Positions 1 through 64,000 of a DNA stretch of 64,000 nucleotides are shown piece after piece (position 1 is the first letter of the stretch; every line of letters starts with the position of its first letter). Under the pieces are notes generated by a model that saw only the letters and a list, made by a program, of their open reading frames with translations, was not told the origin of the DNA and made no database searches. The DNA is taken from NCBI RefSeq assembly GCF_019112525.1, contig NZ_CP077800.1, positions 3,472,001 to 3,536,000 on the forward strand. The letters are read 5' to 3'. The position numbers and the translations under genes are program-made. This stretch comes from Modestobacter sp. L9-4 (lineage in GTDB: Bacteria > Actinomycetota > Actinomycetes > Mycobacteriales > Geodermatophilaceae).

Positions 1-705
1 CACCAGGTGCTCTGCGAGGACCGCCGCACGCTGCTGTGGCTGGGCAACCAGCGCGCGGTGGAGCTGCACGTGCCCTTCAGTCGGGTGGACGACGAGCAGC
101 CCACCGGCCTGGTGCTCGACCTGGACCCGCCCGACGGCGCGGACTTCGCCGTGGTCGTGGCCACGGCGCTGCTCGCCCGCCGGGCGTTGGCCGACGCGGG
201 CCTGAGCGGGGCGGTGAAGACCAGCGGGTCCACCGGGCTGCACGTCGTCGTCCCGGTGCACGGCTCACCCGCCGAGGACGTCGCCGCCGCCACCCGGGCA
301 CTGGCGGCCCGCACCGCGGCCCTGGACCCGGAGCTGGCGACCACCGCCTACGTCGTCGCCGAGCGGGGGGACCGGGCCTTCGTCGACTCGACCCGCTCCG
401 GCCGGGGCACGATCGCCGTCGCCTACAGCCCGCGGCTGCGGCCCGGGCTGCCGGTGTCCACCCCGGTGGGCTGGGACGAGCTGTCGGACTGGGACGACGC
501 GACGGGCATCCGGCCCGGCACCGTCACCGTGGGCACCGCGCGGGAGCGGTTCGGCGACACCGACCCCTGGGCCGCCGCGCAGCCGGCACCCCAGCAGCTG
601 CCCGCCGACCTGGTCGCGGAGGGCCACACCATCCCGGTCGCCCGCGTCGCGGCCATGCACGAGGGGAAGCGCCGGGCCCGCGCCGCCCGGGAGGCCGGCT
701 CGTGA
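1..705 (+). CDS. ligD: LigD-type polymerase (PrimPol) domain, 5'-truncated
   Basis: The reading frame is open from the first base of the window, so the N-terminus is missing. About 234 residues are visible. They match the archaeo-eukaryotic-primase-like polymerase domain of bacterial NHEJ LigD: a DLDPP metal-binding motif near residue 40, a KTSGSTGLHVVVP block, and a D-TR-G-T-VA-YS-R block with VSTPV-W-EL after it. The family adds ribo- or deoxynucleotides at broken DNA ends before ligation with Ku. The protein ends soon after this domain, so it is either a stand-alone polymerase or a LIG-POL order, not the mycobacterial POL-PE-LIG order. The family call is secure; the full architecture cannot be seen. 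Confidence 0.88.
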   Translation, partial: HQVLCEDRRTLLWLGNQRAVELHVPFSRVDDEQPTGLVLDLDPPDGADFAVVVATALLARRALADAGLSGAVKTSGSTGLHVVVPVHGSPAEDVAAATRALAARTAALDPELATTAYVVAERGDRAFVDSTRSGRGTIAVAYSPRLRPGLPVSTPVGWDELSDWDDATGIRPGTVTVGTARERFGDTDPWAAAQPAPQQLPADLVAEGHTIPVARVAAMHEGKRRARAAREAGS

Positions 706-719
706 GCCGGCCTCCCGGG
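686..719. terminator. Bidirectional hairpin terminator, ligD/gnd
   Basis: A perfect 15-bp stem (686-700 with 705-719) closes a CGTG loop. The ligD stop codon lies in the loop and start of the right arm, and the gnd stop follows at 724-726. The two genes converge, so one hairpin can serve both. There is no T-tract, as is common in high-GC actinobacteria. Confidence 0.7.
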
Positions 720-723
720 GTGC

Positions 724-2154
724 TCAGGCGCTGACCTCGCGGCCGTCCTCGCCCCACATCGTGTGGAACGCGCCGTCCTTGTCGGTGCGCAGGTAGGTGT
801 GCGCCCCGAAGAGGTCACGCAGCCCCTGGATGAGCGCCGCCGGCAGCCGCTCGGCGCGCAGGCCGTCGTAGTAGGCCAGCGCGCTGGCGAACCCGGGCAC
901 CGGGACGCCGTTGCGTGCGGCCCCGGCGACGACCTGCCGCCAGCCCTCCTGGCCCTCGCTCACCGCGCCGCGGAAGTAGTCGTTGGTGAGCAGCGTCGTC
1001 ACGTCGGGCTCGTCGGTGAACACCTGGGCGATCCGGTCGAGGAAGTCGGCCCGGATGATGCAGCCGCCGCGCCAGATCCGGGCCAGCGCGGCCCGGTCGA
1101 TGTCCCAGCCGTACTGGTCGGCGCCGGCGGTGATCTGGTCGAAGCCCTGCGCGTAGGCGACCACCTTGGACGCATACAGCGCCTGGCGGACCGACTCGAC
1201 GAAGCCGTCGCGGTCCTCGATCTCCCAGGTGGTGCCCGGCCCGGGCAGCACCTGCTGCGCCGCCCGCCGCTGCTCGCGGTGACCGGACAGCGCCCGGGCG
1301 AAGACCGCCTCGGCGATCCCGCTGACCGGCACCCCGAGGTCGAGCGCGGACTGCACCGTCCAGCGGCCGGTGCCCTTCTGCTCGGCCTCGTCGAGCACGA
1401 CGTCGACGAACGGGGCGCCGGTCTCGGCGTCGGTGTGCCGCAGCACCTGGGCGGTGATCTCGATCAGGTAGCTGGACAGGTCGCCGTCGTTCCAGCCGGC
1501 GAAGACGTCGCCGATCTCGGCCGGGGAGAGGCCGAGACCCTGGCGCAGCAGGTCGTAGGCCTCGGCGATGAGCTGCATGTCGGCGTACTCGATGCCGTTG
1601 TGCACCATCTTCACGAAGTGCCCGGCGCCGCTCTCGCCCACGTGGGTGCAGCACGGCTCGCCGTCGACGACGGCCGCGATCGACTCCAGCAGCGGGCCGA
1701 CCAGCTCGTAGGCCTCGGCCGAGCCGCCGGGCATGATGCTCGGCCCGTTGAGGGCGCCCTCCTCGCCACCGCTGATGCCGGTGCCGACGAAGTGCAGGCC
1801 CTTCCCGGCGAGGGCCTCGGTGCGCCGCACGGTGTCGGTGAACAGGGCGTTGCCGCCGTCCATCAGCACGTCGCCCTCGTCGAGCAGCGGGGCGATCTCG
1901 TCGATCACGGCGTCGGTCGGGGCGCCGGCCTTGACCATGATGATGATCTTGCGCGGCCGCTGCAGGGTCTGGACGAACTCGGCGACGGAGCCGGTGGGGA
2001 CGAGGTCGCCCTCGCTGCCGTGGGCTTCCACCAGGGCGTCGGTGCGCCCCTGGCTGCGGTTGTGGAGCACGACCTGGTGGCCGTGCCGGGCCAGGTTGCG
2101 GGCGAGGTTGGCGCCCATGACGGCGAGCCCGGTGACGCCGATCTGATCACTCAT
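724..2154 (-). CDS. gnd: 6-phosphogluconate dehydrogenase, decarboxylating (NADP-type)
   Basis: A 476-residue protein of the usual length for long-form 6PGDH, which oxidises 6-phosphogluconate to ribulose 5-phosphate and CO2 with NADPH formation in the pentose phosphate pathway. The N-terminal Rossmann motif is GLAVMGANLA (residues 9-18). The GISGGEEGA block is near 127-135, and the catalytic lysine lies in FVKMVHNGIEY (about Lys182). The C-terminal all-helical domain is complete. I start at the ATG at 2154 because the residues encoded upstream (to 2202) are basic and unlike any 6PGDH N-terminus. It converges on the ligD fragment. Confidence 0.96.
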   Translation of the reverse strand: MSDQIGVTGLAVMGANLARNLARHGHQVVLHNRSQGRTDALVEAHGSEGDLVPTGSVAEFVQTLQRPRKIIIMVKAGAPTDAVIDEIAPLLDEGDVLMDGGNALFTDTVRRTEALAGKGLHFVGTGISGGEEGALNGPSIMPGGSAEAYELVGPLLESIAAVVDGEPCCTHVGESGAGHFVKMVHNGIEYADMQLIAEAYDLLRQGLGLSPAEIGDVFAGWNDGDLSSYLIEITAQVLRHTDAETGAPFVDVVLDEAEQKGTGRWTVQSALDLGVPVSGIAEAVFARALSGHREQRRAAQQVLPGPGTTWEIEDRDGFVESVRQALYASKVVAYAQGFDQITAGADQYGWDIDRAALARIWRGGCIIRADFLDRIAQVFTDEPDVTTLLTNDYFRGAVSEGQEGWRQVVAGAARNGVPVPGFASALAYYDGLRAERLPAALIQGLRDLFGAHTYLRTDKDGAFHTMWGEDGREVSA

Positions 2155-2258
2155 GCCCCGACCCTGCCCGACCCGCCGACGTCCTGCCAGGGCCTGCCGC
2201 ACCCAGGGACCACCAGGACCATCCGGCCTCGCCGTCGGCCCCGGTCCTCCGGCGGTCC

Positions 2259-2312
2259 GGCCCCGTCCAGAGGCTCGCCGCGAGCCTGCGAGTGGTGAGG
2301 GGGACGGGGTCC
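2259..2312 (-). terminator. 3'-end hairpin element, copy A (after bcp)
   Basis: Copy of a dispersed family found just downstream of stop codons. Read on the minus strand, the gene-proximal arm GGACCCCGTCC (2312-2302) pairs with GGACGGGGCC (2268-2259) and leaves a single bulged A. A second internal hairpin (AGGCTCG/CGAGCCT) sits in the loop. The bcp stop codon is at 2319-2317. Confidence 0.6.
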
Positions 2313-2316
2313 TTCC

Positions 2317-2805
2317 TCAGGCGATGCCGAGGTCGCGCATCAGCTTGGCGACGTGGCCGGTGGCCTTGACGTTGTAGGAGGCCTTCTCGACCAGGCCCTC
2401 GGCGTCGACGATGAAGGTCGACCGGATGACGCCGACGACGTCCTTGCCGTAGAGCTTCTTCGGGCCGTACGCGCCGTAGGCGCCGAGCACGGTCTTCTCG
2501 GGGTCGGAGACGAGGGTGATCTGGAGGCCCTCCTTCTCCCGGAAGGTGAGCAGCTTGTCCGGGGCGTCGGGGGAGATGCCGATGATGTCGAGCCCGGCCT
2601 CGGCGAGGTCGCCGGCGGCAGCGGTGAAGTCGACCGCCTGGGTGGTGCAGCCGGGCGTGAGCGCCGCCGGGTAGCAGTAGACGATCACGCGCCGGCCCCG
2701 GTAGGAGGCCAGCGAGACGGGCGTGCCGTCGGCGTCGGGCAGGGTGAACTCCGGCGCCGGGTCACCGGGCGCGAGGCGGACGGGGGCGACGCTCGTCTCG
2801 GTCAT
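2317..2805 (-). CDS. bcp: Thioredoxin-dependent peroxiredoxin, Bcp/PrxQ family
   Basis: A 162-residue AhpC/TSA-fold protein that would reduce H2O2 and organic peroxides in the cytoplasm. The peroxidatic cysteine lies in LTPGCTTQA, followed by typical Bcp blocks (GISPD, VSDPE, YG, RSTFIVD). The resolving cysteine usually five residues after the peroxidatic one is absent (valine or aspartate region instead), so this looks like a 1-Cys Bcp. I start at the ATG at 2805; an in-frame start six codons upstream (2823) is also possible. Its nearest neighbour on the same strand is YjbQ, 45 bp upstream. Confidence 0.92.
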
Positions 2806-2850
2806 GGGCGCATCTTCCCGCATCCCGGGCGCGGGGGCCGAACCGGCTGG

Positions 2851-3255
2851 TCAGCCGGCCAGGAAGCTGAACCGCACGTGCCGCGTCGGGTTGTCGATGT
2901 TGGTGTCGACGAAGCAGATCCGCTGCCAGGTGCCCAGGGCCATCCGCCCCTCGAGCACCGGCACCGTCGCGTGCGGCGGGACGAAGGCCGGCAGCACGTG
3001 GTCGCGGCCGTGGCCGGAGGCGCCGTGGCGGTGGCGCCACCGGTCGTCGCGGGGGAGCAGCATGTCCAGCTGGGCCAGCAGGTCGTCGTCGCTGCCCGCG
3101 CCGGTCTCGATGATCGCGATCCCGGCGGTCGCGTGCGGGACGAACACCTGCAGCAGCCCGTCGCCCTCGTGGCGCACGAACTCCGCGCACTCGTCGGTCA
3201 GGTCGACCACCGAGGGGACGCCCCCGGTGCGCACGGCTCGCAGCTCCGATCGCAT
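2851..3255 (-). CDS. YjbQ/UPF0047 family protein (secondary thiamine-phosphate synthase-like)
   Basis: A 134-residue protein of the UPF0047 family. The family shows HATAGI (here [13 protein letters not shown]), a WRH-HG-GH segment ([15 protein letters not shown]) and a C-terminal LGTWQRI-F-D block; these His residues form the active-site pocket. E. coli YjbQ has weak thiamine-phosphate synthase activity, but the physiological role of the family is unsettled. No thiamine genes are nearby. The start is the ATG at 3255, which gives family length. It is transcribed towards bcp and divergently from rph. Confidence 0.88.
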
Positions 3256-3276
3256 GCCCGAGAGCCTCGCAGAGGT

Positions 3277-3337
3277 CACCGTTGTGCGCTCACGGCTGTC
3301 TCCGGCCGGGCGAGGCAGCCACGAGCGCACAACAGTG
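3277..3337. repeat. Long imperfect inverted repeat in the yjbQ/rph intergenic region
   Basis: Two 26-nt arms (3277-3302 and 3312-3337) separated by 9 nt pair at about 22 positions; both arms contain the core GTTGTGCGCTC or its complement. It lies between divergently transcribed genes, so it is not an ordinary terminator. It could be an operator, a small palindromic mobile repeat, or a structured leader of rph. Confidence 0.6.
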
Positions 3338-3412
3338 GCGCGCTCGCCGGACGTCTCGTGGACGCCGCCCTCGGACGGTCCCGGAGTGCCGGCGTCAGTA
3401 CCCTCGGACGGC

Positions 3413-4135
3413 GTGACCCGCCCCGACGGCCGCAGTGCCGACCAGCTCCGCCCGGTGACCATCACCCGCAACTGGCTCGACCACGCCGAGGGCTCGGTGC
3501 TGGTGGAGTTCGGCCGAACCCGGGTGCTCTGCGCGGCCAGCGTCACCGAGGGCGTGCCGCGCTGGCGCAAGGGCTCGGGCCTGGGCTGGGTGACCGCCGA
3601 GTACTCGATGCTGCCGCGGGCCACCCACACCCGCAACGACCGCGAGTCGGTCAAGGGCAAGGTCGGCGGCCGCACCCACGAGATCAGCCGGCTCATCGGC
3701 CGCTCGCTGCGGGCCAGCATCGATCTGTCCGCGCTGGGTGAGAACAGCATCGCGCTGGACTGCGACGTCCTGCAGGCCGACGGCGGCACCCGCACCGCGG
3801 CGATCACCGGCGCCTACGTCGCGCTGGCCGACGCCGTGTCCTGGCTGGGGGAGCGTAAGAAGCTGGCCCGGCCCACCGCGATCACCCAGTCCGTGGCGGC
3901 GATCAGCGTCGGCGTCATCGACGGGGAGCCGCGGCTGGACCTCGCCTACGAGGAGGACGTGCGCGCCGGCACCGACATGAACGTCGTCTGCACCGCCGAC
4001 GGCAACTTCGTCGAGGTGCAGGGGACGGCGGAGGGCGCGGTGTTCGACCGGCCGACCCTCGACCAGCTGCTCGACCTCGCCGTCGCCGGCTGCGCCGAGT
4101 TGACCGTGCTGCAGCAGCAGGCCCTCGCGGGATGA
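3413..4135 (+). CDS. rph: Ribonuclease PH
   Basis: A 240-residue phosphorolytic 3'-to-5' exoribonuclease that trims tRNA 3' ends. The protein opens with the family signature RPDGR-DQLRPV and contains [23 protein letters not shown], the basic [15 protein letters not shown] segment and the phosphate-binding region [20 protein letters not shown]. The GTG at 3413 is chosen because the preceding frame (to 2723) is unrelated sequence. Its stop overlaps the ATG of the next gene (ATGA), the familiar rph-rdgB arrangement, which implies translational coupling. Confidence 0.96.
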
Positions 4136-4740
4136 GCCGCCTCCTGCTGGCCACCCGCAACGCCGGCAAGCTGGCCGAGCTGCAGCGGCTGCTGACCACC
4201 GCCGTCCCCGGCGTCGAAGTCGTGGGCCTGCGCGACGTCGAGGAGTACCCCGAGGCCCCGGAGACCGGCGCGACGTTCGAGGACAACGCGCTGCTCAAGG
4301 CCCGCGAGGCGGTCCGGTACACCGGGCTGCCCGCGGTGGCCGACGACTCCGGCATCGCCGTCGACGCGCTCAACGGCATGCCGGGCGTGCTGTCGGCGCG
4401 CTGGTCGGGCCGGCACGGCGACGACCCGGCGAACACCGCGCTGCTGCTCGGGCAGCTGGCCGACGTGCCGGAGGAGCGGCGCGGCGCGGCGTTCGTCTGC
4501 GCCGCGGCGCTGGTCACCCCCGACGGGTTCGAGCACGTGCTCCGGGCGGAGTGGCGCGGCCGGGTCATCGGCGAGGGCCGGGGCACCAACGGCTTCGGCT
4601 ACGACCCGGTCTTCGTGCCCGACGGGCTGGAGCTGACCTCCGCGGAGCTCTCGCCGCAGGAGAAGGACGCGCGCAGCCACCGCGGCCAGGCGTTCACCGC
4701 CCTGCTGCCGGTGGTCGCCGAGGTGCTGAGCGGGCGCTGA
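4132..4740 (+). CDS. rdgB: dITP/XTP pyrophosphatase (RdgB/HAM1 family)
   Basis: A 202-residue Ham1-like NTPase that hydrolyses non-canonical purine triphosphates (dITP, XTP) to monophosphates, keeping them out of DNA and RNA. Signature blocks: [11 protein letters not shown] at the N-terminus, [37 protein letters not shown], the FGYDPVF nucleotide loop, and the C-terminal S-HRG-A block. Full family length. Coupled to rph by a 4-bp overlap. Confidence 0.96.
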
Positions 4741-4786
4741 CCCCGTCCGGTCAGCGCGGCCGGGCCGGGCGCGGCACAGTGGCGGC

Positions 4787-5707
4787 GTGCGCGTGACGGT
4801 GGACGACGTCCGGGAGCTGACCGCCGACGACGGGAGCCCGGTGACGGCCGCCTCGGCGGTCGTGCCGCTGGGCGAGGGCTGGCTGGTGGCCCAGGACGAC
4901 GCCACCTCCGCCGCCTGGGTGCGTCCCGACGGGGTGCGCCTGGTGCGGCTGCTGCCGCCCGTCGAGGGCCACGACCGGTTCACCGAGGCGGCCGGCACCA
5001 AGCACCTCAAGCCCGACCTGGAGGTCGCCTGCCCCGCCGAGGTCGACGGCGAGCCGGCGGTGCTGCTGCTCGGGTCCGGCTCCACCCCGCGGCGGATGCG
5101 CGGGGTGCTGGTCCGGCTGGTGGACGGCGAGCCCGTGGTCGCGGCGGCGGAGCTCGGACCGCTGTACGCGCGGGGCGCCGAGGTCCTGGGCGTGCCGCTG
5201 GAGCAGCTGAACCTGGAGGGCGCCGGCCGCTCGGGGGACACCGTCCGCTGGTTCCAGCGCGGCAACCTCGCCGCCGGCGTGCCCTCGGCCAGCGTCGACG
5301 TCCCGCTGGCGGAGCTCGTCGACGCCGTCCTCGGCGGCACCGACCCCACCGCGGTACCGGTGAGCTCGCCGCGCACCTACGACCTCGGGCAGGTGGCCGG
5401 CGTCGGGCTGGCCGTCACCGACGCGGTCGCGCTGCCCGACGGGCGGCTGCTGCTGTCCGCCGCGGCGGAGGACACCGCCAACGCGGTGGACGACGGGCCG
5501 GTGGTGGCCGCGGCCCTCGTGCTGGTGGACGGCGCGACCGTGCTGGCGGTCGCCGCGCTGCCCGAGGTGGGCGGCCGGGTGGCCAAGGTCGAGGGGCTGG
5601 CGCTGCGCTCGTCGGGCGAGGGACGTGCCGACCTGCTGGCCGTGGTGGACGCCGACGACCCGGCCGCGCCGTCGCTGCTGCTGCAGCTCACCGTCGACCT
5701 GGCCTGA
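4787..5707 (+). CDS. Conserved hypothetical protein, possible beta-propeller
   Basis: A 306-residue protein I cannot assign to a characterised family. It is rich in alternating beta-strand and turn segments (VPLGEGWLVAQDD, AVALPDGRLLLSAAAED, VAKVEGLAL, ADLLAVVDADDP), consistent with a beta-propeller fold, and carries a polar patch around KHLKPDLE near residue 80. No signal peptide or membrane segment is seen, so it is probably cytoplasmic. It starts with GTG at 4787, 46 bp after rdgB, and may be the last gene of the rph-rdgB unit. Its stop lies 1 bp from the tRNA-Leu 3' end on the other strand. Confidence 0.7.
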   Translation: MRVTVDDVRELTADDGSPVTAASAVVPLGEGWLVAQDDATSAAWVRPDGVRLVRLLPPVEGHDRFTEAAGTKHLKPDLEVACPAEVDGEPAVLLLGSGSTPRRMRGVLVRLVDGEPVVAAAELGPLYARGAEVLGVPLEQLNLEGAGRSGDTVRWFQRGNLAAGVPSASVDVPLAELVDAVLGGTDPTAVPVSSPRTYDLGQVAGVGLAVTDAVALPDGRLLLSAAAEDTANAVDDGPVVAAALVLVDGATVLAVAALPEVGGRVAKVEGLALRSSGEGRADLLAVVDADDPAAPSLLLQLTVDLA

Positions 5708-5708
5708 G

Positions 5709-5789
5709 TGCGAGAGGCGGGAGTCGAACCCGCACGCCCGAGGGCACCAGGACCTAAACCTGGCGTGGCTGCCGTTACACCACTCCCGC
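5709..5789 (-). tRNA. tRNA-Leu (UAG anticodon)
   Basis: A class II tRNA on the minus strand. Acceptor stem GCGGGAG pairs with CTCTCGC (one G-U), discriminator A. The anticodon stem CCAGG/CCTGG encloses TTTAGGT, giving anticodon TAG. The long variable arm (TGCCCTCGGGCGT) and T-arm GCGGGTTCGACTCCCGC are clear. CCA is not encoded. Confidence 0.95.
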
Positions 5790-5853
5790 GTACGGGGGAG
5801 TCTAGGAGCTCCTCATCCGGCCGGTCCCACCATGATCTGGCAGGCTGTCGCCC

Positions 5854-6129
5854 GTGCCACGCAGCCCCGAGCAGATCCAGCAGGAGATCGACGCCGCCCG
5901 AGAGTCCCTCGGGTCGACGTTGGACGAGCTGGCGTACCGCACCAACCCCACGCGGCTGAAGGCGCAGGGCAAGGCGAAGGCCCAGGCCTTCCTGCAGAGC
6001 CCGGCCGGCCTCGCCGTCGAGGGCGCCGTCGGTCTGGTGGTCACCCTCGTGCTGACGACCAAGGTCGTCCGCCGCGTCCGCAGCCGCCGCCGTGCCCGTC
6101 CTGCGCTCGGCAGCACCCGCCGACGCTGA
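5854..6129 (+). CDS. DUF3618 family small membrane-associated protein
   Basis: A 91-residue protein with the DUF3618 pattern: an N-terminal amphipathic helix (QIQQEIDAARESLGSTLDEL) that begins each chain in this actinobacterial family, a basic linker, one hydrophobic helix (AVEGAVGLVVTLVLTTKVV, about residues 54-72) and a highly basic C-terminus. The family often accompanies phage-holin-like membrane proteins; its function is unknown. It starts with GTG at 5854, and its 3' end overlaps the next gene by 38 bp in a different frame. Confidence 0.8.
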   Translation: MPRSPEQIQQEIDAARESLGSTLDELAYRTNPTRLKAQGKAKAQAFLQSPAGLAVEGAVGLVVTLVLTTKVVRRVRSRRRARPALGSTRRR

Positions 6130-6535
6130 CGCCGTCACGGCGGTCCACCTGGCCTCCCGCGCCGCGGCGATGCCCTGGTTGCCCGTCGTGCACACCCCGG
6201 CGGAGACCCGGTGGTGGGTGGAGCACGTCGTCCTGACACAGCTCCGCACCTGGGTCGCCGTCTCCGGCGACGACGTCCTCGGCTTCGTGGCCGTGGACGA
6301 CGGCCGCCTCGAGCAGCTGTACCTGCGCCCCGACCGGCGGCGGCAGGGCCTCGGCACGCTGCTGTTCCGGCAGGCCCAGCAGGCGGAACCGGCCGGTTTC
6401 ACCTTCGCCGTGTTCGCCCGCAACGCCCCGGCGCGCGCGTTCTACGAGCGGCTGGGCTGCCGGGTGGTCGCCCGGAGCGACGGTCGGGGCAACGAGGAGC
6501 GGGAGCCCGACATCACCTACGCGTGGCGTCCCTGA
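6092..6535 (+). CDS. GNAT-family N-acetyltransferase
   Basis: A 147-residue GNAT-fold enzyme predicted to move an acetyl group from acetyl-CoA to an amine. The acetyl-CoA-binding loop RRRQGLGTLL matches the R/Q-x-x-G-x-G/A motif, and the motif B region ARAFYERLGCRVV is typical. The substrate cannot be inferred. The GTG start at 6092 lies inside the upstream DUF3618 gene, giving a 38-bp overlap; the residues from this start (PVLRSAAPADADAV) form the usual first GNAT strand, which supports it. Confidence 0.88.
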   Translation: MPVLRSAAPADADAVTAVHLASRAAAMPWLPVVHTPAETRWWVEHVVLTQLRTWVAVSGDDVLGFVAVDDGRLEQLYLRPDRRRQGLGTLLFRQAQQAEPAGFTFAVFARNAPARAFYERLGCRVVARSDGRGNEEREPDITYAWRP

Positions 6536-6552
6536 GGCGCACACTCGCAGGC

Positions 6553-7050
6553 GTGCTGCACCCCACCCCTGATCCTGCAGGTCCCGGCCAGGAGTCCGTC
6601 TGGGACTACCCCCGCCCACCCTCGGCGGAGGTCACCGGCCGCCGCGTCGAGGTGACCGTCGGCGCCCGGGTGGTCGCCGGCACGAACCGGGCCGTCCGGG
6701 TCTGCGAGACCAGCCACCCGCCGGTCTACTACGTGCCCCGCGAGGACGTCGTCCCCGGCGTGCTGGAGCGCGGCGACGGGTCGTCGTGGTGCGAGTTCAA
6801 GGGGCAGGCCACCTACTGGGACGTCGTCGTCGACGGCGTCCGGCACCCCTCGGTCGCCTGGTCCTACGAGCGGCCCTCGCCGGGGTACGAGCACCTGCGC
6901 GGGGCGCTGGCGTTCTACCCGAGCCGGGTGGACGGCGCGACGGTCGACGGCGAGGCGGTCCGCGCCCAGGCCGGCGACTTCTACGGCGGCTGGATCACCT
7001 CCGACGTGGTCGGCCCGTTCAAGGGCGAGCCGGGCACGCGGGGCTGGTGA
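6553..7050 (+). CDS. DUF427 domain-containing protein
   Basis: A 165-residue DUF427 (NTP_transf_9-type) protein. The family pattern is visible: ESVWDYPRPP at the N-terminus, RVCETSHPPVYYVPREDV in the middle, then SWCEFKGQATYWDV, AWSYE-PSPGYE-LRGALAFYPSRVD. The fold is a small beta barrel and the biochemical role is unknown. The GTG at 6553 is chosen because upstream codons are not family-like. It follows the GNAT gene by 17 bp, so the three small genes are probably co-transcribed. Confidence 0.87.
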   Translation: MLHPTPDPAGPGQESVWDYPRPPSAEVTGRRVEVTVGARVVAGTNRAVRVCETSHPPVYYVPREDVVPGVLERGDGSSWCEFKGQATYWDVVVDGVRHPSVAWSYERPSPGYEHLRGALAFYPSRVDGATVDGEAVRAQAGDFYGGWITSDVVGPFKGEPGTRGW

Positions 7051-7056
7051 CGGGGG

Positions 7057-7071
7057 TACCCCCTGGGGGTA
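7057..7071. promoter_or_regulatory. CsoR-type copper operator
   Basis: TACCCCCTGGGGGTA is a perfect 7+1+7 palindrome placed 12 bp before the csoR ATG. CsoR operators are GC-rich palindromes flanked by TA/AT in exactly this autoregulatory position. An alternative csoR ATG at 7071 would fall inside the palindrome and is less likely. Confidence 0.8.
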
Positions 7072-7082
7072 TGCTCCTGGGC

Positions 7083-7376
7083 ATGACGGGCTACGCGGGG
7101 GAGAAGGACCAGCTGCTCGCGCGCCTCAAGCGCGTGGAGGGCCAGGTCCGCGGCATCGCGCGGATGGTCGAGGACGACACGTACTGCATCGACGTGCTGA
7201 CCCAGGTCTCCGCGGCCACCAAGGCGCTGCAGGCGGTCGCGCTCGGCCTGCTCGACGACCATCTGGCCCACTGCGTCCGGGACGCGGTGGCCAGCAGCGC
7301 CGCCGACGACGGCGCCGCGGCCGACGCGAAGATCGCGGAGGCCTCCGCCGCCATCGCCCGGCTCGTCCGTTCCTGA
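7083..7376 (+). CDS. csoR: Copper-sensing transcriptional repressor CsoR
   Basis: A 97-residue all-helical DUF156 repressor. Copper(I) binding lifts it from DNA. The ligand set of true CsoR proteins is present: Cys in DDTYCIDVL, then His and Cys in LLDDHLAHC (C-H-C pattern). The helix LLARLKRVEGQVRGIARM is the family DNA-contact segment. It heads the csoR-copZ-copA unit, and the operator-like palindrome just upstream indicates autoregulation. I chose the ATG at 7083 over the one at 7071, which overlaps the operator. Confidence 0.94.
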   Translation: MTGYAGEKDQLLARLKRVEGQVRGIARMVEDDTYCIDVLTQVSAATKALQAVALGLLDDHLAHCVRDAVASSAADDGAAADAKIAEASAAIARLVRS

Positions 7377-7401
7377 CCCGATCGACCCCGAGGAGCCCCC
7401 T

Positions 7402-7605
7402 GTGCCCACCATGGACTTCACCGTCAGCGGCATGACCTGCCAGCACTGCGTCGCCTCGGTCACCGAGGAGGTCAGCGAGCTCGGCGTCTCCGAGGTGGAG
7501 GTCGACCTGGCCACCGGCCGGCTGCACGTCGTCGGCGACGTGACGGCCGAGCAGGTGCAGGCCGCGGTCGCCGAGGCCGGCAGCTACACCGCACAGCCGG
7601 CATGA
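7402..7605 (+). CDS. copZ: Heavy-metal-associated copper chaperone CopZ
   Basis: A 67-residue single HMA domain with the metal-binding GMTCQHC loop (residues 11-17) and the ferredoxin-like beta-alpha-beta-beta-alpha-beta pattern. It would bind Cu(I) in the cytoplasm and hand it to CopA. It starts with GTG at 7402 behind a GAGGAG ribosome-binding site. Its stop overlaps the copA ATG, so chaperone and pump are translationally coupled. Confidence 0.93.
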
Positions 7606-9827
7606 CCGCCGGGCCGGAGGCGGCCCGGTCCGAGGCCCGGTCGCCGATGGACGAGGTCCGCCTCGACATCACCGGGATGACCTGCGCCAGCTGCGCCAAC
7701 CGGATCGAGCGCAAGCTCAACAAGCTCGACGGCGTTGCGGCCAGCGTCAACTACGCCACCGAGGCCGCGACCGTGCGCTTCGACCCCGCCCGGGTCGACA
7801 CCGGCCGCCTCCTCGACACCGTGGCCGCCGCCGGCTACTCCGCCGCACTGCCGGTGCCACCGGCCGACGACGACCGGGACGCCCCCGTCGCGCCCGAGTT
7901 CGCCCTCCGCCAGCGGCTCCTGGTCAGCGCCGTGCTGGCGCTGCCGGTGGTGCTGCTGTCGATGGTGCCGGCCTGGCAGTTCACGAACTGGCAGTGGGTG
8001 GCGCTGGCGATGGCCACCCCGGTCGTGCTCTGGGGGGCCTGGCCCTTCCACCGCGCCGCCGTCGTCAACGCCCGGCACGGCGCCAGCACCATGGACACCC
8101 TGGTCTCGATAGGCATCACCGCGGCCTACCTGTGGTCGCTGTGGGCGCTGATCCTGGGCGACGCCGGGATGCCCGGCATGCGGATGGAGTTCTCCCTGCT
8201 CCCGCAGCGGGGCGCCGGCCACGACGAGCTCTACCTCGAGGTCGCCTCCGCCGTCACCGTCTTCCTGCTGGCCGGCCGCTGGGCCGAGGCCCGCGCCAAG
8301 CGCCGTTCCGGTGCCGCGCTGGCCGCCCTGCTCGAGCTGGGCGTGCGCGAGGCCGCCGTGCTGCGCGACGGCACCGAGGTGCGCGTGCCCATCGCCGAGC
8401 TGGCCGTGGGGATGCGGTTCGTCGTCCGGCCGGGGGAGAAGGTCGCCACCGACGGGCTCGTCGTGAGCGGCAGCTCCGCGGTCGACCTGTCCATGCTCAC
8501 CGGGGAGAGCGTGCCCGTCGAGGTCGCCGAGGGCGACCGGGTCACCGGCGCCACGGTCAACGTCGGTGGCCGGCTGGTCGTCGAGGCCACCCGGGTCGGC
8601 GCGGACACCACGCTGGCCCAGCTCGGCCGGCTGGTCACCCAGGCGCAGAGCGGCAAGGCGCAGGTGCAGCGGCTGGCCGACCGGGTGTCGGCGGTGTTCG
8701 TGCCGGTCGTGCTGGTCATCGCCCTCGGCACGCTGCTGGCCTGGCTGCTCCTCACCGGTGACGCCACGGCCGCCTTCACCGCTGCCGTCGCCGTGCTGGT
8801 CATCGCCTGCCCGTGCGCGCTCGGCCTGGCCACGCCCACGGCGCTGCTGGTCGGTACCGGCCGCGGCGCCCAGCTGGGCGTGCTGATCAAGGGCCCCGAG
8901 GTGCTGGAGAGCACGCGCCGAGTGGACACCGTCGTGCTGGACAAGACCGGCACGGTCACCACGGGGCAGATGAGCGTGGTCGAGGTCGCCGGGCACCCGG
9001 ACACGCTGCGGCTGGCCGCCGCCGTCGAGGCCGGCAGTGAGCACCCGATCGCCCGTGCGGTCGTCGCCGCGGCCGGTGCGCCCCTCGCGGCGGTCACCGG
9101 CTTCGCCAGCCAGGCCGGCACCGGCGTCACCGGCACCGTCGAGGGCCACCAGGTCGTCGTCGGTGGGCGCCCGGAGCTGCTGGCAGAGCTGGCCGCGGTC
9201 GTGGACGGCGCCGAGGCCGCCGGGCGCACCGCCGTCGCCGTCGCCTGGGACGGCGAGGTCCGGGGCGTGCTGGTCGTCGCGGACACCGTCAAGCCCACCA
9301 GCGCCGCGGCCATCACCCGGCTGCGGGCGCTCGGGCTGGCGCCGGTGCTGGTGACCGGTGACAACGCCGGCGCCGCCGCCGCGGTCGCCCGCGCCGTCGG
9401 CCTGGCACCCGACGAGGTCGTCTCCGGGGTGCTGCCGGCCGGCAAGGTCGACGTCGTCCGCGACCTGCAGGCCCGCGGCCGGGTGGTCGCGATGGTCGGC
9501 GACGGCGTCAACGACGCCCCCGCGCTCGCCCAGGCCGACCTGGGGCTGGCCATGGGGTCGGGCACCGACGTGGCCATCGAGGCCAGCGACCTGACCCTGG
9601 TGCGCGCCGACCTCGACGCCGCCGTCGACGCCGTCCGGCTGGCCCGGCGCACCCTCGCGGTGATCAAGGGCAACCTGTTCTGGGCCTTCGCCTACAACGT
9701 GGCGCTGGTGCCGCTGGCCGCGCTGGGGTTCCTCAACCCGCTGCTGGCCGGGCTGGCGATGGCGGCGTCCTCGGTGCTGGTGGTGACCAACAGCCTGCGG
9801 CTGCGCCGCTTCCGGTCGGCCGCCTGA
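7602..9827 (+). CDS. copA: Copper-exporting P1B-type ATPase CopA
   Basis: A 741-residue heavy-metal P-type ATPase of the inner membrane. In order: one HMA domain with GMTCASC (25-31), the first membrane helices, an actuator domain with TGES (about 300), the CPC metal-transport motif in [15 protein letters not shown] (about 403-405), the phosphorylation motif DKTGT (about 447), [28 protein letters not shown] (about 632 on), and terminal helices containing the [10 protein letters not shown] segment. CPC with these signatures indicates Cu(I) export. A single N-terminal HMA is seen; the separate CopZ supplies the second. Coupled to copZ by a 4-bp overlap. Confidence 0.96.
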
Positions 9828-9847
9828 GCGGAGGCGCTCAGGCGGCC
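9818..9847. terminator. Bidirectional terminator, copA/tetR
   Basis: A perfect 13-bp stem (9818-9830 with 9835-9847) with GAGG loop. The TGA of copA and the TGA of the convergent TetR gene lie symmetrically in the two arms, so the palindrome encodes the C-terminal ends of both proteins. Confidence 0.72.
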
Positions 9848-10458
9848 CGGCGGACGGCGAGCAGCGGCAGGACGACCTCGCTGATGATCTCGTCGGCGAA
9901 GGCGTCGGTGACCGGTGCGGTGCTGAACAGCCAGCGCTGCAGGATCGGCGCGCTGGCCGAGGAGGACACCGCACTGCCGGGCACCGAGTCGTCGACCTCG
10001 CCGCGCGCCACGGCGCGGCCCCAGACCTGACGGTACATGTCCGACCACACCTCCATCGGACCGCTGCGGAAGGCCTCCTTCAGCGCCGGCTCGTGCGGCA
10101 GCGCCGACATCAGCGACAGCGTCGCCGCACCGAGCGGGCCGTTGACGGCGGCCACCAGCCCGCGCAGCAGGTCCCGCAGGTCACCCTCCAGCGACCCGGT
10201 GTCGGGCAGGGTCATCGACGTCTCGCTCAGCTCGGCGACGGCGTCGGCGACCAGGTCGGACTTGGTGCGCCAGCGGCGGTAGATCGTCGCCTTGCCCACC
10301 CCGGCGGTGGCGGCCACGGCGTCCATGGTGAGCCCGGCGTACCCGGACTCGGCGAGCACCGCGAGGATCGCCGAGCGGATCGCACCGTCCCGCGAGGGGT
10401 CGCGTGGGCGACCGCCCCGACCTGGTCGGTCACCGTGGGGGGCGCTCAGCTCGGACAC
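9838..10458 (-). CDS. TetR/AcrR-family transcriptional regulator
   Basis: A 206-residue regulator. The N-terminal TetR helix-turn-helix is clear (AILAVLAESGYAGLTMDAVAATAGVGKATIYRRWRTK split across helices 1-3, about residues 30-63), followed by a TetR_C-like ligand domain with a SLMSALPHEPALKEAFRSG segment. The ligand and targets are unknown. It is convergent with copA, so a link to copper is not implied. It diverges from the EAL-domain gene across 122 bp and may control itself or that gene. Confidence 0.87.
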   Translation of the reverse strand: MSELSAPHGDRPGRGGRPRDPSRDGAIRSAILAVLAESGYAGLTMDAVAATAGVGKATIYRRWRTKSDLVADAVAELSETSMTLPDTGSLEGDLRDLLRGLVAAVNGPLGAATLSLMSALPHEPALKEAFRSGPMEVWSDMYRQVWGRAVARGEVDDSVPGSAVSSSASAPILQRWLFSTAPVTDAFADEIISEVVLPLLAVRRAA

Positions 10459-10580
10459 ACCCAGACAGTAGTCGTGTTGATCTTCGCCCCGCCTGTGACT
10501 CGGACCCCACGCGCACCAGGGCCGGCCCGGGCGCCGCGCGCCTGCCGGGGGGTGTCCGGGCCGTCGGTCATCCTGCTGCC

Positions 10581-11660
10581 GTGACCGGCCCCGTCGACTC
10601 CGTGCGTCCCTCGTGGGAGACCCCGCGGTCTGCCCGCCGTCTCCTCCTGGCCAGCACCCTGAGCCACGTGCTGCCCAGCATCTCGCGGGTGGCCGGGGCC
10701 ATGGGGCTGCGCATCGGCACCGCCCCGGGACTGCTGGACGTCGTCGACGACGAGGGCGGCCGGCGGATCGACCGGCTGCTGCAGCGGCTGGCCCGCGAGC
10801 TGACCTCCGCAGAGACGGAGGCCGTGCGGGTCACCACCGACCCGCCCGCCGACGGTGTCGCGCTGGCCACCCGGCTGCTCACCGCGCCGACGCTCGCCGT
10901 CGAGCTCGCCCGCCGCGGCATCACCGTGGAGATGGGGCTGCTGACGGGCGCGGAGCTGTGGCCGGTCTACCAGCCGATCATGTCGCTGACCTCCGGCGGG
11001 ATGGTCGGCCACGAGGCGCTGCTGCGCGGCCGGGTCGACGGCCGCGAGGTGGGCGGCGGCGACCTGTTCTTCCTCGCCGAGCGCGCCGGCTGGACCCGCC
11101 GGCTGGACCGGCTGGCCCGCGAGGCGGCGATCAGCAACGCCGCCGGCTGGCTGGGCGACGCCGACCTGTACGTCAACTCCGACCCCGCGTCGATCTCCCG
11201 GCCCTCGGTCTGCCTGGCCAGCACCGAGCGGGCCGTGCACGAGGCCGGCATCGACCCCCGGCAGCTGGTGTTCGAGGTGGTCGCCTCGCACGCGGTCACC
11301 GACCGGGAGCACCTGCTGTCGGTGCTGGAGCACCACCGCTCACTGGGCTGGCGGGTCGCTCTGGACGACGTGGGCGTCGGCTGGTCCAGCCTGGCGCTGG
11401 TGTCGGTCGTGCGCCCCGACGTCGTCAAGCTGAGCAAGGCGCTCGTCGCCCGGCTGCACGAGCCCGGCCCGAACGCGATCGCCCGGGCGCTGACCGAGCT
11501 CACCCACCTGCACGGCGGCACGGTCGTCGCCGAGGGCGTGGAGTCCGAGCTGATGGCCGACCAGGCGCGGGCCGTGGGCGCCGACCTCGGCCAGGGCTGG
11601 CTGTTCGGCCGCCCGGTGCGCCCCGAGCCGGAGTCCGAGCCCGAGCTCGTCCTGGTCTGA
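10581..11660 (+). CDS. EAL-domain protein with some altered active-site residues
   Basis: A 359-residue cytoplasmic protein: an N-terminal region without recognised domain (1-120), then an EAL domain. Retained landmarks of c-di-GMP phosphodiesterases are Glu145 of HEALLRG, Asn199, Glu232, the Asp262-Asp263 pair, Lys283, Glu318 of AEGVE and Gln338. Two canonical acidic positions look changed: the residue after the conserved lysine reads KLS rather than KID, and the second Glu of the E-x-x-E element is missing. It may therefore be a slow phosphodiesterase or a c-di-GMP-binding effector. Start is GTG at 10581; a GTG at 10602 is an alternative. Confidence 0.85.
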   Translation: MTGPVDSVRPSWETPRSARRLLLASTLSHVLPSISRVAGAMGLRIGTAPGLLDVVDDEGGRRIDRLLQRLARELTSAETEAVRVTTDPPADGVALATRLLTAPTLAVELARRGITVEMGLLTGAELWPVYQPIMSLTSGGMVGHEALLRGRVDGREVGGGDLFFLAERAGWTRRLDRLAREAAISNAAGWLGDADLYVNSDPASISRPSVCLASTERAVHEAGIDPRQLVFEVVASHAVTDREHLLSVLEHHRSLGWRVALDDVGVGWSSLALVSVVRPDVVKLSKALVARLHEPGPNAIARALTELTHLHGGTVVAEGVESELMADQARAVGADLGQGWLFGRPVRPEPESEPELVLV

Positions 11661-11661
11661 C

Positions 11662-11763
11662 GGCCCCTCGCAGGGCCCCGCTCTGAGCTGGCGAGAGGCG
11701 AGGGTCAGGCCCCCTCGCAGGGTCCCGCCCTGAGCTCGCGAGGGGTGGGGGGTGAGGGGGTCC
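11662..11763 (-). terminator. 3'-end hairpin element, copy B (double; after histidine phosphatase)
   Basis: On the minus strand the copy next to the phosphatase stop has GGACCCCCTCA (11763-11753) pairing with CGAGGGGGCC (11717-11708), again with one bulged A. A second, more diverged copy follows (11707-11662). The stretch 11706-11729 is identical to the complement of a stretch in copy C at 14.7 kb. Confidence 0.62.
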
Positions 11764-11767
11764 TTCC

Positions 11768-12367
11768 TCAGGCGCTGACGGTGTTCCAGCCGATCAGCGC
11801 CGGCCAGTCGTGCTCGAGACCGAGGACGCCGAAGCGGCCGGTGGCCAGCGGGAAGATCGCGCCCTTGTCCGGGTCCAGGCCCAGCCAGCGGGCGGTGAGG
11901 ATGCGCAGCACGTGGCCGTGGGCGACGAGCGCGACGTCGCCGTCGGCCAGCAGCGGCCGGGCCTTGGCCAGCACCCGGTCGACGCGCTCGGCCACCTGGT
12001 CGAGGCTCTCCCCGGGGGTCGCGCCGGGCTCGGTGCCGTCGACCCACAGCGACCACGGGTGCCCGAGCTCCTCGCGGATCTCCGGGGTGGTCCTCCCCTC
12101 CCAGCGGCCGTAGTCGACCTCGACCAGGTCCGGGTCGATCTCGGCCTTGATGCCGTGGTCGAACAGGCCGGCCAGCTCGGCGGTGCGCCGTGCCCGGGTC
12201 AGCGGGCTGACGAAGGCGTGCGTGATGTTCAGCTCGCCCAGCACGGGCCGCAGCCGCCGGGCGTCGTCCTCACCGCCGGGCAGCAGCGGCAGGTCGGTCA
12301 GACCCGTGTGCTGCCCGCTCGTGCTCCACTCGGTCTGTCCGTGCCGGACGACGACGATCTCACCCAC
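11768..12367 (-). CDS. Histidine phosphatase family protein (phosphoglycerate-mutase-like)
   Basis: A 199-residue broad-specificity histidine phosphatase. The catalytic RHG motif is in VVVRHGQTEW (His at residue 9), with SPLTRARRTAE, the acid residue in DLVEVDYGRWEG, and the second catalytic His in VALVAHGHVLRIL. The family hydrolyses small phosphorylated metabolites; the substrate is not predictable here. Its start overlaps the end of the upstream MFS gene by 8 bp, so the two are translationally coupled. Confidence 0.9.
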   Translation of the reverse strand: MGEIVVVRHGQTEWSTSGQHTGLTDLPLLPGGEDDARRLRPVLGELNITHAFVSPLTRARRTAELAGLFDHGIKAEIDPDLVEVDYGRWEGRTTPEIREELGHPWSLWVDGTEPGATPGESLDQVAERVDRVLAKARPLLADGDVALVAHGHVLRILTARWLGLDPDKGAIFPLATGRFGVLGLEHDWPALIGWNTVSA

Positions 12368-13625
12368 GACGTGCCTCCTCTGCGGGCGCCGGTACCGGCC
12401 CCGCGTCTCGTGCTGCCTCGGTCCGTCCGCCGGCGGACGCAGTCCCGGCGACGGCCATCACGGCCACTGATCCACAGATGACCAGCAGCGGTGCGGTCCA
12501 ACCACCCGTCGCGTCGTGCACGGCGCCGATGACCAGCGGGCCGGTGGCCGCCACGACGTAGCCCCCGCCCTGCACCATCGCCGACAGCTGCCGGCTCCGG
12601 GTGAGGTCGGCCGACCGCCGCACGATCGCGATGAAGATGACGGTGATGCCGCCGCCCTGCGCGGCCCCGGCCAGGCAGCACCACAGCGGCCACAGCCCGG
12701 GGGCGATCAGCAGGCCGATCGGCAGCGTCGCCCAGAACGCGGTCACCGCCAGCAGCACCAGCGCGGGGCGCTTCCACCAGGCGACGAGGGCGGGCACGCT
12801 GAAGGCGCCGATGACGGCCGTCACCTGGAACAGCGAGGAGCTGGCGCCCGCGGTCGAGCGGGAGAGCCCGTCCTCGTCCGACAGCAGCTCGGGCAGCCAG
12901 GCCGTGGCGCCGTAGTAGCTGAACGCCTGCCCGGCGAAGGCGAGCGTCAGCCCCCACGCGGCCGGCGTGCGCCAGACCGACGGGCCCGGTTCGGCGGGCG
13001 GCGGCGCCGGGGGAGCGGTGCCCGCGGCCTCGGCGGCGGCGACACCGGCCACCTGGCGGCGCAGCGCGGCGGTCCAGACGGCGGCGGCCACCACGACCAG
13101 CAGCCCCCAGGCGCCGAGCGCGGCCTGCCAGCCGATGACGTCGGCCAGCGGCGCGGTGAGCGCGGAGGTCATCGTGGAGCCCACGTTGAGCGCGGCGGTG
13201 TAGGCCGCGGTGACGACGTTCGTGGCGCCGGGGAAGTCGCGGCCGATGACCACCGGGACGACGACGTTGCCCACCGTGATGCCCAGCCCGATGACCACGG
13301 TGCCGGCGATCGCGGCGGCGGGGGTGCCCAGCGAGCGGACGACGGTGCCGGCGAGCACCCCGGCCAGGGACAGCAGGACCGCCCGGTGCACGCCGGCGCG
13401 GCCGATGAGCAGCGAGGCCAGCGGAGAGGCGAGACCGAAGCAGAGGACCGGGATGCTGGTCAGCAGGCCGATGGTGCCCGCGCCCACCAGCAGGTCCCGG
13501 CGCAGGTCGTCGACGACCGGGGCGACGGCCACCAGCGGCCCGCGCAGGTTCAGCGCGACCAGCAGCACCCCGGCCAGGAGCAGGACCGGCAGGGCCGTCG
13601 TCCTGGCTCGAGGTGTCCGTTGCAC
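12360..13625 (-). CDS. MFS transporter, CynX/NimT-like
   Basis: A 421-residue integral membrane transporter with about 12 hydrophobic segments, of the CynX/NimT (cyanate/nitroimidazole-type) MFS group: ALNLRGPLVAVAPVVDDLRRDL after the first helix and RDFPGATNVVTAAYTAALNVGSTMTSA around helix 5 are typical. The substrate is unknown. The C-terminus is acidic and Ala-rich. I start at the GTG at 13625, preceded by GGGGGAAGG on the minus strand; the longer frame to 13784 would add a Cys-rich non-membrane extension. It is divergent from the aldo/keto reductase. Confidence 0.87.
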   Translation of the reverse strand: MQRTPRARTTALPVLLLAGVLLVALNLRGPLVAVAPVVDDLRRDLLVGAGTIGLLTSIPVLCFGLASPLASLLIGRAGVHRAVLLSLAGVLAGTVVRSLGTPAAAIAGTVVIGLGITVGNVVVPVVIGRDFPGATNVVTAAYTAALNVGSTMTSALTAPLADVIGWQAALGAWGLLVVVAAAVWTAALRRQVAGVAAAEAAGTAPPAPPPAEPGPSVWRTPAAWGLTLAFAGQAFSYYGATAWLPELLSDEDGLSRSTAGASSSLFQVTAVIGAFSVPALVAWWKRPALVLLAVTAFWATLPIGLLIAPGLWPLWCCLAGAAQGGGITVIFIAIVRRSADLTRSRQLSAMVQGGGYVVAATGPLVIGAVHDATGGWTAPLLVICGSVAVMAVAGTASAGGRTEAARDAGPVPAPAEEARRG

Positions 13626-13663
13626 CGGACCACCTTCCCCCACCCGCAGCGGTCGACCAGCAT

Positions 13664-13682
13664 CCGCACAGGGACTGTGCGG
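13664..13682. promoter_or_regulatory. Inverted repeat between divergent MFS and aldo/keto reductase genes
   Basis: CCGCACA-GGGAC-TGTGCGG: perfect 7-bp arms with a 5-bp spacer. It sits 38 bp upstream of the MFS start and 128 bp before the reductase, a plausible operator site. No regulator gene adjoins it. Confidence 0.45.
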
Positions 13683-13810
13683 ACCCTCACATGACGCTGT
13701 ACGGGGAAGCCGGAGCGCCTGTGGGTGCTTGTGCAGGGGGAGACCCCGCAGGCCGCAGCCGCGGGTCCCACCCACATCTGGCACTCGACACAGGACCTCC
13801 TGGAGGACCC

Positions 13811-14665
13811 ATGACGACCCCCACCACCTCGCGCACCTTCGACCTCGGCGGCGACCTCACCGTCCACCGCCTCGGCTACGGCGCCATGCAGCTCACCGGA
13901 CCCGGCGTCTGGGGCGAGCCCGCCGACCGCCCCGGCGCACTCGCCGTGGTCAAGGCCGCGATCGAGCAGGGCGTCGACTTCATCGACACCGCCGACTCCT
14001 ACGGCCCGCAGGTCAGCGAGCAGATCATCGCCGAGGCGGCGTTCCCGTACCCCGACGGCCTGGTCATCGCCACCAAGGCCGGCCTGACCCGCACCGGCCC
14101 CGGCGAGTGGCCGCCGGTCGGCCGCCCGGCGTACCTCAAGCAGCAGGTCGAGCTGTCGCTGCGCAACCTCAAGGTCGACCGGATCGACCTGATCCAGCTG
14201 CACCGCATCGACTCCGAGGTGCCCCTGGCCGACCAGCTCGGCGCGTTCGCCGAGCTCAAGGAGCAGGGCAAGGTGCGCCACATCGGTGTCTCCGAGGTCT
14301 CCGTCGACGAGCTCAAGGCAGCCCGGGAGATCACCGAGATCGTCTCCGTGCAGAACCTGTACAACCTGACGAACCGGCAGTCCGCCGACGTCCTGGCCTA
14401 CGCCGAGGCCGAGGGCATCGCCTTCATCCCGTGGTTCCCCATCGCCACTGGTGACCTGGCCAAGCCCGACAGCCCGGTCGCGGCGGTCGCCGAGGAGCTC
14501 GACGCGACCCCGTCGCAGGTGGCGCTGGCCTGGCTGCTGCAGAAGTCGCCGGTCATCCTGCCCATCCCGGGCACGAAGTCGATCGACCACCTGACCGAGA
14601 ACATGGCCGCCGCGCAGCTCACGCTGTCCGCCGACGACATGGCCGCGCTGGACGCTCTCGCGTGA
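13811..14665 (+). CDS. Aldo/keto reductase
   Basis: A 284-residue NADPH-dependent oxidoreductase with a TIM-barrel fold. The catalytic tetrad is recognisable: Asp and Tyr in FIDTADSYGP, Lys in IATKAGL, His in LIQLHRID. The NADPH-binding segment PSQVALAWLLQKSPVILPIPGTKS is intact. It is of the YghZ/oxidoreductase type that reduces aldehydes and ketones; the substrate is unknown. ATG at 13811 follows a GGAGGA ribosome-binding site by 5 bp. Confidence 0.93.
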   Translation: MTTPTTSRTFDLGGDLTVHRLGYGAMQLTGPGVWGEPADRPGALAVVKAAIEQGVDFIDTADSYGPQVSEQIIAEAAFPYPDGLVIATKAGLTRTGPGEWPPVGRPAYLKQQVELSLRNLKVDRIDLIQLHRIDSEVPLADQLGAFAELKEQGKVRHIGVSEVSVDELKAAREITEIVSVQNLYNLTNRQSADVLAYAEAEGIAFIPWFPIATGDLAKPDSPVAAVAEELDATPSQVALAWLLQKSPVILPIPGTKSIDHLTENMAAAQLTLSADDMAALDALA

Positions 14666-14669
14666 TGAA

Positions 14670-14724
14670 GGACCCCCTCGCCCCCCACCACTCGTACCTC
14701 GTGGCGGGACCCTGCGAGGGGGCC
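14670..14724 (+). terminator. 3'-end hairpin element, copy C (after aldo/keto reductase)
   Basis: GGACCCCCTCG (14670-14680) pairs with CGAGGGGGCC (14715-14724), leaving the bulged A at 14672. The loop contains a CCAC/GTGG sub-hairpin. It starts 4 nt after the reductase stop and is in the sense of that gene. Confidence 0.65.
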
Positions 14725-14765
14725 TGACCCTCGCCCCCCACCGCGCGGTGGAGGGCGGGGAGACA

Positions 14766-14807
14766 GACGAACGGCCGGGTCCCCGCAGGGGGACCCGGCC
14801 GTTCGTC
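14766..14807. terminator. Perfect 19-bp bidirectional terminator
   Basis: Arms 14766-14784 and 14789-14807 are perfectly complementary over 19 bp with a 4-nt loop (GCAG). It abuts the stop of the convergent epimerase gene (14810-14812). It is the second hairpin downstream of the reductase, after element C. Confidence 0.82.
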
Positions 14808-14809
14808 GT

Positions 14810-15901
14810 TCAGGCGGGGGTGTGCTCCGGGCCGGTGCCGGGGTGGAGGAGCGGGCCCTCGCCGCCGCGGCCGGCGCCCAGCTCGGCGACGAACTCGCGC
14901 AGCACGTCACCGCCGCTGTGCCTGGCGCGCCAGCCCAGCACCGTGCGGGCCCGGGTGGTGTCCATCGGCGGCACGCCCAGGCCCAGGTCCAGCCAGCCGG
15001 GCTCGATCTGCAGCAGCCGGGACAGGAACGCCACGTGCATCCCGGTGCGCAGCACCACCGCCGGCACGGCCACGCGCTTGAAGCCCAGCGCCGCGGCCAG
15101 CCCCTTGGCGTCGAAGTTCGGCGGGGCGGTCACGTTGAACGCACCACCCGCCCGGCGGTCGAGGGCGCGGGCGATCACGTCGGCCACGTCGTCGGCGTGC
15201 ACCAGCCCGATCGACAGGTCCGGGATCGGCAGCGGCAGCAGCTTCGCCGCCACCCCGGCCACCGGGGCCGGCAGTGCGCGGGCGGCCGGGAAGAGCACCG
15301 GGCCCAGGAAGTAGCGGCCGATCTCGCTGGCGGCGTCGGGCTGCAGCACCAGCGTCGGGCGGATCGCGGTGACCGTCGTGTCCGGGTTGGCGGCGTCGAA
15401 GGCGCGCAGCATCCGCTCGCACTCGGCCTTGAGCCGGCTGTACTGCGAGCTGGGGATGCCGGTGGTCGGCCAGTCCTCGCTCACCGGGTGGGTCTGCGGC
15501 CCGGCGGCGTAGGTGCCGATCGAGGACAGGTGCACCACGTGCGCGACGCCGGCCGCGGCGGCCGCGTCGAGCACCCGGCGGGTGCCGTCGACGTTCACCC
15601 GCTGCAGCACGTCGGGCTCCCGGTCGGGGATCAGCGCCCACGCCGAGTGCACGACCGCGTCGACGCCGTCGAGGAACTCGGCGAGCACCGGCTCGCTCTC
15701 GGGGGTCCCGAGGTCGGCGGTGTACCAGCGCACCCCGGCGTACGGGGCGGTCTCCGGGGGACGGCGCCGGGCCAGGCCGCGCACCTCGGTCACGCCGGCG
15801 TCGGCGAGGGCACGCAGCAGCGCCGTCCCGACGTTGCCGGTGGCGCCGGTGACGGCGACGGTCAGGCCGGGGAGCAGGGACGAGCCGGTGGGTTCAGCCA
15901 T
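14810..15901 (-). CDS. NAD-dependent epimerase/dehydratase family protein (extended SDR)
   Basis: A 363-residue extended short-chain dehydrogenase. The nucleotide-binding motif is VTGATGNVG (GxxGxxG), Asp follows the second strand, HLSSIGTY precedes the catalytic YSRLK (YxxxK), and RPTLVLQP is typical of the extended class. The substrate, a nucleotide sugar, steroid-like or isoprenoid compound, cannot be told. Start is ATG at 15901. Gaps of about 25-45 bp link it to the four genes upstream on the same strand (to 21793), a possible operon. Confidence 0.88.
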   Translation of the reverse strand: MAEPTGSSLLPGLTVAVTGATGNVGTALLRALADAGVTEVRGLARRRPPETAPYAGVRWYTADLGTPESEPVLAEFLDGVDAVVHSAWALIPDREPDVLQRVNVDGTRRVLDAAAAAGVAHVVHLSSIGTYAAGPQTHPVSEDWPTTGIPSSQYSRLKAECERMLRAFDAANPDTTVTAIRPTLVLQPDAASEIGRYFLGPVLFPAARALPAPVAGVAAKLLPLPIPDLSIGLVHADDVADVIARALDRRAGGAFNVTAPPNFDAKGLAAALGFKRVAVPAVVLRTGMHVAFLSRLLQIEPGWLDLGLGVPPMDTTRARTVLGWRARHSGGDVLREFVAELGAGRGGEGPLLHPGTGPEHTPA

Positions 15902-15931
15902 GCCCGGGCGCTACCCGGATCCGCGCACCGC

Positions 15932-17014
15932 TCAACCGCCGAGCACGACCCCGGCGAGCTCGGTGCCGCGGACGGCGGCCAGCCGCTCGGCCTCCTGCTC
16001 CACCGCCGGCCGGGCGAGGTCGCACCAGGGGTCGACCTCCACGGTCAGCCGCCGGCCGGCCTTCCGGGGCCGCCACGTACCGGCCACCTCCCCGTCGACC
16101 AGCACGGCCCCGGGCCGGCCGAGGGTGCGCCACAGGTCCGCCGCCCGGGCCTCGTCGGGCACGAGCAGCGCCCGGTCGCGGGTCTGCAGGTACGGGTCGA
16201 ACGGGCCCAGCAGCCGGGTCGTGCGGGCCGGCCCGGCGCCGAGCCGGTCGACGTCGGCGGCCAGCAGCCAGCGCCGCTCGCCGTCGACCGCCACCTCGAC
16301 CGCGTCGCCGGGCCAGTGCGCCCGCACGTCGGCGACCGGGGCGTCCAGGTAGGCCGCCACCTGCCGCGGGGTGGCCGGGCCGTGCAGCCGCAGGTACCCG
16401 CGGACGACGTCGAGGTGCGGAGGCACCTCCGTCGCCGGCCCGAGCCCGGGGACCGGCCGGAGCACCGGGGGAGAGGTGCCGGGCACCAGCTCCAGCCCCG
16501 CCCGGAGCGCCGCCAGCCGGAAGGGCTGCTCGAAGGTGTGCACCGCCCGGCACGGGTGGCACTCGCGCAGGTACGGCGGGTCCAGCCGCCCGGTCAGCAG
16601 GCGGGACATCTCGCCCTTGACCACCGGGGCGGTCACGATCGCGCGCATCGCCCCGGCGACGGTGTCCAGCGCGGCCAGCACCGGGATGCCCGCGGCCCGC
16701 AGCGGGCGGGCGGCGTCGAGGACGCGCTTGGCCGCGTCGGCCTCGGAGAACGGCGCGGTGGCCGCGGCCACCCCGGCCAGGTCGGCGCGGCGGTACACGT
16801 GCGGCGCCCCGCGCAGCGTCCACACCAGGACCAGCTCCTCGGCGGGGACGTCGTCCAGGCCGCGGACCGCCAGCGCCCACCGGGCGGCGTCCGGGCCGGT
16901 GTCCTGCACGCCGAGGTCGAGGACGGCGGTGTCGGCGAGCGTGCCCGACGTGCGGTCCAGCTGGTGTGCGTGCACCCGGGAGGCCAGCACGTCGGCGCGG
17001 GTCACCTGCAGCAC
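15932..17014 (-). CDS. Winged-helix DNA-binding protein, AlkZ-like (HTH_42)
   Basis: A 360-residue member of the winged-helix/DUF1006 family that includes the interstrand-crosslink glycosylases AlkZ and YcaQ. Family traits: an N-terminal LAsRVHAHQLD-like segment, WTLRGAPHVYRRADL, a central winged-helix repeat region, LGPFDPYLQTRDRALLVPD near residue 280, and VDGEVAGTWRPRK close to the C-terminus. Glycosylase activity is not proven for every member. The GTG at 17014 is used because the longer open frame to 18055 runs antisense-like through the next gene. Confidence 0.82.
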   Translation of the reverse strand: MLQVTRADVLASRVHAHQLDRTSGTLADTAVLDLGVQDTGPDAARWALAVRGLDDVPAEELVLVWTLRGAPHVYRRADLAGVAAATAPFSEADAAKRVLDAARPLRAAGIPVLAALDTVAGAMRAIVTAPVVKGEMSRLLTGRLDPPYLRECHPCRAVHTFEQPFRLAALRAGLELVPGTSPPVLRPVPGLGPATEVPPHLDVVRGYLRLHGPATPRQVAAYLDAPVADVRAHWPGDAVEVAVDGERRWLLAADVDRLGAGPARTTRLLGPFDPYLQTRDRALLVPDEARAADLWRTLGRPGAVLVDGEVAGTWRPRKAGRRLTVEVDPWCDLARPAVEQEAERLAAVRGTELAGVVLGG

Positions 17015-17040
17015 GCGGCCACCGTAGGGCCGCGAGGACC

Positions 17041-18330
17041 TCAGTGGACGCCGGGCGGCAACCGGTTGGGGCCGGCCTCGGCGGGGCGCGGACGGTCCTC
17101 GGGGTGCGCACGGACGGCGACCAGCGCGATGTCGTCGCCGCGGGGGCCGGGCACCAGCCGGGAGAGCAGCTCGTCGCAGAGCTCCTCCAGCGGCCGGCCG
17201 GCGAGCTCGCCCAGCGCCGTCCGCAGCCGGTCCAGCCCCTCGTCGAGGTCGCTGTCGCGGCGCTCCACCAGCCCGTCGGTGAACAGCACGAGCGTGGCGC
17301 CGTCGTGGAGGGGCACGGTGTGCTCGTGCCGGGAGGTGCCGGAGTCCACCCCGAGCATCAGGTCGGGGCGGGTGTCGAGCACCGTGGTCGTGCCGTCGGG
17401 TGCCAGCAGGACCGGTGACGGGTGCCCGGCGTTGGTCCACCGCAGGGTGCGCGGGCCGGTCACCGGGACGTCGGGATCGCGTTCCACCCGGGCGACGAGC
17501 GCGGTCGCCAGCGTGGTCACCGCCAGGCCCTGCGCCGTGCGCTCCACCCGCCCCACGGTGTCCGCGAGCGGCTCGTCGTTGTCGTAGACCAGGGCGCGGA
17601 GCAGTCCGCGCAGCTGGCCCATCGCGGCCGCCGCCCGGCTGTCGTGGCCCACGACGTCCCCGATGACCAGCACGGTGGCGCCGTCGGGCTGCATGAAGGC
17701 GTCGTACCAGTCGCCGCCGACGTGGGCCTCCTGCGCGGCGGGCTGGTAGCGCACGGCGACCTCGAGGTGGTCGGGCTCGGGCGGCGGGGTGAGCAGCGCC
17801 TCCTGCAGTCGGTCGGACAGCGCCCGGTCCTGCGCGGCCCGCAGGGTGAGCCGGCGCAGCTGCTCGGCCTGCGCCTCGGCCGCCCGCCGCTCGGTGAGGT
17901 CGCGGAAGGACACGACCACGCCGGTGACCGCACCGTCCTCGACCACGGGGACCGCGGTCAGCTCCACCGGCACGACCACGCCGGACCGGGAGACGAACGC
18001 CTCGTCCGCGGCCGCGACCGTGCGCCCGGTCCGCAGCGCCTGCCAGACCGGGCACTCCTCCACCGGGTAGCCCGAGCCGTCGGCCCGCGAGTGGTGGATG
18101 AGCGCGTGCTGGTCGCGACCGGTCTGCTCCTCCCTCGGCCAGCCGGTGATCCGGGCGGCCGCCGGGTTGACGAAGGCCACCCGTCCGGAGGCGTCGAGGC
18201 CGTAGATGCCGTCGGCGGTGTTGTCCAGGACCTGCTCGGTCAGCCGCAGCGCCCGGGTCAGCTCGACCTGCACGGCGGTCAGCGGGTCGGGACGGCCGGC
18301 GGTCGGGGAGGGGCCGTCGTCCGTCGTCAT
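17041..18330 (-). CDS. PAS domain-SpoIIE (PP2C) serine phosphatase
   Basis: A 429-residue cytoplasmic signalling protein. An N-terminal coiled segment leads into a PAS domain (about 35-155: VLDNTADGIYGLDASGRVAFVNPAAARITGW in parts), a linker coiled coil, and a SpoIIE-type PP2C phosphatase (about 205-410). The phosphatase metal-binding motifs are GGDWYDAF, VIGDVVGHD, NAGHPSP and FTDGLVERR, with GDDIALVA at the end, all intact. Such RsbU-like enzymes dephosphorylate anti-anti-sigma factors in partner switching. No STAS or kinase gene adjoins it. Confidence 0.92.
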   Translation of the reverse strand: MTTDDGPSPTAGRPDPLTAVQVELTRALRLTEQVLDNTADGIYGLDASGRVAFVNPAAARITGWPREEQTGRDQHALIHHSRADGSGYPVEECPVWQALRTGRTVAAADEAFVSRSGVVVPVELTAVPVVEDGAVTGVVVSFRDLTERRAAEAQAEQLRRLTLRAAQDRALSDRLQEALLTPPPEPDHLEVAVRYQPAAQEAHVGGDWYDAFMQPDGATVLVIGDVVGHDSRAAAAMGQLRGLLRALVYDNDEPLADTVGRVERTAQGLAVTTLATALVARVERDPDVPVTGPRTLRWTNAGHPSPVLLAPDGTTTVLDTRPDLMLGVDSGTSRHEHTVPLHDGATLVLFTDGLVERRDSDLDEGLDRLRTALGELAGRPLEELCDELLSRLVPGPRGDDIALVAVRAHPEDRPRPAEAGPNRLPPGVH

Positions 18331-18374
18331 CGACCCCAGTCTGCCCGACCGCCGGCCCGGCGCCGGCCGGTGGC

Positions 18375-19205
18375 TCAGGCGGTGCGGACGTGCGCGGTGA
18401 CCAGCTCCGCGGTGCGCTCGGCGGCGAGCTCGGGGACCCAGTGGTCGACGCCCTCGAGCACCTCCAGCGCGTAGGGGGCGGCGACGAACGCAGCGGTCGC
18501 CTCGGTCGCCGTCCGGCCGAGGAAGGCGTCGCGGTCGCCCCACAGGTGCAGCGTCGGCACCCGCACGGTGCCCACCGGGGCGTTGCCGGACAGCGGCAGC
18601 GCGCGGTACCAGTTCAGCGCCGCGGTCAGCGCGCCCGGCTCCCGCATCCGGTCGGTGTAGTGGTCGGCCAGCGCGGTGGGCAGCCCGCCCCGGCGCAGCG
18701 TCCGCCGCAGCAGCGCGCCGCGGCCGGCCAGCAGCACCGCCTCCGGGACGGCGGGCAGCTGGAAGAAGCCGACGTAGCTGCTGCGCACGGCCTGGTCGCT
18801 GTGCCCCAGCGCCTGCGTCATCGCCGCGGGGTGCGGCACCGACAGCGCGGTCAGCGTGCGCACCCGCCAGGGGTGCCAGGCCGCCAGTGCCCAGCCGACG
18901 ATGCCTCCCCAGTCGTGCCCGACGACGTGCGCGCTCTCCAGCCCGGCCGCCTGCAGCAGCGCCAGGACGTCGTCCACGCACTCGCGCAGGCGGTAGGCGG
19001 CGCGGCCCGCCGGCCGGGCACCCGGGGAGTACCCGCGCTGGTCGGGGGCGAGGGTGCGCAGGCCGGCCGAGTGCAGCGCCGGCGCCATCCGGTCGAAGGC
19101 CGAGGAGTCCTGCGGGAAGCCGTGCAGCAGCACCACGGGCTCGCCGCCGGCCGGTCCGGAGTCGCGGACGTCGAAGACGAGTCCACCGCGGGTGAAGGTG
19201 TCCAT
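18375..19205 (-). CDS. Alpha/beta hydrolase, epoxide-hydrolase-like
   Basis: A 276-residue alpha/beta hydrolase. The oxyanion motif is LLHGFPQDS, as in epoxide hydrolases, and the nucleophile elbow is GHDWGG, with Asp rather than Ser as nucleophile; this favours epoxide hydrolase or haloalkane dehalogenase chemistry over an esterase. The acid is near WGDRDAFLG, and the catalytic His is in GVDHWVPEL. The cap region LNWYRALP is typical. ATG at 19205. It lies 35 bp downstream of the GGDEF-EAL gene. Confidence 0.88.
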   Translation of the reverse strand: MDTFTRGGLVFDVRDSGPAGGEPVVLLHGFPQDSSAFDRMAPALHSAGLRTLAPDQRGYSPGARPAGRAAYRLRECVDDVLALLQAAGLESAHVVGHDWGGIVGWALAAWHPWRVRTLTALSVPHPAAMTQALGHSDQAVRSSYVGFFQLPAVPEAVLLAGRGALLRRTLRRGGLPTALADHYTDRMREPGALTAALNWYRALPLSGNAPVGTVRVPTLHLWGDRDAFLGRTATEATAAFVAAPYALEVLEGVDHWVPELAAERTAELVTAHVRTA

Positions 19206-19240
19206 GACCGGTGTCTGCCCGCTGCGGGGCCGGCCCACGC

Positions 19241-21793
19241 TCAGGCCGGGACGGCGACCAGCGCGGGCTCGGGCAGGACGTGGGCGAAGACCGAGGTGGG
19301 CGTGCCGTCGGTGTCCCGCACGACCGAGACGCGGACCGTCACCGGCAGGACCGACCCGTCGGCGTGCCGGAAGCTGGTGGTGAGCTCGGTGCGGCCGTCG
19401 GCGACGGAGAACAGCGCCATGACCGCGGTGGACTGCCCGGCCCGGTCCGACGACGGCGTGAGGTCCTGCACCCGCTGGTCGCGCAGGCTGTCGGTGCTCT
19501 CGCCCAGCAGCGCGGCGAAGGCCCGGTTGACCCGCAGCAGGGACCCGTCGGTGCGGGCCAGCAGCATGCCGATCGGGGCGTCGTCGAAGGCGTGCCGGAA
19601 CATCAGCTCGCTGTCGGTGAGCGCCCGCTGGGCCTGCACCGTGGCGGTGACGTCCCGGGAGACCGACAGCACCTCGCGCACCGCGCCCTCGTCGTCGGTC
19701 AGCCAGCGGGTGGTGGTCTCCAGCCAGCGGGGTCCGCCGTCGCGGTGCCGCACGCGGTGCACCGCGGTGCCCTCGTCCCACGGGCCGGTGGGTGCGGCGG
19801 TGTCGAGGAAGAAGGTGCTGGTCAGGTCGGTGCCGGTCACCTCCTGCGGGAGCCGGCCGAGGACGGTCCGGCTGCTGGCGGAGGCGTAGGTGACGATCCG
19901 GCCGGGGGTGGTCACGAGCACCAGCTCGTCGTTGCCCAGCGGCAGCACCGCGCCGGCGGCGAGCGGCTCGGCCAGTGCGCGGGAGGTCAGCCGGGCGGCG
20001 AGCCGGGCCGAGGCGGGTTCGGGCCGGCCGAACAGCCAGCCCTGCGCGGAGTCGCAGCCCATCGCGACCAGCTGCTGGGCCTGCTCGGCGGTCTCCACGC
20101 CCTCGGCGCAGACCCGCCGGCCCAGGCTGTGCGCGGCCTCGATGACCAGCCGGGCCAGCACGGCGTCGGCGGTGTCGCTGGCGACCCGCTCGACGAAGGA
20201 CCGGTCGATCTTCACCAGGTGGACCGGGAGGGCGCGCAGCAGGCTGAGGGCGGAGTGCCCGGTGCCGAAGTCGTCCAGCGCCAGCCGCACGCCCAGGTCG
20301 CGCACCTGGGCCAGCCGGGCCGCGGTGGCGGCGAGGTCGGTGATGGCGGCGGTCTCGGTGATCTCCAGGCACAGCCGGTCGGGGGCCAGTCCGCTGTCGG
20401 TGAGGGCGGCGGTGACGTCGTCGATGAAGCCGCGCTGGGCCAGCTGGACGGGGGAGACGTTGACCGCCACGGTCGGCGGCAGACCCGACGGCCCGGCGGC
20501 CCAGCCGGCGGCCTCCCGGCAGGCGGTCTGCAGCACCCAGCGGCCCAGGTCGACGATCAGGCCGGTGCGCTCGGCCAGCGGGATGAACCGGTCCGGGGCG
20601 ACCCGGCCCAGCTCCTCGTCGGTCCAGCGGGCCAGCGCCTCGACGCCGGTGACCTGGCCCGAGGGCAGGCTGACGACCGGCTGGTAGTGCAGCTCCAGCG
20701 ACCGGGACTCGATCGCCTGCCGCAGCCGGCGCTCCATCGCGTGCTGGGCGCGGACGGCGTCGGAGGTCTCGGCGTCCTCCACCAGCTCGGCGGCGAAGTG
20801 GGCGACCCGGCCGCGGCCGAGGGACTTGGCCTGGTGCACGGCGAGGTCGGCCTGGTGCAGCAGCGTGTCGGGCGTCAGGCCGCTGTCACCGGTCGCACCG
20901 GCGACACCGACGCTGGCACCGAGGCTCACCAGGTGCTCCCCGCCGGGGCCGGTGCGGGCGGTGACGACGAAGGGCGCTGCAGCGGTGAGCACGATGCGCT
21001 CGGCCAGGGCGGTGCTCTGCGCGGCGCTCAGCGGGGTCGCGGTGAACACGGCGAACTCGTCGCCGCCCAGCCGGACGACGAGGTCCCCGGTGCGGGCCAC
21101 GGTGCGCAGCCGGGCGGCGAACTCGACCAGGACGTCGTCCCCGGCGGCGTGGCCGAGGTGGTCGTTGGTGTCCTTGAACCGGTCCAGGTCGACGGAGAAC
21201 AGCACGCCCGTCGTCCCGGCGGCGTGGGCCTGACGGAGCCGCTCGAGCAGGAAGAGCCGGTTGGGCAGCCCGGTGAGCGGGTCGTGGAGCGCCTGGTAGG
21301 CGTACCGCTGGGCCAGCTGCTCGAACACCGCGGTGACCGGCGCGACCGAGAGGGCGCCGTCCGGGGAGGTCACCAGCACGCCGTCGAGCAGGTCGTCGCC
21401 GCTGGAGCGGCGGGCGATGACCGCTGCGGCCACCGTGGCGATCGGGGACTCGGCGGGGAAGTGGAGGGTGGCCGACGGTGCGGCGGCGGCCACCGCCCGG
21501 CGCTGCAGCAGGAGCCGGCCGTAGCCCAGCCGCCCGGCCATCGCCGGCTCGAACCAGGAGCGGCTGACCAGCAGCGGCTGGCCGGGGACGTCGACGACGA
21601 CCCACCGCAGCCCGGGGTCGCGGCGGAACACCACGTCCAGCTCGGCCATGGTGGCCGTGGGCCGCACCCGGTGGGCCGGGCGGGAGAGCTCTCCGAGGGT
21701 CGGCTCGGTGGCCGGGCCGCTCAGGTCGGCGGCGAGCGCCACCTGCAGCACGCCGTCGGGGCGCACGCCGTCCTGCGTCGCGGTCGAGCTCAT
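19241..21793 (-). CDS. CBS-like/GGDEF/EAL/PAS/PAS c-di-GMP signalling protein
   Basis: An 850-residue cytoplasmic protein. In order: a CBS-pair-like sensor region (about 30-165, with the GYGRLLLQRRAV block of GGDEF-linked CBS proteins), GGDEF (165-340; intact GGDEF at 243-247 and RTGD I-site just before it), EAL (355-610; EAL at 385-387, NVSP, EITE, LDDFGTG, VKIDRSFV, AEGVE, QGWLF all present), then two PAS domains at the C-terminus (about 630-850). All catalytic residues for both diguanylate cyclase and phosphodiesterase are retained. C-terminal PAS is unusual. ATG at 21793; an ATG six codons upstream is possible. Confidence 0.92.
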   Translation of the reverse strand: MSSTATQDGVRPDGVLQVALAADLSGPATEPTLGELSRPAHRVRPTATMAELDVVFRRDPGLRWVVVDVPGQPLLVSRSWFEPAMAGRLGYGRLLLQRRAVAAAAPSATLHFPAESPIATVAAAVIARRSSGDDLLDGVLVTSPDGALSVAPVTAVFEQLAQRYAYQALHDPLTGLPNRLFLLERLRQAHAAGTTGVLFSVDLDRFKDTNDHLGHAAGDDVLVEFAARLRTVARTGDLVVRLGGDEFAVFTATPLSAAQSTALAERIVLTAAAPFVVTARTGPGGEHLVSLGASVGVAGATGDSGLTPDTLLHQADLAVHQAKSLGRGRVAHFAAELVEDAETSDAVRAQHAMERRLRQAIESRSLELHYQPVVSLPSGQVTGVEALARWTDEELGRVAPDRFIPLAERTGLIVDLGRWVLQTACREAAGWAAGPSGLPPTVAVNVSPVQLAQRGFIDDVTAALTDSGLAPDRLCLEITETAAITDLAATAARLAQVRDLGVRLALDDFGTGHSALSLLRALPVHLVKIDRSFVERVASDTADAVLARLVIEAAHSLGRRVCAEGVETAEQAQQLVAMGCDSAQGWLFGRPEPASARLAARLTSRALAEPLAAGAVLPLGNDELVLVTTPGRIVTYASASSRTVLGRLPQEVTGTDLTSTFFLDTAAPTGPWDEGTAVHRVRHRDGGPRWLETTTRWLTDDEGAVREVLSVSRDVTATVQAQRALTDSELMFRHAFDDAPIGMLLARTDGSLLRVNRAFAALLGESTDSLRDQRVQDLTPSSDRAGQSTAVMALFSVADGRTELTTSFRHADGSVLPVTVRVSVVRDTDGTPTSVFAHVLPEPALVAVPA

Positions 21794-21952
21794 CCGTGGT
21801 GCTCCCTGCATCTCGGTGATCACCGTCCGTGGTGACGTCGGCCAGTCTGTCGACGGTCGCCCACGGTGACGACGGTGCGTCACCCGTCCGAGGTGATCTT
21901 GCTGTCGGGGGTGTGCGCACGCGCCCGGCAGAGCCGGGGGCAGGATGGACGT

Positions 21953-22498
21953 GTGGTGGCCCCTCCGACGACGGAACTGATCGTGCTGGTCGACGACCAC
22001 GGCACGGCGATCGGCACGATGCCCAAGCCGCTGGTGCACACCGGGGAGACGCCGCTGCACCGGGCGTTCTCGGCCTATCTCTTCGCCGATGACGGCCGGT
22101 TGCTCGTCACCCGGCGGGCGGAGTCGAAGGCGACCTTCCCCGGCATGTGGACCAACACCGTGTGCGGGCACCCCGGCCCCGACGAGGACGACGCCGACGC
22201 GATCGCCCGCCGCGCGGAGTACGAGCTCGGTCTCGGCGTCGTCGACCTCCGGCCCGCGCTGCCCTCCTACCGCTACCGCGCGGAGTTCCGCGGGGTCGTG
22301 GAGAACGAGATCTGCCCGGTCTACCTCGGCCGCTTCTCCGGCACCCCGCAGCCGGACCCCTCCGAGGTGGGGGAGTGGGAGCTGCTGGAGTGGGCGGCGT
22401 TCCGCGACCGCCAGGAGACCCAGGAGTACGAGGCCTGGTCACCGTGGTGCCGCGAGCAGGCCCGCCTCATCGAGGCCAACCACCTGCTCCCGATCTGA
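21953..22498 (+). CDS. idi: Isopentenyl-diphosphate delta-isomerase, type I
   Basis: A 181-residue Nudix-fold enzyme that interconverts IPP and DMAPP for isoprenoid, carotenoid and quinone synthesis. Landmarks: LHRAFSAYLF, LLVTRRAESKATFPGMWTNTVCGHP with the catalytic Cys (TNTVCGHP), the acidic metal site around RRAEYELG, and RAEFRGVVENEICPVY with the catalytic Glu (NE-CPVY). Family length is about 180. The start is one of two tandem GTG codons (21953 or 21956). It diverges from the c-di-GMP gene. Confidence 0.95.
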   Translation: MVAPPTTELIVLVDDHGTAIGTMPKPLVHTGETPLHRAFSAYLFADDGRLLVTRRAESKATFPGMWTNTVCGHPGPDEDDADAIARRAEYELGLGVVDLRPALPSYRYRAEFRGVVENEICPVYLGRFSGTPQPDPSEVGEWELLEWAAFRDRQETQEYEAWSPWCREQARLIEANHLLPI

Positions 22499-22501
22499 GG
22501 G

Positions 22502-22581
22502 AGGACCCCGCCGTCCCCGTGTGGGGCGGCAGGGCCTCCGGCGCCCTCCAGGGGCTCGTCCTCAGCTGGCGAGGGGGGTCC
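22502..22581 (+). terminator. 3'-end hairpin element, copy D (diverged; after idi)
   Basis: AGGACCCC shortly after the idi stop faces GGGGGGTCC at 22573-22581, and an inner GCCG-CCCC/GGGGCGGC hairpin lies at 22510-22530. It is the most diverged member of the family and lacks the GGCC distal end; it also separates idi from the convergent MEDS gene. Confidence 0.45.
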
Positions 22582-22615
22582 GTCGTCCCCGGTCCTCGCG
22601 CTCGCGGCGGAGCCG

Positions 22616-23593
22616 TCAGGCGTTGACGACGAGGCGGACGGTGCAGCCGTCGCCGGAGTCGTCGGCCGGTGCGGCCGTGAGGCTGTCGACCGAGCGGCGG
22701 GCCAGCCACAGGCCCATGCCGCCCACGGCCATGTCGCCGTGGGCCGGGCCGTAGCCGACCAGCGGGTCGTCGAAGGCTGCGCCGCGGTCGGTGATGGCGC
22801 ACAGCAGCCGCTCGGGCGTGGACCACAGCCGCACGTCGACCGGCGGGATGCCGTGCTCGGAGGCGTTGGCGGTGACCTCGTCGATGGCGAGCACGAAGTC
22901 CTGCGCGGCGTCGGCGGACAGCGCGCTGTCGGCCAGCACCCGGGTGAGCGCCCGGCGGAGCGCGCGCAGGTCGTCGAGGTCGTCGATCGCCAGCGTCGGC
23001 TCGGTCTCCTCCAGCGGGTCGGGCACCGAGGCGCGCTGGACCTCGCGCAGCAGCTCGGCGGGCTCGCGGAAGCCGGGGTTGCGCACGGTGCCGGCCTCGG
23101 TGAGCAGCCACGGGTGGGTGGCGTGCACGACGGCGTCGACGTCGACAGGTGAGCCCTCCCCGGCACCGGTCGTCCCGACCGGCCCGAGCAGGCAGATGTG
23201 GTCGACCGGGCGCTCGGCCAGGACGTGGTTGAGCAGCGCCTCGGTCTGCATCCACACGGCCGGGTCGGTGTGCGGGCCACCGGGGCCGGTGACCAGGTGC
23301 AGCCGCCGCCCCCCTCCGGGGGCGCGGGCGTCGACCAGCTCGGCGATCGCGGCCAGCGCGGCCGGGGGCCGGTCGTCCAGCGGGTCGGTCGGGGCGACGA
23401 AGACGTCGCCGATGCCCTCCAGCGTGGCGAGCACGGCGGCGGCGACCGCCTCGGGGCAGGCCACCACCACGGGCTCCCCGGCGGCGACGGCGCGGCGCAG
23501 GACCGGGCCCACGACCGCCGTGAGGTCCAGATCGGCCCCGAGCACGTGTCCCACGTGCCGGTAGCCCTGGTGCTCCTCGATGCTGTGCGTCAC
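22616..23593 (-). CDS. MEDS sensor-HATPase (RsbW-like) regulatory protein
   Basis: A 325-residue protein with an N-terminal MEDS (DcmR-type sensory) domain (GYRHVGHVL near residue 12, a P-loop-like Rossmann core to about 190) and a C-terminal histidine-kinase-like ATPase of the RsbW/anti-sigma type (about 205-325). The N-box is FVLAIDEVTANASEHG, followed by ITDRGAAFDD and GGMGLWLARRSVD (G-boxes). It has no DHp phosphoacceptor domain, so it is not a standard histidine kinase. It probably acts in serine-kinase or partner-switch signalling, possibly opposed by SpoIIE phosphatases in this window. Confidence 0.87.
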   Translation of the reverse strand: MTHSIEEHQGYRHVGHVLGADLDLTAVVGPVLRRAVAAGEPVVVACPEAVAAAVLATLEGIGDVFVAPTDPLDDRPPAALAAIAELVDARAPGGGRRLHLVTGPGGPHTDPAVWMQTEALLNHVLAERPVDHICLLGPVGTTGAGEGSPVDVDAVVHATHPWLLTEAGTVRNPGFREPAELLREVQRASVPDPLEETEPTLAIDDLDDLRALRRALTRVLADSALSADAAQDFVLAIDEVTANASEHGIPPVDVRLWSTPERLLCAITDRGAAFDDPLVGYGPAHGDMAVGGMGLWLARRSVDSLTAAPADDSGDGCTVRLVVNA

Positions 23594-23727
23594 GGGACCA
23601 CCACCTTCCTCCGCCGGCTGCTGGACGTCTCAGGCTCACTGCCCGGGGAACGCATCCCGGACACATCGCCCGCGCACGTCACACTCCTCGGCGTTTCGCC
23701 TGGGGCGCGGACGGAGACCGTCCGGTC

Positions 23728-24762
23728 ATGACCGAGCGGGCACTGACTCCGGACGGCGTTCGTCCTGGGTGCCCGAAGCGGATGGTCTTCGGCCCGTGCG
23801 GCGGCGTGCGGGACGACGGCGGCTGCGAGGTCGCGCCGCACCCGTGCGTGTTCCTGGACCCGCCGTGGCCGCGCTGGACCGCACCGGCCGCGCCCCGTCC
23901 CGCGCCGGCCCCCGACGGGCTGCTGGCCCGGGCGCAGCACGGCCCCGTCGTCCTCTCCGACCTGACGGTGCGGCCGTTCGACGGGGCGTCGGTGCGGGCG
24001 GTGGTCGGGGCGCTCGCGCCGGTCAGCGACGGCCTGCTGATCGGTGAGCACCAGAACCGCCCCGACTGGCCGCCCACGCTCATGGCCGCCGAGGTGCTGG
24101 CCGGTGGTGGGCGGCCCTGGACGACGCTGGCCTGCCGGGACCGCAACCGGCTGGTGCTGGAGCAGGAGCTGGCCGGGCTGGCCGAGGTCGGTGTCGACGG
24201 CGTGCTGTGCGTCACCGGCGACGCGCGCGGCCCCGGCGTGCGGCCCGGGGTCACCTCGGTGTTCGACCTCGACGGCACCCGGCTGGCCGCGCTGGCCGCC
24301 GAGGCGGGGCTGACCGCGGCCGTGCCCGAGTCGCCGGACGCACCCCCACTGGGGCTGCGCCCGGCCCGGGTCGCGGTCAAGGAGCGGGCCGGCGCCCAGT
24401 TCGTGGTGCTCAACCACGTGGCGTCCGCGGCCCGGCTCACCGCCTTCACCGCCGCCGCCCGGGCCGCCGGCGCCACCCTGCCGTTCATCGCCGCGGTGGC
24501 CGTCTACACCGACGAGCGCTCGGCCCGGGTCCTGCAGCGGTTCCCCGGCCTGCACCTGGACGACGCGGCCGTGCAGCGGGTGCTCGACGCGCCCGATCCG
24601 GTGGCAGCGGGCATCGTGGCCGCCGTGGCCGAGGCGCGGGCGCTGCTCGCCGTCCCCGGTGTCGTCGGGGTCAACCTGTCCGGTCTCGCCTCGGCGCGGG
24701 GCGAGGAGACCGCCGCGGCGGTCAAGGCCGAGGTGGCCGTGAGGATCCGGGAGGGCACATGA
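23728..24762 (+). CDS. Methylenetetrahydrofolate reductase with N-terminal MetV-like Cys domain
   Basis: A 344-residue protein. The first 45 residues form a Cys-rich MTHFR_C/MetV-type unit ([12 protein letters not shown] followed by GGCEV and HPC; Cys15, 24, 33, 40). The remainder is a MetF-like TIM barrel with [41 protein letters not shown] and [14 protein letters not shown] strands. In acetogens MetV and MetF are separate subunits; here they are fused. It would reduce methylene-THF to methyl-THF. A standard MetF catalytic Glu is not obvious, so function is probable rather than certain. ATG at 23728; coupled to the methyltransferase by a 4-bp overlap. Confidence 0.8.
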
Positions 24763-25523
24763 GCGAGATCGCCAGCGAGGCCATGGAGACCGAGTTCGGC
24801 ACGGTCGCCGGCTGGACCGCCGAGGCCGTCCGGGCACTGGGCCCCGAGTTCGCCGTGCCGGCCGGGTGCCGGGGGAGCGGCAGCGAGGGTTCGCTGCGGT
24901 GGCTGGCCGACGCCCTCGAGCTCACCGACGGCGCCCGGGTGCTCGACTCCGGGGCCGGCGTCGGCGGCCCGGCGGGCTGGCTGGCCGCCGAGCGCGGCGT
25001 CCGCCCGGTCTGCGTCGAGCCGATGGCCGAGGCGGTGCAGGCCAGCGCCACGCTGTTCGGGCTGCCCTCGGTGGTGGCGCTGTCGCAGTCGCTGCCGCTG
25101 GCCGACGCCGGCTTCGACGCCGCGTGGTGCCTGGGCGTGCTGTGCACGACGGAGGAGAAGCCCGCGCTGCTGGCCGAGCTGCACCGGGTGCTGGTGCCCG
25201 GCGGCCGGCTCGGGCTGCTGGTCTTCGTCGCCGACGAGCCGCTGCCCCCGCCGCTGCCCGAGGGCAACAGCTTCCCCTCGTCGGCGGAGGTCGACGCGCT
25301 GCTGGCCGGCGCCGGGTTCACCGTCACCGGCCGCGCCGAGGCCGACCTGTCCGACAGCTCGGCCCAGTGGCGCGAGCGGGCCGACGCCGTGGAGGCGGAG
25401 GTGCAGCGCCGGCACGGGGAGGACCCGCGGTGGGCGGAGGCCCAGGAGCAGTCCGGCCGGGTCGGCGCGCTGCTGGGCTCGGGCGCCCTGCGGCCCCGCC
25501 TGCTGTCCGCCGTCCGCTCGTGA
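24759..25523 (+). CDS. Class I SAM-dependent methyltransferase
   Basis: A 254-residue methyltransferase. SAM-binding motif I is VLDSGAGVGGPAGWLA (about residues 50-65), the acidic end of strand 2 is VCVEPM, and the motif IV region is FDAAWCLGVLC, then LHRVLVPGGRLGLLVF (post-motif). The substrate is not predictable; the group resembles small-molecule C- or O-methyltransferases. Its ATG overlaps the stop of the MTHFR gene (ATGA), so the two are translated together, suggesting a role in one-carbon metabolism. Confidence 0.85.
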   Translation: MSEIASEAMETEFGTVAGWTAEAVRALGPEFAVPAGCRGSGSEGSLRWLADALELTDGARVLDSGAGVGGPAGWLAAERGVRPVCVEPMAEAVQASATLFGLPSVVALSQSLPLADAGFDAAWCLGVLCTTEEKPALLAELHRVLVPGGRLGLLVFVADEPLPPPLPEGNSFPSSAEVDALLAGAGFTVTGRAEADLSDSSAQWRERADAVEAEVQRRHGEDPRWAEAQEQSGRVGALLGSGALRPRLLSAVRS

Positions 25524-25526
25524 GGC

Positions 25527-25564
25527 ACCAGGTCAGCTGATCGCCTCCGATCAGGTGACCTGGT
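25527..25564. terminator. Hairpin after the MTHFR-methyltransferase unit
   Basis: 17-bp arms (25527-25543 and 25548-25564) with one mismatch and a CCTC loop, starting 4 nt after the methyltransferase stop. It probably ends that unit. A GTG start candidate for the next gene at 25555 falls in the right arm, which argues for the later start at 25609. Confidence 0.65.
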
Positions 25565-25608
25565 CACCGGTGCGGCATGCCCGGGGCGCCGGCGGCGTTG
25601 GGGCGGGC

Positions 25609-26658
25609 GTGCACAGCGACGTCGTGGTCATCGGGGCGGGGCAGGCCGGGCTGTCGGCGGCGTACGAGCTGCACCGACAGGGTGCGGACTTCGTGGTGCT
25701 CGACGGTGACGCCGGCCCGGGCGGGGCCTGGCAGCACCGCTGGCCCTCGCTGCGGCTGGACAAGGCGCACCGCATCGCGCCGCTGCCGGGGATGGACCTG
25801 CCCGACGCCGACCCGGCCGCACCGGCCAGCGAGGTGGTGGCCGGGTACTTCGGCGCCTACGAGCAGCACTTCGAGCTGCCGGTGCACCGTCCGGTCGGCG
25901 TCCGGGCCGTGCACCGCACCGACGACGGCTTCCGCCTGGACACCAGCGCGGGGGAGTGGACGGCGCGCGGCCTGGTCAACGCCACCGGCACCTGGACCCG
26001 CCCGTTCTGGCCGGCCTACCCCGGCCGTGAGCTGTTCGGCGGGCGGCAGCTGCACGCGGCCGACTACCGGGGTGCGGAGGAGTTCCGCGACCTGCGGGTC
26101 GTCGTGGTCGGTGGCGGGACGTCGGCGGTGCAGCAGCTCATCGAGATCAGCGAGGTGGCGGCCTCGACCACCTGGGTCACCCGGCGCGAGCCGGTCTGGC
26201 GCAGCGGCCCCTTCGACGAGGACGCCGGCCGCGCGGCCGTGGCCCTGGTCGACGAGCGGGTGCGGGCCGGGCTGCCGCCGGTGAGCGTCGTCGGGGTCAC
26301 CGGGCTGATGGAGACCGACGCGGTGCTCGCCGCCCGGGCCCGCGGTGTGCTCGACCGGCTCCCGGTGTTCGACCGGCTGACCGCCGGCGGCGTCGCCTGG
26401 GACTCCCCGGCCCGCGAGCTCCCCGCCGACGTGGTGCTCTGGGCCACCGGCTTCCGGGCGGCGCTGGACCACCTGGCCCCGCTGCACCTGCGCACCAGCG
26501 GCGGAGGCGTCGTGATGGACGGCACCCGGGTGGTCGCCGAGCCCCTGCTGCACCTGGTGGGCTACGGCCCCTCGGCCAGCACGATCGGTGCCAACCGGGC
26601 CGGCCGCAGCGCCGTCCGCGAGCTGCTGCGGACGATGGCGGCCGGCACCGCCGCCTGA
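25609..26658 (+). CDS. FAD-dependent NAD(P)-binding monooxygenase-like oxidoreductase
   Basis: A 349-residue flavoprotein resembling flavin-containing monooxygenases and the CzcO-type oxidoreductases. It has an N-terminal FAD Rossmann motif (VVVIGAGQAGLSAA, residues 5-18), the PGGAWQHRWPSLRLDK segment typical of the group, a second dinucleotide motif for NADPH (VVVVGGGTSAVQ, about 165) and the ATGFR segment near the C-terminus. The substrate is unknown. I use the GTG at 25609, directly before the first beta-strand; the frame is open to 25555 but that start lies within a hairpin. Confidence 0.85.
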   Translation: MHSDVVVIGAGQAGLSAAYELHRQGADFVVLDGDAGPGGAWQHRWPSLRLDKAHRIAPLPGMDLPDADPAAPASEVVAGYFGAYEQHFELPVHRPVGVRAVHRTDDGFRLDTSAGEWTARGLVNATGTWTRPFWPAYPGRELFGGRQLHAADYRGAEEFRDLRVVVVGGGTSAVQQLIEISEVAASTTWVTRREPVWRSGPFDEDAGRAAVALVDERVRAGLPPVSVVGVTGLMETDAVLAARARGVLDRLPVFDRLTAGGVAWDSPARELPADVVLWATGFRAALDHLAPLHLRTSGGGVVMDGTRVVAEPLLHLVGYGPSASTIGANRAGRSAVRELLRTMAAGTAA

Positions 26659-26686
26659 GCAGGATCTGCTGAACCCGAGACCCGAC

Positions 26687-26710
26687 TCCGTCACTCGTTG
26701 AGGTGACGGA
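26687..26710 (+). terminator. Hairpin after the flavoprotein gene
   Basis: A perfect 8-bp stem (TCCGTCAC/GTGACGGA) with an 8-nt loop, 28 nt after the flavoprotein stop. A modest but plausible intrinsic terminator. Confidence 0.45.
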
Positions 26711-26837
26711 CTGTGATCTTGCAGCTACTCATGCGTACGGTTCGGGGCGAGGGCACCTCGAGCTCCGGCACCCATGCCGGCGACGTCTTCAGCGCACTGC
26801 GAGTCCGACGCCCCGCGTCGGGGACAGGAGCGCCGAC

Positions 26838-27842
26838 GTGACGTCGGTCCCCCGCATGCTGCCCATCTCCCGCCGCGGCCGGTTCGCCGTCGCCTCCACC
26901 GGCCTGGTGGCCGTCTCGACGTTCGGCCTGCTCGCCGGGCTGACCGGGACCGCCCAGGCGGCGACCGCCGTGCCGCTCGGAGCGGCGCAGAGCTTCGCCG
27001 TGCTGGCCGGTGGCGGCATCACCAACACCGGCGCCAGCACGGTCAGTGGTGACATCGGCAGCTTCGCCACCACCTCGATCGACGGCGGCATCACCCTGGC
27101 CAACGGCACGAACCACGGCGGTGACACCGCCACCCAGGAGGCGAAGACCGCGCTGTCCGAGGCGCTGGTGGCCGCCGCCGGCGCCGGACCGGCGACCCCG
27201 GTCGATGCCGGATCGCTCGGTGGGCTCCAGCTGTCCTCCGGCGTCTACGCCTCCGGTTCCTCGCTCGACCTCACCGGCACGCTCACCCTGGACGGTGGTG
27301 GCAGCTACGACTCGGTGTTCGTCCTGCAGGCCGGCAGCTCGCTGACCACGGCGTCCGGCAGCACCGTCGTCCTCATCGGTGGCGCGCAGGCGTGCAACGT
27401 CTTCTGGCAGGTCGGCACCTCCGCCACCCTGGGCAGCGCGTCCACCATGGTGGGCACCGTGCTGGCCGACCAGGAGGCCATCACCCTCGGGACGCTGGCG
27501 ACCGTCGAGGGCCGGGTGCTGGCCAGCGTCGCGGCGGTCACCCTGGACGACAACACGATCACCCGGCCCGACAGCTGCCGCACCGGTGCGGTCGTCCCCG
27601 TGGTGGTCCCGTCGCCGACCCCTGCGCCGACCCCCACGCCGACCCCGTCGCCCACTCCCGTGCCGACCTCCTCGCCGACGCCGGAGGCCCCGGTCAGCGC
27701 GGCTGCGCCGGCCGGACCGACGACCGGTCCGGCCCCGGCGAGCGCGCAGGCCCCGGCGTCCGACAGCGGCCGCGCCACCTACCGCCAGGTCGGCCGGGTG
27801 CCCGTCGGCCCGGTCGACACCGGCGACGGCAGCACCTCCTGA
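26838..27842 (+). CDS. Secreted DUF3494 (ice-binding-like) protein with Pro-rich tail
   Basis: A 334-residue exported protein. A signal peptide (basic RRGR, hydrophobic VAVSTFGLLAGLTG, predicted cleavage after AQA near residue 41) precedes a DUF3494 beta-solenoid (about 45-250): LGAAQSFAVLAGGGITNTGAS, DIGS, LGGLQLSSGVY, FVLQAGSSL, CNVFWQVGTSATLG, GTVLADQEAITLG and GRVLA are the hallmark blocks. A Pro/Thr linker follows, then the tail QVGRVPVGPVDTGDGSTS without a hydrophobic anchor. GTG at 26838 lies 7 nt after AGGAG; a 7-bp hairpin (26805-26821) sits just before that site. Its stop overlaps the sortase ATG. Confidence 0.88.
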   Translation: MTSVPRMLPISRRGRFAVASTGLVAVSTFGLLAGLTGTAQAATAVPLGAAQSFAVLAGGGITNTGASTVSGDIGSFATTSIDGGITLANGTNHGGDTATQEAKTALSEALVAAAGAGPATPVDAGSLGGLQLSSGVYASGSSLDLTGTLTLDGGGSYDSVFVLQAGSSLTTASGSTVVLIGGAQACNVFWQVGTSATLGSASTMVGTVLADQEAITLGTLATVEGRVLASVAAVTLDDNTITRPDSCRTGAVVPVVVPSPTPAPTPTPTPSPTPVPTSSPTPEAPVSAAAPAGPTTGPAPASAQAPASDSGRATYRQVGRVPVGPVDTGDGSTS

Positions 27843-28480
27843 TGCCCGGTCGGCCGGGCCGCCGCGTGCGGTCCCGGCTCGGCGCGGCCGCCCTGCTGCT
27901 GGGGCTGCTCGCGCTCACCGGGTGCGGGGACGCGCCGGTGCCGGCCGCGACGCCCGCACCGGCTGCCACCACCTCCTCGGCCCCCGCAGCGACGACCCCG
28001 CCGGTGGCGCCCACGCCGCTGCTGATGGGCGCCTCGCCGCCGGTCCGGGTGCAGATCCCCTCGATCGGCGTGGACTCCGGGCTGATGGACCTCGGCCTCC
28101 AGGACGACGGCACCCTCGAGGTGCCGGCCACCGGCTTCCCGGCCGGCTGGTTCACCGGGGCGCCGACACCGGGCGAGCAGGGGCCCGCGGTCCTCGCCGG
28201 GCACGTCGACTGGGGCGGGGCGCCCGGGGTCTTCTGGGCGCTGCGCGACGTCGTCGCGGGCGACGAGATCACCGTGTCCCGCGCCGACGGCAGCTCCGCG
28301 GTCTTCCGCGTCACCGAGGTCGGGCGGTACGACAAGGACGCCTTCCCGACGGCGGCCGTCTACGCCGACCTCGACCACGCCGGGCTGCGGGTGATCACCT
28401 GCGGTGGGGAGTTCGACCACGCGGCCCACAGCTACGAGGACAACACCGTCGTCTTCGCCGACCTGGTCGCCACCGCCTGA
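27842..28480 (+). CDS. Class F sortase
   Basis: A 212-residue exported sortase-family transpeptidase. A basic N-terminus and hydrophobic stretch end in LLALTGCGD, so Cys28 could be lipidated. A Pro/Ala/Thr linker leads to the sortase domain (from about residue 65): VQIPSIGVDSGLMDLGL, catalytic His121 in LAGHVDW, and catalytic Cys187 in VITCGGEFD. Class F sortases in actinobacteria act on few, often co-encoded, substrates. It starts in a TGATG overlap with the DUF3494 gene, so the pair is coupled and that protein is the obvious substrate candidate. Confidence 0.9.
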   Translation: MPGRPGRRVRSRLGAAALLLGLLALTGCGDAPVPAATPAPAATTSSAPAATTPPVAPTPLLMGASPPVRVQIPSIGVDSGLMDLGLQDDGTLEVPATGFPAGWFTGAPTPGEQGPAVLAGHVDWGGAPGVFWALRDVVAGDEITVSRADGSSAVFRVTEVGRYDKDAFPTAAVYADLDHAGLRVITCGGEFDHAAHSYEDNTVVFADLVATA

Positions 28481-28521
28481 CCCGGGGTTTCCGCCCTGCC
28501 CGTGCGGGGAGGAGAGAGGGC

Positions 28522-28797
28522 ATGAGCGAGCAGAGCCCCGACCCCACCCTCCCCGACACGGCGATGGCCACCGGCAACGACCAGGGCGAGCCCGGCCACC
28601 CCGACACCCGCCCGCTGGCCAAGGCGGAGCGCAAGCTGCTCGAGAAGCTGCAGAAGCCGGGCAAGGGCGAGGCCGAGCCGGCCGTCGAGGACTCCCCGGA
28701 GGTCGCCGCGGCTGCGGCCGACGACGCCCCGCTGGCCACCGACGAGGTCCCCGGCGGCAACGACGACGGGCTGGACCCGGAGTTCACCGACCGCTGA
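28522..28797 (+). CDS. Small acidic hypothetical protein
   Basis: A 91-residue, very hydrophilic and acidic protein (many Glu, Asp, Pro, Ala) with one basic helix-like segment, LAKAERKLLEKLQKP, near residue 34. No known domain and no signal peptide; it is probably largely disordered. The ATG at 28522 has a strong GGAGAGAGG ribosome-binding site. It follows the sortase by 41 bp and is immediately followed by 3'-end element E. Function unknown. Confidence 0.72.
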   Translation: MSEQSPDPTLPDTAMATGNDQGEPGHPDTRPLAKAERKLLEKLQKPGKGEAEPAVEDSPEVAAAAADDAPLATDEVPGGNDDGLDPEFTDR

Positions 28798-28800
28798 GGG

Positions 28801-28858
28801 AGGACCCCCGTGCCCCCCACCACTCGCACGCTCGTGGCGGGGCCCTGCACGGGGGCCT
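28801..28858 (+). terminator. 3'-end hairpin element, copy E
   Basis: AGGACCCCCGTG (28801-28812) pairs with CACGGGGGCCT (28848-28858), leaving a bulged A. Compared with copy C the stem bases TCG/CGA are replaced by GTG/CAC, so pairing is preserved. The distal arm runs into the stop codon of the convergent phytochrome gene. Confidence 0.68.
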
Positions 28859-31193
28859 AGGGGAGCTGCGGGTTCAGCCGGACGGCGACCAGGGCCACGT
28901 CGTCCTCGGCGCGGTCGGGCACCAGCCGGGCGAGCAGCTGGTCGGCGACCTCGTGGACCGGCAGCTCCCACAGCGTGCCCAGCTCCTCGCGCAGCTGGTC
29001 GACCCCGGTGTCGAAGAGCTGGTCACGGCGCTCGACCAGACCGTCGGTGTAGAGCAGCACCGTCGCCCCGCGGGACACCGTCAGCACGTGGTCCTGCCGC
29101 CGGGCGCTGGGCTCGACGCCCAGCAGCAGGTCGGGCCGGGTGCCGTCGAGCACCCGGATCTGCCCGTCGGCGTCCACGACGACCGGCGGCAGGTGGCCGG
29201 CGTTCGACCAGCGCAGCCGGGTGACGCCCTGGGCGACCTCCTCGGGGGTCTGCTCCAGCCGGGCGACGAGCACCGAGGCCATGGCGTCGATCTCCAGGCC
29301 GGCGATGGCCCGGTCGAGCCGGGTCAGCACGCCGGCGGGGCTGTCGGCACTGTCGTAGGTGATGCCCCGCAGCAGCCCGCGGAGCTGCCCCATGGTGGCC
29401 GCGGCCTCGGTGTCGTGACCGACCACGTCGCCGATCACCAGCACGGTCGCCCCGTCGGGCTGCTGGAACACGTCGTACCAGTCGCCGCCCACCTGGGAGT
29501 CGCGCGCGGCGGGCACGTAGCGCACCGCGAAGTCCAGGTGGTCGGGGTCCGGGGGCTCCGACAGCAGGCTGCGCTGCAGGGTGATCGCGGTGCGGGCCAC
29601 CCGGCGGGAGCGGGCGTACAGCGCCTCGACCAGGTTCCTGCGCAGCTCGGCGGCCTCGGTGAGCTCGGCCGGCGTCCACGCCTCGGCGCGGTTGCGCACG
29701 GTCTCCCGCCACCGGTCGAAGGACTTCCGCGGCGACAGCCGGACGGTGTCGCCCTCGCGCTGGGCGATGGCCTTGTTGTGCGGGTCGCCGCCCCAGTCGA
29801 CCGCGCGCACCTGCTCGCCGCGGGTCCAGATCACGTACTGGCCCTCGGCCAGCGACAGCGCGAGGACGCCGGAGACCAGCTCGCCGGGGATGCCCAGGTG
29901 CGGGGCGACCAGCGGCAGCCGGTCGGTGCTCACCACGTCGCCGCCCTGCTCGGCGACCCAGGCCGCGAGGGCCGCCCCCACCTCCGGCGGCAGCGGCACG
30001 CCCGCGCCGCCGGTGGACCCCTGGAGGTCGACCATGACGGAGTCGGCCGGGACGACGTCGAGCAGGCCGGGCCGGCCGAGCATCGTCTCGGCGAGCGGCC
30101 GCTCCTCGTCCAGCGCGGCCGCCGTCAGCCAGGCCATCGTGGAGCGGACCCGCAGCGCGCGCCGGTGCTCCTCGTCCTCGGTGCGGTCGACCAGGCGCAG
30201 CGACAGCGTCGAGCCCAGGAACTCCGCGGCTGCGCGGGTGGCGTAGGGCGGGGCGTGCGAGCCGGTGTAGTGGTGGCAGGCGATGAGCCCCCAGAGCTTG
30301 TCGTCGCGCAGCAGCGAGATCGACATCGAGGCCGCCACGCCCATGTTCTGCAGGTATTCGCAGTGGATCGGCGAGACGCTGCGCAGCGTGGAGTAGGTGA
30401 GGTCCAGCGGCTGCCCGGTGGCGGGCAGGTCGACCGGCTCCAGCCGGGACGGCGTGTAGGTGACGTCGTCGATGAGCCGGACCCAGTTCTTCTCGTACAG
30501 GGCCCGGGCCTGGGCCGGGATGTCCGAGGCCGGGTAGTGCAGGCCCAGGAAGGAGTTCAGCTCGGGGAGCTTGGCCTCTGCGACGACCTCGCCGTTGTAG
30601 TCGGCGTCGTAGCGGTAGACCATCACGCGGTCGAAGCCGGTGAGGGTGCGCACCGCCTGGGCGGTGATGTCGTAGAGCTCCTGCAGCGAGCTGGCCCGGT
30701 TGAGCTCGGTGATCGTGCCGCGTACCGCCTGGTAGGTGTTCGGGAACGAGAAGGGGCGCGGCCCGTAGGCCGGCTCCAGCTCGACCACCAGCGTGCTGGC
30801 GCTGGGCAGATCGGGTGTGGCCGCGGTGTGCGGCACGCGGTGCAGGATCGCGTCGACCGGGGCGGGGGCGCCGTCGCGGTCGAGGATGAGCTCGACCGGG
30901 TTGCGCTCGCGCAGGTCACCGAAGGCGCTCGCCGAGCGGGCGATCGCGTCGGCCGGCACGATCCCGACGACCTCGGCCAGCGGACGGCCCAGTGCGTCGT
31001 CCCAGGCGACGCCGACGACGTCGGCGAGGTTGCGGGAGACCTGGCGCACGACCATGTCGGGCTCGCTGAGCGCCAGCAGGACGCCGCGGGGCTGCACGCT
31101 GCCCGGGACGTGGATCGGCTCGCGCTCGCAGTTGGTCAGGTCGACCGGCTCGCCGGGCGCCAGCCACGGGCCGGACTGCAGCTGCTCGGTCAC
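28857..31193 (-). CDS. bphP: Bacteriophytochrome with SpoIIE (PP2C) phosphatase output
   Basis: A 778-residue red/far-red photoreceptor. In order: PAS2 (about 10-135) with the biliverdin-attachment Cys22 in NCEREPIHVPG-VQPRG; GAF (about 150-320) with HYPASDIPAQAR (Asp224) and the chromophore His pair in IACHHYTG; PHY (about 335-515) with the tongue motif PRKSF; then, in place of a histidine kinase, a SpoIIE phosphatase (about 555-775) with GGDWYDVF, VIGDVVGHD, SNAGHLPP, YTDGLVERRD and EDDVALVAVR. Light should thus gate dephosphorylation of an anti-anti-sigma-like partner. Start is GTG at 31193, overlapping the stop of the heme oxygenase gene, which supplies the chromophore. Confidence 0.95.
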   Translation of the reverse strand: MTEQLQSGPWLAPGEPVDLTNCEREPIHVPGSVQPRGVLLALSEPDMVVRQVSRNLADVVGVAWDDALGRPLAEVVGIVPADAIARSASAFGDLRERNPVELILDRDGAPAPVDAILHRVPHTAATPDLPSASTLVVELEPAYGPRPFSFPNTYQAVRGTITELNRASSLQELYDITAQAVRTLTGFDRVMVYRYDADYNGEVVAEAKLPELNSFLGLHYPASDIPAQARALYEKNWVRLIDDVTYTPSRLEPVDLPATGQPLDLTYSTLRSVSPIHCEYLQNMGVAASMSISLLRDDKLWGLIACHHYTGSHAPPYATRAAAEFLGSTLSLRLVDRTEDEEHRRALRVRSTMAWLTAAALDEERPLAETMLGRPGLLDVVPADSVMVDLQGSTGGAGVPLPPEVGAALAAWVAEQGGDVVSTDRLPLVAPHLGIPGELVSGVLALSLAEGQYVIWTRGEQVRAVDWGGDPHNKAIAQREGDTVRLSPRKSFDRWRETVRNRAEAWTPAELTEAAELRRNLVEALYARSRRVARTAITLQRSLLSEPPDPDHLDFAVRYVPAARDSQVGGDWYDVFQQPDGATVLVIGDVVGHDTEAAATMGQLRGLLRGITYDSADSPAGVLTRLDRAIAGLEIDAMASVLVARLEQTPEEVAQGVTRLRWSNAGHLPPVVVDADGQIRVLDGTRPDLLLGVEPSARRQDHVLTVSRGATVLLYTDGLVERRDQLFDTGVDQLREELGTLWELPVHEVADQLLARLVPDRAEDDVALVAVRLNPQLP

Positions 31194-31915
31194 GCGACGA
31201 CCTCGTTCCCTCGGGTGGAGCCGTGCGTCGAACGGGTCGGTGTCCAGGGTGCCCCGTCCGGCGACGGCGCGCCGCACCAACCGGCGAGGGCGCCGAAGGT
31301 CTCCTGGGCAGCGGCCACCAGCCGGTCGGCGTCCCCACCGCCGGCGATGCGCGCGCGGGTCGTGGTGCGGAAGGCGTGCCACATCGAGCCGGTCTCCTCG
31401 CCGTAGGGGGAGAAGGACGACAGCCGTCCGACGGCGGCCAGCTGGGGCAGCGTCGCCAGGTGCCGGTCGATGAAGATCCCGCCCAGCGAGGAGCCCTCCA
31501 GCACGTACATCCGGCCGAGCGCGGCGTCGGTGCCCTCGACGGCGGGCAGTGCCGGCTGTGGCGCCGCACCGGGCGAGCCGAGTGCGGCCCGGTCGGCGGC
31601 GAACAGCGCGGCGCGGCGACGGCGCGGCCAGTCGACCCCGGCGGCGTCGGCGGGCTCGGCGTCCGCCCACGCGTCCAGGGACGCCTCGGCGGACAGCCAG
31701 AAGCCGTGCATCCGGGTGAGGACGTCGGTCAGCCGGTCGCGCGTGAGCGCGGGGGACAGCAGGTCCAGGGTGTCCTCGACCGCCTGGTGCTCGGCGGCGG
31801 TCTCGGTGCGCAGGCGGCGCAGCACGTCGTCGGTCCCGCGGTCCTCGTCGACCACCTGCACCTCACCGTCCCGCGCATCCGCCCCGGAGGGGGACGCGCC
31901 TCGTGCAGAAGTCAT
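31190..31915 (-). CDS. bphO: Heme oxygenase (biliverdin-producing, BphO-type)
   Basis: A 241-residue protein of the bacterial heme oxygenase family, which opens heme to biliverdin, CO and iron. The proximal heme His is in RTETAAEHQAVED (His43), and the distal-helix Gly motif is in GRMYVLEGSSLGG. The first 30 residues are an acidic extension. Its stop overlaps the GTG of the phytochrome gene, and its ATG overlaps the stop of the PucR gene, so all three are translationally coupled. Role: chromophore supply to BphP. Confidence 0.92.
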   Translation of the reverse strand: MTSARGASPSGADARDGEVQVVDEDRGTDDVLRRLRTETAAEHQAVEDTLDLLSPALTRDRLTDVLTRMHGFWLSAEASLDAWADAEPADAAGVDWPRRRRAALFAADRAALGSPGAAPQPALPAVEGTDAALGRMYVLEGSSLGGIFIDRHLATLPQLAAVGRLSSFSPYGEETGSMWHAFRTTTRARIAGGGDADRLVAAAQETFGALAGWCGAPSPDGAPWTPTRSTHGSTRGNEVVA

Positions 31916-33081
31916 GAGCCTGTCGAGCTTAGGTCACTGTCGGTATCGGAGGTCGTTGCCCCGGCGAACGACGATGTGAGCCGCGCCGCACGCACGCCCA
32001 GGTGCAGCAGCAGCCGGTCGGCGCCCTCGGCGAGGTCCAGTCCGGTCAGCGCCTCGATCCGGCCGAGCCGGTAGTACAGCGTCTGCCGGTGCACGCACAG
32101 CCGCGCTGCCGCCCGCTGCGGGCTGCCCGCGCAGTCCAGCCACACCTCGGCCGTGGCGGTCAGCACCGGGTCGGCCAGCAGGGCGGCGAGCGCGGGGTCG
32201 GGGCCGGGCAGGGCCGCCACCTGGCGCCACGCGCCGAGCTCGGGCCACGACGCCGCCGGGGCCAGTCGCGGGTCGACGGCGGCGACCCGGGCCGCCGTGC
32301 GGGCCTCGTGCCACTGGGCGGGCAGGTCGCCGCAGCCGCGACGGGCGGCGGCGACGCCGGCCGTGCTGCCCGGTGGCAGGCCGGCCAGCGTGGCCGCGGC
32401 CAGCGCGCCGGCCGGCCGCGCGTCCCCGCCGGCGGGCAGCGGGAGGAGGACGGCGACCTCGGCACCGTCGGCGAGCACCGCCGGGACCGCGCCGGCCGCG
32501 GGGGGAGACCAGCCGGCGGGCAGGCCGGGTGGTGGCACGAGCAGCGCGACCAGGGTCACCGGCGCGTCCGGGCCCAGGGCGGCGCCGAGCCGGCTGCCGG
32601 CCGACGGCGACGAGCCGGTGAGCACCCCGCGCAGGGCCCGGGACAGGTCGGCGGTGCCCGGCCGCCCGCCGGCGAGCAGCCGGCCGGCCGCCTCGGCGAC
32701 GGCGACCGCCGCAGCGAGGCCCGGGGCGGCCGGGGCGGTGAGGTCGGTGCGGCCCTCGTCGAGCAGCCACAGGTAGCCGTGCAGCTCGCCGTCGGCGCGC
32801 ACCGGCAGGCAGAGCCGGGTGAGGATCCCGGCGGCCGGGTCGGCCGGCACCCGCACCGGCCCGGCGGCGCCGGCGATGCCGTGCCCCTCGAACCAGGCGC
32901 GCACCTCCGGCGTGGAGCTGCGCCCCAGGATGGAGCGGGTGCGGACGGCGTCCATCGTGGTCGTGCGGTCGTCGGCGTGGGCGCAGAAGGCCAGCAGGGT
33001 GAAGTCGCGGTCCTCCAGCGTCGCCGGGGCACCGAGCACCCGGGAGACGTCGTCCACCAGCTCCTGCAGGTCGTCGCGCAC
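31912..33081 (-). CDS. PucR-family transcriptional regulator
   Basis: A 389-residue PucR/CdaR-type regulator. A sensory region (about 1-150: a GAF-like domain with LEDRDFTLLAF and LPVRADGELHGYLWLLDE) leads through a GGDEF-like CdaR region to a C-terminal helix-turn-helix: CAGSPQRAAARLCVHRQTLYYRLGRIEALTGLDL (split across helices; about 325-360). PucR-type proteins activate proline catabolism in mycobacteria and other actinobacteria, and this gene diverges from a proline dehydrogenase 103 bp away. Start is GTG at 33081 after GAGGGAG. Its stop overlaps the heme oxygenase ATG. Confidence 0.9.
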   Translation of the reverse strand: MRDDLQELVDDVSRVLGAPATLEDRDFTLLAFCAHADDRTTTMDAVRTRSILGRSSTPEVRAWFEGHGIAGAAGPVRVPADPAAGILTRLCLPVRADGELHGYLWLLDEGRTDLTAPAAPGLAAAVAVAEAAGRLLAGGRPGTADLSRALRGVLTGSSPSAGSRLGAALGPDAPVTLVALLVPPPGLPAGWSPPAAGAVPAVLADGAEVAVLLPLPAGGDARPAGALAAATLAGLPPGSTAGVAAARRGCGDLPAQWHEARTAARVAAVDPRLAPAASWPELGAWRQVAALPGPDPALAALLADPVLTATAEVWLDCAGSPQRAAARLCVHRQTLYYRLGRIEALTGLDLAEGADRLLLHLGVRAARLTSSFAGATTSDTDSDLSSTGS

Positions 33082-33184
33082 GCGGGCTCCCTCTCGCCGT
33101 TCAGACGATCGTACGAGGCGGCGGTCACGAGTCCGGACATCTGTCGGTGGTGCACAGGCCCCCGGCGTCCCTAGCGTCTCGGGT

Positions 33185-34120
33185 GTGCCCGTCCTGCAGA
33201 AGGCCCTGCTCACCGCCTCCCGCCGTCCCGCCCTGCGCCGGGTGGTCACCGGCACGCCGGTCAGCCGCCGGGTGGTCGACCGCTTCGTCGCCGGGGAGAC
33301 GCTGCCCGGCGCGCTGGCCGCCGTCCGGGCGCTGGCCGCCGACGGCATCGGCGTGACGCTGGACCACCTGGGCGAGGACGTCACCGACCGCGCCGAGGCC
33401 ACCCGCAGCCGGGACGCCTACCTGGCCGCGCTCGAGGGCCTCGCGCCGCTGGGCCTGGGCCGGGCCGCCGAGGTGTCGGTCAAGCTGTCGGCGTTCGGCC
33501 AGGCGCTCCCGGTCGGCGGGGACGACGTCGCGCTCGCCCTCGTGCGCCCGGTGGTCGAGGCCGCCACGGCGCTGGGCACCACGGTGACCCTGGACATGGA
33601 GGACTCCTCCACCGTCGACTCGACGCTGGCGATCGTGGCCGAGCTGCGCCGCGACCACCCCGGCACCGGTGCGGTCCTGCAGGCGATGCTGCACCGCACC
33701 GAGGACGACGTCCGCGCCCTCGCCGTCCCCGGGTCGCGGGTGCGGCTGGTCAAGGGCGCCTACCGCGAGCCCGCGACCGTGGCCCACCAGGACAAGCCGG
33801 CCGTCGACGCCGCGTACGCCCGCTGCCTGGAGACGCTGGTGCGCGGCGGCGGGTACCCGATGGCCGGGACGCACGACCCGGCGCTGATCGACCGGCTGCT
33901 GCAGCTGGTCGCCGAGACCGGGCGGGCCGCGGACTCCTACGAGTTCCAGCTGCTCTACGGGATCCGCCCCGAGGAGCAGGTCCGCCTCGCCCGCGCCGGG
34001 CACACCGTGCGCGCCTACGTGCCCTACGGCGCCGACTGGTACGGCTACTTCATGCGCCGGCTGGCCGAGCGCCCCGCCAACCTGCAGTTCTTCCTCCGCT
34101 CGCTGGCCACCAAGAACTGA
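33185..34120 (+). CDS. Proline dehydrogenase (PRODH)
   Basis: A 311-residue monofunctional PutA-type TIM-barrel flavoenzyme that oxidises proline to pyrroline-5-carboxylate with FAD, passing electrons to quinone. Conserved blocks: GVTLDHLGEDV, VSVKLSAFG, LDMEDSS, LQAMLHRTEDD, RLVKGAYREP (active site), THDPALID, FQLLYGIRPEEQ and AYVPYGADWYGYFMRRLAERPANL. Complete. GTG at 33185. It is followed by pruA after a 92-bp gap that contains hairpin element F. Confidence 0.95.
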   Translation: MPVLQKALLTASRRPALRRVVTGTPVSRRVVDRFVAGETLPGALAAVRALAADGIGVTLDHLGEDVTDRAEATRSRDAYLAALEGLAPLGLGRAAEVSVKLSAFGQALPVGGDDVALALVRPVVEAATALGTTVTLDMEDSSTVDSTLAIVAELRRDHPGTGAVLQAMLHRTEDDVRALAVPGSRVRLVKGAYREPATVAHQDKPAVDAAYARCLETLVRGGGYPMAGTHDPALIDRLLQLVAETGRAADSYEFQLLYGIRPEEQVRLARAGHTVRAYVPYGADWYGYFMRRLAERPANLQFFLRSLATKN

Positions 34121-34124
34121 CCGA

Positions 34125-34180
34125 GGACCACCCCTCCCCCCACGACCCGCAGGCTCGCCGCGGGCCCCGGAGGGGCGGCC
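34125..34180 (+). terminator. 3'-end hairpin element, copy F, between PRODH and pruA
   Basis: GGACCACCCCTCC (34125-34137) pairs with GGAGGGGCGGCC (34169-34180), with the family bulged A. It begins 4 nt after the PRODH stop but lies inside an apparent two-gene operon, so it may attenuate or stabilise PRODH mRNA rather than stop all transcription. Confidence 0.58.
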
Positions 34181-34212
34181 GACAACCGATTCGATCCGAG
34201 GAGCTGTTCCCC

Positions 34213-35838
<1,626 letters not shown>

Positions 35839-35841
35839 GGT

Positions 35842-35887
35842 TGATGGAGTCCCAGCGCTGCGGAAACCGAGCGCTGGGACTCCATCA
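35842..35887. terminator. Perfect 18-bp bidirectional terminator, pruA/gntK
   Basis: Arms 35842-35859 and 35870-35887 are perfectly complementary over 18 bp with a 10-nt loop. It lies 4 nt after the pruA stop and 6 nt before the stop of the convergent gluconokinase gene. Confidence 0.82.
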
Positions 35888-35892
35888 GGGCG

Positions 35893-36435
35893 TCAGCGGG
35901 CGGCGGGGCGCTCGCGACGCAGGTCGCCGAGCAGCTCGGCGACGGTCTGCTCCAGCGGGCCGTCGCCGTCGATCACGTCACCGGGCTCGTCCTCGCCCAG
36001 CCGCTCCAGCGTGGCCAGCTGGCTGTCCAGCAGGGACGGCGGCATGTAGTGGCCCTTGCGGTTGCGCAGCCGCTCGGCCAGCACCTCCCGGTCGACGTCC
36101 ACGTGGGCGAACCAGACCGAGGGGTGGCCCTCGCGCAGCAGGTCGCGGTAGACGCGCTTGAGCGCGGAGCAGGTGAGCACGATCGACGTCCCGGCGGCCT
36201 CGTGCTCGCCGATCACCTCGGAGATGCGGCGCAGCCAGGGCCAGCGGTCCTCGTCGTCCAGCGGGTGGCCGGCGGCCATCTTCGCGACGTTGGCCTCGGG
36301 GTGCAGGTCGTCGCCCTCGATGTACTCCCAGCCCAGCTGCCGGGTGATCTCCCGGGCGGCGCTGGTCTTGCCGGAACCGGAGACCCCCATGACGACGATG
36401 GTGGTGGTCGCCGGGATGCTGTCGGGAGAGGTCAT
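35893..36435 (-). CDS. gntK: Gluconokinase
   Basis: A 180-residue GntK-type kinase that phosphorylates gluconate to 6-phosphogluconate. The P-loop is GVSGSGKT (residues 17-24). Family blocks are YIEGDDLHPEANVAKM, GHPLDDEDRWPWL, VLTCSALKRVYRDLLR, HYMPPSLLDSQLATLE and EPGDVIDGD. It could feed the gnd product pathway, although gnd lies 34 kb away. Divergent from an MFS gene. Confidence 0.95.
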   Translation of the reverse strand: MTSPDSIPATTTIVVMGVSGSGKTSAAREITRQLGWEYIEGDDLHPEANVAKMAAGHPLDDEDRWPWLRRISEVIGEHEAAGTSIVLTCSALKRVYRDLLREGHPSVWFAHVDVDREVLAERLRNRKGHYMPPSLLDSQLATLERLGEDEPGDVIDGDGPLEQTVAELLGDLRRERPAAR

Positions 36436-36501
36436 GGACAGACCGTAGGGAACGCCCCGGCGGCGCGACCAGCCGACCGGCCCGGACGGGGGAGGACGCG
36501 C

Positions 36502-37665
36502 GTGCCCAGGCCCTCGCTGTGGCGGCTGCCGGCGGTCCGGGCGGTGTTCGCCGTCACCCTGCTGGGCATCACCAGCTACGCGCTGCTGCTCTCGGCGCTG
36601 CCGGCGTACGCGGCCGGCACGGGGGCCGGTCTGGTCGCCGCCGGGTCGGCGACCACCGTCTTCCTGGTCGTCACCGTGCTCGCGCAGGGCACCGTGCCCG
36701 CGCTGGTGCGCCGCCTGGGCCTCGGGCCGGTGCTGAGCTCAGGACTGGTCGCCCTGGGCGCCCCGGCGCCGCTCTACCTCGTCGGGGACGACCTCGGCTG
36801 GCTGCTGGCGGTCTCCGCCGTCCGTGGAGTGGGGTTCGCGGTGCTGACCGTGCTGGGGTCGGCGATCGCCGCGCAGGCGGTGCCGCCGGAGCGGCGCGGT
36901 GAGTCCATCGGCATCTACGGCCTGGCCGCGGGGCTGCCCACGCTGCTCGCCGTGCCCGGTGGGGCGGCGCTGACGCTGGCCGGCCACTTCCCGCTGGTCG
37001 CGGTGCTCGCGGCCTCCGCCGTCCTGGCGCTGCCGTTCGTGCCCGGGCTGGTGCGGGCGCTCGGGCCCCCGGCCGAGGAGGTGGGCCCCGGCGGGTCCCG
37101 GGCCGCGGTGCGGGCCGCGGCCGCGCCGTCGCTGGTGCTGCTCACCGTCACCCTGGCCGGGGGCGGGCTGGTCACCTTCCTGCCGATCGAGCGGCCGGAC
37201 GGCGTGCTGGCGACCGCTGCGCTGCTGCTGTTCGGCGTCAGCACCGCGGTCTGCCGCTGGCGGGTCGGCGTGCTGGTCGACCGGCTCGGCGCCCGCACGC
37301 TGCTGCCCGCCGCCCTGGTCAGCGGCGTGGCCGGCCTGGCGCTGGTGGCGCTGGGCCTGTCCACGGGCGGACCGGTGGGCACCGGGTGGCTGCTGCTGGG
37401 CAGCCTCGGCCTGGGCGTGGCCTACGGCGCCGTGCAGAACCTGACGCTGGTGGTCTCGCTGGCCCGGGCCGGCGGGCACACCGCCACGGTCAGCGCGGTC
37501 TGGAACGCCAGCTTCGACACCGGGACGGCGATCGGGGCACTCGCGGTGGGCGCCGTGGCCGCCGGGCTGGGCCTGCCGGTCACCTACCTGCTGGTCGCCG
37601 TCCTGCTGGCGCTGGTGCTGCCGGTCGCGGTCGCCGTGGCCCGGGTGCCCCGGCTCCTCAGCTGA
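36502..37665 (+). CDS. MFS transporter
   Basis: A 387-residue major-facilitator membrane protein with about 12 hydrophobic segments. The cytoplasmic loop 2-3 region carries ALVRRLGLGPVLSSG, loop 8-9 VDRLGARTLLP; AIAAQAVPPERRGESIGIYGLAAGLP matches the arabinose-efflux-like MFS pattern after helix 4. Substrate unknown. GTG at 36502 follows GGAGGA. The stop lies in the first unit of an 18-bp tandem triplication. Confidence 0.88.
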   Translation: MPRPSLWRLPAVRAVFAVTLLGITSYALLLSALPAYAAGTGAGLVAAGSATTVFLVVTVLAQGTVPALVRRLGLGPVLSSGLVALGAPAPLYLVGDDLGWLLAVSAVRGVGFAVLTVLGSAIAAQAVPPERRGESIGIYGLAAGLPTLLAVPGGAALTLAGHFPLVAVLAASAVLALPFVPGLVRALGPPAEEVGPGGSRAAVRAAAAPSLVLLTVTLAGGGLVTFLPIERPDGVLATAALLLFGVSTAVCRWRVGVLVDRLGARTLLPAALVSGVAGLALVALGLSTGGPVGTGWLLLGSLGLGVAYGAVQNLTLVVSLARAGGHTATVSAVWNASFDTGTAIGALAVGAVAAGLGLPVTYLLVAVLLALVLPVAVAVARVPRLLS

Positions 37666-37705
37666 CGGCGGCTCCTCAGCTGACGGCGGCTCCTCAGCTG
37701 ACGGC
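37652..37705. repeat. Triplicated 18-bp tandem repeat at the end of two convergent genes
   Basis: Three perfect copies of GGCTCCTCAGCTGACGGC (37652-37669, 37670-37687, 37688-37705). Each unit holds a TGA on the plus strand for the MFS frame and a TGA on the minus strand for the opposing gene's frame. The MFS protein stops in unit 1 and the opposite protein in unit 3. Confidence 0.9.
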
Positions 37706-38074
37706 GGCCTGGTCACCCAGCCGGGCGCGGGCGGTCTCGGCCAGGCGCCGCACCGTGCGGACCTCCTCGCCGGCCTCGCGCAGCCAGCGGCGCAGGCCGT
37801 CGGGGTCGCGCCGGCTGGCGTCGCGGAGCTGACCGAGCAGGACCTGCCGGGTGCTGGCCTGGGCCCGCATCGCGGTGGGCAGGGTGCGCCCGGTGCGGCG
37901 GGCGAGGGCGGTGAAGCCGGCGCCGACGAAGACCAGCTCGCGGGCGTCGGACAGCCCGGCGAGCAAGGCCTCGGCGTCGTCGGTGCGGCCGGCGTCCAGC
38001 AGCTGAAGGTACTCGTCGGCGCGGCGGGCGCCGAGGGCGGCGGGGTCGGTGGGGGACTCGGACGGTGCGGTCAC
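37694..38074 (-). CDS. Hypothetical protein, paralogue 1
   Basis: A 126-residue helical, soluble protein without a recognised domain. It is clearly related to the gene immediately upstream (38161-38526): both start V-T-x-PSES, share LGARRA-x-(Y/F)L-L-DAG, (A/V)GAG-TALAR, AxxRAQA-RQ-LG-(L/V)RDA, and D-LR-WLR-AG-E. Predicted four or five alpha helices. GTG at 38074 is chosen to match the paralogue. Function unknown. Confidence 0.72.
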   Translation of the reverse strand: MTAPSESPTDPAALGARRADEYLQLLDAGRTDDAEALLAGLSDARELVFVGAGFTALARRTGRTLPTAMRAQASTRQVLLGQLRDASRRDPDGLRRWLREAGEEVRTVRRLAETARARLGDQAAVS

Positions 38075-38160
38075 CCCTCCACTGTCCCTGCCGATCGCCG
38101 CCCGGACCACCGCGCCCTGCCACCGGTCCGTCGCGAGCCGGCGGGCAGGGCCGGCCCCGG

Positions 38161-38526
38161 TCAGGCGAGCAGCTCCCGGCGGGCCACCGCGTCGGGCTCG
38201 GCCAGCCGGAGGACGGCGAGCGCCTCCGCACCGGCCTGCCGCAGCCAGTCCCGCAGTGCGTCGACGTCGGTCCCGGCGGCGTCGCGCACCCGGCCGAGCT
38301 CGAGCTGCCGGGCGCCGGCCTGCGCGCGCGCCGCCGGGGGCAGCATCCGGGCGGCCATCCGGGCCAGCGCGGTGAGGCCCGCGCCCAGGGCCACGAGCTC
38401 GCCCGGGTCGCCCAGGACGACGACCAGGAAGTCGGCCTGCCCGCCCTGACCGGCGTCGGCCAGCGAGAGGAACTGGCGCGCGCGGCGGGCGCCGAGGACG
38501 GCGGTGCTCTCCGACGGGGTGGTCAC
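38161..38526 (-). CDS. Hypothetical protein, paralogue 2
   Basis: A 121-residue relative of the adjacent gene, separated from it by 86 bp and on the same strand, so probably a tandem duplication. The core GARRARQFLSLADAG, LGAGLTALARMAARMLP and DALRDWLRQAGAEAL aligns end to end with paralogue 1. No catalytic motif, signal peptide or membrane helix is seen. The GTG at 38526 gives the shared V-T-T-PSES start; a GTG three codons upstream is possible. Confidence 0.72.
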   Translation of the reverse strand: MTTPSESTAVLGARRARQFLSLADAGQGGQADFLVVVLGDPGELVALGAGLTALARMAARMLPPAARAQAGARQLELGRVRDAAGTDVDALRDWLRQAGAEALAVLRLAEPDAVARRELLA

Positions 38527-38592
38527 GCCCGACACCGTGCCCCGCCGGGGGTGCCACCCGAACGCGTGGTCCGGTGGAGGCCGCCGTCACCG

Positions 38593-38627
38593 GGTCCCGG
38601 CCGCCCACGGCACGGCCGCCCGGGACC
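38593..38627 (-). terminator. Hairpin downstream of the GAF-ANTAR gene
   Basis: GGTCCCGG (38593-38600) pairs with CCGGGACC (38620-38627) around a GC-rich loop that can itself fold, 47 nt beyond the GAF-ANTAR stop on the minus strand. Confidence 0.4.
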
Positions 38628-38674
38628 GAGGACGCCGGCCTGCGCCGCCGCCGTCCTGCCCGCCGACGACCCGG

Positions 38675-39412
38675 TCAGGCCCCGGGCAGCTCGCCGGTGT
38701 CGACGAGGCGCTGGGCGATGTCGCGGACCCGGGTGTTGGACTCCATCGACAGCTCGGCCAGCGCGGAGAACGCCTGGTCGGCGGAGAGCCTGTGGCGCTC
38801 CATGAGGATGCCCTTGGCCTGGTCGATGACCGCCCGGGAGTCCAGCGCCGTGCGCAGGTGCTCGGCGCGGCCGAGGGCGCTCTCGTAGAGGTACATGTTC
38901 GACACCGGCACCACCGCGTAGGCGGCGAAGCGGGCCGAGACCTCCCGGGTGGTCTCGTCCAGCGGCTGCGACGTCCGGGAGTAGACGTTGAGCCCACCGC
39001 TGGTGCGCTCCTGCGGCGGCAGCGGGAAGGACATCACGCCCGTGCAGCCCCGCTCCGCCGCGACCTGCGGGAAGGGCGCCCAGCGGGTCTCCGTGGCGGT
39101 GTCGAGCACCTCGACGACGACGCCGGTCGTGGCCGCCTCCAGGCACGGTCCCGACGCCTGGGCGTACTGCACCTGGTCCAGCTGCCGGGCCAGCGGGTGG
39201 CTGGCGGCGACGGTGGTCGGGCGGCCGCCGCCGTCGATGATCGTGACCGAGGTGGCCGGCTCGCCGGGCAGCACCCGGGCGGCGAGGTCGGTGACCCGCT
39301 GCAGCACCGACTCCAGCGAGTGGTCGGCGAAGGAGATCCGACCGAGCTCGTCGAAGGCGAGCTGGGCGAGGTCGTCCGCGGGGGTGGGGCGCGTCAAGAG
39401 GTGCTCCGGCAT
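38675..39412 (-). CDS. GAF-ANTAR transcription antitermination regulator
   Basis: A 245-residue cytoplasmic regulator. A GAF domain (about 15-165; SLESVLQRVTDLAARVLPG, ASGPCLEAATTG, MSFPLPPQ-TSGGLNVYS) is followed by a C-terminal ANTAR RNA-binding domain (about 178-238): LRTALDSRAVIDQAKGILMERH, then DQAFSALAELSMESNTRVRDIAQRLVDTG. ANTAR proteins bind paired RNA hairpins and prevent termination; this type is abundant in actinobacteria. The GAF ligand is unknown. ATG at 39412 is preferred to longer frames without family similarity. Confidence 0.9.
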   Translation of the reverse strand: MPEHLLTRPTPADDLAQLAFDELGRISFADHSLESVLQRVTDLAARVLPGEPATSVTIIDGGGRPTTVAASHPLARQLDQVQYAQASGPCLEAATTGVVVEVLDTATETRWAPFPQVAAERGCTGVMSFPLPPQERTSGGLNVYSRTSQPLDETTREVSARFAAYAVVPVSNMYLYESALGRAEHLRTALDSRAVIDQAKGILMERHRLSADQAFSALAELSMESNTRVRDIAQRLVDTGELPGA

Positions 39413-39888
39413 CAGATGGCACCGGTCAGCTCGCGTGCCGGCGGGTCCGAGCCCGAGGGCTCGGGCGGGGTGCAGGGGTGGGCCCTGCATGCCGCACGCC
39501 GGCTGTGTGACGCGTTGGCAGGCCGAGCATAGCCAGGTGCGGGCCACCGGACGGTGGCCGGGAGCCGGGCTGCGGCGTCGTGCACGTCCGGGGTGTCCGT
39601 GCCGGGCGGCCCGGCCGCACGACGACGTCCCCCTGTGCGCGTGGCGCGCCGAACCGCGGGGCCCGTCCCGGGGTCCGCACCCCGGTGGCCATGACGGGAC
39701 CACCACCGCGGGCGGTGCGCACCGGCGAGCTGCGACCCGGGTGCCCCGGTTGGGCCGCAGGCCCGGCGGGAACAGAGGTGCCAGGACCCCTCACGTGCCG
39801 GCACGCGACGGTTCCAGGCCCGGTGGTCGAGCACACGGCCACCGGGCCGCCCCGCGTGCCCGGTGGGCCGCGGGTGCCCCGGGAACGA
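39413..39888. other. Non-coding stretch upstream of the GAF-ANTAR gene
   Basis: About 480 bp without a credible gene. Open frames here lack codon bias and family similarity, and one runs through the tRNA. Several short GC-rich palindromes are present, for example GGCCACCG-GA-CGGTGGCC near 39542-39559. A TATGCT at 39531-39526 (minus strand) could be a -10 for the GAF-ANTAR gene, but no convincing -35 accompanies it. A long 5' leader would fit an RNA-level regulator, but I see no defined structure. Confidence 0.5.
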
Positions 39889-39924
39889 CGAAGCGGCCCC
39901 GTCCAGGTGGACGGGGCCGCTTCG
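39889..39924. terminator. Perfect 16-bp terminator after tRNA-Lys
   Basis: Arms 39889-39904 and 39909-39924 pair perfectly with an AGGT loop, 5 nt beyond the 3' end of the minus-strand tRNA-Lys. Confidence 0.8.
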
Positions 39925-39929
39925 GGTGG

Positions 39930-40002
<73 letters not shown>

Positions 40003-40212
40003 GTGCCGCCCGGCAGGACCGGGCAACAGGAGAGAACTGTACACGTCGCTGCAGGGGTGTGTCGGCGGGGGTCCGGGCCGCCGATACGGGGTCATGACAC
40101 CGCCTGCTGCAGCCCAACCACCTGCCAGCTGACGCGTGGACACTGGTGGTGGCGTGCAACGAAGGCCGGGACGGTCCTGGGCCGGGGTGCTCGTACGGGG
40201 AGGCAGGTCGGC

Positions 40213-41436
40213 ATGGGGGTTCTCCAGGGCAGGAGGTCGGCACCGGTGCTGGCCGTCGCGGTGCTCGCGCTCGTCGCGGGCTGCACGGGCGGCTCCACCG
40301 AGGCCGCAGGGGCCCCCGGCTCGACGACGTCGTCCGCGTCGTCCGCGCCGGCCGCCCCGCCCGCGCAGCTGGCCCTGAGCATCGCCGACGGCGCCGCCGA
40401 CGTGTCGCCGGCCGAGCCGCTGGAGGTCGACGTCACCGACGGCCGGCTCGACGACGTGGAGGTCACCGACGGCAGCGGTGCCGCGGTCGCCGGGGAGGTG
40501 GCGCCCGCGGCCGGGGACCCGGACACCTCCGTCTGGACGCCGGCCGAGGACCTGGCCTACGGCACGAGCTACACGGTGACGGCCACGGCGGCCAGTGCCG
40601 GCGACCAGGTGACCACCCAGACGTCGACGTTCACCACGGTCACCCCGCGGCTGCAGGACAAGCCCGACATCGGCCCGCTCGACGGCACGACCGTCGGGGT
40701 GGGCATGCCGATCCGGGTCTTCTTCGACGAGCCGGTCACCGACAAGGCCGAGGTCGAGCGCCACCTGACCGTCACCTCCTCCACCCCCACCGACGGGGTG
40801 TGGAACTGGGTGCGGGACGACGAGGTGCACTTCCGTCCCTCGACCTACTGGCCGGCCGACACCGACGTCACCGTCGAGGCCGACCTCTTCGGCGTCGACC
40901 TCGGGGACGGCGTGTGGGGCAAGGTCGACCGCACGGTGGCCTTCCACGTGGGCGACGAGCACGTCTCGGTCGCCGACGCGGCCACGCACACCCTCACCGT
41001 CCACAACGGCGACCAGGTCGTGCAGACCTACCCGATGAGCGCCGGCAGCGACAAGAACCCGACGCACAACGGTGCGCACGTCGTGCTGGAGAAGCTGGCC
41101 GAGACCACCATGGACTCCTCCACCTTCGGCCTGGCCGTGGACGCCCCCGGCGGCTACCTGGCCGAGGGGGTCAAGTGGGCGACGCGCATCTCCAACAACG
41201 GCGAGTTCGTGCACGGCGCGCCCTGGTCGGTGCGCCAGCAGGGCTCCTCGAACGTCAGCCACGGCTGCATCAACCTCTCCGACGAGCGGGCGAAGTGGTT
41301 CTACGACTTCTCCCAGCCCGGCGACGTGGTCGAGGTGGTCAACTCGGTGGGCGGCACGCTCGGCCCGGCCGACGGCGACATCTACGACTGGGCCGTCCCG
41401 TGGGACCAGTGGAAGGCCGGCAGCGCGCTGTCCTGA
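40213..41436 (+). CDS. L,D-transpeptidase lipoprotein (YkuD) with Ig-like domain
   Basis: A 407-residue exported peptidoglycan cross-linking enzyme (3-3 cross-links) of the mycobacterial LdtA/LdtB type. A lipobox (LALVAGC, Cys24) ends the signal peptide. Two Ig-like domains follow (about 60-265; SPAEPLEVDV and KPDIGPLDGTTVGVGMPIRVFFDEPV), then the YkuD domain (about 265-390) with HNGAHVVLEK, HGAPWS and the catalytic motif SHGCINLS (His350, Cys352). The C-terminal subdomain W-Q-W segment is present. ATG at 40213. Anchored to the outer face of the membrane by inference. Confidence 0.94.
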   Translation: MGVLQGRRSAPVLAVAVLALVAGCTGGSTEAAGAPGSTTSSASSAPAAPPAQLALSIADGAADVSPAEPLEVDVTDGRLDDVEVTDGSGAAVAGEVAPAAGDPDTSVWTPAEDLAYGTSYTVTATAASAGDQVTTQTSTFTTVTPRLQDKPDIGPLDGTTVGVGMPIRVFFDEPVTDKAEVERHLTVTSSTPTDGVWNWVRDDEVHFRPSTYWPADTDVTVEADLFGVDLGDGVWGKVDRTVAFHVGDEHVSVADAATHTLTVHNGDQVVQTYPMSAGSDKNPTHNGAHVVLEKLAETTMDSSTFGLAVDAPGGYLAEGVKWATRISNNGEFVHGAPWSVRQQGSSNVSHGCINLSDERAKWFYDFSQPGDVVEVVNSVGGTLGPADGDIYDWAVPWDQWKAGSALS

Positions 41437-41447
41437 CCGCGTGACCC

Positions 41448-41482
41448 CAGCGGCCGCGACCCCACCGGGGCCGCGGCCGCTG
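41448..41482. terminator. Bidirectional terminator, L,D-transpeptidase/DUF1353
   Basis: 16-bp arms (41448-41463 and 41467-41482) with one A-C mismatch and a 3-nt loop, between two convergent genes and 5 nt from the DUF1353 stop. Confidence 0.72.
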
Positions 41483-41487
41483 TCGTC

Positions 41488-42030
41488 TCACAGCCGCATG
41501 CCGCGGTCGGTCCGCGGGCCGGCGCCGGGGACGAGCCGCGTGACGGCGGCCTCCACGACCGTGTAGGCGGCCAGCGCCACGGAGATCACGACGGCCGGTG
41601 GGACGACGATCGGCGCGGCCAGCACCGACAGCGGCAGCAGCCGCGGCGCGTCCCGCCACCAGCCCGGCCGGCGCAGCGGGTTCACCAGCGCGCCCCACCG
41701 CACGCCGGCCCACATCAGCCAGCGCCGCACCGGCGGGACGCCGAGCTCGGCGAGCACGCGGCGGAACAGCCCGTCGGCGTCCCGGGAGCTGACCGCGCCG
41801 GCCCGGATGCCGACCGTGACCAGCCAGTCGTGCAGCACCGCGGCCAGGGTGTACCGGCCGAACCGGGGGATCAGCCACACCGCGACCCGCGGCACGGTGG
41901 CGAAGTCGGTACGGAAGCCGGCCGGGACGACGAAGGTGTCGCGTCGGCCGCGGTAGACCAGCGGTTCCAGCACCGCCCAGGTCTCCTCGCCGGTGCGTCG
42001 CACGGTGAGCGTGGGGGAGTCGAAGGGCAC
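41488..42030 (-). CDS. DUF1353 domain-containing protein
   Basis: A 180-residue protein with a DUF1353 core (about 25-115): VPAGFRTDFATVPRVAVWLIP, LAAVLHDWLV and the helix with DADGLFRRVLAELGV. The family is found in phages and bacteria; its role is unknown. The C-terminal third has a hydrophobic stretch (LPLSVLAAPIVVPPAVVISVALAAY in parts), so it may be membrane-attached. GTG at 42030 is used; the longer frame adds a basic segment without similarity. Confidence 0.8.
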   Translation of the reverse strand: MPFDSPTLTVRRTGEETWAVLEPLVYRGRRDTFVVPAGFRTDFATVPRVAVWLIPRFGRYTLAAVLHDWLVTVGIRAGAVSSRDADGLFRRVLAELGVPPVRRWLMWAGVRWGALVNPLRRPGWWRDAPRLLPLSVLAAPIVVPPAVVISVALAAYTVVEAAVTRLVPGAGPRTDRGMRL

Positions 42031-42111
42031 ATGCCGACCATGCCCCGCGGAGCCGGCGGTCAGACGGACGCGCCGGGTGCCCGGGCCAGGCACGAGGAGG
42101 GGCGGGAGACG

Positions 42112-42147
42112 GGAGAGCCCCGGTCAGCGTGCTGACCGGGGCTCTCC
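42112..42147. terminator. Perfect 17-bp terminator after tRNA-His
   Basis: Arms 42112-42128 and 42131-42147 are perfectly complementary; the innermost pairs open to form the loop. It begins 5 nt beyond the tRNA-His 3' end on the minus strand. Confidence 0.8.
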
Positions 42148-42152
42148 ATCGG

Positions 42153-42226
42153 GGTGAGTGACGGGACTTGAACCCGCGACATCCAGGATCACAACCTGGC
42201 GCTCTACCAGCTGAGCTACACCCACC
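42153..42226 (-). tRNA. tRNA-His (GUG anticodon)
   Basis: Acceptor GTGGGTG/CACTCAC (one G-U) with an encoded G at -1 opposite C73, the identity pair of tRNA-His. Anticodon stem CCAGG/CCTGG encloses TTGTGAT (anticodon GTG). T-arm GCGGGTTCAAGTCCCGT. CCA not encoded. Confidence 0.96.
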
Positions 42227-42323
42227 ATGTACACCGGGCGGCTGGCGAGAGCCGGCCCGGTGGACGCGACCACGATACCGGAGACCCTCCGGGGCCTCGT
42301 GAGGCCGGGGTCGCCGGGCGCGG

Positions 42324-42992
42324 TCAGGCCTGCGCGGAGGCCGTCCCGCCGTCGGCCGCGCCGGCCTCCAGCGCCGGCGCGAAGGCCGCCACGACGTCGG
42401 CCGCGGCAGCCTGCGCCTGGTCGCTGGTGGGGCCGGGGTCGGGCACGAAGAGGGTCTGCCGGTAGTAGGCCAGCTCCCGGATCGACTCGAGGATGTCGGC
42501 CAGTGCCCGGTGCGCCAGGCCCTTGGGCGGCTGGGCGAAGTACACCCGCGGGTACCAGCGGCGTCCCAGCTCCTTGATCGAGGAGACGTCGATCATCCGG
42601 TAGTGCAGGTGGTCGTCGAGCTCGGGCATGTCGCGGGCGAGGAAGCCGCGGTCGGTGCCGATCGAGTTGCCGCACAGCGGGGCGGTGCGCCGGTCGGGCA
42701 CGAACCGCTTGACGTAGGCGAGCACCTGCTCCTGGGCCTCGGCGAGGGTGACCGTCGAGGCGCGCACCTCCTCGGTGAGCCCGGAGTGGGCGTGCATCTT
42801 GCGCACGACCTCCACCATGCCGTCCAGGTCGGCGTCCTCGGCGTGGATGATCACGTCCAGCCCGGGGTCGAGCACGTTGAGCTGGGAGTCGGTGACCACC
42901 ACCGCGACCTCGATCAGCTTGTCGTGCACCAGGTCGAGCCCGGTCATCTCACAGTCGATCCACACCAGGTTGTGCGCTGCACTGTCTGCCAC
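42324..42992 (-). CDS. orn: Oligoribonuclease
   Basis: A 222-residue DEDDh 3'-to-5' exoribonuclease that degrades dinucleotides, including pGpG from c-di-GMP breakdown. Exo I motif is [10 protein letters not shown], Exo II contains [25 protein letters not shown] (in parts), and Exo III has the [11 protein letters not shown] segment with catalytic His and Asp. GTG at 42992. Its role in clearing pGpG connects it functionally to the GGDEF/EAL proteins in this window. Confidence 0.95.
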
Positions 42993-43132
42993 GTCCGCGA
43001 CCCTACGCACCGCCACGGCCGAGCACCTGTCACACCTGCCCCAGACCCGCCGGTTGCGGCTCCAGAAGGGCCGTTTCGCACATCTGCCGCAGCTACGCTC
43101 CGGGCTCCTGCACCGACCCCGCGGAGCCGCTC

Positions 43133-44326
43133 GTGTCCTCCAGCACGTCCCTCGCCCGGCCGGCTGCACCGGCGCCGTCGTCCCTGCGGTCCGGGTTGCG
43201 CCGTCCGGTGGCGCTGCTGCGCTGGCTCTGGCAGACCTACATGACCCCCGGCCTGCCCGGCCGGGCGACCAGCCCGGTCGAGCTGCGCTGGATCTACACC
43301 GCCTGGCTGGTCGCCTTCGGGCTGAAGATGCTCGGCTCCACCTGGGACGTGTCCTGGCACTTCCGCTCGCTGCGCGACGACCTCGCGCCGCCGCACCTGC
43401 TCAACTCCGCCGGCACCGTGCTGGCCGGCGCGCTGGTCGTGTTCGCCAGCTACAGCGGCCACGGCGTCGACCGGCGGGCGCTGCGGCTGATGCAGGCGGG
43501 CATCGGCACCTTCCTGGTCGCCATCCCGCTGGACCTGCTCAACCACCGCATCAACGGCCTGGACATCACCAGCTGGAGCCCCAGCCACGCGCTGCTCTAC
43601 CTGGGGACGGCGATCATGCTCGCCGGCGCCATCCGGGGCTGGTGGCTGTACGCCGCCCCCGGCCGGCAGCGCGACCTGGTCTCCCTGGGGCTGTGGCTGT
43701 TCTTCGTGGAGAACGTGCTGTTCCCCAACCAGCACCAGGAGTACGGCGTCCTCGCCCTGGCCGACTACTGGGCCGGGCACACCACCGCCGAGCCCTCGCT
43801 GCTGGACTTCGCCGCCTCCCAGGGGCAGACGCCGACGCAGTTCATGCTCCCGGTGCCCTCCTGGGTGCACCCGGCGTGGCTCGTCTGCGCCGGCCTGCTC
43901 GCGCTCGTCGCCGCCCGCCGCTCGGTGGGCCTGCGGTGGACCGCGACCACCGTCGCGGCGGTGTACCTGGCCTACCGGGCCGTGTGCTGGGTGCTGCTCA
44001 CCTCGACCGGCTTCCCGCCCTCCGTGCTGCCGGTGATGCTGCTGGCCGGCGCGGTGCTGGTCGACCTGGCGGTGCTGGCCCGCCTGCCCGGGTGGCTGGC
44101 CGGCCTCGTGGTCACCGGCGGCGTGACGCTGGCCGCCTGGGCCCAGTCGGTGGTCGCGGAGATCCCGCCGTGGAACTGGGCGGCCCTGCCGGTGGTGGCG
44201 GTCGGCTTCGCCCTGCTCTGGACGGCGCTGGACCGGGTGACCGCCGGCGCCGCCTTCGCCCGCTGGCAGGCGCCGGCCGAGGACACGCCGGTGGCTGCGC
44301 AGGCCGGCGGCGCGTCCCTCCGGTGA
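43133..44326 (+). CDS. Polytopic membrane protein with conserved-looking His motifs, unknown family
   Basis: A 397-residue protein with about 8-9 predicted membrane helices. I do not recognise a characterised family. It carries [18 protein letters not shown] (Trp71-His88) at the end of the first helix, an [12 protein letters not shown] segment at the start of another helix near residue 145, FPNQHQEYG and WVHPAW. This pattern of His and acidic residues at helix ends suggests a membrane metal or heme site, which is inference only. GTG at 43133 after a short intergenic gap to the divergent orn. No paralogue nearby. Confidence 0.75.
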
Positions 44327-44437
44327 GCCCGGGACCGGCCCGCCGATGACGTAACGTCGGAGCGGACCGCCGCCGTCCCGCCGCGGGAACCGCCGCGTCC
44401 CGCGCCGCCCGCACGTCACCTGCCCCCTGGAGAACCC

Positions 44438-46246
44438 GTGCTGATCCTCACGCCGACGCCGCTGCAGACGGCGGCCGAGCGTGCGTTCTTCGCCGAGCTC
44501 TCCAGCTGGGACACCGGCAGCGGGGTGCGCGGCGCGGTGATGGCCTCCCTGCCCGTGGTCGAGGGCCCGATGAACCGGCGGCAGGCCGACGCCGTGCTGT
44601 TCGTGCCCGAGGGGCTGGCCGTCGTGCGGGTCGTGGAGGTCGAGCGCCGTTCCGGTGTCGTCACCGCCGCCCCCGAGGGCGCCTGGACCATCGGCACCGG
44701 CGAGGGCCCCGGCGACGTCGTGCAGCTGGCCGGCGGGGGCTCCACGCCGCTGGAGGGCCTGATGCGCGCCGGCATGCAGGCGGCGGTGACGCTGCGGGCC
44801 GCCGGGCTGGAGCCGGGCCGGATCGCCCGGCTCACCGTGCTCACCGGCGCGGTCACCGGCATCGTGCCGGCCGACGGCGACCTCGGTGAGGGTGACCAGG
44901 TGGCCTTCCTCGACCAGCAGTCGCTGCTGCTCGGGGTCGCCCGCGCGGCCCGGCACGCCGGCACCGACAACCCCCGGCTCTGGACGACCGCCGACGTCCG
45001 GGCCGGCATCGAGGCGCTCGGCGTCGCCGGCCGCACCCCGTCGGTCGAGGAGCTCAACGGGGAGGGCTTCCCGTACTCGCCGTACGTGCTGCGCCGGCAG
45101 GAGCTGCTCACCCCGGCGGCGCTCAACGCCGCCCCGCCGCGGTACGCCCCCCAGGCCCCGCCCGCCCCCGAGCCGGTCGCGCCCGCCGTCCCGCAGCAGC
45201 GCACGCCGCCGCTGGTCGACCCCGCCGCCGCCGCGCGGGTGGCCGCCGCGGCCGTGCAGGCCCAGGAGGACGCCGAGCGTCGTGGCGCCTCGGCGTACGA
45301 CCAGTCCGGGGACGCCCACCTCACCCAGGACGTCCGCACGTCACGGCCGGTCGAGCCCGCCGGCCGGGCCCAGGAGACCCAGGCGCTGGTGCCCGACCGC
45401 GCGCCCGTCGACGGGCAGTGGTCACCGGCCGAGCACCGGGCGCCCGACGACAGCGGCGGCCTCGGTGGCCTCTTCGGGTCGACGGTCGAGGTCGCGCCGC
45501 AGCCGCGCCGGGACCTCCCGCCGGGGCTGCGGCCGCGCGTCACGGCCGCCGAGCTGCCGCCGACCCGCAGCACCAGCACGGTCCCCCCGGACGACGACGA
45601 CCACCGTCCCGAGCACCGCCCCGGGCGCCGCCGTGCCCTGCTCGCCGCCGCCGCGCTGGCGGTCGTCGCGGCGCTGCTGGCCGTCGTCCTGGTGACCGTG
45701 GGCGGCCGGGACGACGACGGCACCGCGCCGGTCGCCGCCCCGCCCACCAGCGCCGCTCCCGGCACCACGGCGACCGGCCCCGTCCCGGGGGACACCGCCG
45801 TCGTCGGCGGCACCACGTTCACCCTCGAGGCGGCCAAGGACGACCAGAGCTGCGCCGCGCACGCCTACGGCTCGGTCGCAGAGTTCTTCGGGCGGTCCGA
45901 CTGCACGGCGCTGACCCGGATGCTGTGGTCGGCCGACGCCGACGGGCAGCCGGCGGTGGTGTCCATGTCACGGGTGACGATGCCCGACGCCGGGCTGGCC
46001 GAGGCGCTGCGGGCGCTGGCCGACACGGATCTCAGCGGCAACGTCGACGACCTGCTGCGCGACGGCGTCCGGTACACCGGCGGGCCGGCGAAGCTCACCC
46101 AGACCCAGTACGACAGCGACGTCAACGGCACCGTGGTCACCATCGTGGAGACGTCCTACGTCGGTCAGCGCGGGTCGGACGAGGCGCTGGACGCGCTGGC
46201 GGAGACCGCGCTGGCGGTCGGCCAGGGCGGCACCGGCTCGAACTGA
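44438..46246 (+). CDS. Single-pass membrane protein with NERD-like N-terminal region
   Basis: A 602-residue protein. The N-terminal 200 residues look like a nuclease-related (NERD-like) domain: AERAFFAELSSW at the start, then DAVLFVPEGLAVVRVVEVER, but the catalytic set of true nucleases is not clear. A long Pro/Ala-rich disordered linker (about 235-390) leads to one membrane helix (about 400-422, AALAVVAALLAVVLVTVGG) and an extracellular domain (440-602) with two Cys (SCAAHAYG, SDC). ATG at 44438. Function unknown; the layout resembles a cytosolic sensor tied to an exported domain. Confidence 0.72.
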   Translation: MLILTPTPLQTAAERAFFAELSSWDTGSGVRGAVMASLPVVEGPMNRRQADAVLFVPEGLAVVRVVEVERRSGVVTAAPEGAWTIGTGEGPGDVVQLAGGGSTPLEGLMRAGMQAAVTLRAAGLEPGRIARLTVLTGAVTGIVPADGDLGEGDQVAFLDQQSLLLGVARAARHAGTDNPRLWTTADVRAGIEALGVAGRTPSVEELNGEGFPYSPYVLRRQELLTPAALNAAPPRYAPQAPPAPEPVAPAVPQQRTPPLVDPAAAARVAAAAVQAQEDAERRGASAYDQSGDAHLTQDVRTSRPVEPAGRAQETQALVPDRAPVDGQWSPAEHRAPDDSGGLGGLFGSTVEVAPQPRRDLPPGLRPRVTAAELPPTRSTSTVPPDDDDHRPEHRPGRRRALLAAAALAVVAALLAVVLVTVGGRDDDGTAPVAAPPTSAAPGTTATGPVPGDTAVVGGTTFTLEAAKDDQSCAAHAYGSVAEFFGRSDCTALTRMLWSADADGQPAVVSMSRVTMPDAGLAEALRALADTDLSGNVDDLLRDGVRYTGGPAKLTQTQYDSDVNGTVVTIVETSYVGQRGSDEALDALAETALAVGQGGTGSN

Positions 46247-46255
46247 GCCGGTGCC
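46229..46255 (+). terminator. Terminator overlapping the stop of the NERD-like gene
   Basis: GGCACCGGCTC (46229-46239) pairs perfectly with GAGCCGGTGCC (46245-46255); the stop codon 46244-46246 lies at the loop and right arm. Convergent with the ferritin gene. Confidence 0.7.
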
Positions 46256-46297
46256 ACCCGGCCGTGCCGGGAGGCGGGGCCGCCCGGCCGCGTCGGG

Positions 46298-46828
46298 TCA
46301 GTCCTTGGCGCCGGCGATCGAGGGGGCCATCGGGTCGGCACCCTCGGGGCGGACCTCGCGCAGCACGTAGTCCTCGATCGTCTCCAGGTCGTGCGTGGAG
46401 CGCTTCACGATGGCCAGCAGGTCGCTCATCTTGCTGACCTCCTCGACCTGCTCCTTGATGAACCACTGCATGAACTGGTCGGAGGCGAAGTCGTTGTGCT
46501 GGCGGGCGACCGCGGTGAGCTGGTTGATCTGCTCGGTGACCCGCTTCTCCTGCTCCAGGGCCAGGGCGACCGGGGCGACCACGTCGGGGAAGCCGTTGAT
46601 CGGGGCGGCGATGCCGGGGACCTGCACCGAGGCGTCGGCGTCGAGCAGGTAGCGCACCATCATCATCGCGTGGTCGCGCTCCTCGCCGGCCTGGTCGAAG
46701 AACAGCTGCGCGGTCTGCGGCATGGTCAGGTCGTCGAAGTAGACGGCGATCGCCACGTACTGCTGGTGGGCGGCGAACTCGTGGCCGATCTGGGCGTTGA
46801 GCAGGTCGATGAAGGCGTCGGCGGCCAT
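46298..46828 (-). CDS. Ferritin (iron storage, BfrB-like)
   Basis: A 176-residue non-heme ferritin that stores iron as a 24-mer cage. Ferroxidase-centre residues are visible: Glu in IGHEFAAHQQY, Glu and His in GEERDHAMMM, Glu in ALEQEKRVTEQ, and QFMQWFIKEQVEE on the fourth helix. No methionine heme ligand pattern typical of bacterioferritin is needed. Length matches mycobacterial BfrB. ATG at 46828. An IdeR/DtxR-like box lies 80-98 bp upstream, a position where IdeR activates ferritin in mycobacteria. Confidence 0.94.
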   Translation of the reverse strand: MAADAFIDLLNAQIGHEFAAHQQYVAIAVYFDDLTMPQTAQLFFDQAGEERDHAMMMVRYLLDADASVQVPGIAAPINGFPDVVAPVALALEQEKRVTEQINQLTAVARQHNDFASDQFMQWFIKEQVEEVSKMSDLLAIVKRSTHDLETIEDYVLREVRPEGADPMAPSIAGAKD

Positions 46829-46907
46829 CGGGACTCCCGGTCGGTGCGAGGGGTGGGGCGTTCTCCGAACGGTAGCGGGCCGGGCGCCCCACCCGGGCGG
46901 CGGTCAG

Positions 46908-46926
46908 CAAGGCATGGCTAACCTCA
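46908..46926. promoter_or_regulatory. IdeR/DtxR-like iron box upstream of ferritin
   Basis: CAAGGCATGGCTAACCTCA matches 13 of 19 positions of the IdeR/DtxR consensus, including the full GGCTAACCT half-site. It lies between the divergent ferritin gene and a small Cys-rich ORF and overlaps the -10 candidate of the latter (46919-46924). Confidence 0.6.
46919..46924 (+). promoter_or_regulatory. Candidate -10 for a leaderless transcript
   Basis: TAACCT is followed by 6 nt and then the GTG of the small ORF at 46931, the spacing of actinobacterial leaderless mRNAs. No Shine-Dalgarno sequence precedes that GTG. Confidence 0.45.
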
Positions 46927-46930
46927 CCAC

Positions 46931-47083
46931 GTGGCGAAGTCGGCGAAGCTGCCCAAGAGCAAGTGCTGCGAGGACCGCCCGCGGTGCACCCGCTGCCCGC
47001 TGCGCGCCCTGGCCGAGGGGACGCTCCCGCCCGGGTACACGGTGAAGAAACGCCGCCTGGTGAAGGTCGGCAAGGCCGCCTGA
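46931..47083 (+). CDS. Small Cys-rich protein (50 aa) beside ferritin
   Basis: A 50-residue basic protein with a four-Cys cluster: KCCEDRPRCTRCP (Cys12, 13, 19, 22), followed by a basic tail rich in Lys and Arg (VKKRRLVKV). The spacing suggests a small zinc- or iron-binding knuckle. It begins at GTG 46931, apparently without a leader, inside reach of the IdeR-like box, so iron regulation is plausible. No function is known to me. Codon use (GC at third positions) fits a real gene, and a terminator hairpin follows 17 nt after the stop. Confidence 0.7.
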   Translation: MAKSAKLPKSKCCEDRPRCTRCPLRALAEGTLPPGYTVKKRRLVKVGKAA

Positions 47084-47100
47084 GCCGCACGACCCGCTGA

Positions 47101-47143
47101 GCGGAGTGGATCCGTCGATGTGACGCCGACGGGTCCACTCCGC
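47101..47143. terminator. Bidirectional terminator, Cys-rich ORF/quinone reductase
   Basis: 17-bp arms (47101-47117 and 47127-47143), one G-U pair, 9-nt loop, between the convergent small ORF and quinone reductase gene. Confidence 0.75.
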
Positions 47144-47149
47144 CACGGA

Positions 47150-48163
47150 TCAGGCGGTGACGTCGACGAGCACCTTGCCGGTGACGCCGTCCTCGACGGC
47201 CTGGTGGGCCGCGGCGGTGTCGGCCAGCGGGAAGACGTGCAGCGGGAGCCCGGCGTCCTCACCGACCCGGACGGCGCCGTCGAGCACCGCGGCGTTGACG
47301 TCCTCGACGCCGACGTCCTTGGCCCGGGTGGGCTCGGTGTAGACGAGCACGAACTGCCAGCGGGCGTTGGGCCCCATCTGGGTGCGGATCGGGATGGTGA
47401 CCTCGTCACCGCCGTCGTTGGCGTAGATGGCGATCGCGCCGTGCGGGGCGATGACCTCCGCGTCGATCGCGGCGTTCGCCGCCGGGGCGACCTCGACGAT
47501 CGCGTCGACGCCGTGCGGCACGATCTTGCGCACCTCGGCGACGACGTCCTGTCGCTTGTAGTCGATGACGTGGCTCGCGCCGGCCGCGGCGGCCAGCTGG
47601 GCCTTGCGCGGGCTGCTCACCGTGGCGATGACGGTGGCGTCGGCCCAGCGGGCGAGCTGGATGGCGGCGTTGCCGACGGCGCCGGCGCCACCTTGCACGA
47701 GCACGGTGCGGCCGTTCAGCGAGCCGGGGGAGAGGCGGTCGGGGAGGGACTCCGCGACGGTGAGGCAGCGGTGCGCGGTGAGGAACGGGATGCCGAGCGC
47801 GGCGCCGAGCTCGAAGGAGGCGTCGGCACCGAGGAGGACGGTCTGCCGGGCCGGGACGACGGTGTACTCGGCGGCGGTCCCGTGGGGACGCTGCCAGGCG
47901 GCCTCCCAGATCCAGACACGCTCACCGACGAGGGCCGGGTCGACGCCCTGGCCGACGGCCTCGACCGTGCCGGCGCCGTCCTGGTCGGGGACCTGGCCGC
48001 CGGGGCCGGGCCGGCTCCCGCTGCGGGACTTCCAGTCGGTGGGGTTCACGCCCGAGAAGGCCAGGCGGACCAGCACCTCACCGGGTCCGGGTTCGGGGGT
48101 GTCGCGGTCGACGAGCTGCAGGACGTCGGGACCGCCGGGCTGGGTGTAGGTGATCGCTCGCAC
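47150..48163 (-). CDS. NADPH:quinone reductase-like MDR oxidoreductase
   Basis: A 337-residue zinc-independent medium-chain reductase of the QOR type. It has the GroES-like N-terminal domain (FSGVNPTDWKSRSG, VPDQDGAGTVEAVG), the cofactor motif VLVQGGAGAVGNAAIQLA (NADPH Rossmann, about 155-172) and YKRQD after it. No structural zinc Cys cluster is present. It probably reduces quinones or enones for detoxification. ATG at 48163. Confidence 0.92.
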   Translation of the reverse strand: MRAITYTQPGGPDVLQLVDRDTPEPGPGEVLVRLAFSGVNPTDWKSRSGSRPGPGGQVPDQDGAGTVEAVGQGVDPALVGERVWIWEAAWQRPHGTAAEYTVVPARQTVLLGADASFELGAALGIPFLTAHRCLTVAESLPDRLSPGSLNGRTVLVQGGAGAVGNAAIQLARWADATVIATVSSPRKAQLAAAAGASHVIDYKRQDVVAEVRKIVPHGVDAIVEVAPAANAAIDAEVIAPHGAIAIYANDGGDEVTIPIRTQMGPNARWQFVLVYTEPTRAKDVGVEDVNAAVLDGAVRVGEDAGLPLHVFPLADTAAAHQAVEDGVTGKVLVDVTA

Positions 48164-48200
48164 GACCCGCTCCTACCCGCAGTTCCCCGCCCCGATCATC

Positions 48201-48300
48201 GGCCCCTCGCAGGGACCCGCGCCAGGTCGGAGCGCCCCGTCCTCCTCGCCCTCGCGCGCTCGGGACGAGCCTCGGGGCGGGGTCGGGGGCGGAGGGGTCC
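48201..48300 (-). terminator. 3'-end hairpin element, copy G (after whiB)
   Basis: On the minus strand GGACCCCTC (48300-48292) pairs with GAGGGGCC (48208-48201), with one bulged A. The loop is longer than in other copies. It starts 10 nt after the whiB stop. Confidence 0.55.
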
Positions 48301-48310
48301 TGCTGTTCGT

Positions 48311-48661
48311 TCAGCCGACGCGGCGACGCAGGCGACGACGCTCGCGCTCGGACAGGCCGCCCCAGATGCCGAAGCGCTCGTCGTTGGCCAGCGCGTACTC
48401 GAGGCAGTCGTTGCGGACCTCGCAGCCGGTGCAGATCTTCTTCGCCTCGCGGGTCGAGCCGCCCTTCTCCGGGAAGAAGGCCTCGGGGTCGGTCTCGGCG
48501 CACAGTGCGCGCTCCTGCCAGCCACCCTCCTCGACGGCGTCGACGGAGCCGAAGCCGGCGTCGTAGACGTCGGCCATGCCCAGCACGTCCTGGCCGTAGC
48601 TGGCCGGGGCCACCTCAGCAGCTGCGGTGCGGTACTCGCTCATCCACGTCACGTCGGCCAT
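48311..48661 (-). CDS. WhiB-family iron-sulfur transcription regulator (WhiB2-like)
   Basis: A 116-residue Wbl protein. Four cluster-binding cysteines (Cys54; Cys77 and Cys80 in CTGC; Cys86) would hold a [4Fe-4S] centre, followed by the GIWGG turn (98-102) and the basic ERERRRLRRR C-terminus that binds DNA. The N-terminal extension and GGLSERERRRLRRR end fit WhiB2/WhmD, involved in septation and sigma-factor-dependent control, although the exact class is inference. ATG at 48661. A promoter with good -35 and -10 lies about 83-111 bp upstream. Confidence 0.93.
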   Translation of the reverse strand: MADVTWMSEYRTAAAEVAPASYGQDVLGMADVYDAGFGSVDAVEEGGWQERALCAETDPEAFFPEKGGSTREAKKICTGCEVRNDCLEYALANDERFGIWGGLSERERRRLRRRVG

Positions 48662-49049
48662 CGCGGTTCGTCCCCCTGCGTCGCGGTCCGGCGGCCGTCG
48701 CTCGACGGTTGCCGTGCGCTCACTTGCTGTGAGCACGGGATGAATTACACGGGTGCTGTTCCAGGGGGTCAAATGTCGTCCGTGTTACGCCGGGTCACAG
48801 CCGTCACCTCTGTCGCGCCCGCCACTGCTGCGTGTGAGCAGCTGCGCGACACGCCGCACCGAGGGTCAGGTTCTGCCCACGGGGGCCGTCGAGTTCGTCC
48901 ACATCGAGAGAGGCCCGTCCCGGGCGATCTGGACGATCCCGCAGCCGTCCGACCAGCGCGGTCGCCGCGGTCGCACCGGCCGGCCGAGGTGTCGGGCCGG
49001 ACGCCCGCGTGATCATCGGCAGCCGGTGCGGCGGGTGTGACGGCCGGGG
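48662..49049. other. 388-bp non-coding leader and promoter region of whiB
   Basis: No gene is seen. The part next to whiB (48662-48772) holds its promoter and a 5' leader of about 75 nt. The remainder, up to the end of the DUF885 gene, shows no ORF with codon bias and no strong hairpin; it may hold upstream control sites. Confidence 0.55.
48744..48772 (-). promoter_or_regulatory. Sigma-70-like promoter of whiB
   Basis: On the minus strand TTGACC (48772-48767), a 17-bp spacer, and TGTAAT (48749-48744). It is the best-matching promoter pair in the window and unusually AT-rich for it. Start of transcription would be near 48737. Confidence 0.65.
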
Positions 49050-50732
49050 TCAGGAGCGGGCGAGCTCCGCGGTCAGCGGACCGAGCCCCAGCGGGCCGAG
49101 GGCGAGCACCCGGCGGTGCCAGTCCTTGAGGTCGAAGGCGGCGCCGGCGCGCTGCCGGGCCTCCTCGCGGCAGGTGAGCAGGACCCGCTCGCCGACCTTG
49201 TAGACCGGAGCCTGGCCGGGCCAGCCGAGGTAGCGGTGCAGCTCGTCGACGCGCATGGCGTCCTCCATGTCCAGGTGCGTGCGGAGGAAGGCCAGTGCGA
49301 CGTCGTAGGTCCAGCGCTCACCGGCGGCCCGGCCGGCCGGGATGGTCAGGTCCAGGTGCAGACCGATGTCGAGGACGACGCGGGCCGCGCGCATCTCCTG
49401 GGCGCTGAGCATGCCCAGCCGGTCGCCCGGGTCGTCGAGGAAGCCCAGCTCGGCCATCAGCCGCTCGGAGTACAGCGCCCAGCCCTCGGCGTGCCCGGAG
49501 CACATCGCCAGCAGCCGCTGCCACCGGTTGAGCCGCGCGGCGTCGTGCACCGTCTGACCGATCTGCAGGTGGTGCCCCGGGGCGCCCTCGTGGAAGACGG
49601 TGGTCGTCTCCCGCCAGGTGGTCATGGAGGTGACGCCCTCGGGCAGTGACCACCACATCCGGCCCGGGCGGCTGAAGTCCTCGGTGGGGCCGGTGTAGAA
49701 CACGCCCTCGCCGGAGGTCGGGGTCAGCAGGCCCTCGATCCGCCGGACCGGGGCGGGGACGTCGAAGTGCACGCCGTCGAGGGCGGCGATCGCCCGGTCG
49801 GCGGTCTCCTGCAGCCACGCCTGCAGCGCCTCGCGGCCGTGCACCTGGCGGGCCGGGTCGGCGTCCAGCGCGGCGACCGCGCCGGCCACGCCCTGCCCGG
49901 GGGCGATCCGCTCGGCGACCGCCTCCTTCTCGGCCACGATCCGGGCCAGCTCCTCCCAGCCCCAGGCGTAGGTCTCCTCCAGGTCGAGGTCGATGCCGGC
50001 GTGGAAGCGGGACTCGACGGCGTAGCGCTCCCGGCCGACCGCGTCCCGCTCGGGTGCCACCGGCAGCAGCCCGGTCTCCAGCCGGGCCGCGAAGTCCAGG
50101 AGGGCGGCCGAGGTGGCCGCGGCCGCCCGGGTGAGGTCCCGGGCCAGGGCGGGCGACCCGGACGGCGCCGAGGCGGCCAGCCCGGTGAAGTACCCGGGGC
50201 GCTCGGGGGTGCCGGCCCAGCGGCGGGCCGTGGCGGCGGCCAGCCGGACCTGCCGGGCGGCGGCCGTGCGCCCGTGCGACGACGCCGAGGTGAGGCCGGC
50301 GAGGTAGCCGTCGAGTGCGCGGGGGAGGGCGGCCAGCCGGCGGGCGATCGTCGCCCAGTCGCCCTCGGTGGCGGTGGGCATCAGGCTCATCGTGATGCGG
50401 AACTCCGACAGCGGGCTCTGCACGCTGTTGAGTGCCGCCTGCGCCCAGCCCGCCTCGTAGAGCCCCAGTTCGGCACCGAGCCGCTCGGTCATCGCCGCGC
50501 GGGCGACCTCCTCGCGGTGGTCGACGGGCTGGATCCGCCCGGCCATGCCGATCGCCGCGCGCAGCAGCTGGGCGTGCGCCCCGTGCCCCTCCGGCGTCAG
50601 GTCGGACCAGCGGTCGTCGTGCCCGGGGACCCCGATGTAGGTGGCCACCTCCGGTACCGCGGCGGCGTAGTCCTCGACGACGCGGTCGGCGAGGAGGTCG
50701 AGCTGGGACGGCGGACGCGCGGGCTCACTCAC
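49050..50732 (-). CDS. DUF885 family protein (putative metallopeptidase)
   Basis: A 560-residue DUF885 protein. The zinc-binding-like motif is FHEGAPGHHLQI, with a second Glu in GHAEGWALYSERLM, as in M32-like gluzincin relatives; GVFYTGPTEDFSRPGRMWW and ERYAVESRFHAGIDLDLEETYAWGWEEL are also typical of the family. Some members have carboxypeptidase or peptidase activity. No signal peptide is evident from the GTG at 50732. Downstream gap to whiB is long, so it is probably monocistronic. Confidence 0.87.
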   Translation of the reverse strand: MSEPARPPSQLDLLADRVVEDYAAAVPEVATYIGVPGHDDRWSDLTPEGHGAHAQLLRAAIGMAGRIQPVDHREEVARAAMTERLGAELGLYEAGWAQAALNSVQSPLSEFRITMSLMPTATEGDWATIARRLAALPRALDGYLAGLTSASSHGRTAAARQVRLAAATARRWAGTPERPGYFTGLAASAPSGSPALARDLTRAAAATSAALLDFAARLETGLLPVAPERDAVGRERYAVESRFHAGIDLDLEETYAWGWEELARIVAEKEAVAERIAPGQGVAGAVAALDADPARQVHGREALQAWLQETADRAIAALDGVHFDVPAPVRRIEGLLTPTSGEGVFYTGPTEDFSRPGRMWWSLPEGVTSMTTWRETTTVFHEGAPGHHLQIGQTVHDAARLNRWQRLLAMCSGHAEGWALYSERLMAELGFLDDPGDRLGMLSAQEMRAARVVLDIGLHLDLTIPAGRAAGERWTYDVALAFLRTHLDMEDAMRVDELHRYLGWPGQAPVYKVGERVLLTCREEARQRAGAAFDLKDWHRRVLALGPLGLGPLTAELARS

Positions 50733-50941
50733 CCCTCCGACGCTAGCCGCAGGGGCCGACGGTCTCGACCGCGTCCACCCGTCCGGCGCCAGCGTGGAGT
50801 GCCTGCGGGCACGCACCGGCGCGGACCGGACACGCACGGCGGTCACCGGGCCGGGGAGGCGTCGTCGCAGGTCAGCCGGGTAGGCGGTGGTCCCGGTCGG
50901 CGACGACCGGGCACGGGGGCGGCAGGACGGGGAGCGGCGGC

Positions 50942-51985
50942 ATGGTCGACGGAGGACGTGGGCGGCACCGGGAGCCGGGCCGGCCCGGGGACGACGAGCC
51001 GGCGGTGCCCCGCACCGGGTCGACCGCCGCCGACCGGCGTCCCCGGCACGCGGTTGGTGCCACCGTCTCGCCGCCCCGGCGCCGGGTGTCGGTCGCGGCC
51101 CGGCTGCTCCTGGCCGCGCTCGTGCTCGCCGGGTGTGCGGTCCTCGCCGGCGCGGTGGTGCTGCTCGTGCCGCAGGTGACGGCGCAGTCGGGTGCCGCGG
51201 CCCGGACGCCCGGCTCGGGAGGCGGGGCCGCCCCCGCGGAGGCCGGCTGGGCCAGTGCGTGGAGCAGCACCCCGGCCGGGCCCGTCACCGCCGGGACGCC
51301 GCTGACCGCGCCGGCCGGTCCGCCGGCCGGGCGGCCTGTGCCGGGTGGGGTGTCGACCGGTGAGGTCGTGCCGCCGCCGGCTGCCCGGTCGACGCGCGGG
51401 ACCCCGCTCCGGACGGCGGCGCCGCGCGCCCCCAGGCCCGGCGCGACGGCCCCGTCCGCCCTGGCGTCGACCTCGGTCACCCCGCCGGCTGACGGGCGGC
51501 CGGCTACCGGCAGCTCCTCACGGACGACCGCCGGACCGCCGTCGGCAGCGTCGACCTCCGGACTGCCGACGTCGTCCTCGTCCTCGTCGTCCGTGCCGGG
51601 GACGTCCTCACCGGGGACGTCGTCTCCGCCGTCCGTGTCGCCTCCGCCGAGCAGCGCTCCGGCGGCCAGCACACCGCCTCCGAGCAGCCCGACGGCCACG
51701 AGCACCGCGCCGCCGGCGAGCAGCACCCCACCGTCGAGCAGCACCCCGCCGAGCAGCACCCCTCCGCCTAGCAGCACCGCCCCGAGCAGCACCGCCCCGA
51801 GTAGCACCGCACCGTCGAGCAGTGCACCCGCCACGAGCACACCGCCCTCGACGAGCACACCGCCGAGGACGAGCGCGCCTGCGGTGACGAGTGAGCCGCC
51901 GTCCAGCGGGCCCACGTCCAGCGCGACCGCCCCGTCGCCGACGTCCGGCACCCCTCCGTCGTCCACCGCACCGGCGGGCGGCTGA
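50942..51985 (+). CDS. Ser/Thr/Pro-rich single-pass membrane protein
   Basis: A 347-residue protein with a short basic cytosolic part, one membrane helix (about 50-78; ARLLLAALVLAGCAVLAGAVVLLV) and a long low-complexity exterior dominated by Ser, Thr, Pro and Ala (residues 190-345; repeats such as SSTPPPSS and APSSTAPSS). Such tails are often O-mannosylated in actinobacteria, which is inference. No known domain. The DNA under the tail is a series of imperfect GAGCAGCACC-type repeats (about 51720-51830). ATG at 50942. Function unknown. Confidence 0.68.
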   Translation: MVDGGRGRHREPGRPGDDEPAVPRTGSTAADRRPRHAVGATVSPPRRRVSVAARLLLAALVLAGCAVLAGAVVLLVPQVTAQSGAAARTPGSGGGAAPAEAGWASAWSSTPAGPVTAGTPLTAPAGPPAGRPVPGGVSTGEVVPPPAARSTRGTPLRTAAPRAPRPGATAPSALASTSVTPPADGRPATGSSSRTTAGPPSAASTSGLPTSSSSSSSVPGTSSPGTSSPPSVSPPPSSAPAASTPPPSSPTATSTAPPASSTPPSSSTPPSSTPPPSSTAPSSTAPSSTAPSSSAPATSTPPSTSTPPRTSAPAVTSEPPSSGPTSSATAPSPTSGTPPSSTAPAGG

Positions 51986-51994
51986 CGGCCGGGC

Positions 51995-52618
51995 TCAGGA
52001 GGGCGCGGGCACCCGGTCCCGCAGTCGCAGGGCCGGGATGGTCGCGTGGGTGAGCACGCCGATGGTGGCCGCGTAGAGCACGGTGCCGACCCCCACGTTG
52101 CCGCCGAGCGCCCAGCCGATCGCCAGCACGCCGAGTTCGATCGAGGTGCGCACCACGCGCAGCGACGCCCCGCGGGCCGCCAGTCCGGTGCTCAGCCCGT
52201 CGCGCGGCCCGGCGCCCAGCCCGGCCCCGATGTAGGCGCCGGTGGCGACCCCGTTGAGCACGATGCCCACCAGGAGCAGCGGGACGCGCAGCGCCAGGCC
52301 GGTGGGCGCCGGCACCAGCGCGAGCGTCGCGTCCAGTGCCAGACCCAGCACGAGCACGTTGGCCAGCGTGCCGACGCCCGGGCGCAGCCGCAGCGGCACC
52401 CAGGCGAGCAGGACCAGTGCGCCGACGGCGATGGTCCAGGTGCCGATGGACAGGCCGAAGGTGCGGGACAGGCCCTGGTGCAGCACCGCCCACGGCATCT
52501 GCCCGAGCCCGGCCTGGAGCATCAGCCCGGAGCTGAACCCGTAGAGCACGAGCCCGGCCAGCAGCAGGAGCAGGCGGGTGGGGCGGCGGTCCGGGGGCAG
52601 GGGCTCGACCAGGTGCAC
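51995..52618 (-). CDS. YczE/YitT-like membrane protein
   Basis: A 207-residue polytopic membrane protein with about 5 helices (LLLLLAGLVLYGFSSGLML, IGTWTIAVGALVLLAWV, LLVGIVLNGVATGAYIGAGLGAGPRDG in parts). The G-GPRDGLSTGLA segment is the YczE hallmark. YczE-type proteins accompany MocR regulators in many actinobacteria and bacilli; their transport or sensing role is unknown. GTG at 52618 gives the family length and leaves a 61-bp gap to the divergent MocR gene. Confidence 0.86.
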   Translation of the reverse strand: MHLVEPLPPDRRPTRLLLLLAGLVLYGFSSGLMLQAGLGQMPWAVLHQGLSRTFGLSIGTWTIAVGALVLLAWVPLRLRPGVGTLANVLVLGLALDATLALVPAPTGLALRVPLLLVGIVLNGVATGAYIGAGLGAGPRDGLSTGLAARGASLRVVRTSIELGVLAIGWALGGNVGVGTVLYAATIGVLTHATIPALRLRDRVPAPS

Positions 52619-52636
52619 CCTGGCAGCTTGACCCGC

Positions 52637-52662
52637 CTTGGCCTTGTCCGAACAGGGCCAAG
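52637..52662. promoter_or_regulatory. Operator candidate between yczE and mocR
   Basis: CTTGGCCTTGT-CCGA-ACAGGGCCAAG: 11-bp inverted arms with one mismatch, centred in the 61-bp gap of the divergent pair. It is a natural binding site for the GntR-type domain of the adjacent MocR. Confidence 0.6.
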
Positions 52663-52679
52663 TCGGCTTCGATGGCCCG

Positions 52680-54062
52680 GTGGTCACCGACCGACTCGCC
52701 GAGCTGCTCGACCCCTGGCTGACCGAGGGCCCGGCGTACCACGCCGTGGCGGCCGGCATCCGTGGTCTGGCGCTCGACGGCCGGCTGGCCCTGGGCACCC
52801 GGGTGCCCAGCGAGCGCAGCCTGGCCGCCGCGCTGCGGCTGAGCCGCACCACCGTCACCGCCGCCTACGACGTGCTGCGCGCCGAGGGCTACCTGGTCAG
52901 CGCGGGCGGGGCGGGCAGTCGGGTCACCCTGCCGGCGTCCGCGCCGGTGCGACCGGACGCCGACCCGGGGGAGCCGGCCGTCGTCCGGGACCTGACCGTG
53001 GCCGCGACGCCCGCGCCCGCCCAGCTCGTCGACGCGGTGGCGCAGGCCGCCGCCGACCTGCGGCCACTGCTGGCCGGGCACGGGCTGCACCCCTACGGGC
53101 TCCCCGCGCTGCGCACCGCGGTGGCCGCGCACCTCACCCGCCGGGGCCTGCCGACGGTCGCGGAGCAGGTGATGGTCACCAACGGGGCGCTGGCCGGCTG
53201 GGACCTGCTGCTGCGCACCGTGACCCGGCCGGGCCAGCGAGCGCTGGTCGAGCAGCCCACCTACCCGGCCGCGCTGGACGCGGTGGCCGCCGCGCACCTG
53301 CGCCCGGTGCGGCTGCCGGTGACCGCCGAGGGCTGGGAGCAGCCCGCAGGCGGGGCCGACGTCGCACTGCTCACCCCGGACGGGCAAAACCCGACCGGGC
53401 TGCTCGCCGACGACCGGCAGCGGCGCGCACTGCTCGCGGCGGTCGACGCCCCGGTGGTCGCCGCCGACGAGACGTTCACCGACCTGGTGCTCGACGGCGT
53501 CCCGGCCACACCGCTGGCGGCCCTCGACGGCCGGGTGGTCACCCTCGGGTCGATGAGCAAGGCCTTCTGGTCGGGCCTGCGGGTGGGCTGGGTGCGCGCC
53601 GACCCGCCGCTGCTGGCCCGGCTCGCCCAGGCGCGCGGGACGGTCGACCTGAGCAGCCCGGTGCTCGAGCAGCTGGTCGCCGTCCGCTTGCTCGCCGTCG
53701 CCGACGAGGTGCTGGCCGACCGCATCGGGTGGCTGACCGCGGCCCGCGACGCGCTGCTGGCCGCTCTCGCCGACCAGCTGCCCGACTGGCGCGTCACCCG
53801 CCCGCAGGCCGGCGCGATGCTCTGGGTGCAGCTGCCCGGTGGGAGCTCCACCCGGCTGGCCGGGCACGCCCTCGACCTCGGGCTGCGGATCACGCCCGGG
53901 CCGCGGTTCACCGTCGACGGCACCGCCGACCGCTGGCTGCGGCTGCCGCTGTCGGTGCCCCCGGAGACGGTCGGTGAGGTGGTGGGGGTGCTGCGCGAGG
54001 CCTGGTCGCGGACGGCCGCGGGTGCGGTGTCCGGCCGCACCGCACCGCGCTGGACGGCGTGA
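52680..54062 (+). CDS. MocR-family regulator (GntR HTH-aminotransferase fusion)
   Basis: A 460-residue MocR protein: an N-terminal GntR winged helix (about 15-85; LALGTRVPSERSLAAALRLSRTTVTAAYDVLRAEGYL in parts) joined to a fold-type I PLP aminotransferase-like domain. The PLP lysine is in GSMSKAFWSGLRVGW (about Lys294), with DGQNPTG and DETFTDL before it. MocR proteins sense PLP or amino compounds. The divergent YczE neighbour is the usual target. GTG at 52680 is chosen because an upstream TTG frame would run through the operator palindrome. Confidence 0.9.
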   Translation: MVTDRLAELLDPWLTEGPAYHAVAAGIRGLALDGRLALGTRVPSERSLAAALRLSRTTVTAAYDVLRAEGYLVSAGGAGSRVTLPASAPVRPDADPGEPAVVRDLTVAATPAPAQLVDAVAQAAADLRPLLAGHGLHPYGLPALRTAVAAHLTRRGLPTVAEQVMVTNGALAGWDLLLRTVTRPGQRALVEQPTYPAALDAVAAAHLRPVRLPVTAEGWEQPAGGADVALLTPDGQNPTGLLADDRQRRALLAAVDAPVVAADETFTDLVLDGVPATPLAALDGRVVTLGSMSKAFWSGLRVGWVRADPPLLARLAQARGTVDLSSPVLEQLVAVRLLAVADEVLADRIGWLTAARDALLAALADQLPDWRVTRPQAGAMLWVQLPGGSSTRLAGHALDLGLRITPGPRFTVDGTADRWLRLPLSVPPETVGEVVGVLREAWSRTAAGAVSGRTAPRWTA

Positions 54063-54115
54063 GCGACGCGCCGGGTGCGACCCGCCGGACCCGCCGCCGA
54101 CGTCCCGGGTGCGTC

Positions 54116-54143
54116 TTGACAAGGCTGTGCGCACGCTTAGCCT
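54116..54143 (+). promoter_or_regulatory. Sigma-70-like promoter of the beta-helix protein gene
   Basis: TTGACA at 54116-54121 and TAGCCT at 54138-54143 with a 16-bp spacer, 55 bp upstream of the ATG. A perfect -35 in a GC-rich intergenic stretch. Confidence 0.6.
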
Positions 54144-54149
54144 GGCCGG

Positions 54150-54165
54150 AGTGACACGAGTCACT
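54150..54165. promoter_or_regulatory. Inverted repeat at the predicted transcription start
   Basis: AGTGAC-ACGA-GTCACT: perfect 6-bp arms just downstream of the -10, where a repressor would block transcription. No cognate regulator is identified. Confidence 0.4.
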
Positions 54166-54198
54166 GCACTGCTGCCGCACTCGACGAAGAGGACGTGC

Positions 54199-56127
54199 AT
54201 GAACCCGACCGGCACCACCACGAGCACGCCGGCGCCACGGCGCCGGGGGCCACGACGGCTCACCGGCCTGCTGGCCCTCGCCGTCGCCCTGTCCGTCGCC
54301 CCGGCGACGATGGGCGTCGCCACCGCTGCACCCCCGCAGCCGGTGAACGCCACCCAGCCCGACCTGGGCGTGAACGTCACCGTGTTCGACCCCAGCACCC
54401 CGCTGGCCCAGATCCAGGCGAAGGCCGACGCGATCTACGCCCAGCAGGTCGCCAACGAGATGGGCACGCAGCGGTACGCGCTGCTGTTCAAGCCCGGCAC
54501 GTACGGCACCGCCACGCAGCCGCTGCAGATCAAGGTCGGCTACTACACGGAGGTCGCCGGGCTCGGCGCCTCCCCGCGCGACGTCACGATCAACGGCAAG
54601 GTCGAGGTCTACAACCGCTGCCGTCCCAACGCCGACGGCACGAACAACTGCATCGCCCTGGACAACTTCTGGCGGTCGGTCTCGAACTTCCACCTCAACA
54701 TCAACGCCGCCGGCCAGGACGGCTGCCGGGGCACCGCCAACTTCTTCGCCGTCTCCCAGGCCTCACCGATGCGCCGGGTCGAGGTCAGCGGCGGCACCCT
54801 GTCGCTGATGGACTACTGCACCGATGGGCCGCAGTACGCCAGCGGCGGCTTCATCGCCGACACCCTGGCCGGCACGGTCGTCAACGGGTCGCAGCAGCAG
54901 TGGCTGACCCGCAACAGCACGATCGGCAGCTGGTCCAACGGCGTGTGGAACCAGGTGTTCTCCGGTGTCGAGGGCGCGCCCAGCGAGGCCAGTTTCCCCG
55001 ACCCGCCGTACACCACGGTGGAGAAGACCCCGGTCAGCCGGGAGAAGCCCTACCTGTTCGTCGACGCGAAGGGCGCCTACCAGGTCCGCGTCCCCTCGGC
55101 CCAGAAGGACTCCCGCGGCGTGAGCTGGGCGAACGGCCTGACCGCCGGTCGCACGGTCCCGCTGACCGACTTCTTCATCGCGAAGCCGACCACCAGCGTG
55201 CAGGAGATCAACGCCCAGCTGGCCCGCGGCAAGGACCTGCTGCTCACCCCCGGCGTCTATGACGTCGCGCAGAGCATCGCCGTCAAGCGCGCCGACACCG
55301 TCGTCCTGGGCCTCGGCCTCGCCACGCTCACCGCGGTGGACGGCGCGGTGCCGATGACCGTCGCCGACGTCCCCGGTGTGGTCGTCGCCGGCGTCACCAT
55401 CGACGCCGGCACGAAGGAGTCGCCGGTGCTGCTGGAGGTCGGCAAGAAGAACGGCAACAACAGCCCGAAGAAGAGCGGTGCGACCAACCCGACGACGCTG
55501 TCGGACGTCTTCTTCCGCGTCGGTGGCCCGCACGTGGGCAAGGCCGACACCGCCCTGGTGGTCAACAGCGACCACGTGCTCGTCGACCACACCTGGGTGT
55601 GGCGCGCCGACCACGGGGTGGAGGGCTTCACCAACGGCTACCTCGGTGACACCGACCGCTGGCGCACCAACACCGGCCGCACCGGTGTGGTCGTCAACGG
55701 TGACGACGTCACCGCGACCGGCCTGTTCGTCGAGCACTTCCAGCAGCACAGCACCGTCTGGAACGGCGAGCGCGGCCGGGTCGTGCTGTACCAGAACGAG
55801 ATCCCGTACGACCCGCCGTCGCAGGCCGACTGGAAGGAGCCGAACGGCACGCTCGGCTGGGCCGGCTACAAGGTCGGGGACAACGTGAAGACGCACCGGC
55901 TGGACGGCGGTGGCGTCTACGGCTACCAGCGCAACGCCGCCCCCGGCATCACCACGGCCATGGGCTTCGAGGTCCCGACGACCCCGGGCGTGCAGCTGCA
56001 CCACGTCATGACCGTGCACCTGGACGGCATCGGCGTGATCCAGCACGTGGTCAACGGCGTGGGCGCCCAGGCGGACTCCAGCAACGGTGGGAAGCCGCGG
56101 TACCTCGCGGACTACCCGGTGCGCTGA
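54199..56127 (+). CDS. Secreted right-handed beta-helix-like protein
   Basis: A 642-residue exported protein. The signal peptide has a basic RRRGPRR start, a hydrophobic LLALAVALSVAP core and a cleavage site near ATAA-PP (about residue 47). The rest is rich in Asn, Gly and Val rungs typical of parallel beta-helix enzymes: YALLFKPGTYGTA, PLQIKVGYYTEVAGLG, VTINGKVEVYN, FWRSVSNFHLN, then TPGVYDVAQSIAV, VLGLGLATL, VVVAGVTIDAG and LVDHTWVWRADHG. It resembles glycosyl-hydrolase or pectate-lyase-like superfamily proteins, sometimes annotated otherwise in databases. The substrate is not evident. ATG at 54199 after GAAGAGG. Confidence 0.78.
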   Translation: MNPTGTTTSTPAPRRRGPRRLTGLLALAVALSVAPATMGVATAAPPQPVNATQPDLGVNVTVFDPSTPLAQIQAKADAIYAQQVANEMGTQRYALLFKPGTYGTATQPLQIKVGYYTEVAGLGASPRDVTINGKVEVYNRCRPNADGTNNCIALDNFWRSVSNFHLNINAAGQDGCRGTANFFAVSQASPMRRVEVSGGTLSLMDYCTDGPQYASGGFIADTLAGTVVNGSQQQWLTRNSTIGSWSNGVWNQVFSGVEGAPSEASFPDPPYTTVEKTPVSREKPYLFVDAKGAYQVRVPSAQKDSRGVSWANGLTAGRTVPLTDFFIAKPTTSVQEINAQLARGKDLLLTPGVYDVAQSIAVKRADTVVLGLGLATLTAVDGAVPMTVADVPGVVVAGVTIDAGTKESPVLLEVGKKNGNNSPKKSGATNPTTLSDVFFRVGGPHVGKADTALVVNSDHVLVDHTWVWRADHGVEGFTNGYLGDTDRWRTNTGRTGVVVNGDDVTATGLFVEHFQQHSTVWNGERGRVVLYQNEIPYDPPSQADWKEPNGTLGWAGYKVGDNVKTHRLDGGGVYGYQRNAAPGITTAMGFEVPTTPGVQLHHVMTVHLDGIGVIQHVVNGVGAQADSSNGGKPRYLADYPVR

Positions 56128-56146
56128 CCCGGCGCTGAGGCAGGAC

Positions 56147-56184
56147 CCGGTGGGCCGGAGCGGACGTCCGCTCCGGCCCACCGG
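56147..56184. terminator. Perfect 18-bp bidirectional terminator
   Basis: Arms 56147-56164 and 56167-56184 are fully complementary, so the whole 38 bp is one palindrome centred on ACGT. It separates the convergent beta-helix and LacI genes. Confidence 0.82.
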
Positions 56185-56194
56185 CACGTCCGGG

Positions 56195-57181
56195 TCAGGC
56201 CGACTCCCGCACCACCAGCTGCAGGACGTCGGTGGGGTGTGCCGGCGCAGGGCGGCCGTCCAGCGCCGCGATCACCGAGTCCGACAGGAACCGGGCCTGC
56301 ACCCCGGCGGACTGGGACACGGTGGTCAGCGGGGGAGAGGCGAGCCGGGCGGCCGTGACGTCGTCCACCCCGATCACCGCGACATCGTCGGGCACCCGCA
56401 ACCCCTCAGCCCGGGCCCCGGCGAGGACGGCGAGCGCGACCTCGTCGTTGTAGGCGGCGACCGCGTCCACCGGGTCGGGCCCGGCCCGCAGCGCACGCAC
56501 CGCCTCCCGCCCGGACCCGGCGGACAGGTCGACGGCCTGCACCCGCGGGGCGGGCAGGCCCAGCCGGGCGCACTCCTCGCGGACCCCGGCCAGCCGTGGG
56601 ACGGCGAAGTCGCCCAGCCGGGGATCGGTGGTGGAGGCGTAGCCCAGGACGCGGTGCCCGGCGCCCACGAGGTGCTGCACCTGCAGCCGCCCCACCTGGG
56701 TCTGCCCGACGGAGAAGGCGCCGGGTCGGCGGGGCTCCTCGTCGAGCACGGTGGCGACCACCTGGATTCCGGCCCGGTGCATGCCGGCCTCCTCCTCGTC
56801 GGAGAAGCCGGTGAAGCCCACGACGGCCCGCGGGGTCACCGCTCGCCACAGGTCCGACAGCGGTCGCGGCCCGCGCGAGTGGTGCACCAGCACCGACAGG
56901 TCACGCGCGGCGAGCTCCCGGGTGAGGTGGTCCAGCAGCGCGTCGACCACCGGGCCGACCGGCCAGTCCGGCAGGACGCACAGCACCAGGTCGCTGCGCC
57001 CGCTGCGCAGCGTGCGGGCCGCCGCCGAGGGGGAGTAGCCGAGCCGGTCGGCCGCGGCGCGCACCCGCCGCCGGGTCTCCTCGGAGATCACCGTGCCGGT
57101 GGTGTCGTTGAGGACGTAGCTGACCGTGGTGCGGGAGACCCCGCTCTCCCGCGCGACGTCCGCGCTGGTCACCCGTGGCAC
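56195..57181 (-). CDS. LacI-family transcriptional regulator
   Basis: A 328-residue LacI repressor. The N-terminal HTH is VTSADVARESGVSRTTVSYVLND (in two helices, about 4-26) with the hinge region near RTLRSGRS, followed by a periplasmic-binding-like sugar sensor: ALLDHLTRELAARDL, AVAAYNDEVALAVL, VPDDVAVIGVDDVTAARLASPPLTTV. The effector is unknown, probably a sugar. GTG at 57181 follows GGGAGGAG. It converges on the beta-helix gene, which may encode a polysaccharide-active enzyme under its control, though no operator was identified. Confidence 0.92.
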   Translation of the reverse strand: MPRVTSADVARESGVSRTTVSYVLNDTTGTVISEETRRRVRAAADRLGYSPSAAARTLRSGRSDLVLCVLPDWPVGPVVDALLDHLTRELAARDLSVLVHHSRGPRPLSDLWRAVTPRAVVGFTGFSDEEEAGMHRAGIQVVATVLDEEPRRPGAFSVGQTQVGRLQVQHLVGAGHRVLGYASTTDPRLGDFAVPRLAGVREECARLGLPAPRVQAVDLSAGSGREAVRALRAGPDPVDAVAAYNDEVALAVLAGARAEGLRVPDDVAVIGVDDVTAARLASPPLTTVSQSAGVQARFLSDSVIAALDGRPAPAHPTDVLQLVVRESA

Positions 57182-57255
57182 GCCCGCTCCTCCCACCGTG
57201 CCGGGGTCGGCCCCGGCACGGCCATCCTGCCGGACCGGTGCGTCCCCCGGGCGGC

Positions 57256-59856
57256 TCAGACGAGCTTGAGGGTGAGCGCGGCCCGGCCGGCCTCGGTGCG
57301 GGCGGTGGCCATCCGCTCCGGTGACGGTGTGCCGTACTCCGTCGTCCGCTGGCGGGCCGGGCGGCCGATGCCGGCGGCCATGGCCTCCAGTTCGGCGATG
57401 GTCTTCAGCGACCCGTTGCCCGAGCCCGCCATCCGGCTGATGGTCTCCTCCATCAACGTGCCGCCCAGGTCGTTGGCGCCACCGTCCAGCATCGTCTGCG
57501 TGCCGGTGTCGCCGAGCTTGACCCACGAGGTCTGGATGTTGTCGATCCGCCCGTGCAGCAGCAGCCGGGCGACCGCGTGCACCGCCCGGTTCTCCCGGTT
57601 GGTGGGCCCCGGCCGGGCGACGCCGGCCAGGTAGATGGGGGAGTTGTGGTGCACGAACGGCAGCAGCACGAACTCGCGGAAGCCGCCGGTCTCGTCCTGC
57701 AGGGCGGCCAGGGTGCGCAGGTGCCCGACCCAGTGGGCGGGGGTGTCGACGTGGCCGTACATCATCGTCGAGGTCGTCGGCAGGCCCACCTGGTGCGCCG
57801 TCCGCACGATCTCCAGCCAGGTCGCGGTGGGCAGCTTGCCCTTGGTGAGCACCCAGCGGACGTCGTCGTCGAGGATCTCCGCCGCCGTCCCGGGCAGGCT
57901 GTCGACGCCGGCCTCCTTCGCGGCGGTGAGGAAGTCGCGGAAGCTCAGCCCGGTGCGCGCCGACCCGTTCACGACCTCCATGGGTGAGAACGCGTGCAGG
58001 TGGATGTCGGGACGGCGGGACTTCACCCCCCGCGCGAGGTCGAGGTAGGCGGTGCCGGGCAGGTCGGGGTGGATGCCGCCCTGCATGCAGATCTCGGTCG
58101 CCCCGCCGGCCCACGCCTCGTCGACCCGGTCGCCGACCTGCTGCATCGACAGGGTGAAGGCGTCGGCGTCGGTGCGCCGCTGGGCGAAGGCGCAGAACCG
58201 GCAGCCGGTGTAGCAGACGTTGGTGAAGTTGACGTTCCGGTTCACCACGTAGGTGACGTCGTCGCCGTTGACGTCTCGGCGGACGGCGTCAGCCAGCGCG
58301 GCCAGCGCGTCGAGGTCGGTGCCGTCGGCGCCCAGCAGTGCCAGGTACTCGGCGTCGGAGAGCCCCGCCGGGTCGGTCTCGGCGTGCCGCAGCGCGGCGT
58401 GCACGGCCGGGTCGCCGGCCGCGATCGCGGTCGAGTGCCCGTCGCGGGCCCTCTCGGTGCGGGAACGCAGCTCGGCCCAGTCGCCGTAGACGGCGTCGAA
58501 GTCGCTGCGCCGGTCGCCGGTGCGCCCGACGGTGTCGATCTCGGTGTGCAGGTCCACCCGCCCGGACGCCGTCCAGGCCTCGTCCGGCTCCTGCCAGGGC
58601 AGACCGACCGGGAGGCGGCCCTCGACGGCCAGCCCGTCGGGGCCGGCGAGCGCGGACACGTGCGGGCGCACCCGCGGGTCCAGCCACGGCTCGGGCTGCA
58701 GCACGAAGCCGGGCTGGGCGGCCAGCCGCTCGCGCAGCGTGAACCCGGCGTCGGCGGTCAGCTGGGCCAGCTTGTCGATGTTCGGCCACGGGCGCTCGGG
58801 GTTGACGTGGTCGGGCGTGAGCGGGGAGACGCCGCCCCAGTCGTCGACCCCGGCGCGCAGCAGCAGGCCCAGTTCGGTGGAGTCGGAGAGGTTCGGCGGT
58901 GCCTGCACCCGGGCGGCCGGGCCGAGGACCAGCCGGCTCACGGCGACCGAGGCGACGTACTCCTGCAGCGCCAGGTCGTCGGTGCCGGCCATCGCGGTGC
59001 GCGGCTTGGCCCGGAAGTTCTGGACGATGACCTCCTGGACGTGCCCGTGCCGGCGCGCCGAGGCCCGGATCTCGGCGAGCGCGTCGACCCGCTCGGCGTA
59101 GGTCTCGCCGATGCCCAGCAGCACGCCGGTGGTGAACGGGACGGCGGAGCGGCCGGCGTCCTCGAGCACCCGCAGCCGCACGGCGGGGTCCTTGTCGGGG
59201 GAACCGAAGTGCGGCCCGCCCTTCTCCGACCACAGCCGCGTGGCCGTCGTCTCCAGCATCATGCCCATCGACGCCGCGACCGGCTTGAGCCGCTGGATCT
59301 CCTCCCAGCTCAGCACGCCGGGGTTGAGGTGCGGCAGCAGCCCGGTCTCCTCCAGCACCCGGATCGCCATCGCCCGCAGGTAGCCCAGCGTGGAGTCGAA
59401 GCCGTGCGCCTCCAGCCACTCGGCCGCGACCGGCCAGCGGTCCTCCGGGCGGTCGCCGAGGGTGAACAGCGCCTCCTTGCACCCCAGCGCCGCACCCTGG
59501 CGGGCGATGTCCAGCACCTCGTCGGGGGAGAGGAACGGGGCCTTGCCCTCGGCGCGCAGCTGGCCGGGCGTGGTCACGAACGTGCAGTAGTGGCAGCGGT
59601 CGCGGCACAGGTGGGTGAGCGGGATGAACACCTTGCGGCTGTAGGTCACCACGCCGGGGCGACCGGCGGAGGCCAGCCCGGCGTCGCGCACCCGGGCGGC
59701 GGTGGTCAGCAGCCGGTCGAGCGGCTCGCCCTCGGCCAGGCCGCGGGCGTGCATCAGGGTCTCGGCCTCGGTGGCGTCGAGGGTCACGCCACGTTCGGCA
59801 CGCACCAGCGCGCGGTTGAGGGCGGAGGCGGACGGGGCGGGGAGGGAACCAGTCAT
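57256..59856 (-). CDS. fbiC: Bifunctional FO synthase (CofG-CofH fusion)
   Basis: An 866-residue radical SAM enzyme that makes the deazaflavin FO, precursor of coenzyme F420, from tyrosine and the riboflavin intermediate. Two radical SAM halves each carry a CxxxCxxC cluster motif: CRDRCHYC (Cys84, 88, 91; CofG half) and CYTGCRFC (about Cys548, 552, 555; CofH half). The length equals actinobacterial FbiC. The presence of F420 biosynthesis supports an actinobacterial host. ATG at 59856. The flavin reductase upstream on the same strand may be F420- or FMN-related. Confidence 0.97.
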
Positions 59857-59907
59857 CGCAGCGACGACGCTAGTCCCGGCATGTGACAGGCGCGTTCCCG
59901 CGTCCGT

Positions 59908-59947
59908 CAGCCGGGGGGTGAGCCGCGCAGCCGGGGGGTGCGCCGCG
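59908..59947. repeat. Two-copy 20-bp tandem repeat upstream of fbiC
   Basis: CAGCCGGGGGGTG[A/C]GCCGCG occurs twice in tandem (59908-59927, 59928-59947; 19/20 identical), 52-91 bp upstream of the fbiC start. Possible recent slippage duplication or a pair of regulatory sites. Confidence 0.6.
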
Positions 59948-59996
59948 GTCGACGACGGCGCACCAGGCGGGGGCGGCGCACCTCCGCCGGGTCGCC

Positions 59997-60506
59997 CTAC
60001 GGACGGCGGAGGGGCTGGCCGGCGCCGTCGGTGAACCGGCCGCGCAGCCGCAGCAGCGGGTCGCCGTCACCGAGCACGGGCACGTCCTCGACCTGCAGCA
60101 GGACGACGACGTGGTCACCGGCCTCGACCACCGAGTGCACGGTGCAGTCCAGCGCGGCCAGGGCCCCGTCCAGCACGATCGCGTCGCTGACCGGTGCGCG
60201 GTGCCAGGGCACGGACTCCAGCAGGTGCCGGGCACTGGGCCGCCCGGCGGAGGAGAACCGGCTGGCCAGGATCGCCTGCGACGCCCCGAGCACGTTCACC
60301 GCGCAGGAGCCCACCGCCTGCAGCACCTCGGCCGGGTAGCCCTCGGTGGACAGCCCGATCGCGACCAGCGGCGGGTCGGCCGACACGCTCATCATCGACG
60401 TCACCGTCGTCCCGACGTCGTCCATGTCGTCGTGCACGGTCAGCAGCACGACCCCGGCCGCGTACTGGCGCAGGGCGGCGGCGAACTGCGGAGCATCGAC
60501 AGGCAC
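59997..60506 (-). CDS. Flavin reductase-like domain protein
   Basis: A 169-residue protein of the flavin reductase (HpaC/FMN-binding split barrel) group: [47 protein letters not shown] (active-site segment), and [15 protein letters not shown] near the C-terminus. Such proteins reduce FMN or FAD with NADH for a partner monooxygenase. It precedes fbiC by 140 bp on the same strand and diverges from a flavoprotein gene with only 26 bp between starts. GTG at 60506. Confidence 0.86.
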
Positions 60507-60520
60507 GGGGGTCAGTCGAC

Positions 60521-60526
60521 CACAAT
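60521..60526 (+). promoter_or_regulatory. Candidate -10 for a leaderless flavoprotein mRNA
   Basis: CACAAT is followed by 6 nt and the GTG at 60533; no Shine-Dalgarno sequence lies between. The gap to the divergent flavin reductase start is only 26 bp, leaving room for little else. Confidence 0.4.
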
Positions 60527-60532
60527 GCAGTC

Positions 60533-61954
60533 GTGACCACTGGTGAGCAGAGCTACGACGTCATCGTCATCGGAGCGGGGTCGACGGGGGAGAACGTCGC
60601 CGACATCGCCGTGCGGGGCGGGCTGACCGCCGTCCTCGTGGAGAGCGAACTGGTCGGCGGGGAGTGCTCGTACTGGGCGTGCATGCCCAGCAAGACGCTG
60701 CTGCGCGGCAGCGAGGTGCTCAGCGCCGCCCGCGCCGTCTCCGGCGCGGCAGCCGCGGTGACCGGCGAGCAGGACGTCGCTGCGACGCTGGCCCGCCGCG
60801 ACTCCTTCACCAGCAATTGGGACGACGCCAGCCAGGTCGAGTGGGTCGAGAAGAGCAACATCGCGCTGGTGCGCGGCAAGGGCCGCCTGGACGGCGAGAA
60901 GCGGGTCGTCGTGACCCAGCCCGACGGCACCGAGGTGGTGCTCACCGCCCGCCACGCGGTGGCCGTGTGCACCGGCTCGCGCGCCGCCGTCCCGCCGGTC
61001 GACGGGCTGGCCGACGTCACGCCGTGGACCCCGCGGGAGTCCACCAGCGCGAAGGAGGTGCCCGGCCGGCTGCTGGTCATCGGTGGCGGCTACGTGGGCT
61101 GCGAGATGTCCACCGCTTGGCAGCAGCTGGGCTCGGCGGTGACCCTCTTCCAGCACAACGAGCGGCTGCTGCCGCACCTGGAGCCCGCCGCCGGGGACGC
61201 CGTCGAGGCCTCGCTGCGCGACCTGGGCGTCGACGTCCACCTCGGCGTGGAGGTGCAGTCGGTGCGGCGTGAGGGCGGCGAGGTCGTGCTCACCAGCTCC
61301 GACGGGGAGTTCCGCGGCGACGAGGTGCTGGTCGCCGTCGGCCGTGCGGCCAACACCGACGAGATCGGGCTGGAGACCGTGGGCCTGGAGCCCAAGGGGT
61401 ACCTGGACGTCGACGAGTCGCTGCAGGTGCCCGGCACGCCGTGGCTCTACGGCGTGGGCGACGTCAACGGCCGCCAGCAGCTGACCCACATGGGCAAGTA
61501 CCAGGCCCGCCAGGCGGGTGCCGCGATCGTCGCCCGGGCCCGCGGCGAGCAGGTCGACCTGTCCGACTGGTCGCCGTTCGTGGCCACCGCCGACCGGCGG
61601 GCCACCCCCAGCGTCGTCTTCACCGACCCGCAGGTCGCCGCCGTCGGCATGACCGCCGCCGAGGCGGACAAGGCGGGCCTGCCGCACCGGGTCGTGGAGT
61701 ACCCGATCGGCAGCGTCGCGGGTGCCGCCGTGCACGCCGACGGCTACACCGGCACCGCGATCGCCGTCGTCGACACCGAGCGCGAGGTGCTGCTCGGCGT
61801 CACCTTCGTCGGCGCGGGCGTGGCGGAGCTGCTGCACTCGGCGACCATCGCGGTGGTCGGTGAGGTGCCGATCGCCCGGCTGTGGCACGCGGTGCCGTCC
61901 TACCCGACGATCAGCGAGATCTGGCTGCGCCTGCTCGAGACCTACCGGGGCTGA
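60533..61954 (+). CDS. Dihydrolipoamide dehydrogenase-like pyridine nucleotide-disulfide oxidoreductase
   Basis: A 473-residue flavoenzyme. The FAD motif is IGAGSTGENVA, with a redox-active disulfide in GGECSYWACMPSK (CxxxxC, as in lipoamide dehydrogenase), the NAD(P)H motif in VIGGGYVGCEM, and the YGVGDVNGRQQLTH FAD segment. The C-terminal His-Glu pair is within WHAVPSYPTISE. The SYWA insertion inside the disulfide loop differs from the NVGC form of housekeeping Lpd, so a different disulfide substrate (mycothiol-like or mercuric-type) is possible. GTG at 60533. NAD kinase follows after 3 bp. Confidence 0.88.
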   Translation: MTTGEQSYDVIVIGAGSTGENVADIAVRGGLTAVLVESELVGGECSYWACMPSKTLLRGSEVLSAARAVSGAAAAVTGEQDVAATLARRDSFTSNWDDASQVEWVEKSNIALVRGKGRLDGEKRVVVTQPDGTEVVLTARHAVAVCTGSRAAVPPVDGLADVTPWTPRESTSAKEVPGRLLVIGGGYVGCEMSTAWQQLGSAVTLFQHNERLLPHLEPAAGDAVEASLRDLGVDVHLGVEVQSVRREGGEVVLTSSDGEFRGDEVLVAVGRAANTDEIGLETVGLEPKGYLDVDESLQVPGTPWLYGVGDVNGRQQLTHMGKYQARQAGAAIVARARGEQVDLSDWSPFVATADRRATPSVVFTDPQVAAVGMTAAEADKAGLPHRVVEYPIGSVAGAAVHADGYTGTAIAVVDTEREVLLGVTFVGAGVAELLHSATIAVVGEVPIARLWHAVPSYPTISEIWLRLLETYRG

Positions 61955-61957
61955 GGC

Positions 61958-62923
61958 GTGCACGGTGGGAGCCGCATCGGGCTCGTGCTGCACCCCTTCC
62001 GGGACTGCGCCGGCGCCGTCGACCAGGTGACCGCCTGGACGACGGCGCACGGCGTCGAGCTGGTCGCCAGCACCGAGGACGTGGCCAGGCTGCAGCTGCA
62101 GGGGGTCACCCCGGTCGACCTCACCGAGCTGGCGACCAGCTGCGACGGCATCATCGCCCTGGGCGGTGACGGCACGCTGCTCGGCGCGATGCGCCTGGTG
62201 GTCGACGACCCCGTCCCGGTGCTGGGCGTCAACTTCGGCCGGCTCGGCTTCCTCACCGAGGTGGAGGGGCGCGAGCTCGAGGGCGCGCTCACCGCGATGG
62301 CCGAGGGCCGCTCGACCCTGGAGTCGCGCAGCTGCCTGGTCGTGCGCGGCCCGGGCTGGGAGACCGTGGCCTTCAACGACGTCGTGGTCGCCCGGGTGCC
62401 GGGGGAGGGGATGGTCGACGCCACCCTGTCGGTGGCCGGCCGCCGGTACGGGCACTACCGCTGCGACGCGCTGATCATCTCCACCCCCATGGGCTCGACG
62501 GCCTACAACTACGCCGCGGGCGGGCCGGTCATGTCCCCGGGTGCCGAGGGCGTGCTGGTCACCCCCTCGGCACCGCTGAACGGCATCGACCGCACGCTGG
62601 TGCTGGGTCCGCACGAGCCGCTGCACCTGACGCTGCCGGAGGACGCCGGGCGGCCGGCCGTCGAGGTCGACGGGCTGGTGGTCGGCCGGCTGGGTCCCGG
62701 CGACGAGCTGCACGTCTCCGCCCGCGCCGACGCCGGGCTGCTGGTCCGGCTCGACGACTGGCTGGCCGCCGACCGCAGCCGGGTCAAGCTCTCGCTGCTG
62801 GACCTGCCGCTGCTGCCCGAGGAGCTGGCCGAGCTGCTGCCCGACGAGCTGCGCCGCCGCCAGCCCGGCGGGGTCACGCCCCCGGGCAGCACCCCCTCCA
62901 CGCCGCCGTCCCGGCGCGACTGA
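61958..62923 (+). CDS. nadK: NAD kinase
   Basis: A 321-residue NAD+ kinase that makes NADP+. Signatures: the GGDGT motif in IIALGGDGTLLGAM (about 65-78), LGVNFGRLGFLTEV, the FNDVV block, and the sugar-binding TPMGSTAYNYAAGGPVMSPG segment. Length is close to other actinobacterial enzymes, with an extended Pro/Ser-rich C-terminus. GTG at 61958, 3 bp after the flavoprotein stop, so the two are probably one transcript linking NADPH supply to a NAD(P)H oxidoreductase. Confidence 0.95.
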   Translation: MHGGSRIGLVLHPFRDCAGAVDQVTAWTTAHGVELVASTEDVARLQLQGVTPVDLTELATSCDGIIALGGDGTLLGAMRLVVDDPVPVLGVNFGRLGFLTEVEGRELEGALTAMAEGRSTLESRSCLVVRGPGWETVAFNDVVVARVPGEGMVDATLSVAGRRYGHYRCDALIISTPMGSTAYNYAAGGPVMSPGAEGVLVTPSAPLNGIDRTLVLGPHEPLHLTLPEDAGRPAVEVDGLVVGRLGPGDELHVSARADAGLLVRLDDWLAADRSRVKLSLLDLPLLPEELAELLPDELRRRQPGGVTPPGSTPSTPPSRRD

Positions 62924-62941
62924 CCGGGCGGCGAGCGGCCG

Positions 62942-63727
62942 CTACGGCAGCGGGAAGGGCTCGTCGTCGGGGGCGGGGAGGTCGCCGTCGACGGTGGCGG
63001 TGACGGTCATCCCGACCAGCACGGCCTGCCCGCCGAACAGCGACAGGAACGCGGTGTCGGCGGCGTCGCGGCCCGAGCAGATGCGCACCAGCGCCGACGT
63101 GGGGGCCAGCCGGGTCGCGTCCACGGTCCGCCAGACGCCGTCGACGTCGGCCTCGACCACGGCGTGGAAGTCCATCGGGGACAGCCCCGGGGCGTAGACG
63201 GCGACCAGTCGGGCGGGCACCTCCAGCGCCCGGAGCATCGTGATGGTCAGGTGCGCGTAGTCGCGGCACACGCCCCGGCCCAGCAGCAGGGTGTCGACCG
63301 CGGTGTCGACCGAGCGGCTGGAGCCGGAGACGTAGCTCAGCCGCCGCGCGACCCAGGCGGCGACGGAGGCGACCAGTTCGGCGCGTGGCAGCGACCGGTC
63401 GAACTCGGTGCCGGCGTAGCCCTCCAGCTGGTCCGAGGGGCAGTACCGGCTGGGCCGCACGAACTCCGCCCACTCGGCCGGCGTGACCTCCCGCGGGCTG
63501 CCCGCGGACTCCACCTGCGCGGTGTAGGCGACCACCGTCTCCCCGGCCGGCACCTGCAGCCGGTGCACCCGCGCCCCGGGGACGGCGATCTCCTCGACCG
63601 GCACCGGGGAGCCGCCGCCGAGCACGGTCAGCTGCTCGGTCAGCGGCGCGGCCACGGCGACCTGCAGCAGCGCGGTCGCCGGCGCGGGGGAGGAGACGGT
63701 GAGGGTGCAGGCCACGTCGGTGCGCAT
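62942..63727 (-). CDS. Transglutaminase-like domain protein
   Basis: A 261-residue protein with the transglutaminase-like (protease-type) core: N-terminal beta region (VACTLTVSSPAPATALLQVAVA), then the catalytic Cys in GRGVCRDYAHL, His in MDFHAVVEA, and Asp in TVDATRLAP, with ARLVAVYAPGL between. The triad is complete, so it could act as an endopeptidase or amidase. ATG at 63727, divergent from the SGNH hydrolase. Confidence 0.9.
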   Translation of the reverse strand: MRTDVACTLTVSSPAPATALLQVAVAAPLTEQLTVLGGGSPVPVEEIAVPGARVHRLQVPAGETVVAYTAQVESAGSPREVTPAEWAEFVRPSRYCPSDQLEGYAGTEFDRSLPRAELVASVAAWVARRLSYVSGSSRSVDTAVDTLLLGRGVCRDYAHLTITMLRALEVPARLVAVYAPGLSPMDFHAVVEADVDGVWRTVDATRLAPTSALVRICSGRDAADTAFLSLFGGQAVLVGMTVTATVDGDLPAPDDEPFPLP

Positions 63728-63844
63728 GACCCCAGATCCTCACTGCCGGATGTGTCGGGCAGGAGACGGCTGCGTTGTGCGTTCGGCCACCCGCCTCCGA
63801 CCCCACGTCGTGTGCCGCCGTCCGGGTCGTGGTGCAGTAGGGGC

Positions 63845-64000
63845 GTGCAGCCGGGCAGCGACCGTCGGACGTGGCAGCGCTACATCGCGCTGGGGGACTC
63901 CTTCACCGAGGGGTTGAGCGACCCCGACCCGGGCGGCCCCGACGCCTTCCGCGGCTGGGCCGACCGGCTGGCCGAGCACCTCGCCGCCGCCGCGCCCACG
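63845..64000 (+). CDS. SGNH/GDSL hydrolase, 3'-truncated
   Basis: The first 52 codons only; the window ends in frame. Block I of SGNH esterases is present: YIALGDSFTEGLSDP, with the nucleophile Ser in GDSFTEG and the characteristic acidic residues after it, then FRGWADRLAEHL. The rest, including the Gly, Asn and His blocks, lies beyond the window. Likely a lipase or acyl esterase. GTG at 63845. Confidence 0.88.
   Translation, partial: MQPGSDRRTWQRYIALGDSFTEGLSDPDPGGPDAFRGWADRLAEHLAAAAPT

Follow-up and report, generated by a model that had tools for sequence, protein, structure and literature searches.

A dispersed, probably REP-like palindromic element behind stop codons in Modestobacter and other Geodermatophilaceae

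Introduction

In passages of PMC3733652, REPs are described as carrying a GTAG tag, which in some families is degenerate at the second and third base, as being found mostly where the flanking genes are co-directional or convergent, and as often supplying TAG stop codons. Passages of PMC8266576 give their length as 20-50 nt and state that a mismatch in the stem of the E. coli REP is required by TnpA-REP. The main text of PMC3733652 contains none of the terms Geodermatophil-, Blastococcus, Modestobacter and Actinobacteria, and in the passages concerned of a paper on Geodermatophilaceae genomes (PMC9686282) palindromes are named only for CRISPR.

The repeat analysed here comes from Modestobacter sp. 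L9-4. It resembles the GTAG-tagged REPs (GTAG-1 to 24), as these are portrayed in passages of PMC3733652, in being a short extragenic palindrome of high copy number with complementary changes in its stem, in having a putative tag at its 5' foot (a GTNG located two bases from the stem), and in lying behind genes, at co-directional or convergent open reading frames, where stop codons can be supplied. With the E. coli REP, according to the relevant part of PMC8266576, it shares a tag, here a putative one, followed by a long palindrome with a conserved mismatch, the irregularities of which tell the tagged strand; it is slightly longer than the REPs dealt with there. Like the CGTC-tagged REPs, which according to the abstract of PMC3733652 are apparently without a dedicated transposase, it apparently lacks a Y1 transposase of its own in the genomes searched; its tag is a different one, however. 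A U-less GC hairpin soon past the stop codon is also characteristic of the mycobacterial I-shaped terminators as outlined in part of PMC12288462. These form a structural class, whereas the Modestobacter element is a dispersed sequence family that turns over between species. No report of this repeat in Geodermatophilaceae was found among the top-ranked papers of each search of the openly licensed PMC literature.

Results

An earlier note on the window, i.e. the whole stretch of 64,000 nucleotides that was analysed, had assigned seven loci (A to G) to one family of gene-end hairpins, which in its view pointed to selection and not to chance. A covariance model with 17 training rows (including A, C, E and F, with B outside training) was used to search the 4.22 Mb genome. 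It detected at least 141 copies of one repeated element, 126 of which are 54-57 nt long; all copy numbers are lower bounds, since no more than about 150 candidates were scored in each genome (14 in searches of over 40 genomes), a limit that the 141 copies nearly reach. The plain pattern GGACCCCN{20,50}GGGGCC matched the genome 140 times compared to 45 times for the reversed control. The family is thus real, not due to chance, and much larger than the seven loci. As a short palindrome present over 100 times in the genome, for the most part outside genes, it is REP-like, in the broad sense, in copy number. Modestobacter belongs to the Geodermatophilaceae, a family dwelling mostly in soil and on rock, and the model matched the element in 73 of the 75 genomes of this family that were listed. 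Density was lower in stretches of genomes G001, G005, G014 and G019 (15 matches in 800 kb), and a strict scan gave no match in genomes G203 and G393. Rfam 15, applied at the gathering score, recognised three tRNAs and no other known structured RNA family within the window. A few tandem runs (e.g. L285) and one nested inverted copy (locus G) were noticed without a systematic count.

Five loci of the window are canonical copies with model scores of 62-80 bits, and in every case the distance from the preceding TGA stop codon to the start of the copy is exactly 4 nt. Copy A (2259..2312, minus strand; GTCC subtype) follows an AhpC/TSA-family gene (2317-2805, minus), the next gene being co-directional. 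Copy B (11708..11763, minus) lies behind a histidine-phosphatase gene (11768-12367, minus) and has a convergent EAL-domain gene as neighbour (10581-11660, plus); directly after it, a degenerate second half-copy can be read from the sequence (11662..11707, minus) which is not among the model matches. A degenerate repeat is also located behind copy C (14670..14724, plus), whose upstream gene encodes an aldo/keto reductase (13811-14665, plus). Copy E (28802..28857, plus) fills the gap between gene 28522-28797 (plus) and the convergent gene 28857-31193 (minus). Finally, copy F (34125..34180, plus) is found between the genes for proline dehydrogenase (33185-34120, plus) and aldehyde dehydrogenase (34213-35838, plus), 32 nt ahead of the start of the latter.

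The two remaining loci differ from these. At locus G, an outer copy (48201..48300, minus) read from the sequence behind a WhiB-family gene (48311-48661, minus) is interrupted in its apical part, and an inverted GTCC-type copy lies inside it (48231..48285, plus). The model matches the inner copy only (31.5 bits, E 0.0048), and the counterpart in genome G010 is a single copy without interruption; the locus reads as one copy nested in another. Locus D (22502..22581, plus), situated between a NUDIX gene (21953-22498, plus) and a convergent gene (22616-23593, minus), was dropped as a member: it is absent from the model matches and folds as two adjacent hairpins. The proposed grouping holds for A, B, C, E and F, and also for G if this locus is read as two copies, one within the other. 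The single bulged A (GG-A-CC...CC) was present in the five canonical copies as well as in the arms of the outer G copy, and the stem exchange between C and E was confirmed (TCGC/GCGA to GTGC/GCAC). By contrast, 'CCCCCCACC', formerly taken as a loop common to B, C and E, is the 5' arm of the inner helix.

The unit consists of a 5' leader, GTNG-RA, and two stacked helices. Where the leader overlaps a stop codon, it reads TGANGAA. As claimed earlier for the bulge, the helix irregularities are conserved, and they are so genome-wide; they comprise the bulged A, an A-C mismatch (93 of 121 held-out rows) and an NCCCT internal loop. A 5' tetranucleotide tag, a feature of REPs in the broad sense, was looked for in 40 copies without an overlapping or nearby stop codon (30 from the genome itself and 10 mainly from other genera, no row dropped): 35 have G at position -6, 20 have T at -5, 30 have G at -3 and 31 have A at -1. 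The putative tag reads GTNG in stop-free copies and GANG where TGA overlaps; exact GTAG is rare.

Position and orientation were evaluated with genes called by our own codon-usage script, not from an annotation, and 136 copies were counted as intergenic after leaving out five of the 141 that the caller placed inside genes. Of these, 126 lie behind a gene on the same strand, 116 of the 126 starting 0-11 nt past its stop codon; in 66 the distance is exactly 4 nt. Between co-directional genes 69 copies are in sense and 8 in antisense orientation, and divergent gaps hold 2 of the 136. Such a location, behind open reading frames between co-directional or convergent genes, is that of REPs in the broad sense, and the orientation relative to genes proposed in the earlier note proved correct. 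Twelve of the 69 co-directional sense copies leave less than 50 nt to the gene that follows; one of these is the copy within the proline dehydrogenase-aldehyde dehydrogenase pair. In 378 kb, copies are located at 13 of the 66 convergent gene pairs, at 12 of the 222 co-directional pairs and at none of the 66 divergent pairs. C precedes TGA at 82 of 93 occupied ends versus 218 of 317 unoccupied ends of the 378 kb. TAG stops occur at 18 of 116 occupied versus 15 of 332 unoccupied ends, and TAA stops at 5 of 116 versus 0 of 332.

Stem covariation was strong in 121 held-out copies, above that of all 500 shuffles, although copies found by the covariance model lean toward its structure. RNAalifold, run on the same alignment (3 of 124 held-out copies left out for length), returned 11 pairs, 10 of which have two-sided changes. 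The covarying stems seen in the window were thereby reproduced. Absence of orientation bias and of covariation had been set beforehand as grounds for giving up the claim; both are present genome-wide.

The type of stem change was not that expected of an RNA, in which G-U should be tolerated above A-C. In 211 copies, the stems contain 25 G-U pairs versus 40 A-C mismatches (19 versus 32 and 6 versus 8 in the two subsets), a contrast that on its own is not significant (p 0.08) and is drawn from mutually related copies. This count leaves out 24 of 182 and 4 of 57 copies that were not end-alignable, one 30-nt match, and 3 of another 60 matches. A small control of 36 tRNA acceptor stems, taken from genomes of the same kind (2 of 38 distinct tRNAs left out) gave 8 G-U pairs versus no A-C mismatch. 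The antisense strand is the better fold in 137 of 141 copies (50% for random 56-mers), the A-C mismatch of the sense strand being a G-U wobble on the antisense strand. Behind the hairpin, a U-tract (at least 4 T in the next 8 nt) was found in 1 of 141 copies; the mean number of T in these 8 nt is 0.8 on the sense side versus 2.9 on the antisense side, where 32 of 141 tails have at least 4 T. Since the U-tract is missing, a canonical (L-shaped, Rho-independent) terminator was rejected. Gene ends of every class, like shuffled versions of them, often form hairpins below -20 kcal/mol, and hairpin energies did not discriminate between occupied and unoccupied ends because sequence of 75% GC folds strongly anyway.

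Turnover between species was assessed at 86 orthologous loci, a set that excludes paralogous matches. The element was present in sense at 19 of them, i.e. its occurrence is patchy. Identity between copies at the same site was 0.82 (11 pairs) versus 0.79 for random pairs (p 0.016), and at one site genomes G001 and G019 have nearly identical apices and differ by a single compensated stem pair. This excess likeness and the G001/G019 site indicate that part of the change happens in place. No clean insertion with target duplication was seen at the compared sites in relatives, where neighbouring bases were altered too.

A Y1 (RAYT/IS200-like) transposase was searched for with PF01797 and was found in none of 23 genus genomes and none of 112 family genomes, while 5 of 14 control genomes were positive. 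A RAYT-borne REP (REPtron) was rejected because no Y1_Tnp was found in these genomes. A search for an IS91-type Y2_Tnp gave no match in 23 genomes, yet was uninformative as its controls also gave none.

Discussion

The element departs from GTAG-tagged REPs in its length, its two stacked helices and the rarity of exact GTAG, in its sharp spacing of 4 nt from the stop codon and its strong sense bias, and in that neither a Y1 protein nor an excess of G-U pairing was found. From the E. coli REP/TnpA-REP system it is set apart by the lack of TnpA-REP or any other Y1 protein in the 112 family genomes; the likeness described here is one of layout.

The earlier note had concluded from directionality, bulge and covariation that selection acts on an RNA structure of the sense strand. 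A family of RNA 3' ends of this kind, serving as terminator or mRNA stabiliser, would account for the 69 sense versus 8 antisense copies, for the 116 of 126 starts within 0-11 nt of the stop codon, for the near-absence from divergent gaps (2 of 136 copies; 0 of 66 pairs) and for the covariation in held-out copies. In addition, U-less 'I-shaped' terminators are, in the pertinent part of PMC12288462, the predominant shape in M. tuberculosis; on the need of the mycobacterial polymerase for a U-tract, two titles in the references of that review conflict. We nevertheless consider this explanation unlikely, given that G-U pairs are not in excess, that the complementary strand folds better in all but a few copies, and that a U-tract follows in one copy only. 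Moreover, for 12 of the 69 sense copies between co-directional genes the next gene is under 50 nt away, occupancy of orthologous ends is patchy (19 of 86), and other gene ends have hairpins of similar energy. The covariation does not look like sense-RNA selection. If the functional fold were instead on the antisense strand, stopping antisense or convergent transcription just before the 3' end of the gene, the better antisense fold (137 of 141 versus 50% for random 56-mers), the G-U wobble at the A-C mismatch (93 of 121 rows) and the T content of the antisense tail (2.9 versus 0.8) would be explained. That tail, however, is mostly the complement of stop codon and leader and has at least 4 T in 32 of 141 copies only, and orientation is unchanged (69 versus 8) in co-directional gaps, in which the gene caller placed no antisense gene, which makes such a role improbable. 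Chance GC-rich palindromes, conceivable in a genome of 75% GC whose gene ends and shuffles commonly form hairpins below -20 kcal/mol, are refuted by the common primary sequence of at least 141 copies, by their sharp spacing and by a covariation that exceeds all 500 shuffles.

The explanation we favour, with reasonable though limited confidence, is that of a palindromic, REP-like DNA element dispersed in the genomes of Geodermatophilaceae. Copies would spread or be overwritten as DNA via a single-stranded hairpin, through an enzyme or template switching, and insertions would persist mainly behind stop codons. There, a hairpin about 4 nt past the stop codon would probably form the 3' border of the mRNA and block 3'-end decay; it might also make the terminating ribosome pause, or perhaps weakly aid transcription termination. 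Against this explanation stand that no Y1 transposase was found in the 112 family genomes, that no clean insertion with target duplication was seen, and that the tag is rarely exactly GTAG. The tight 4-nt register and the sense bias fit an mRNA function as well as targeted insertion, and palindrome correction instead of spread could be the source of the covariation. More tentatively, and in our view rather doubtful, the element may be a mobile hairpin aimed at stop codons: a non-Y1 activity would recognise single-stranded hairpins that have GTNG/TGANG at their foot, placing them about 4 nt behind (C)TGA, so that genes of the family gain and lose 3' ends as cassettes whose stems are replaced on species time scales.

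Covarying stems among dispersed copies may pass for selection on an RNA fold, which calls for caution. REPs in the cited papers are mostly proteobacterial, and those of the GTAG kind are linked to RAYT enzymes for their spread. With an actinobacterial REP-like family in which no Y1 enzyme was found, RAYT-free spread of REP-like repeats becomes testable, and the stop-codon register does the same for the effect that a hairpin 4 nt past the stop codon may have on mRNA ends and terminating ribosomes.

Copy number and taxonomic distribution

A covariance model (R1), built from a 17-row alignment of copies, was used to search the Modestobacter sp. L9-4 genome (G000; a single contig of 4.22 Mb in which the window, with a GC content of 75.4%, spans G000:C1:3472001-3536000) and the genomes of its relatives. 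The hairpin family is real: at least 141 copies were found in G000 (150 candidates scored), and a contiguous 378 kb of this genome held 27. All 23 Modestobacter genomes scanned with R1 matched, with 10 to at least 147 hits each, and one of the 16 genomes from beyond the genus did so, weakly. Stretches of four other Modestobacter genomes, 800 kb in all, had a lower density of copies (15 hits). In an order-wide scan, 76 of 397 genomes matched at E up to 1e-4, namely 73 in Geodermatophilaceae and three in other families. The latter (G078, G088 and G173) each yielded one or two good matches, with best E values of 2.6e-10 to 2.5e-9, which may reflect transfer or contamination. An exact-pattern search of named genomes returned at least 116 stretches, and the matches listed were all titled Geodermatophilaceae or its genera (Geodermatophilus, Blastococcus, Modestobacter, Klenkia, Goekera, Trujillonella). 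No earlier description of the element was found in the openly licensed literature searched.

Copies in G000 lie mostly on the minus strand in the first half of the chromosome (34 minus, 17 plus at 0-2.1 Mb) and mostly on the plus strand in the second (61 plus, 29 minus at 2.1-4.2 Mb), a pattern that probably arises through gene strand bias. Sparse regions lie at 0.70-1.06 Mb (two copies) and 1.76-2.11 Mb (three copies).

Element structure and position

The canonical element measures 54-57 nt in 126 of the 141 copies; an example is copy C, behind an aldo/keto reductase gene (GGACCCCCTCGCCCCCCACCACTCGTACCTCGTGGCGGGACCCTGCGAGGGGGCC). Its outer helix, GG-A-CCCCNNNGC / GCNNNGGGG-CC, contains the bulged A, its inner helix, CCC-A-CCNC / GNGG-C-GGG, an A-C mismatch, and its 3' internal loop reads NCCCT. 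A second subtype, to which copy A belongs, has GTCC/GGAC in the outer helix. The covarying stems and fixed bulge reported in the earlier note were recovered in 121 copies outside R1 training (three of 124 omitted for length): 90.4% of pair cells were paired, 13 of 18 stem pairs had two-sided changes, none of 500 shuffles matched the real alignment on any of five measures, and the covariation score was 0.328 versus at most 0.106 for slid partners. The bulged A was kept in 79 of 88 cleanly starting rows and the A-C mismatch in 93 of 121; the loop bases C-C-C-T were conserved in 114, 109, 120 and 105 of 121 rows, respectively. Conservation extends to the unpaired bases.

Orientation relative to stop codons was determined with genes called by a codon-usage script. 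In G000, 136 of 141 copies are intergenic, with 57 between convergent and two between divergent genes. The proposed sense orientation held up between co-directional genes, where 69 copies were sense and eight antisense (69/77, p 3e-13); split by chromosome half and gene strand, sense-to-antisense counts were 4 to 1, 23 to 3, 31 to 1 and 11 to 3. Behind a same-strand gene, 116 of 126 copies start 0-11 nt past the stop; a distance of exactly 4 nt accounts for 66 of them, every one after TGA. Among the 57 convergent pairs, the sense gene's stop lies 0-11 nt away in 51 and the other gene's at -1 to 11 nt in 20. By gene calls, 13 of 26 copies mainly of other genera, picked without using the leader pattern, also start 4 nt after a stop. 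The leader reads GTNG-RA in the 40 copies with no nearby stop and mostly TGANGAA where it overlaps one, and occupied gene ends are enriched for C before TGA, for TAG and for TAA stops. Within the 378 kb, none of the 66 divergent gene pairs was occupied by a copy, against 13 of 66 convergent pairs and 12 of 222 co-directional ones.

RNA fold or DNA-level change

The earlier note had taken these features to suggest selection on a sense-strand RNA structure, an inference that is weakened by the pairing and folding data. Selection on the sense RNA fold predicts a greater tolerance of G-U than of A-C in the stems. Outer stems of 158 Modestobacter copies (end-aligned copies only; 24 of 182 could not be so aligned) contained 1342 standard pairs, 19 G-U, 32 A-C and 29 others, and those of 53 copies mainly of other genera six G-U and eight A-C. 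Pooled over 211 copies, G-U showed no excess over A-C (25 versus 40, a difference with p 0.08), whereas 36 tRNA acceptor stems, used as control, gave eight G-U versus no A-C (Fisher p 0.001). Moreover, the antisense strand folded better in 137 of 141 copies with RNA parameters (mean -39.9 versus -32.6 kcal/mol for sense) and in 130 of 141 with DNA parameters; in 300 random 56-mers neither strand was favoured. Stem changes alone are therefore no evidence of selection on sense mRNA and are consistent with DNA-level processes, either replacement by other copies or palindrome correction.

Turnover between species

Orthologues of four window genes were surveyed at 86 loci in the genus. A sense copy lay behind the stop at 19 loci: 3/21 for copy F (proline dehydrogenase, PRODH), 5/21 for C, 5/23 for B (histidine phosphatase) and 6/21 for A (AhpC/TSA family). 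Three further gene B loci had an antisense copy behind the stop, and several loci without the element hold unrelated palindromes at that place. The native stop codon was often, not always, identical with and without the element. Directly behind the PRODH stop of other Modestobacter genomes, different palindromes of CCAAAATGGCCATTTTGG and CCAAAAGCGTGCTTTTGG types occur (L170, L174, L177, L180, L181, L183), an indication that hairpins next to stop codons fall into several families.

Same-site copies in G000 and a second Modestobacter genome, G010, had a median identity of 0.82 versus 0.79 for random pairs (11 pairs), a small, significant difference (p 0.016). In the eight copy pairs with readable outer stems (three skipped), 56 of 72 stem pairs were unchanged, 10 had two-sided changes with pairing kept and six involved a non-pair. 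At one site the apex is almost identical in the Modestobacter genomes G001 and G019, which show one compensated stem-pair difference, and G005 differs in apex and stem; change in place and replacement therefore both seem to occur. Locus G (48201-48300) reads as a copy within a copy, the second inverted (48231-48285, +), and its G010 counterpart is one plain copy. The clearest gain seen is in G005 (L438:2315-2368), where a copy of the GTCC type with the leader AGTAGAA takes the place of about 14 bp at a site that G001, G014 and G019 have in common. Head-to-tail runs, with later units that lack part of their foot, were found at L285:1776-1936 (G010), L311:3328-3431 and L304:233-336, possibly through tandem amplification.

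Comparison with known REP systems

As portrayed in excerpts of PMC3733652, GTAG REPs share the element's layout of a tag, two bases and a palindrome with complementary stem changes, and likewise lie behind genes, sometimes supplying the stop. The same excerpts take frequent G-T pairing in REPs as a sign of transcription; the Geodermatophilaceae element has no such excess. TnpA-REP requires a mismatch in the REPs of E. coli, according to extracts of PMC8266576, and the A/C irregularities on the tagged strand of the Geodermatophilaceae element are similar to it. Y1_Tnp, the enzyme linked with GTAG REPs, was detected in none of 112 family genomes and in five of 14 control genomes; excerpts of a phylogenomic study (PMC6006769) assign only subclass 1.1 of Y1 genes to Actinobacteridae. 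Because Y1_Tnp is missing, the element is named REP-like and not filed as a RAYT-REP system. Two family genomes listed, G203 and G393, lacked a match in the strict order-wide scan; other genomes of their genera match, and the two could help to identify an element-linked gene.

The element is most likely a stop-registered, REP-like DNA repeat. The RepRanger paper (PMC12306157, in part), citing earlier work, states that REPs at most 15 nt from a stop can stall ribosomes; by distance, the 116 of 126 copies starting close behind a same-strand gene would belong to this class, and an effect of the element on mRNA is plausible.
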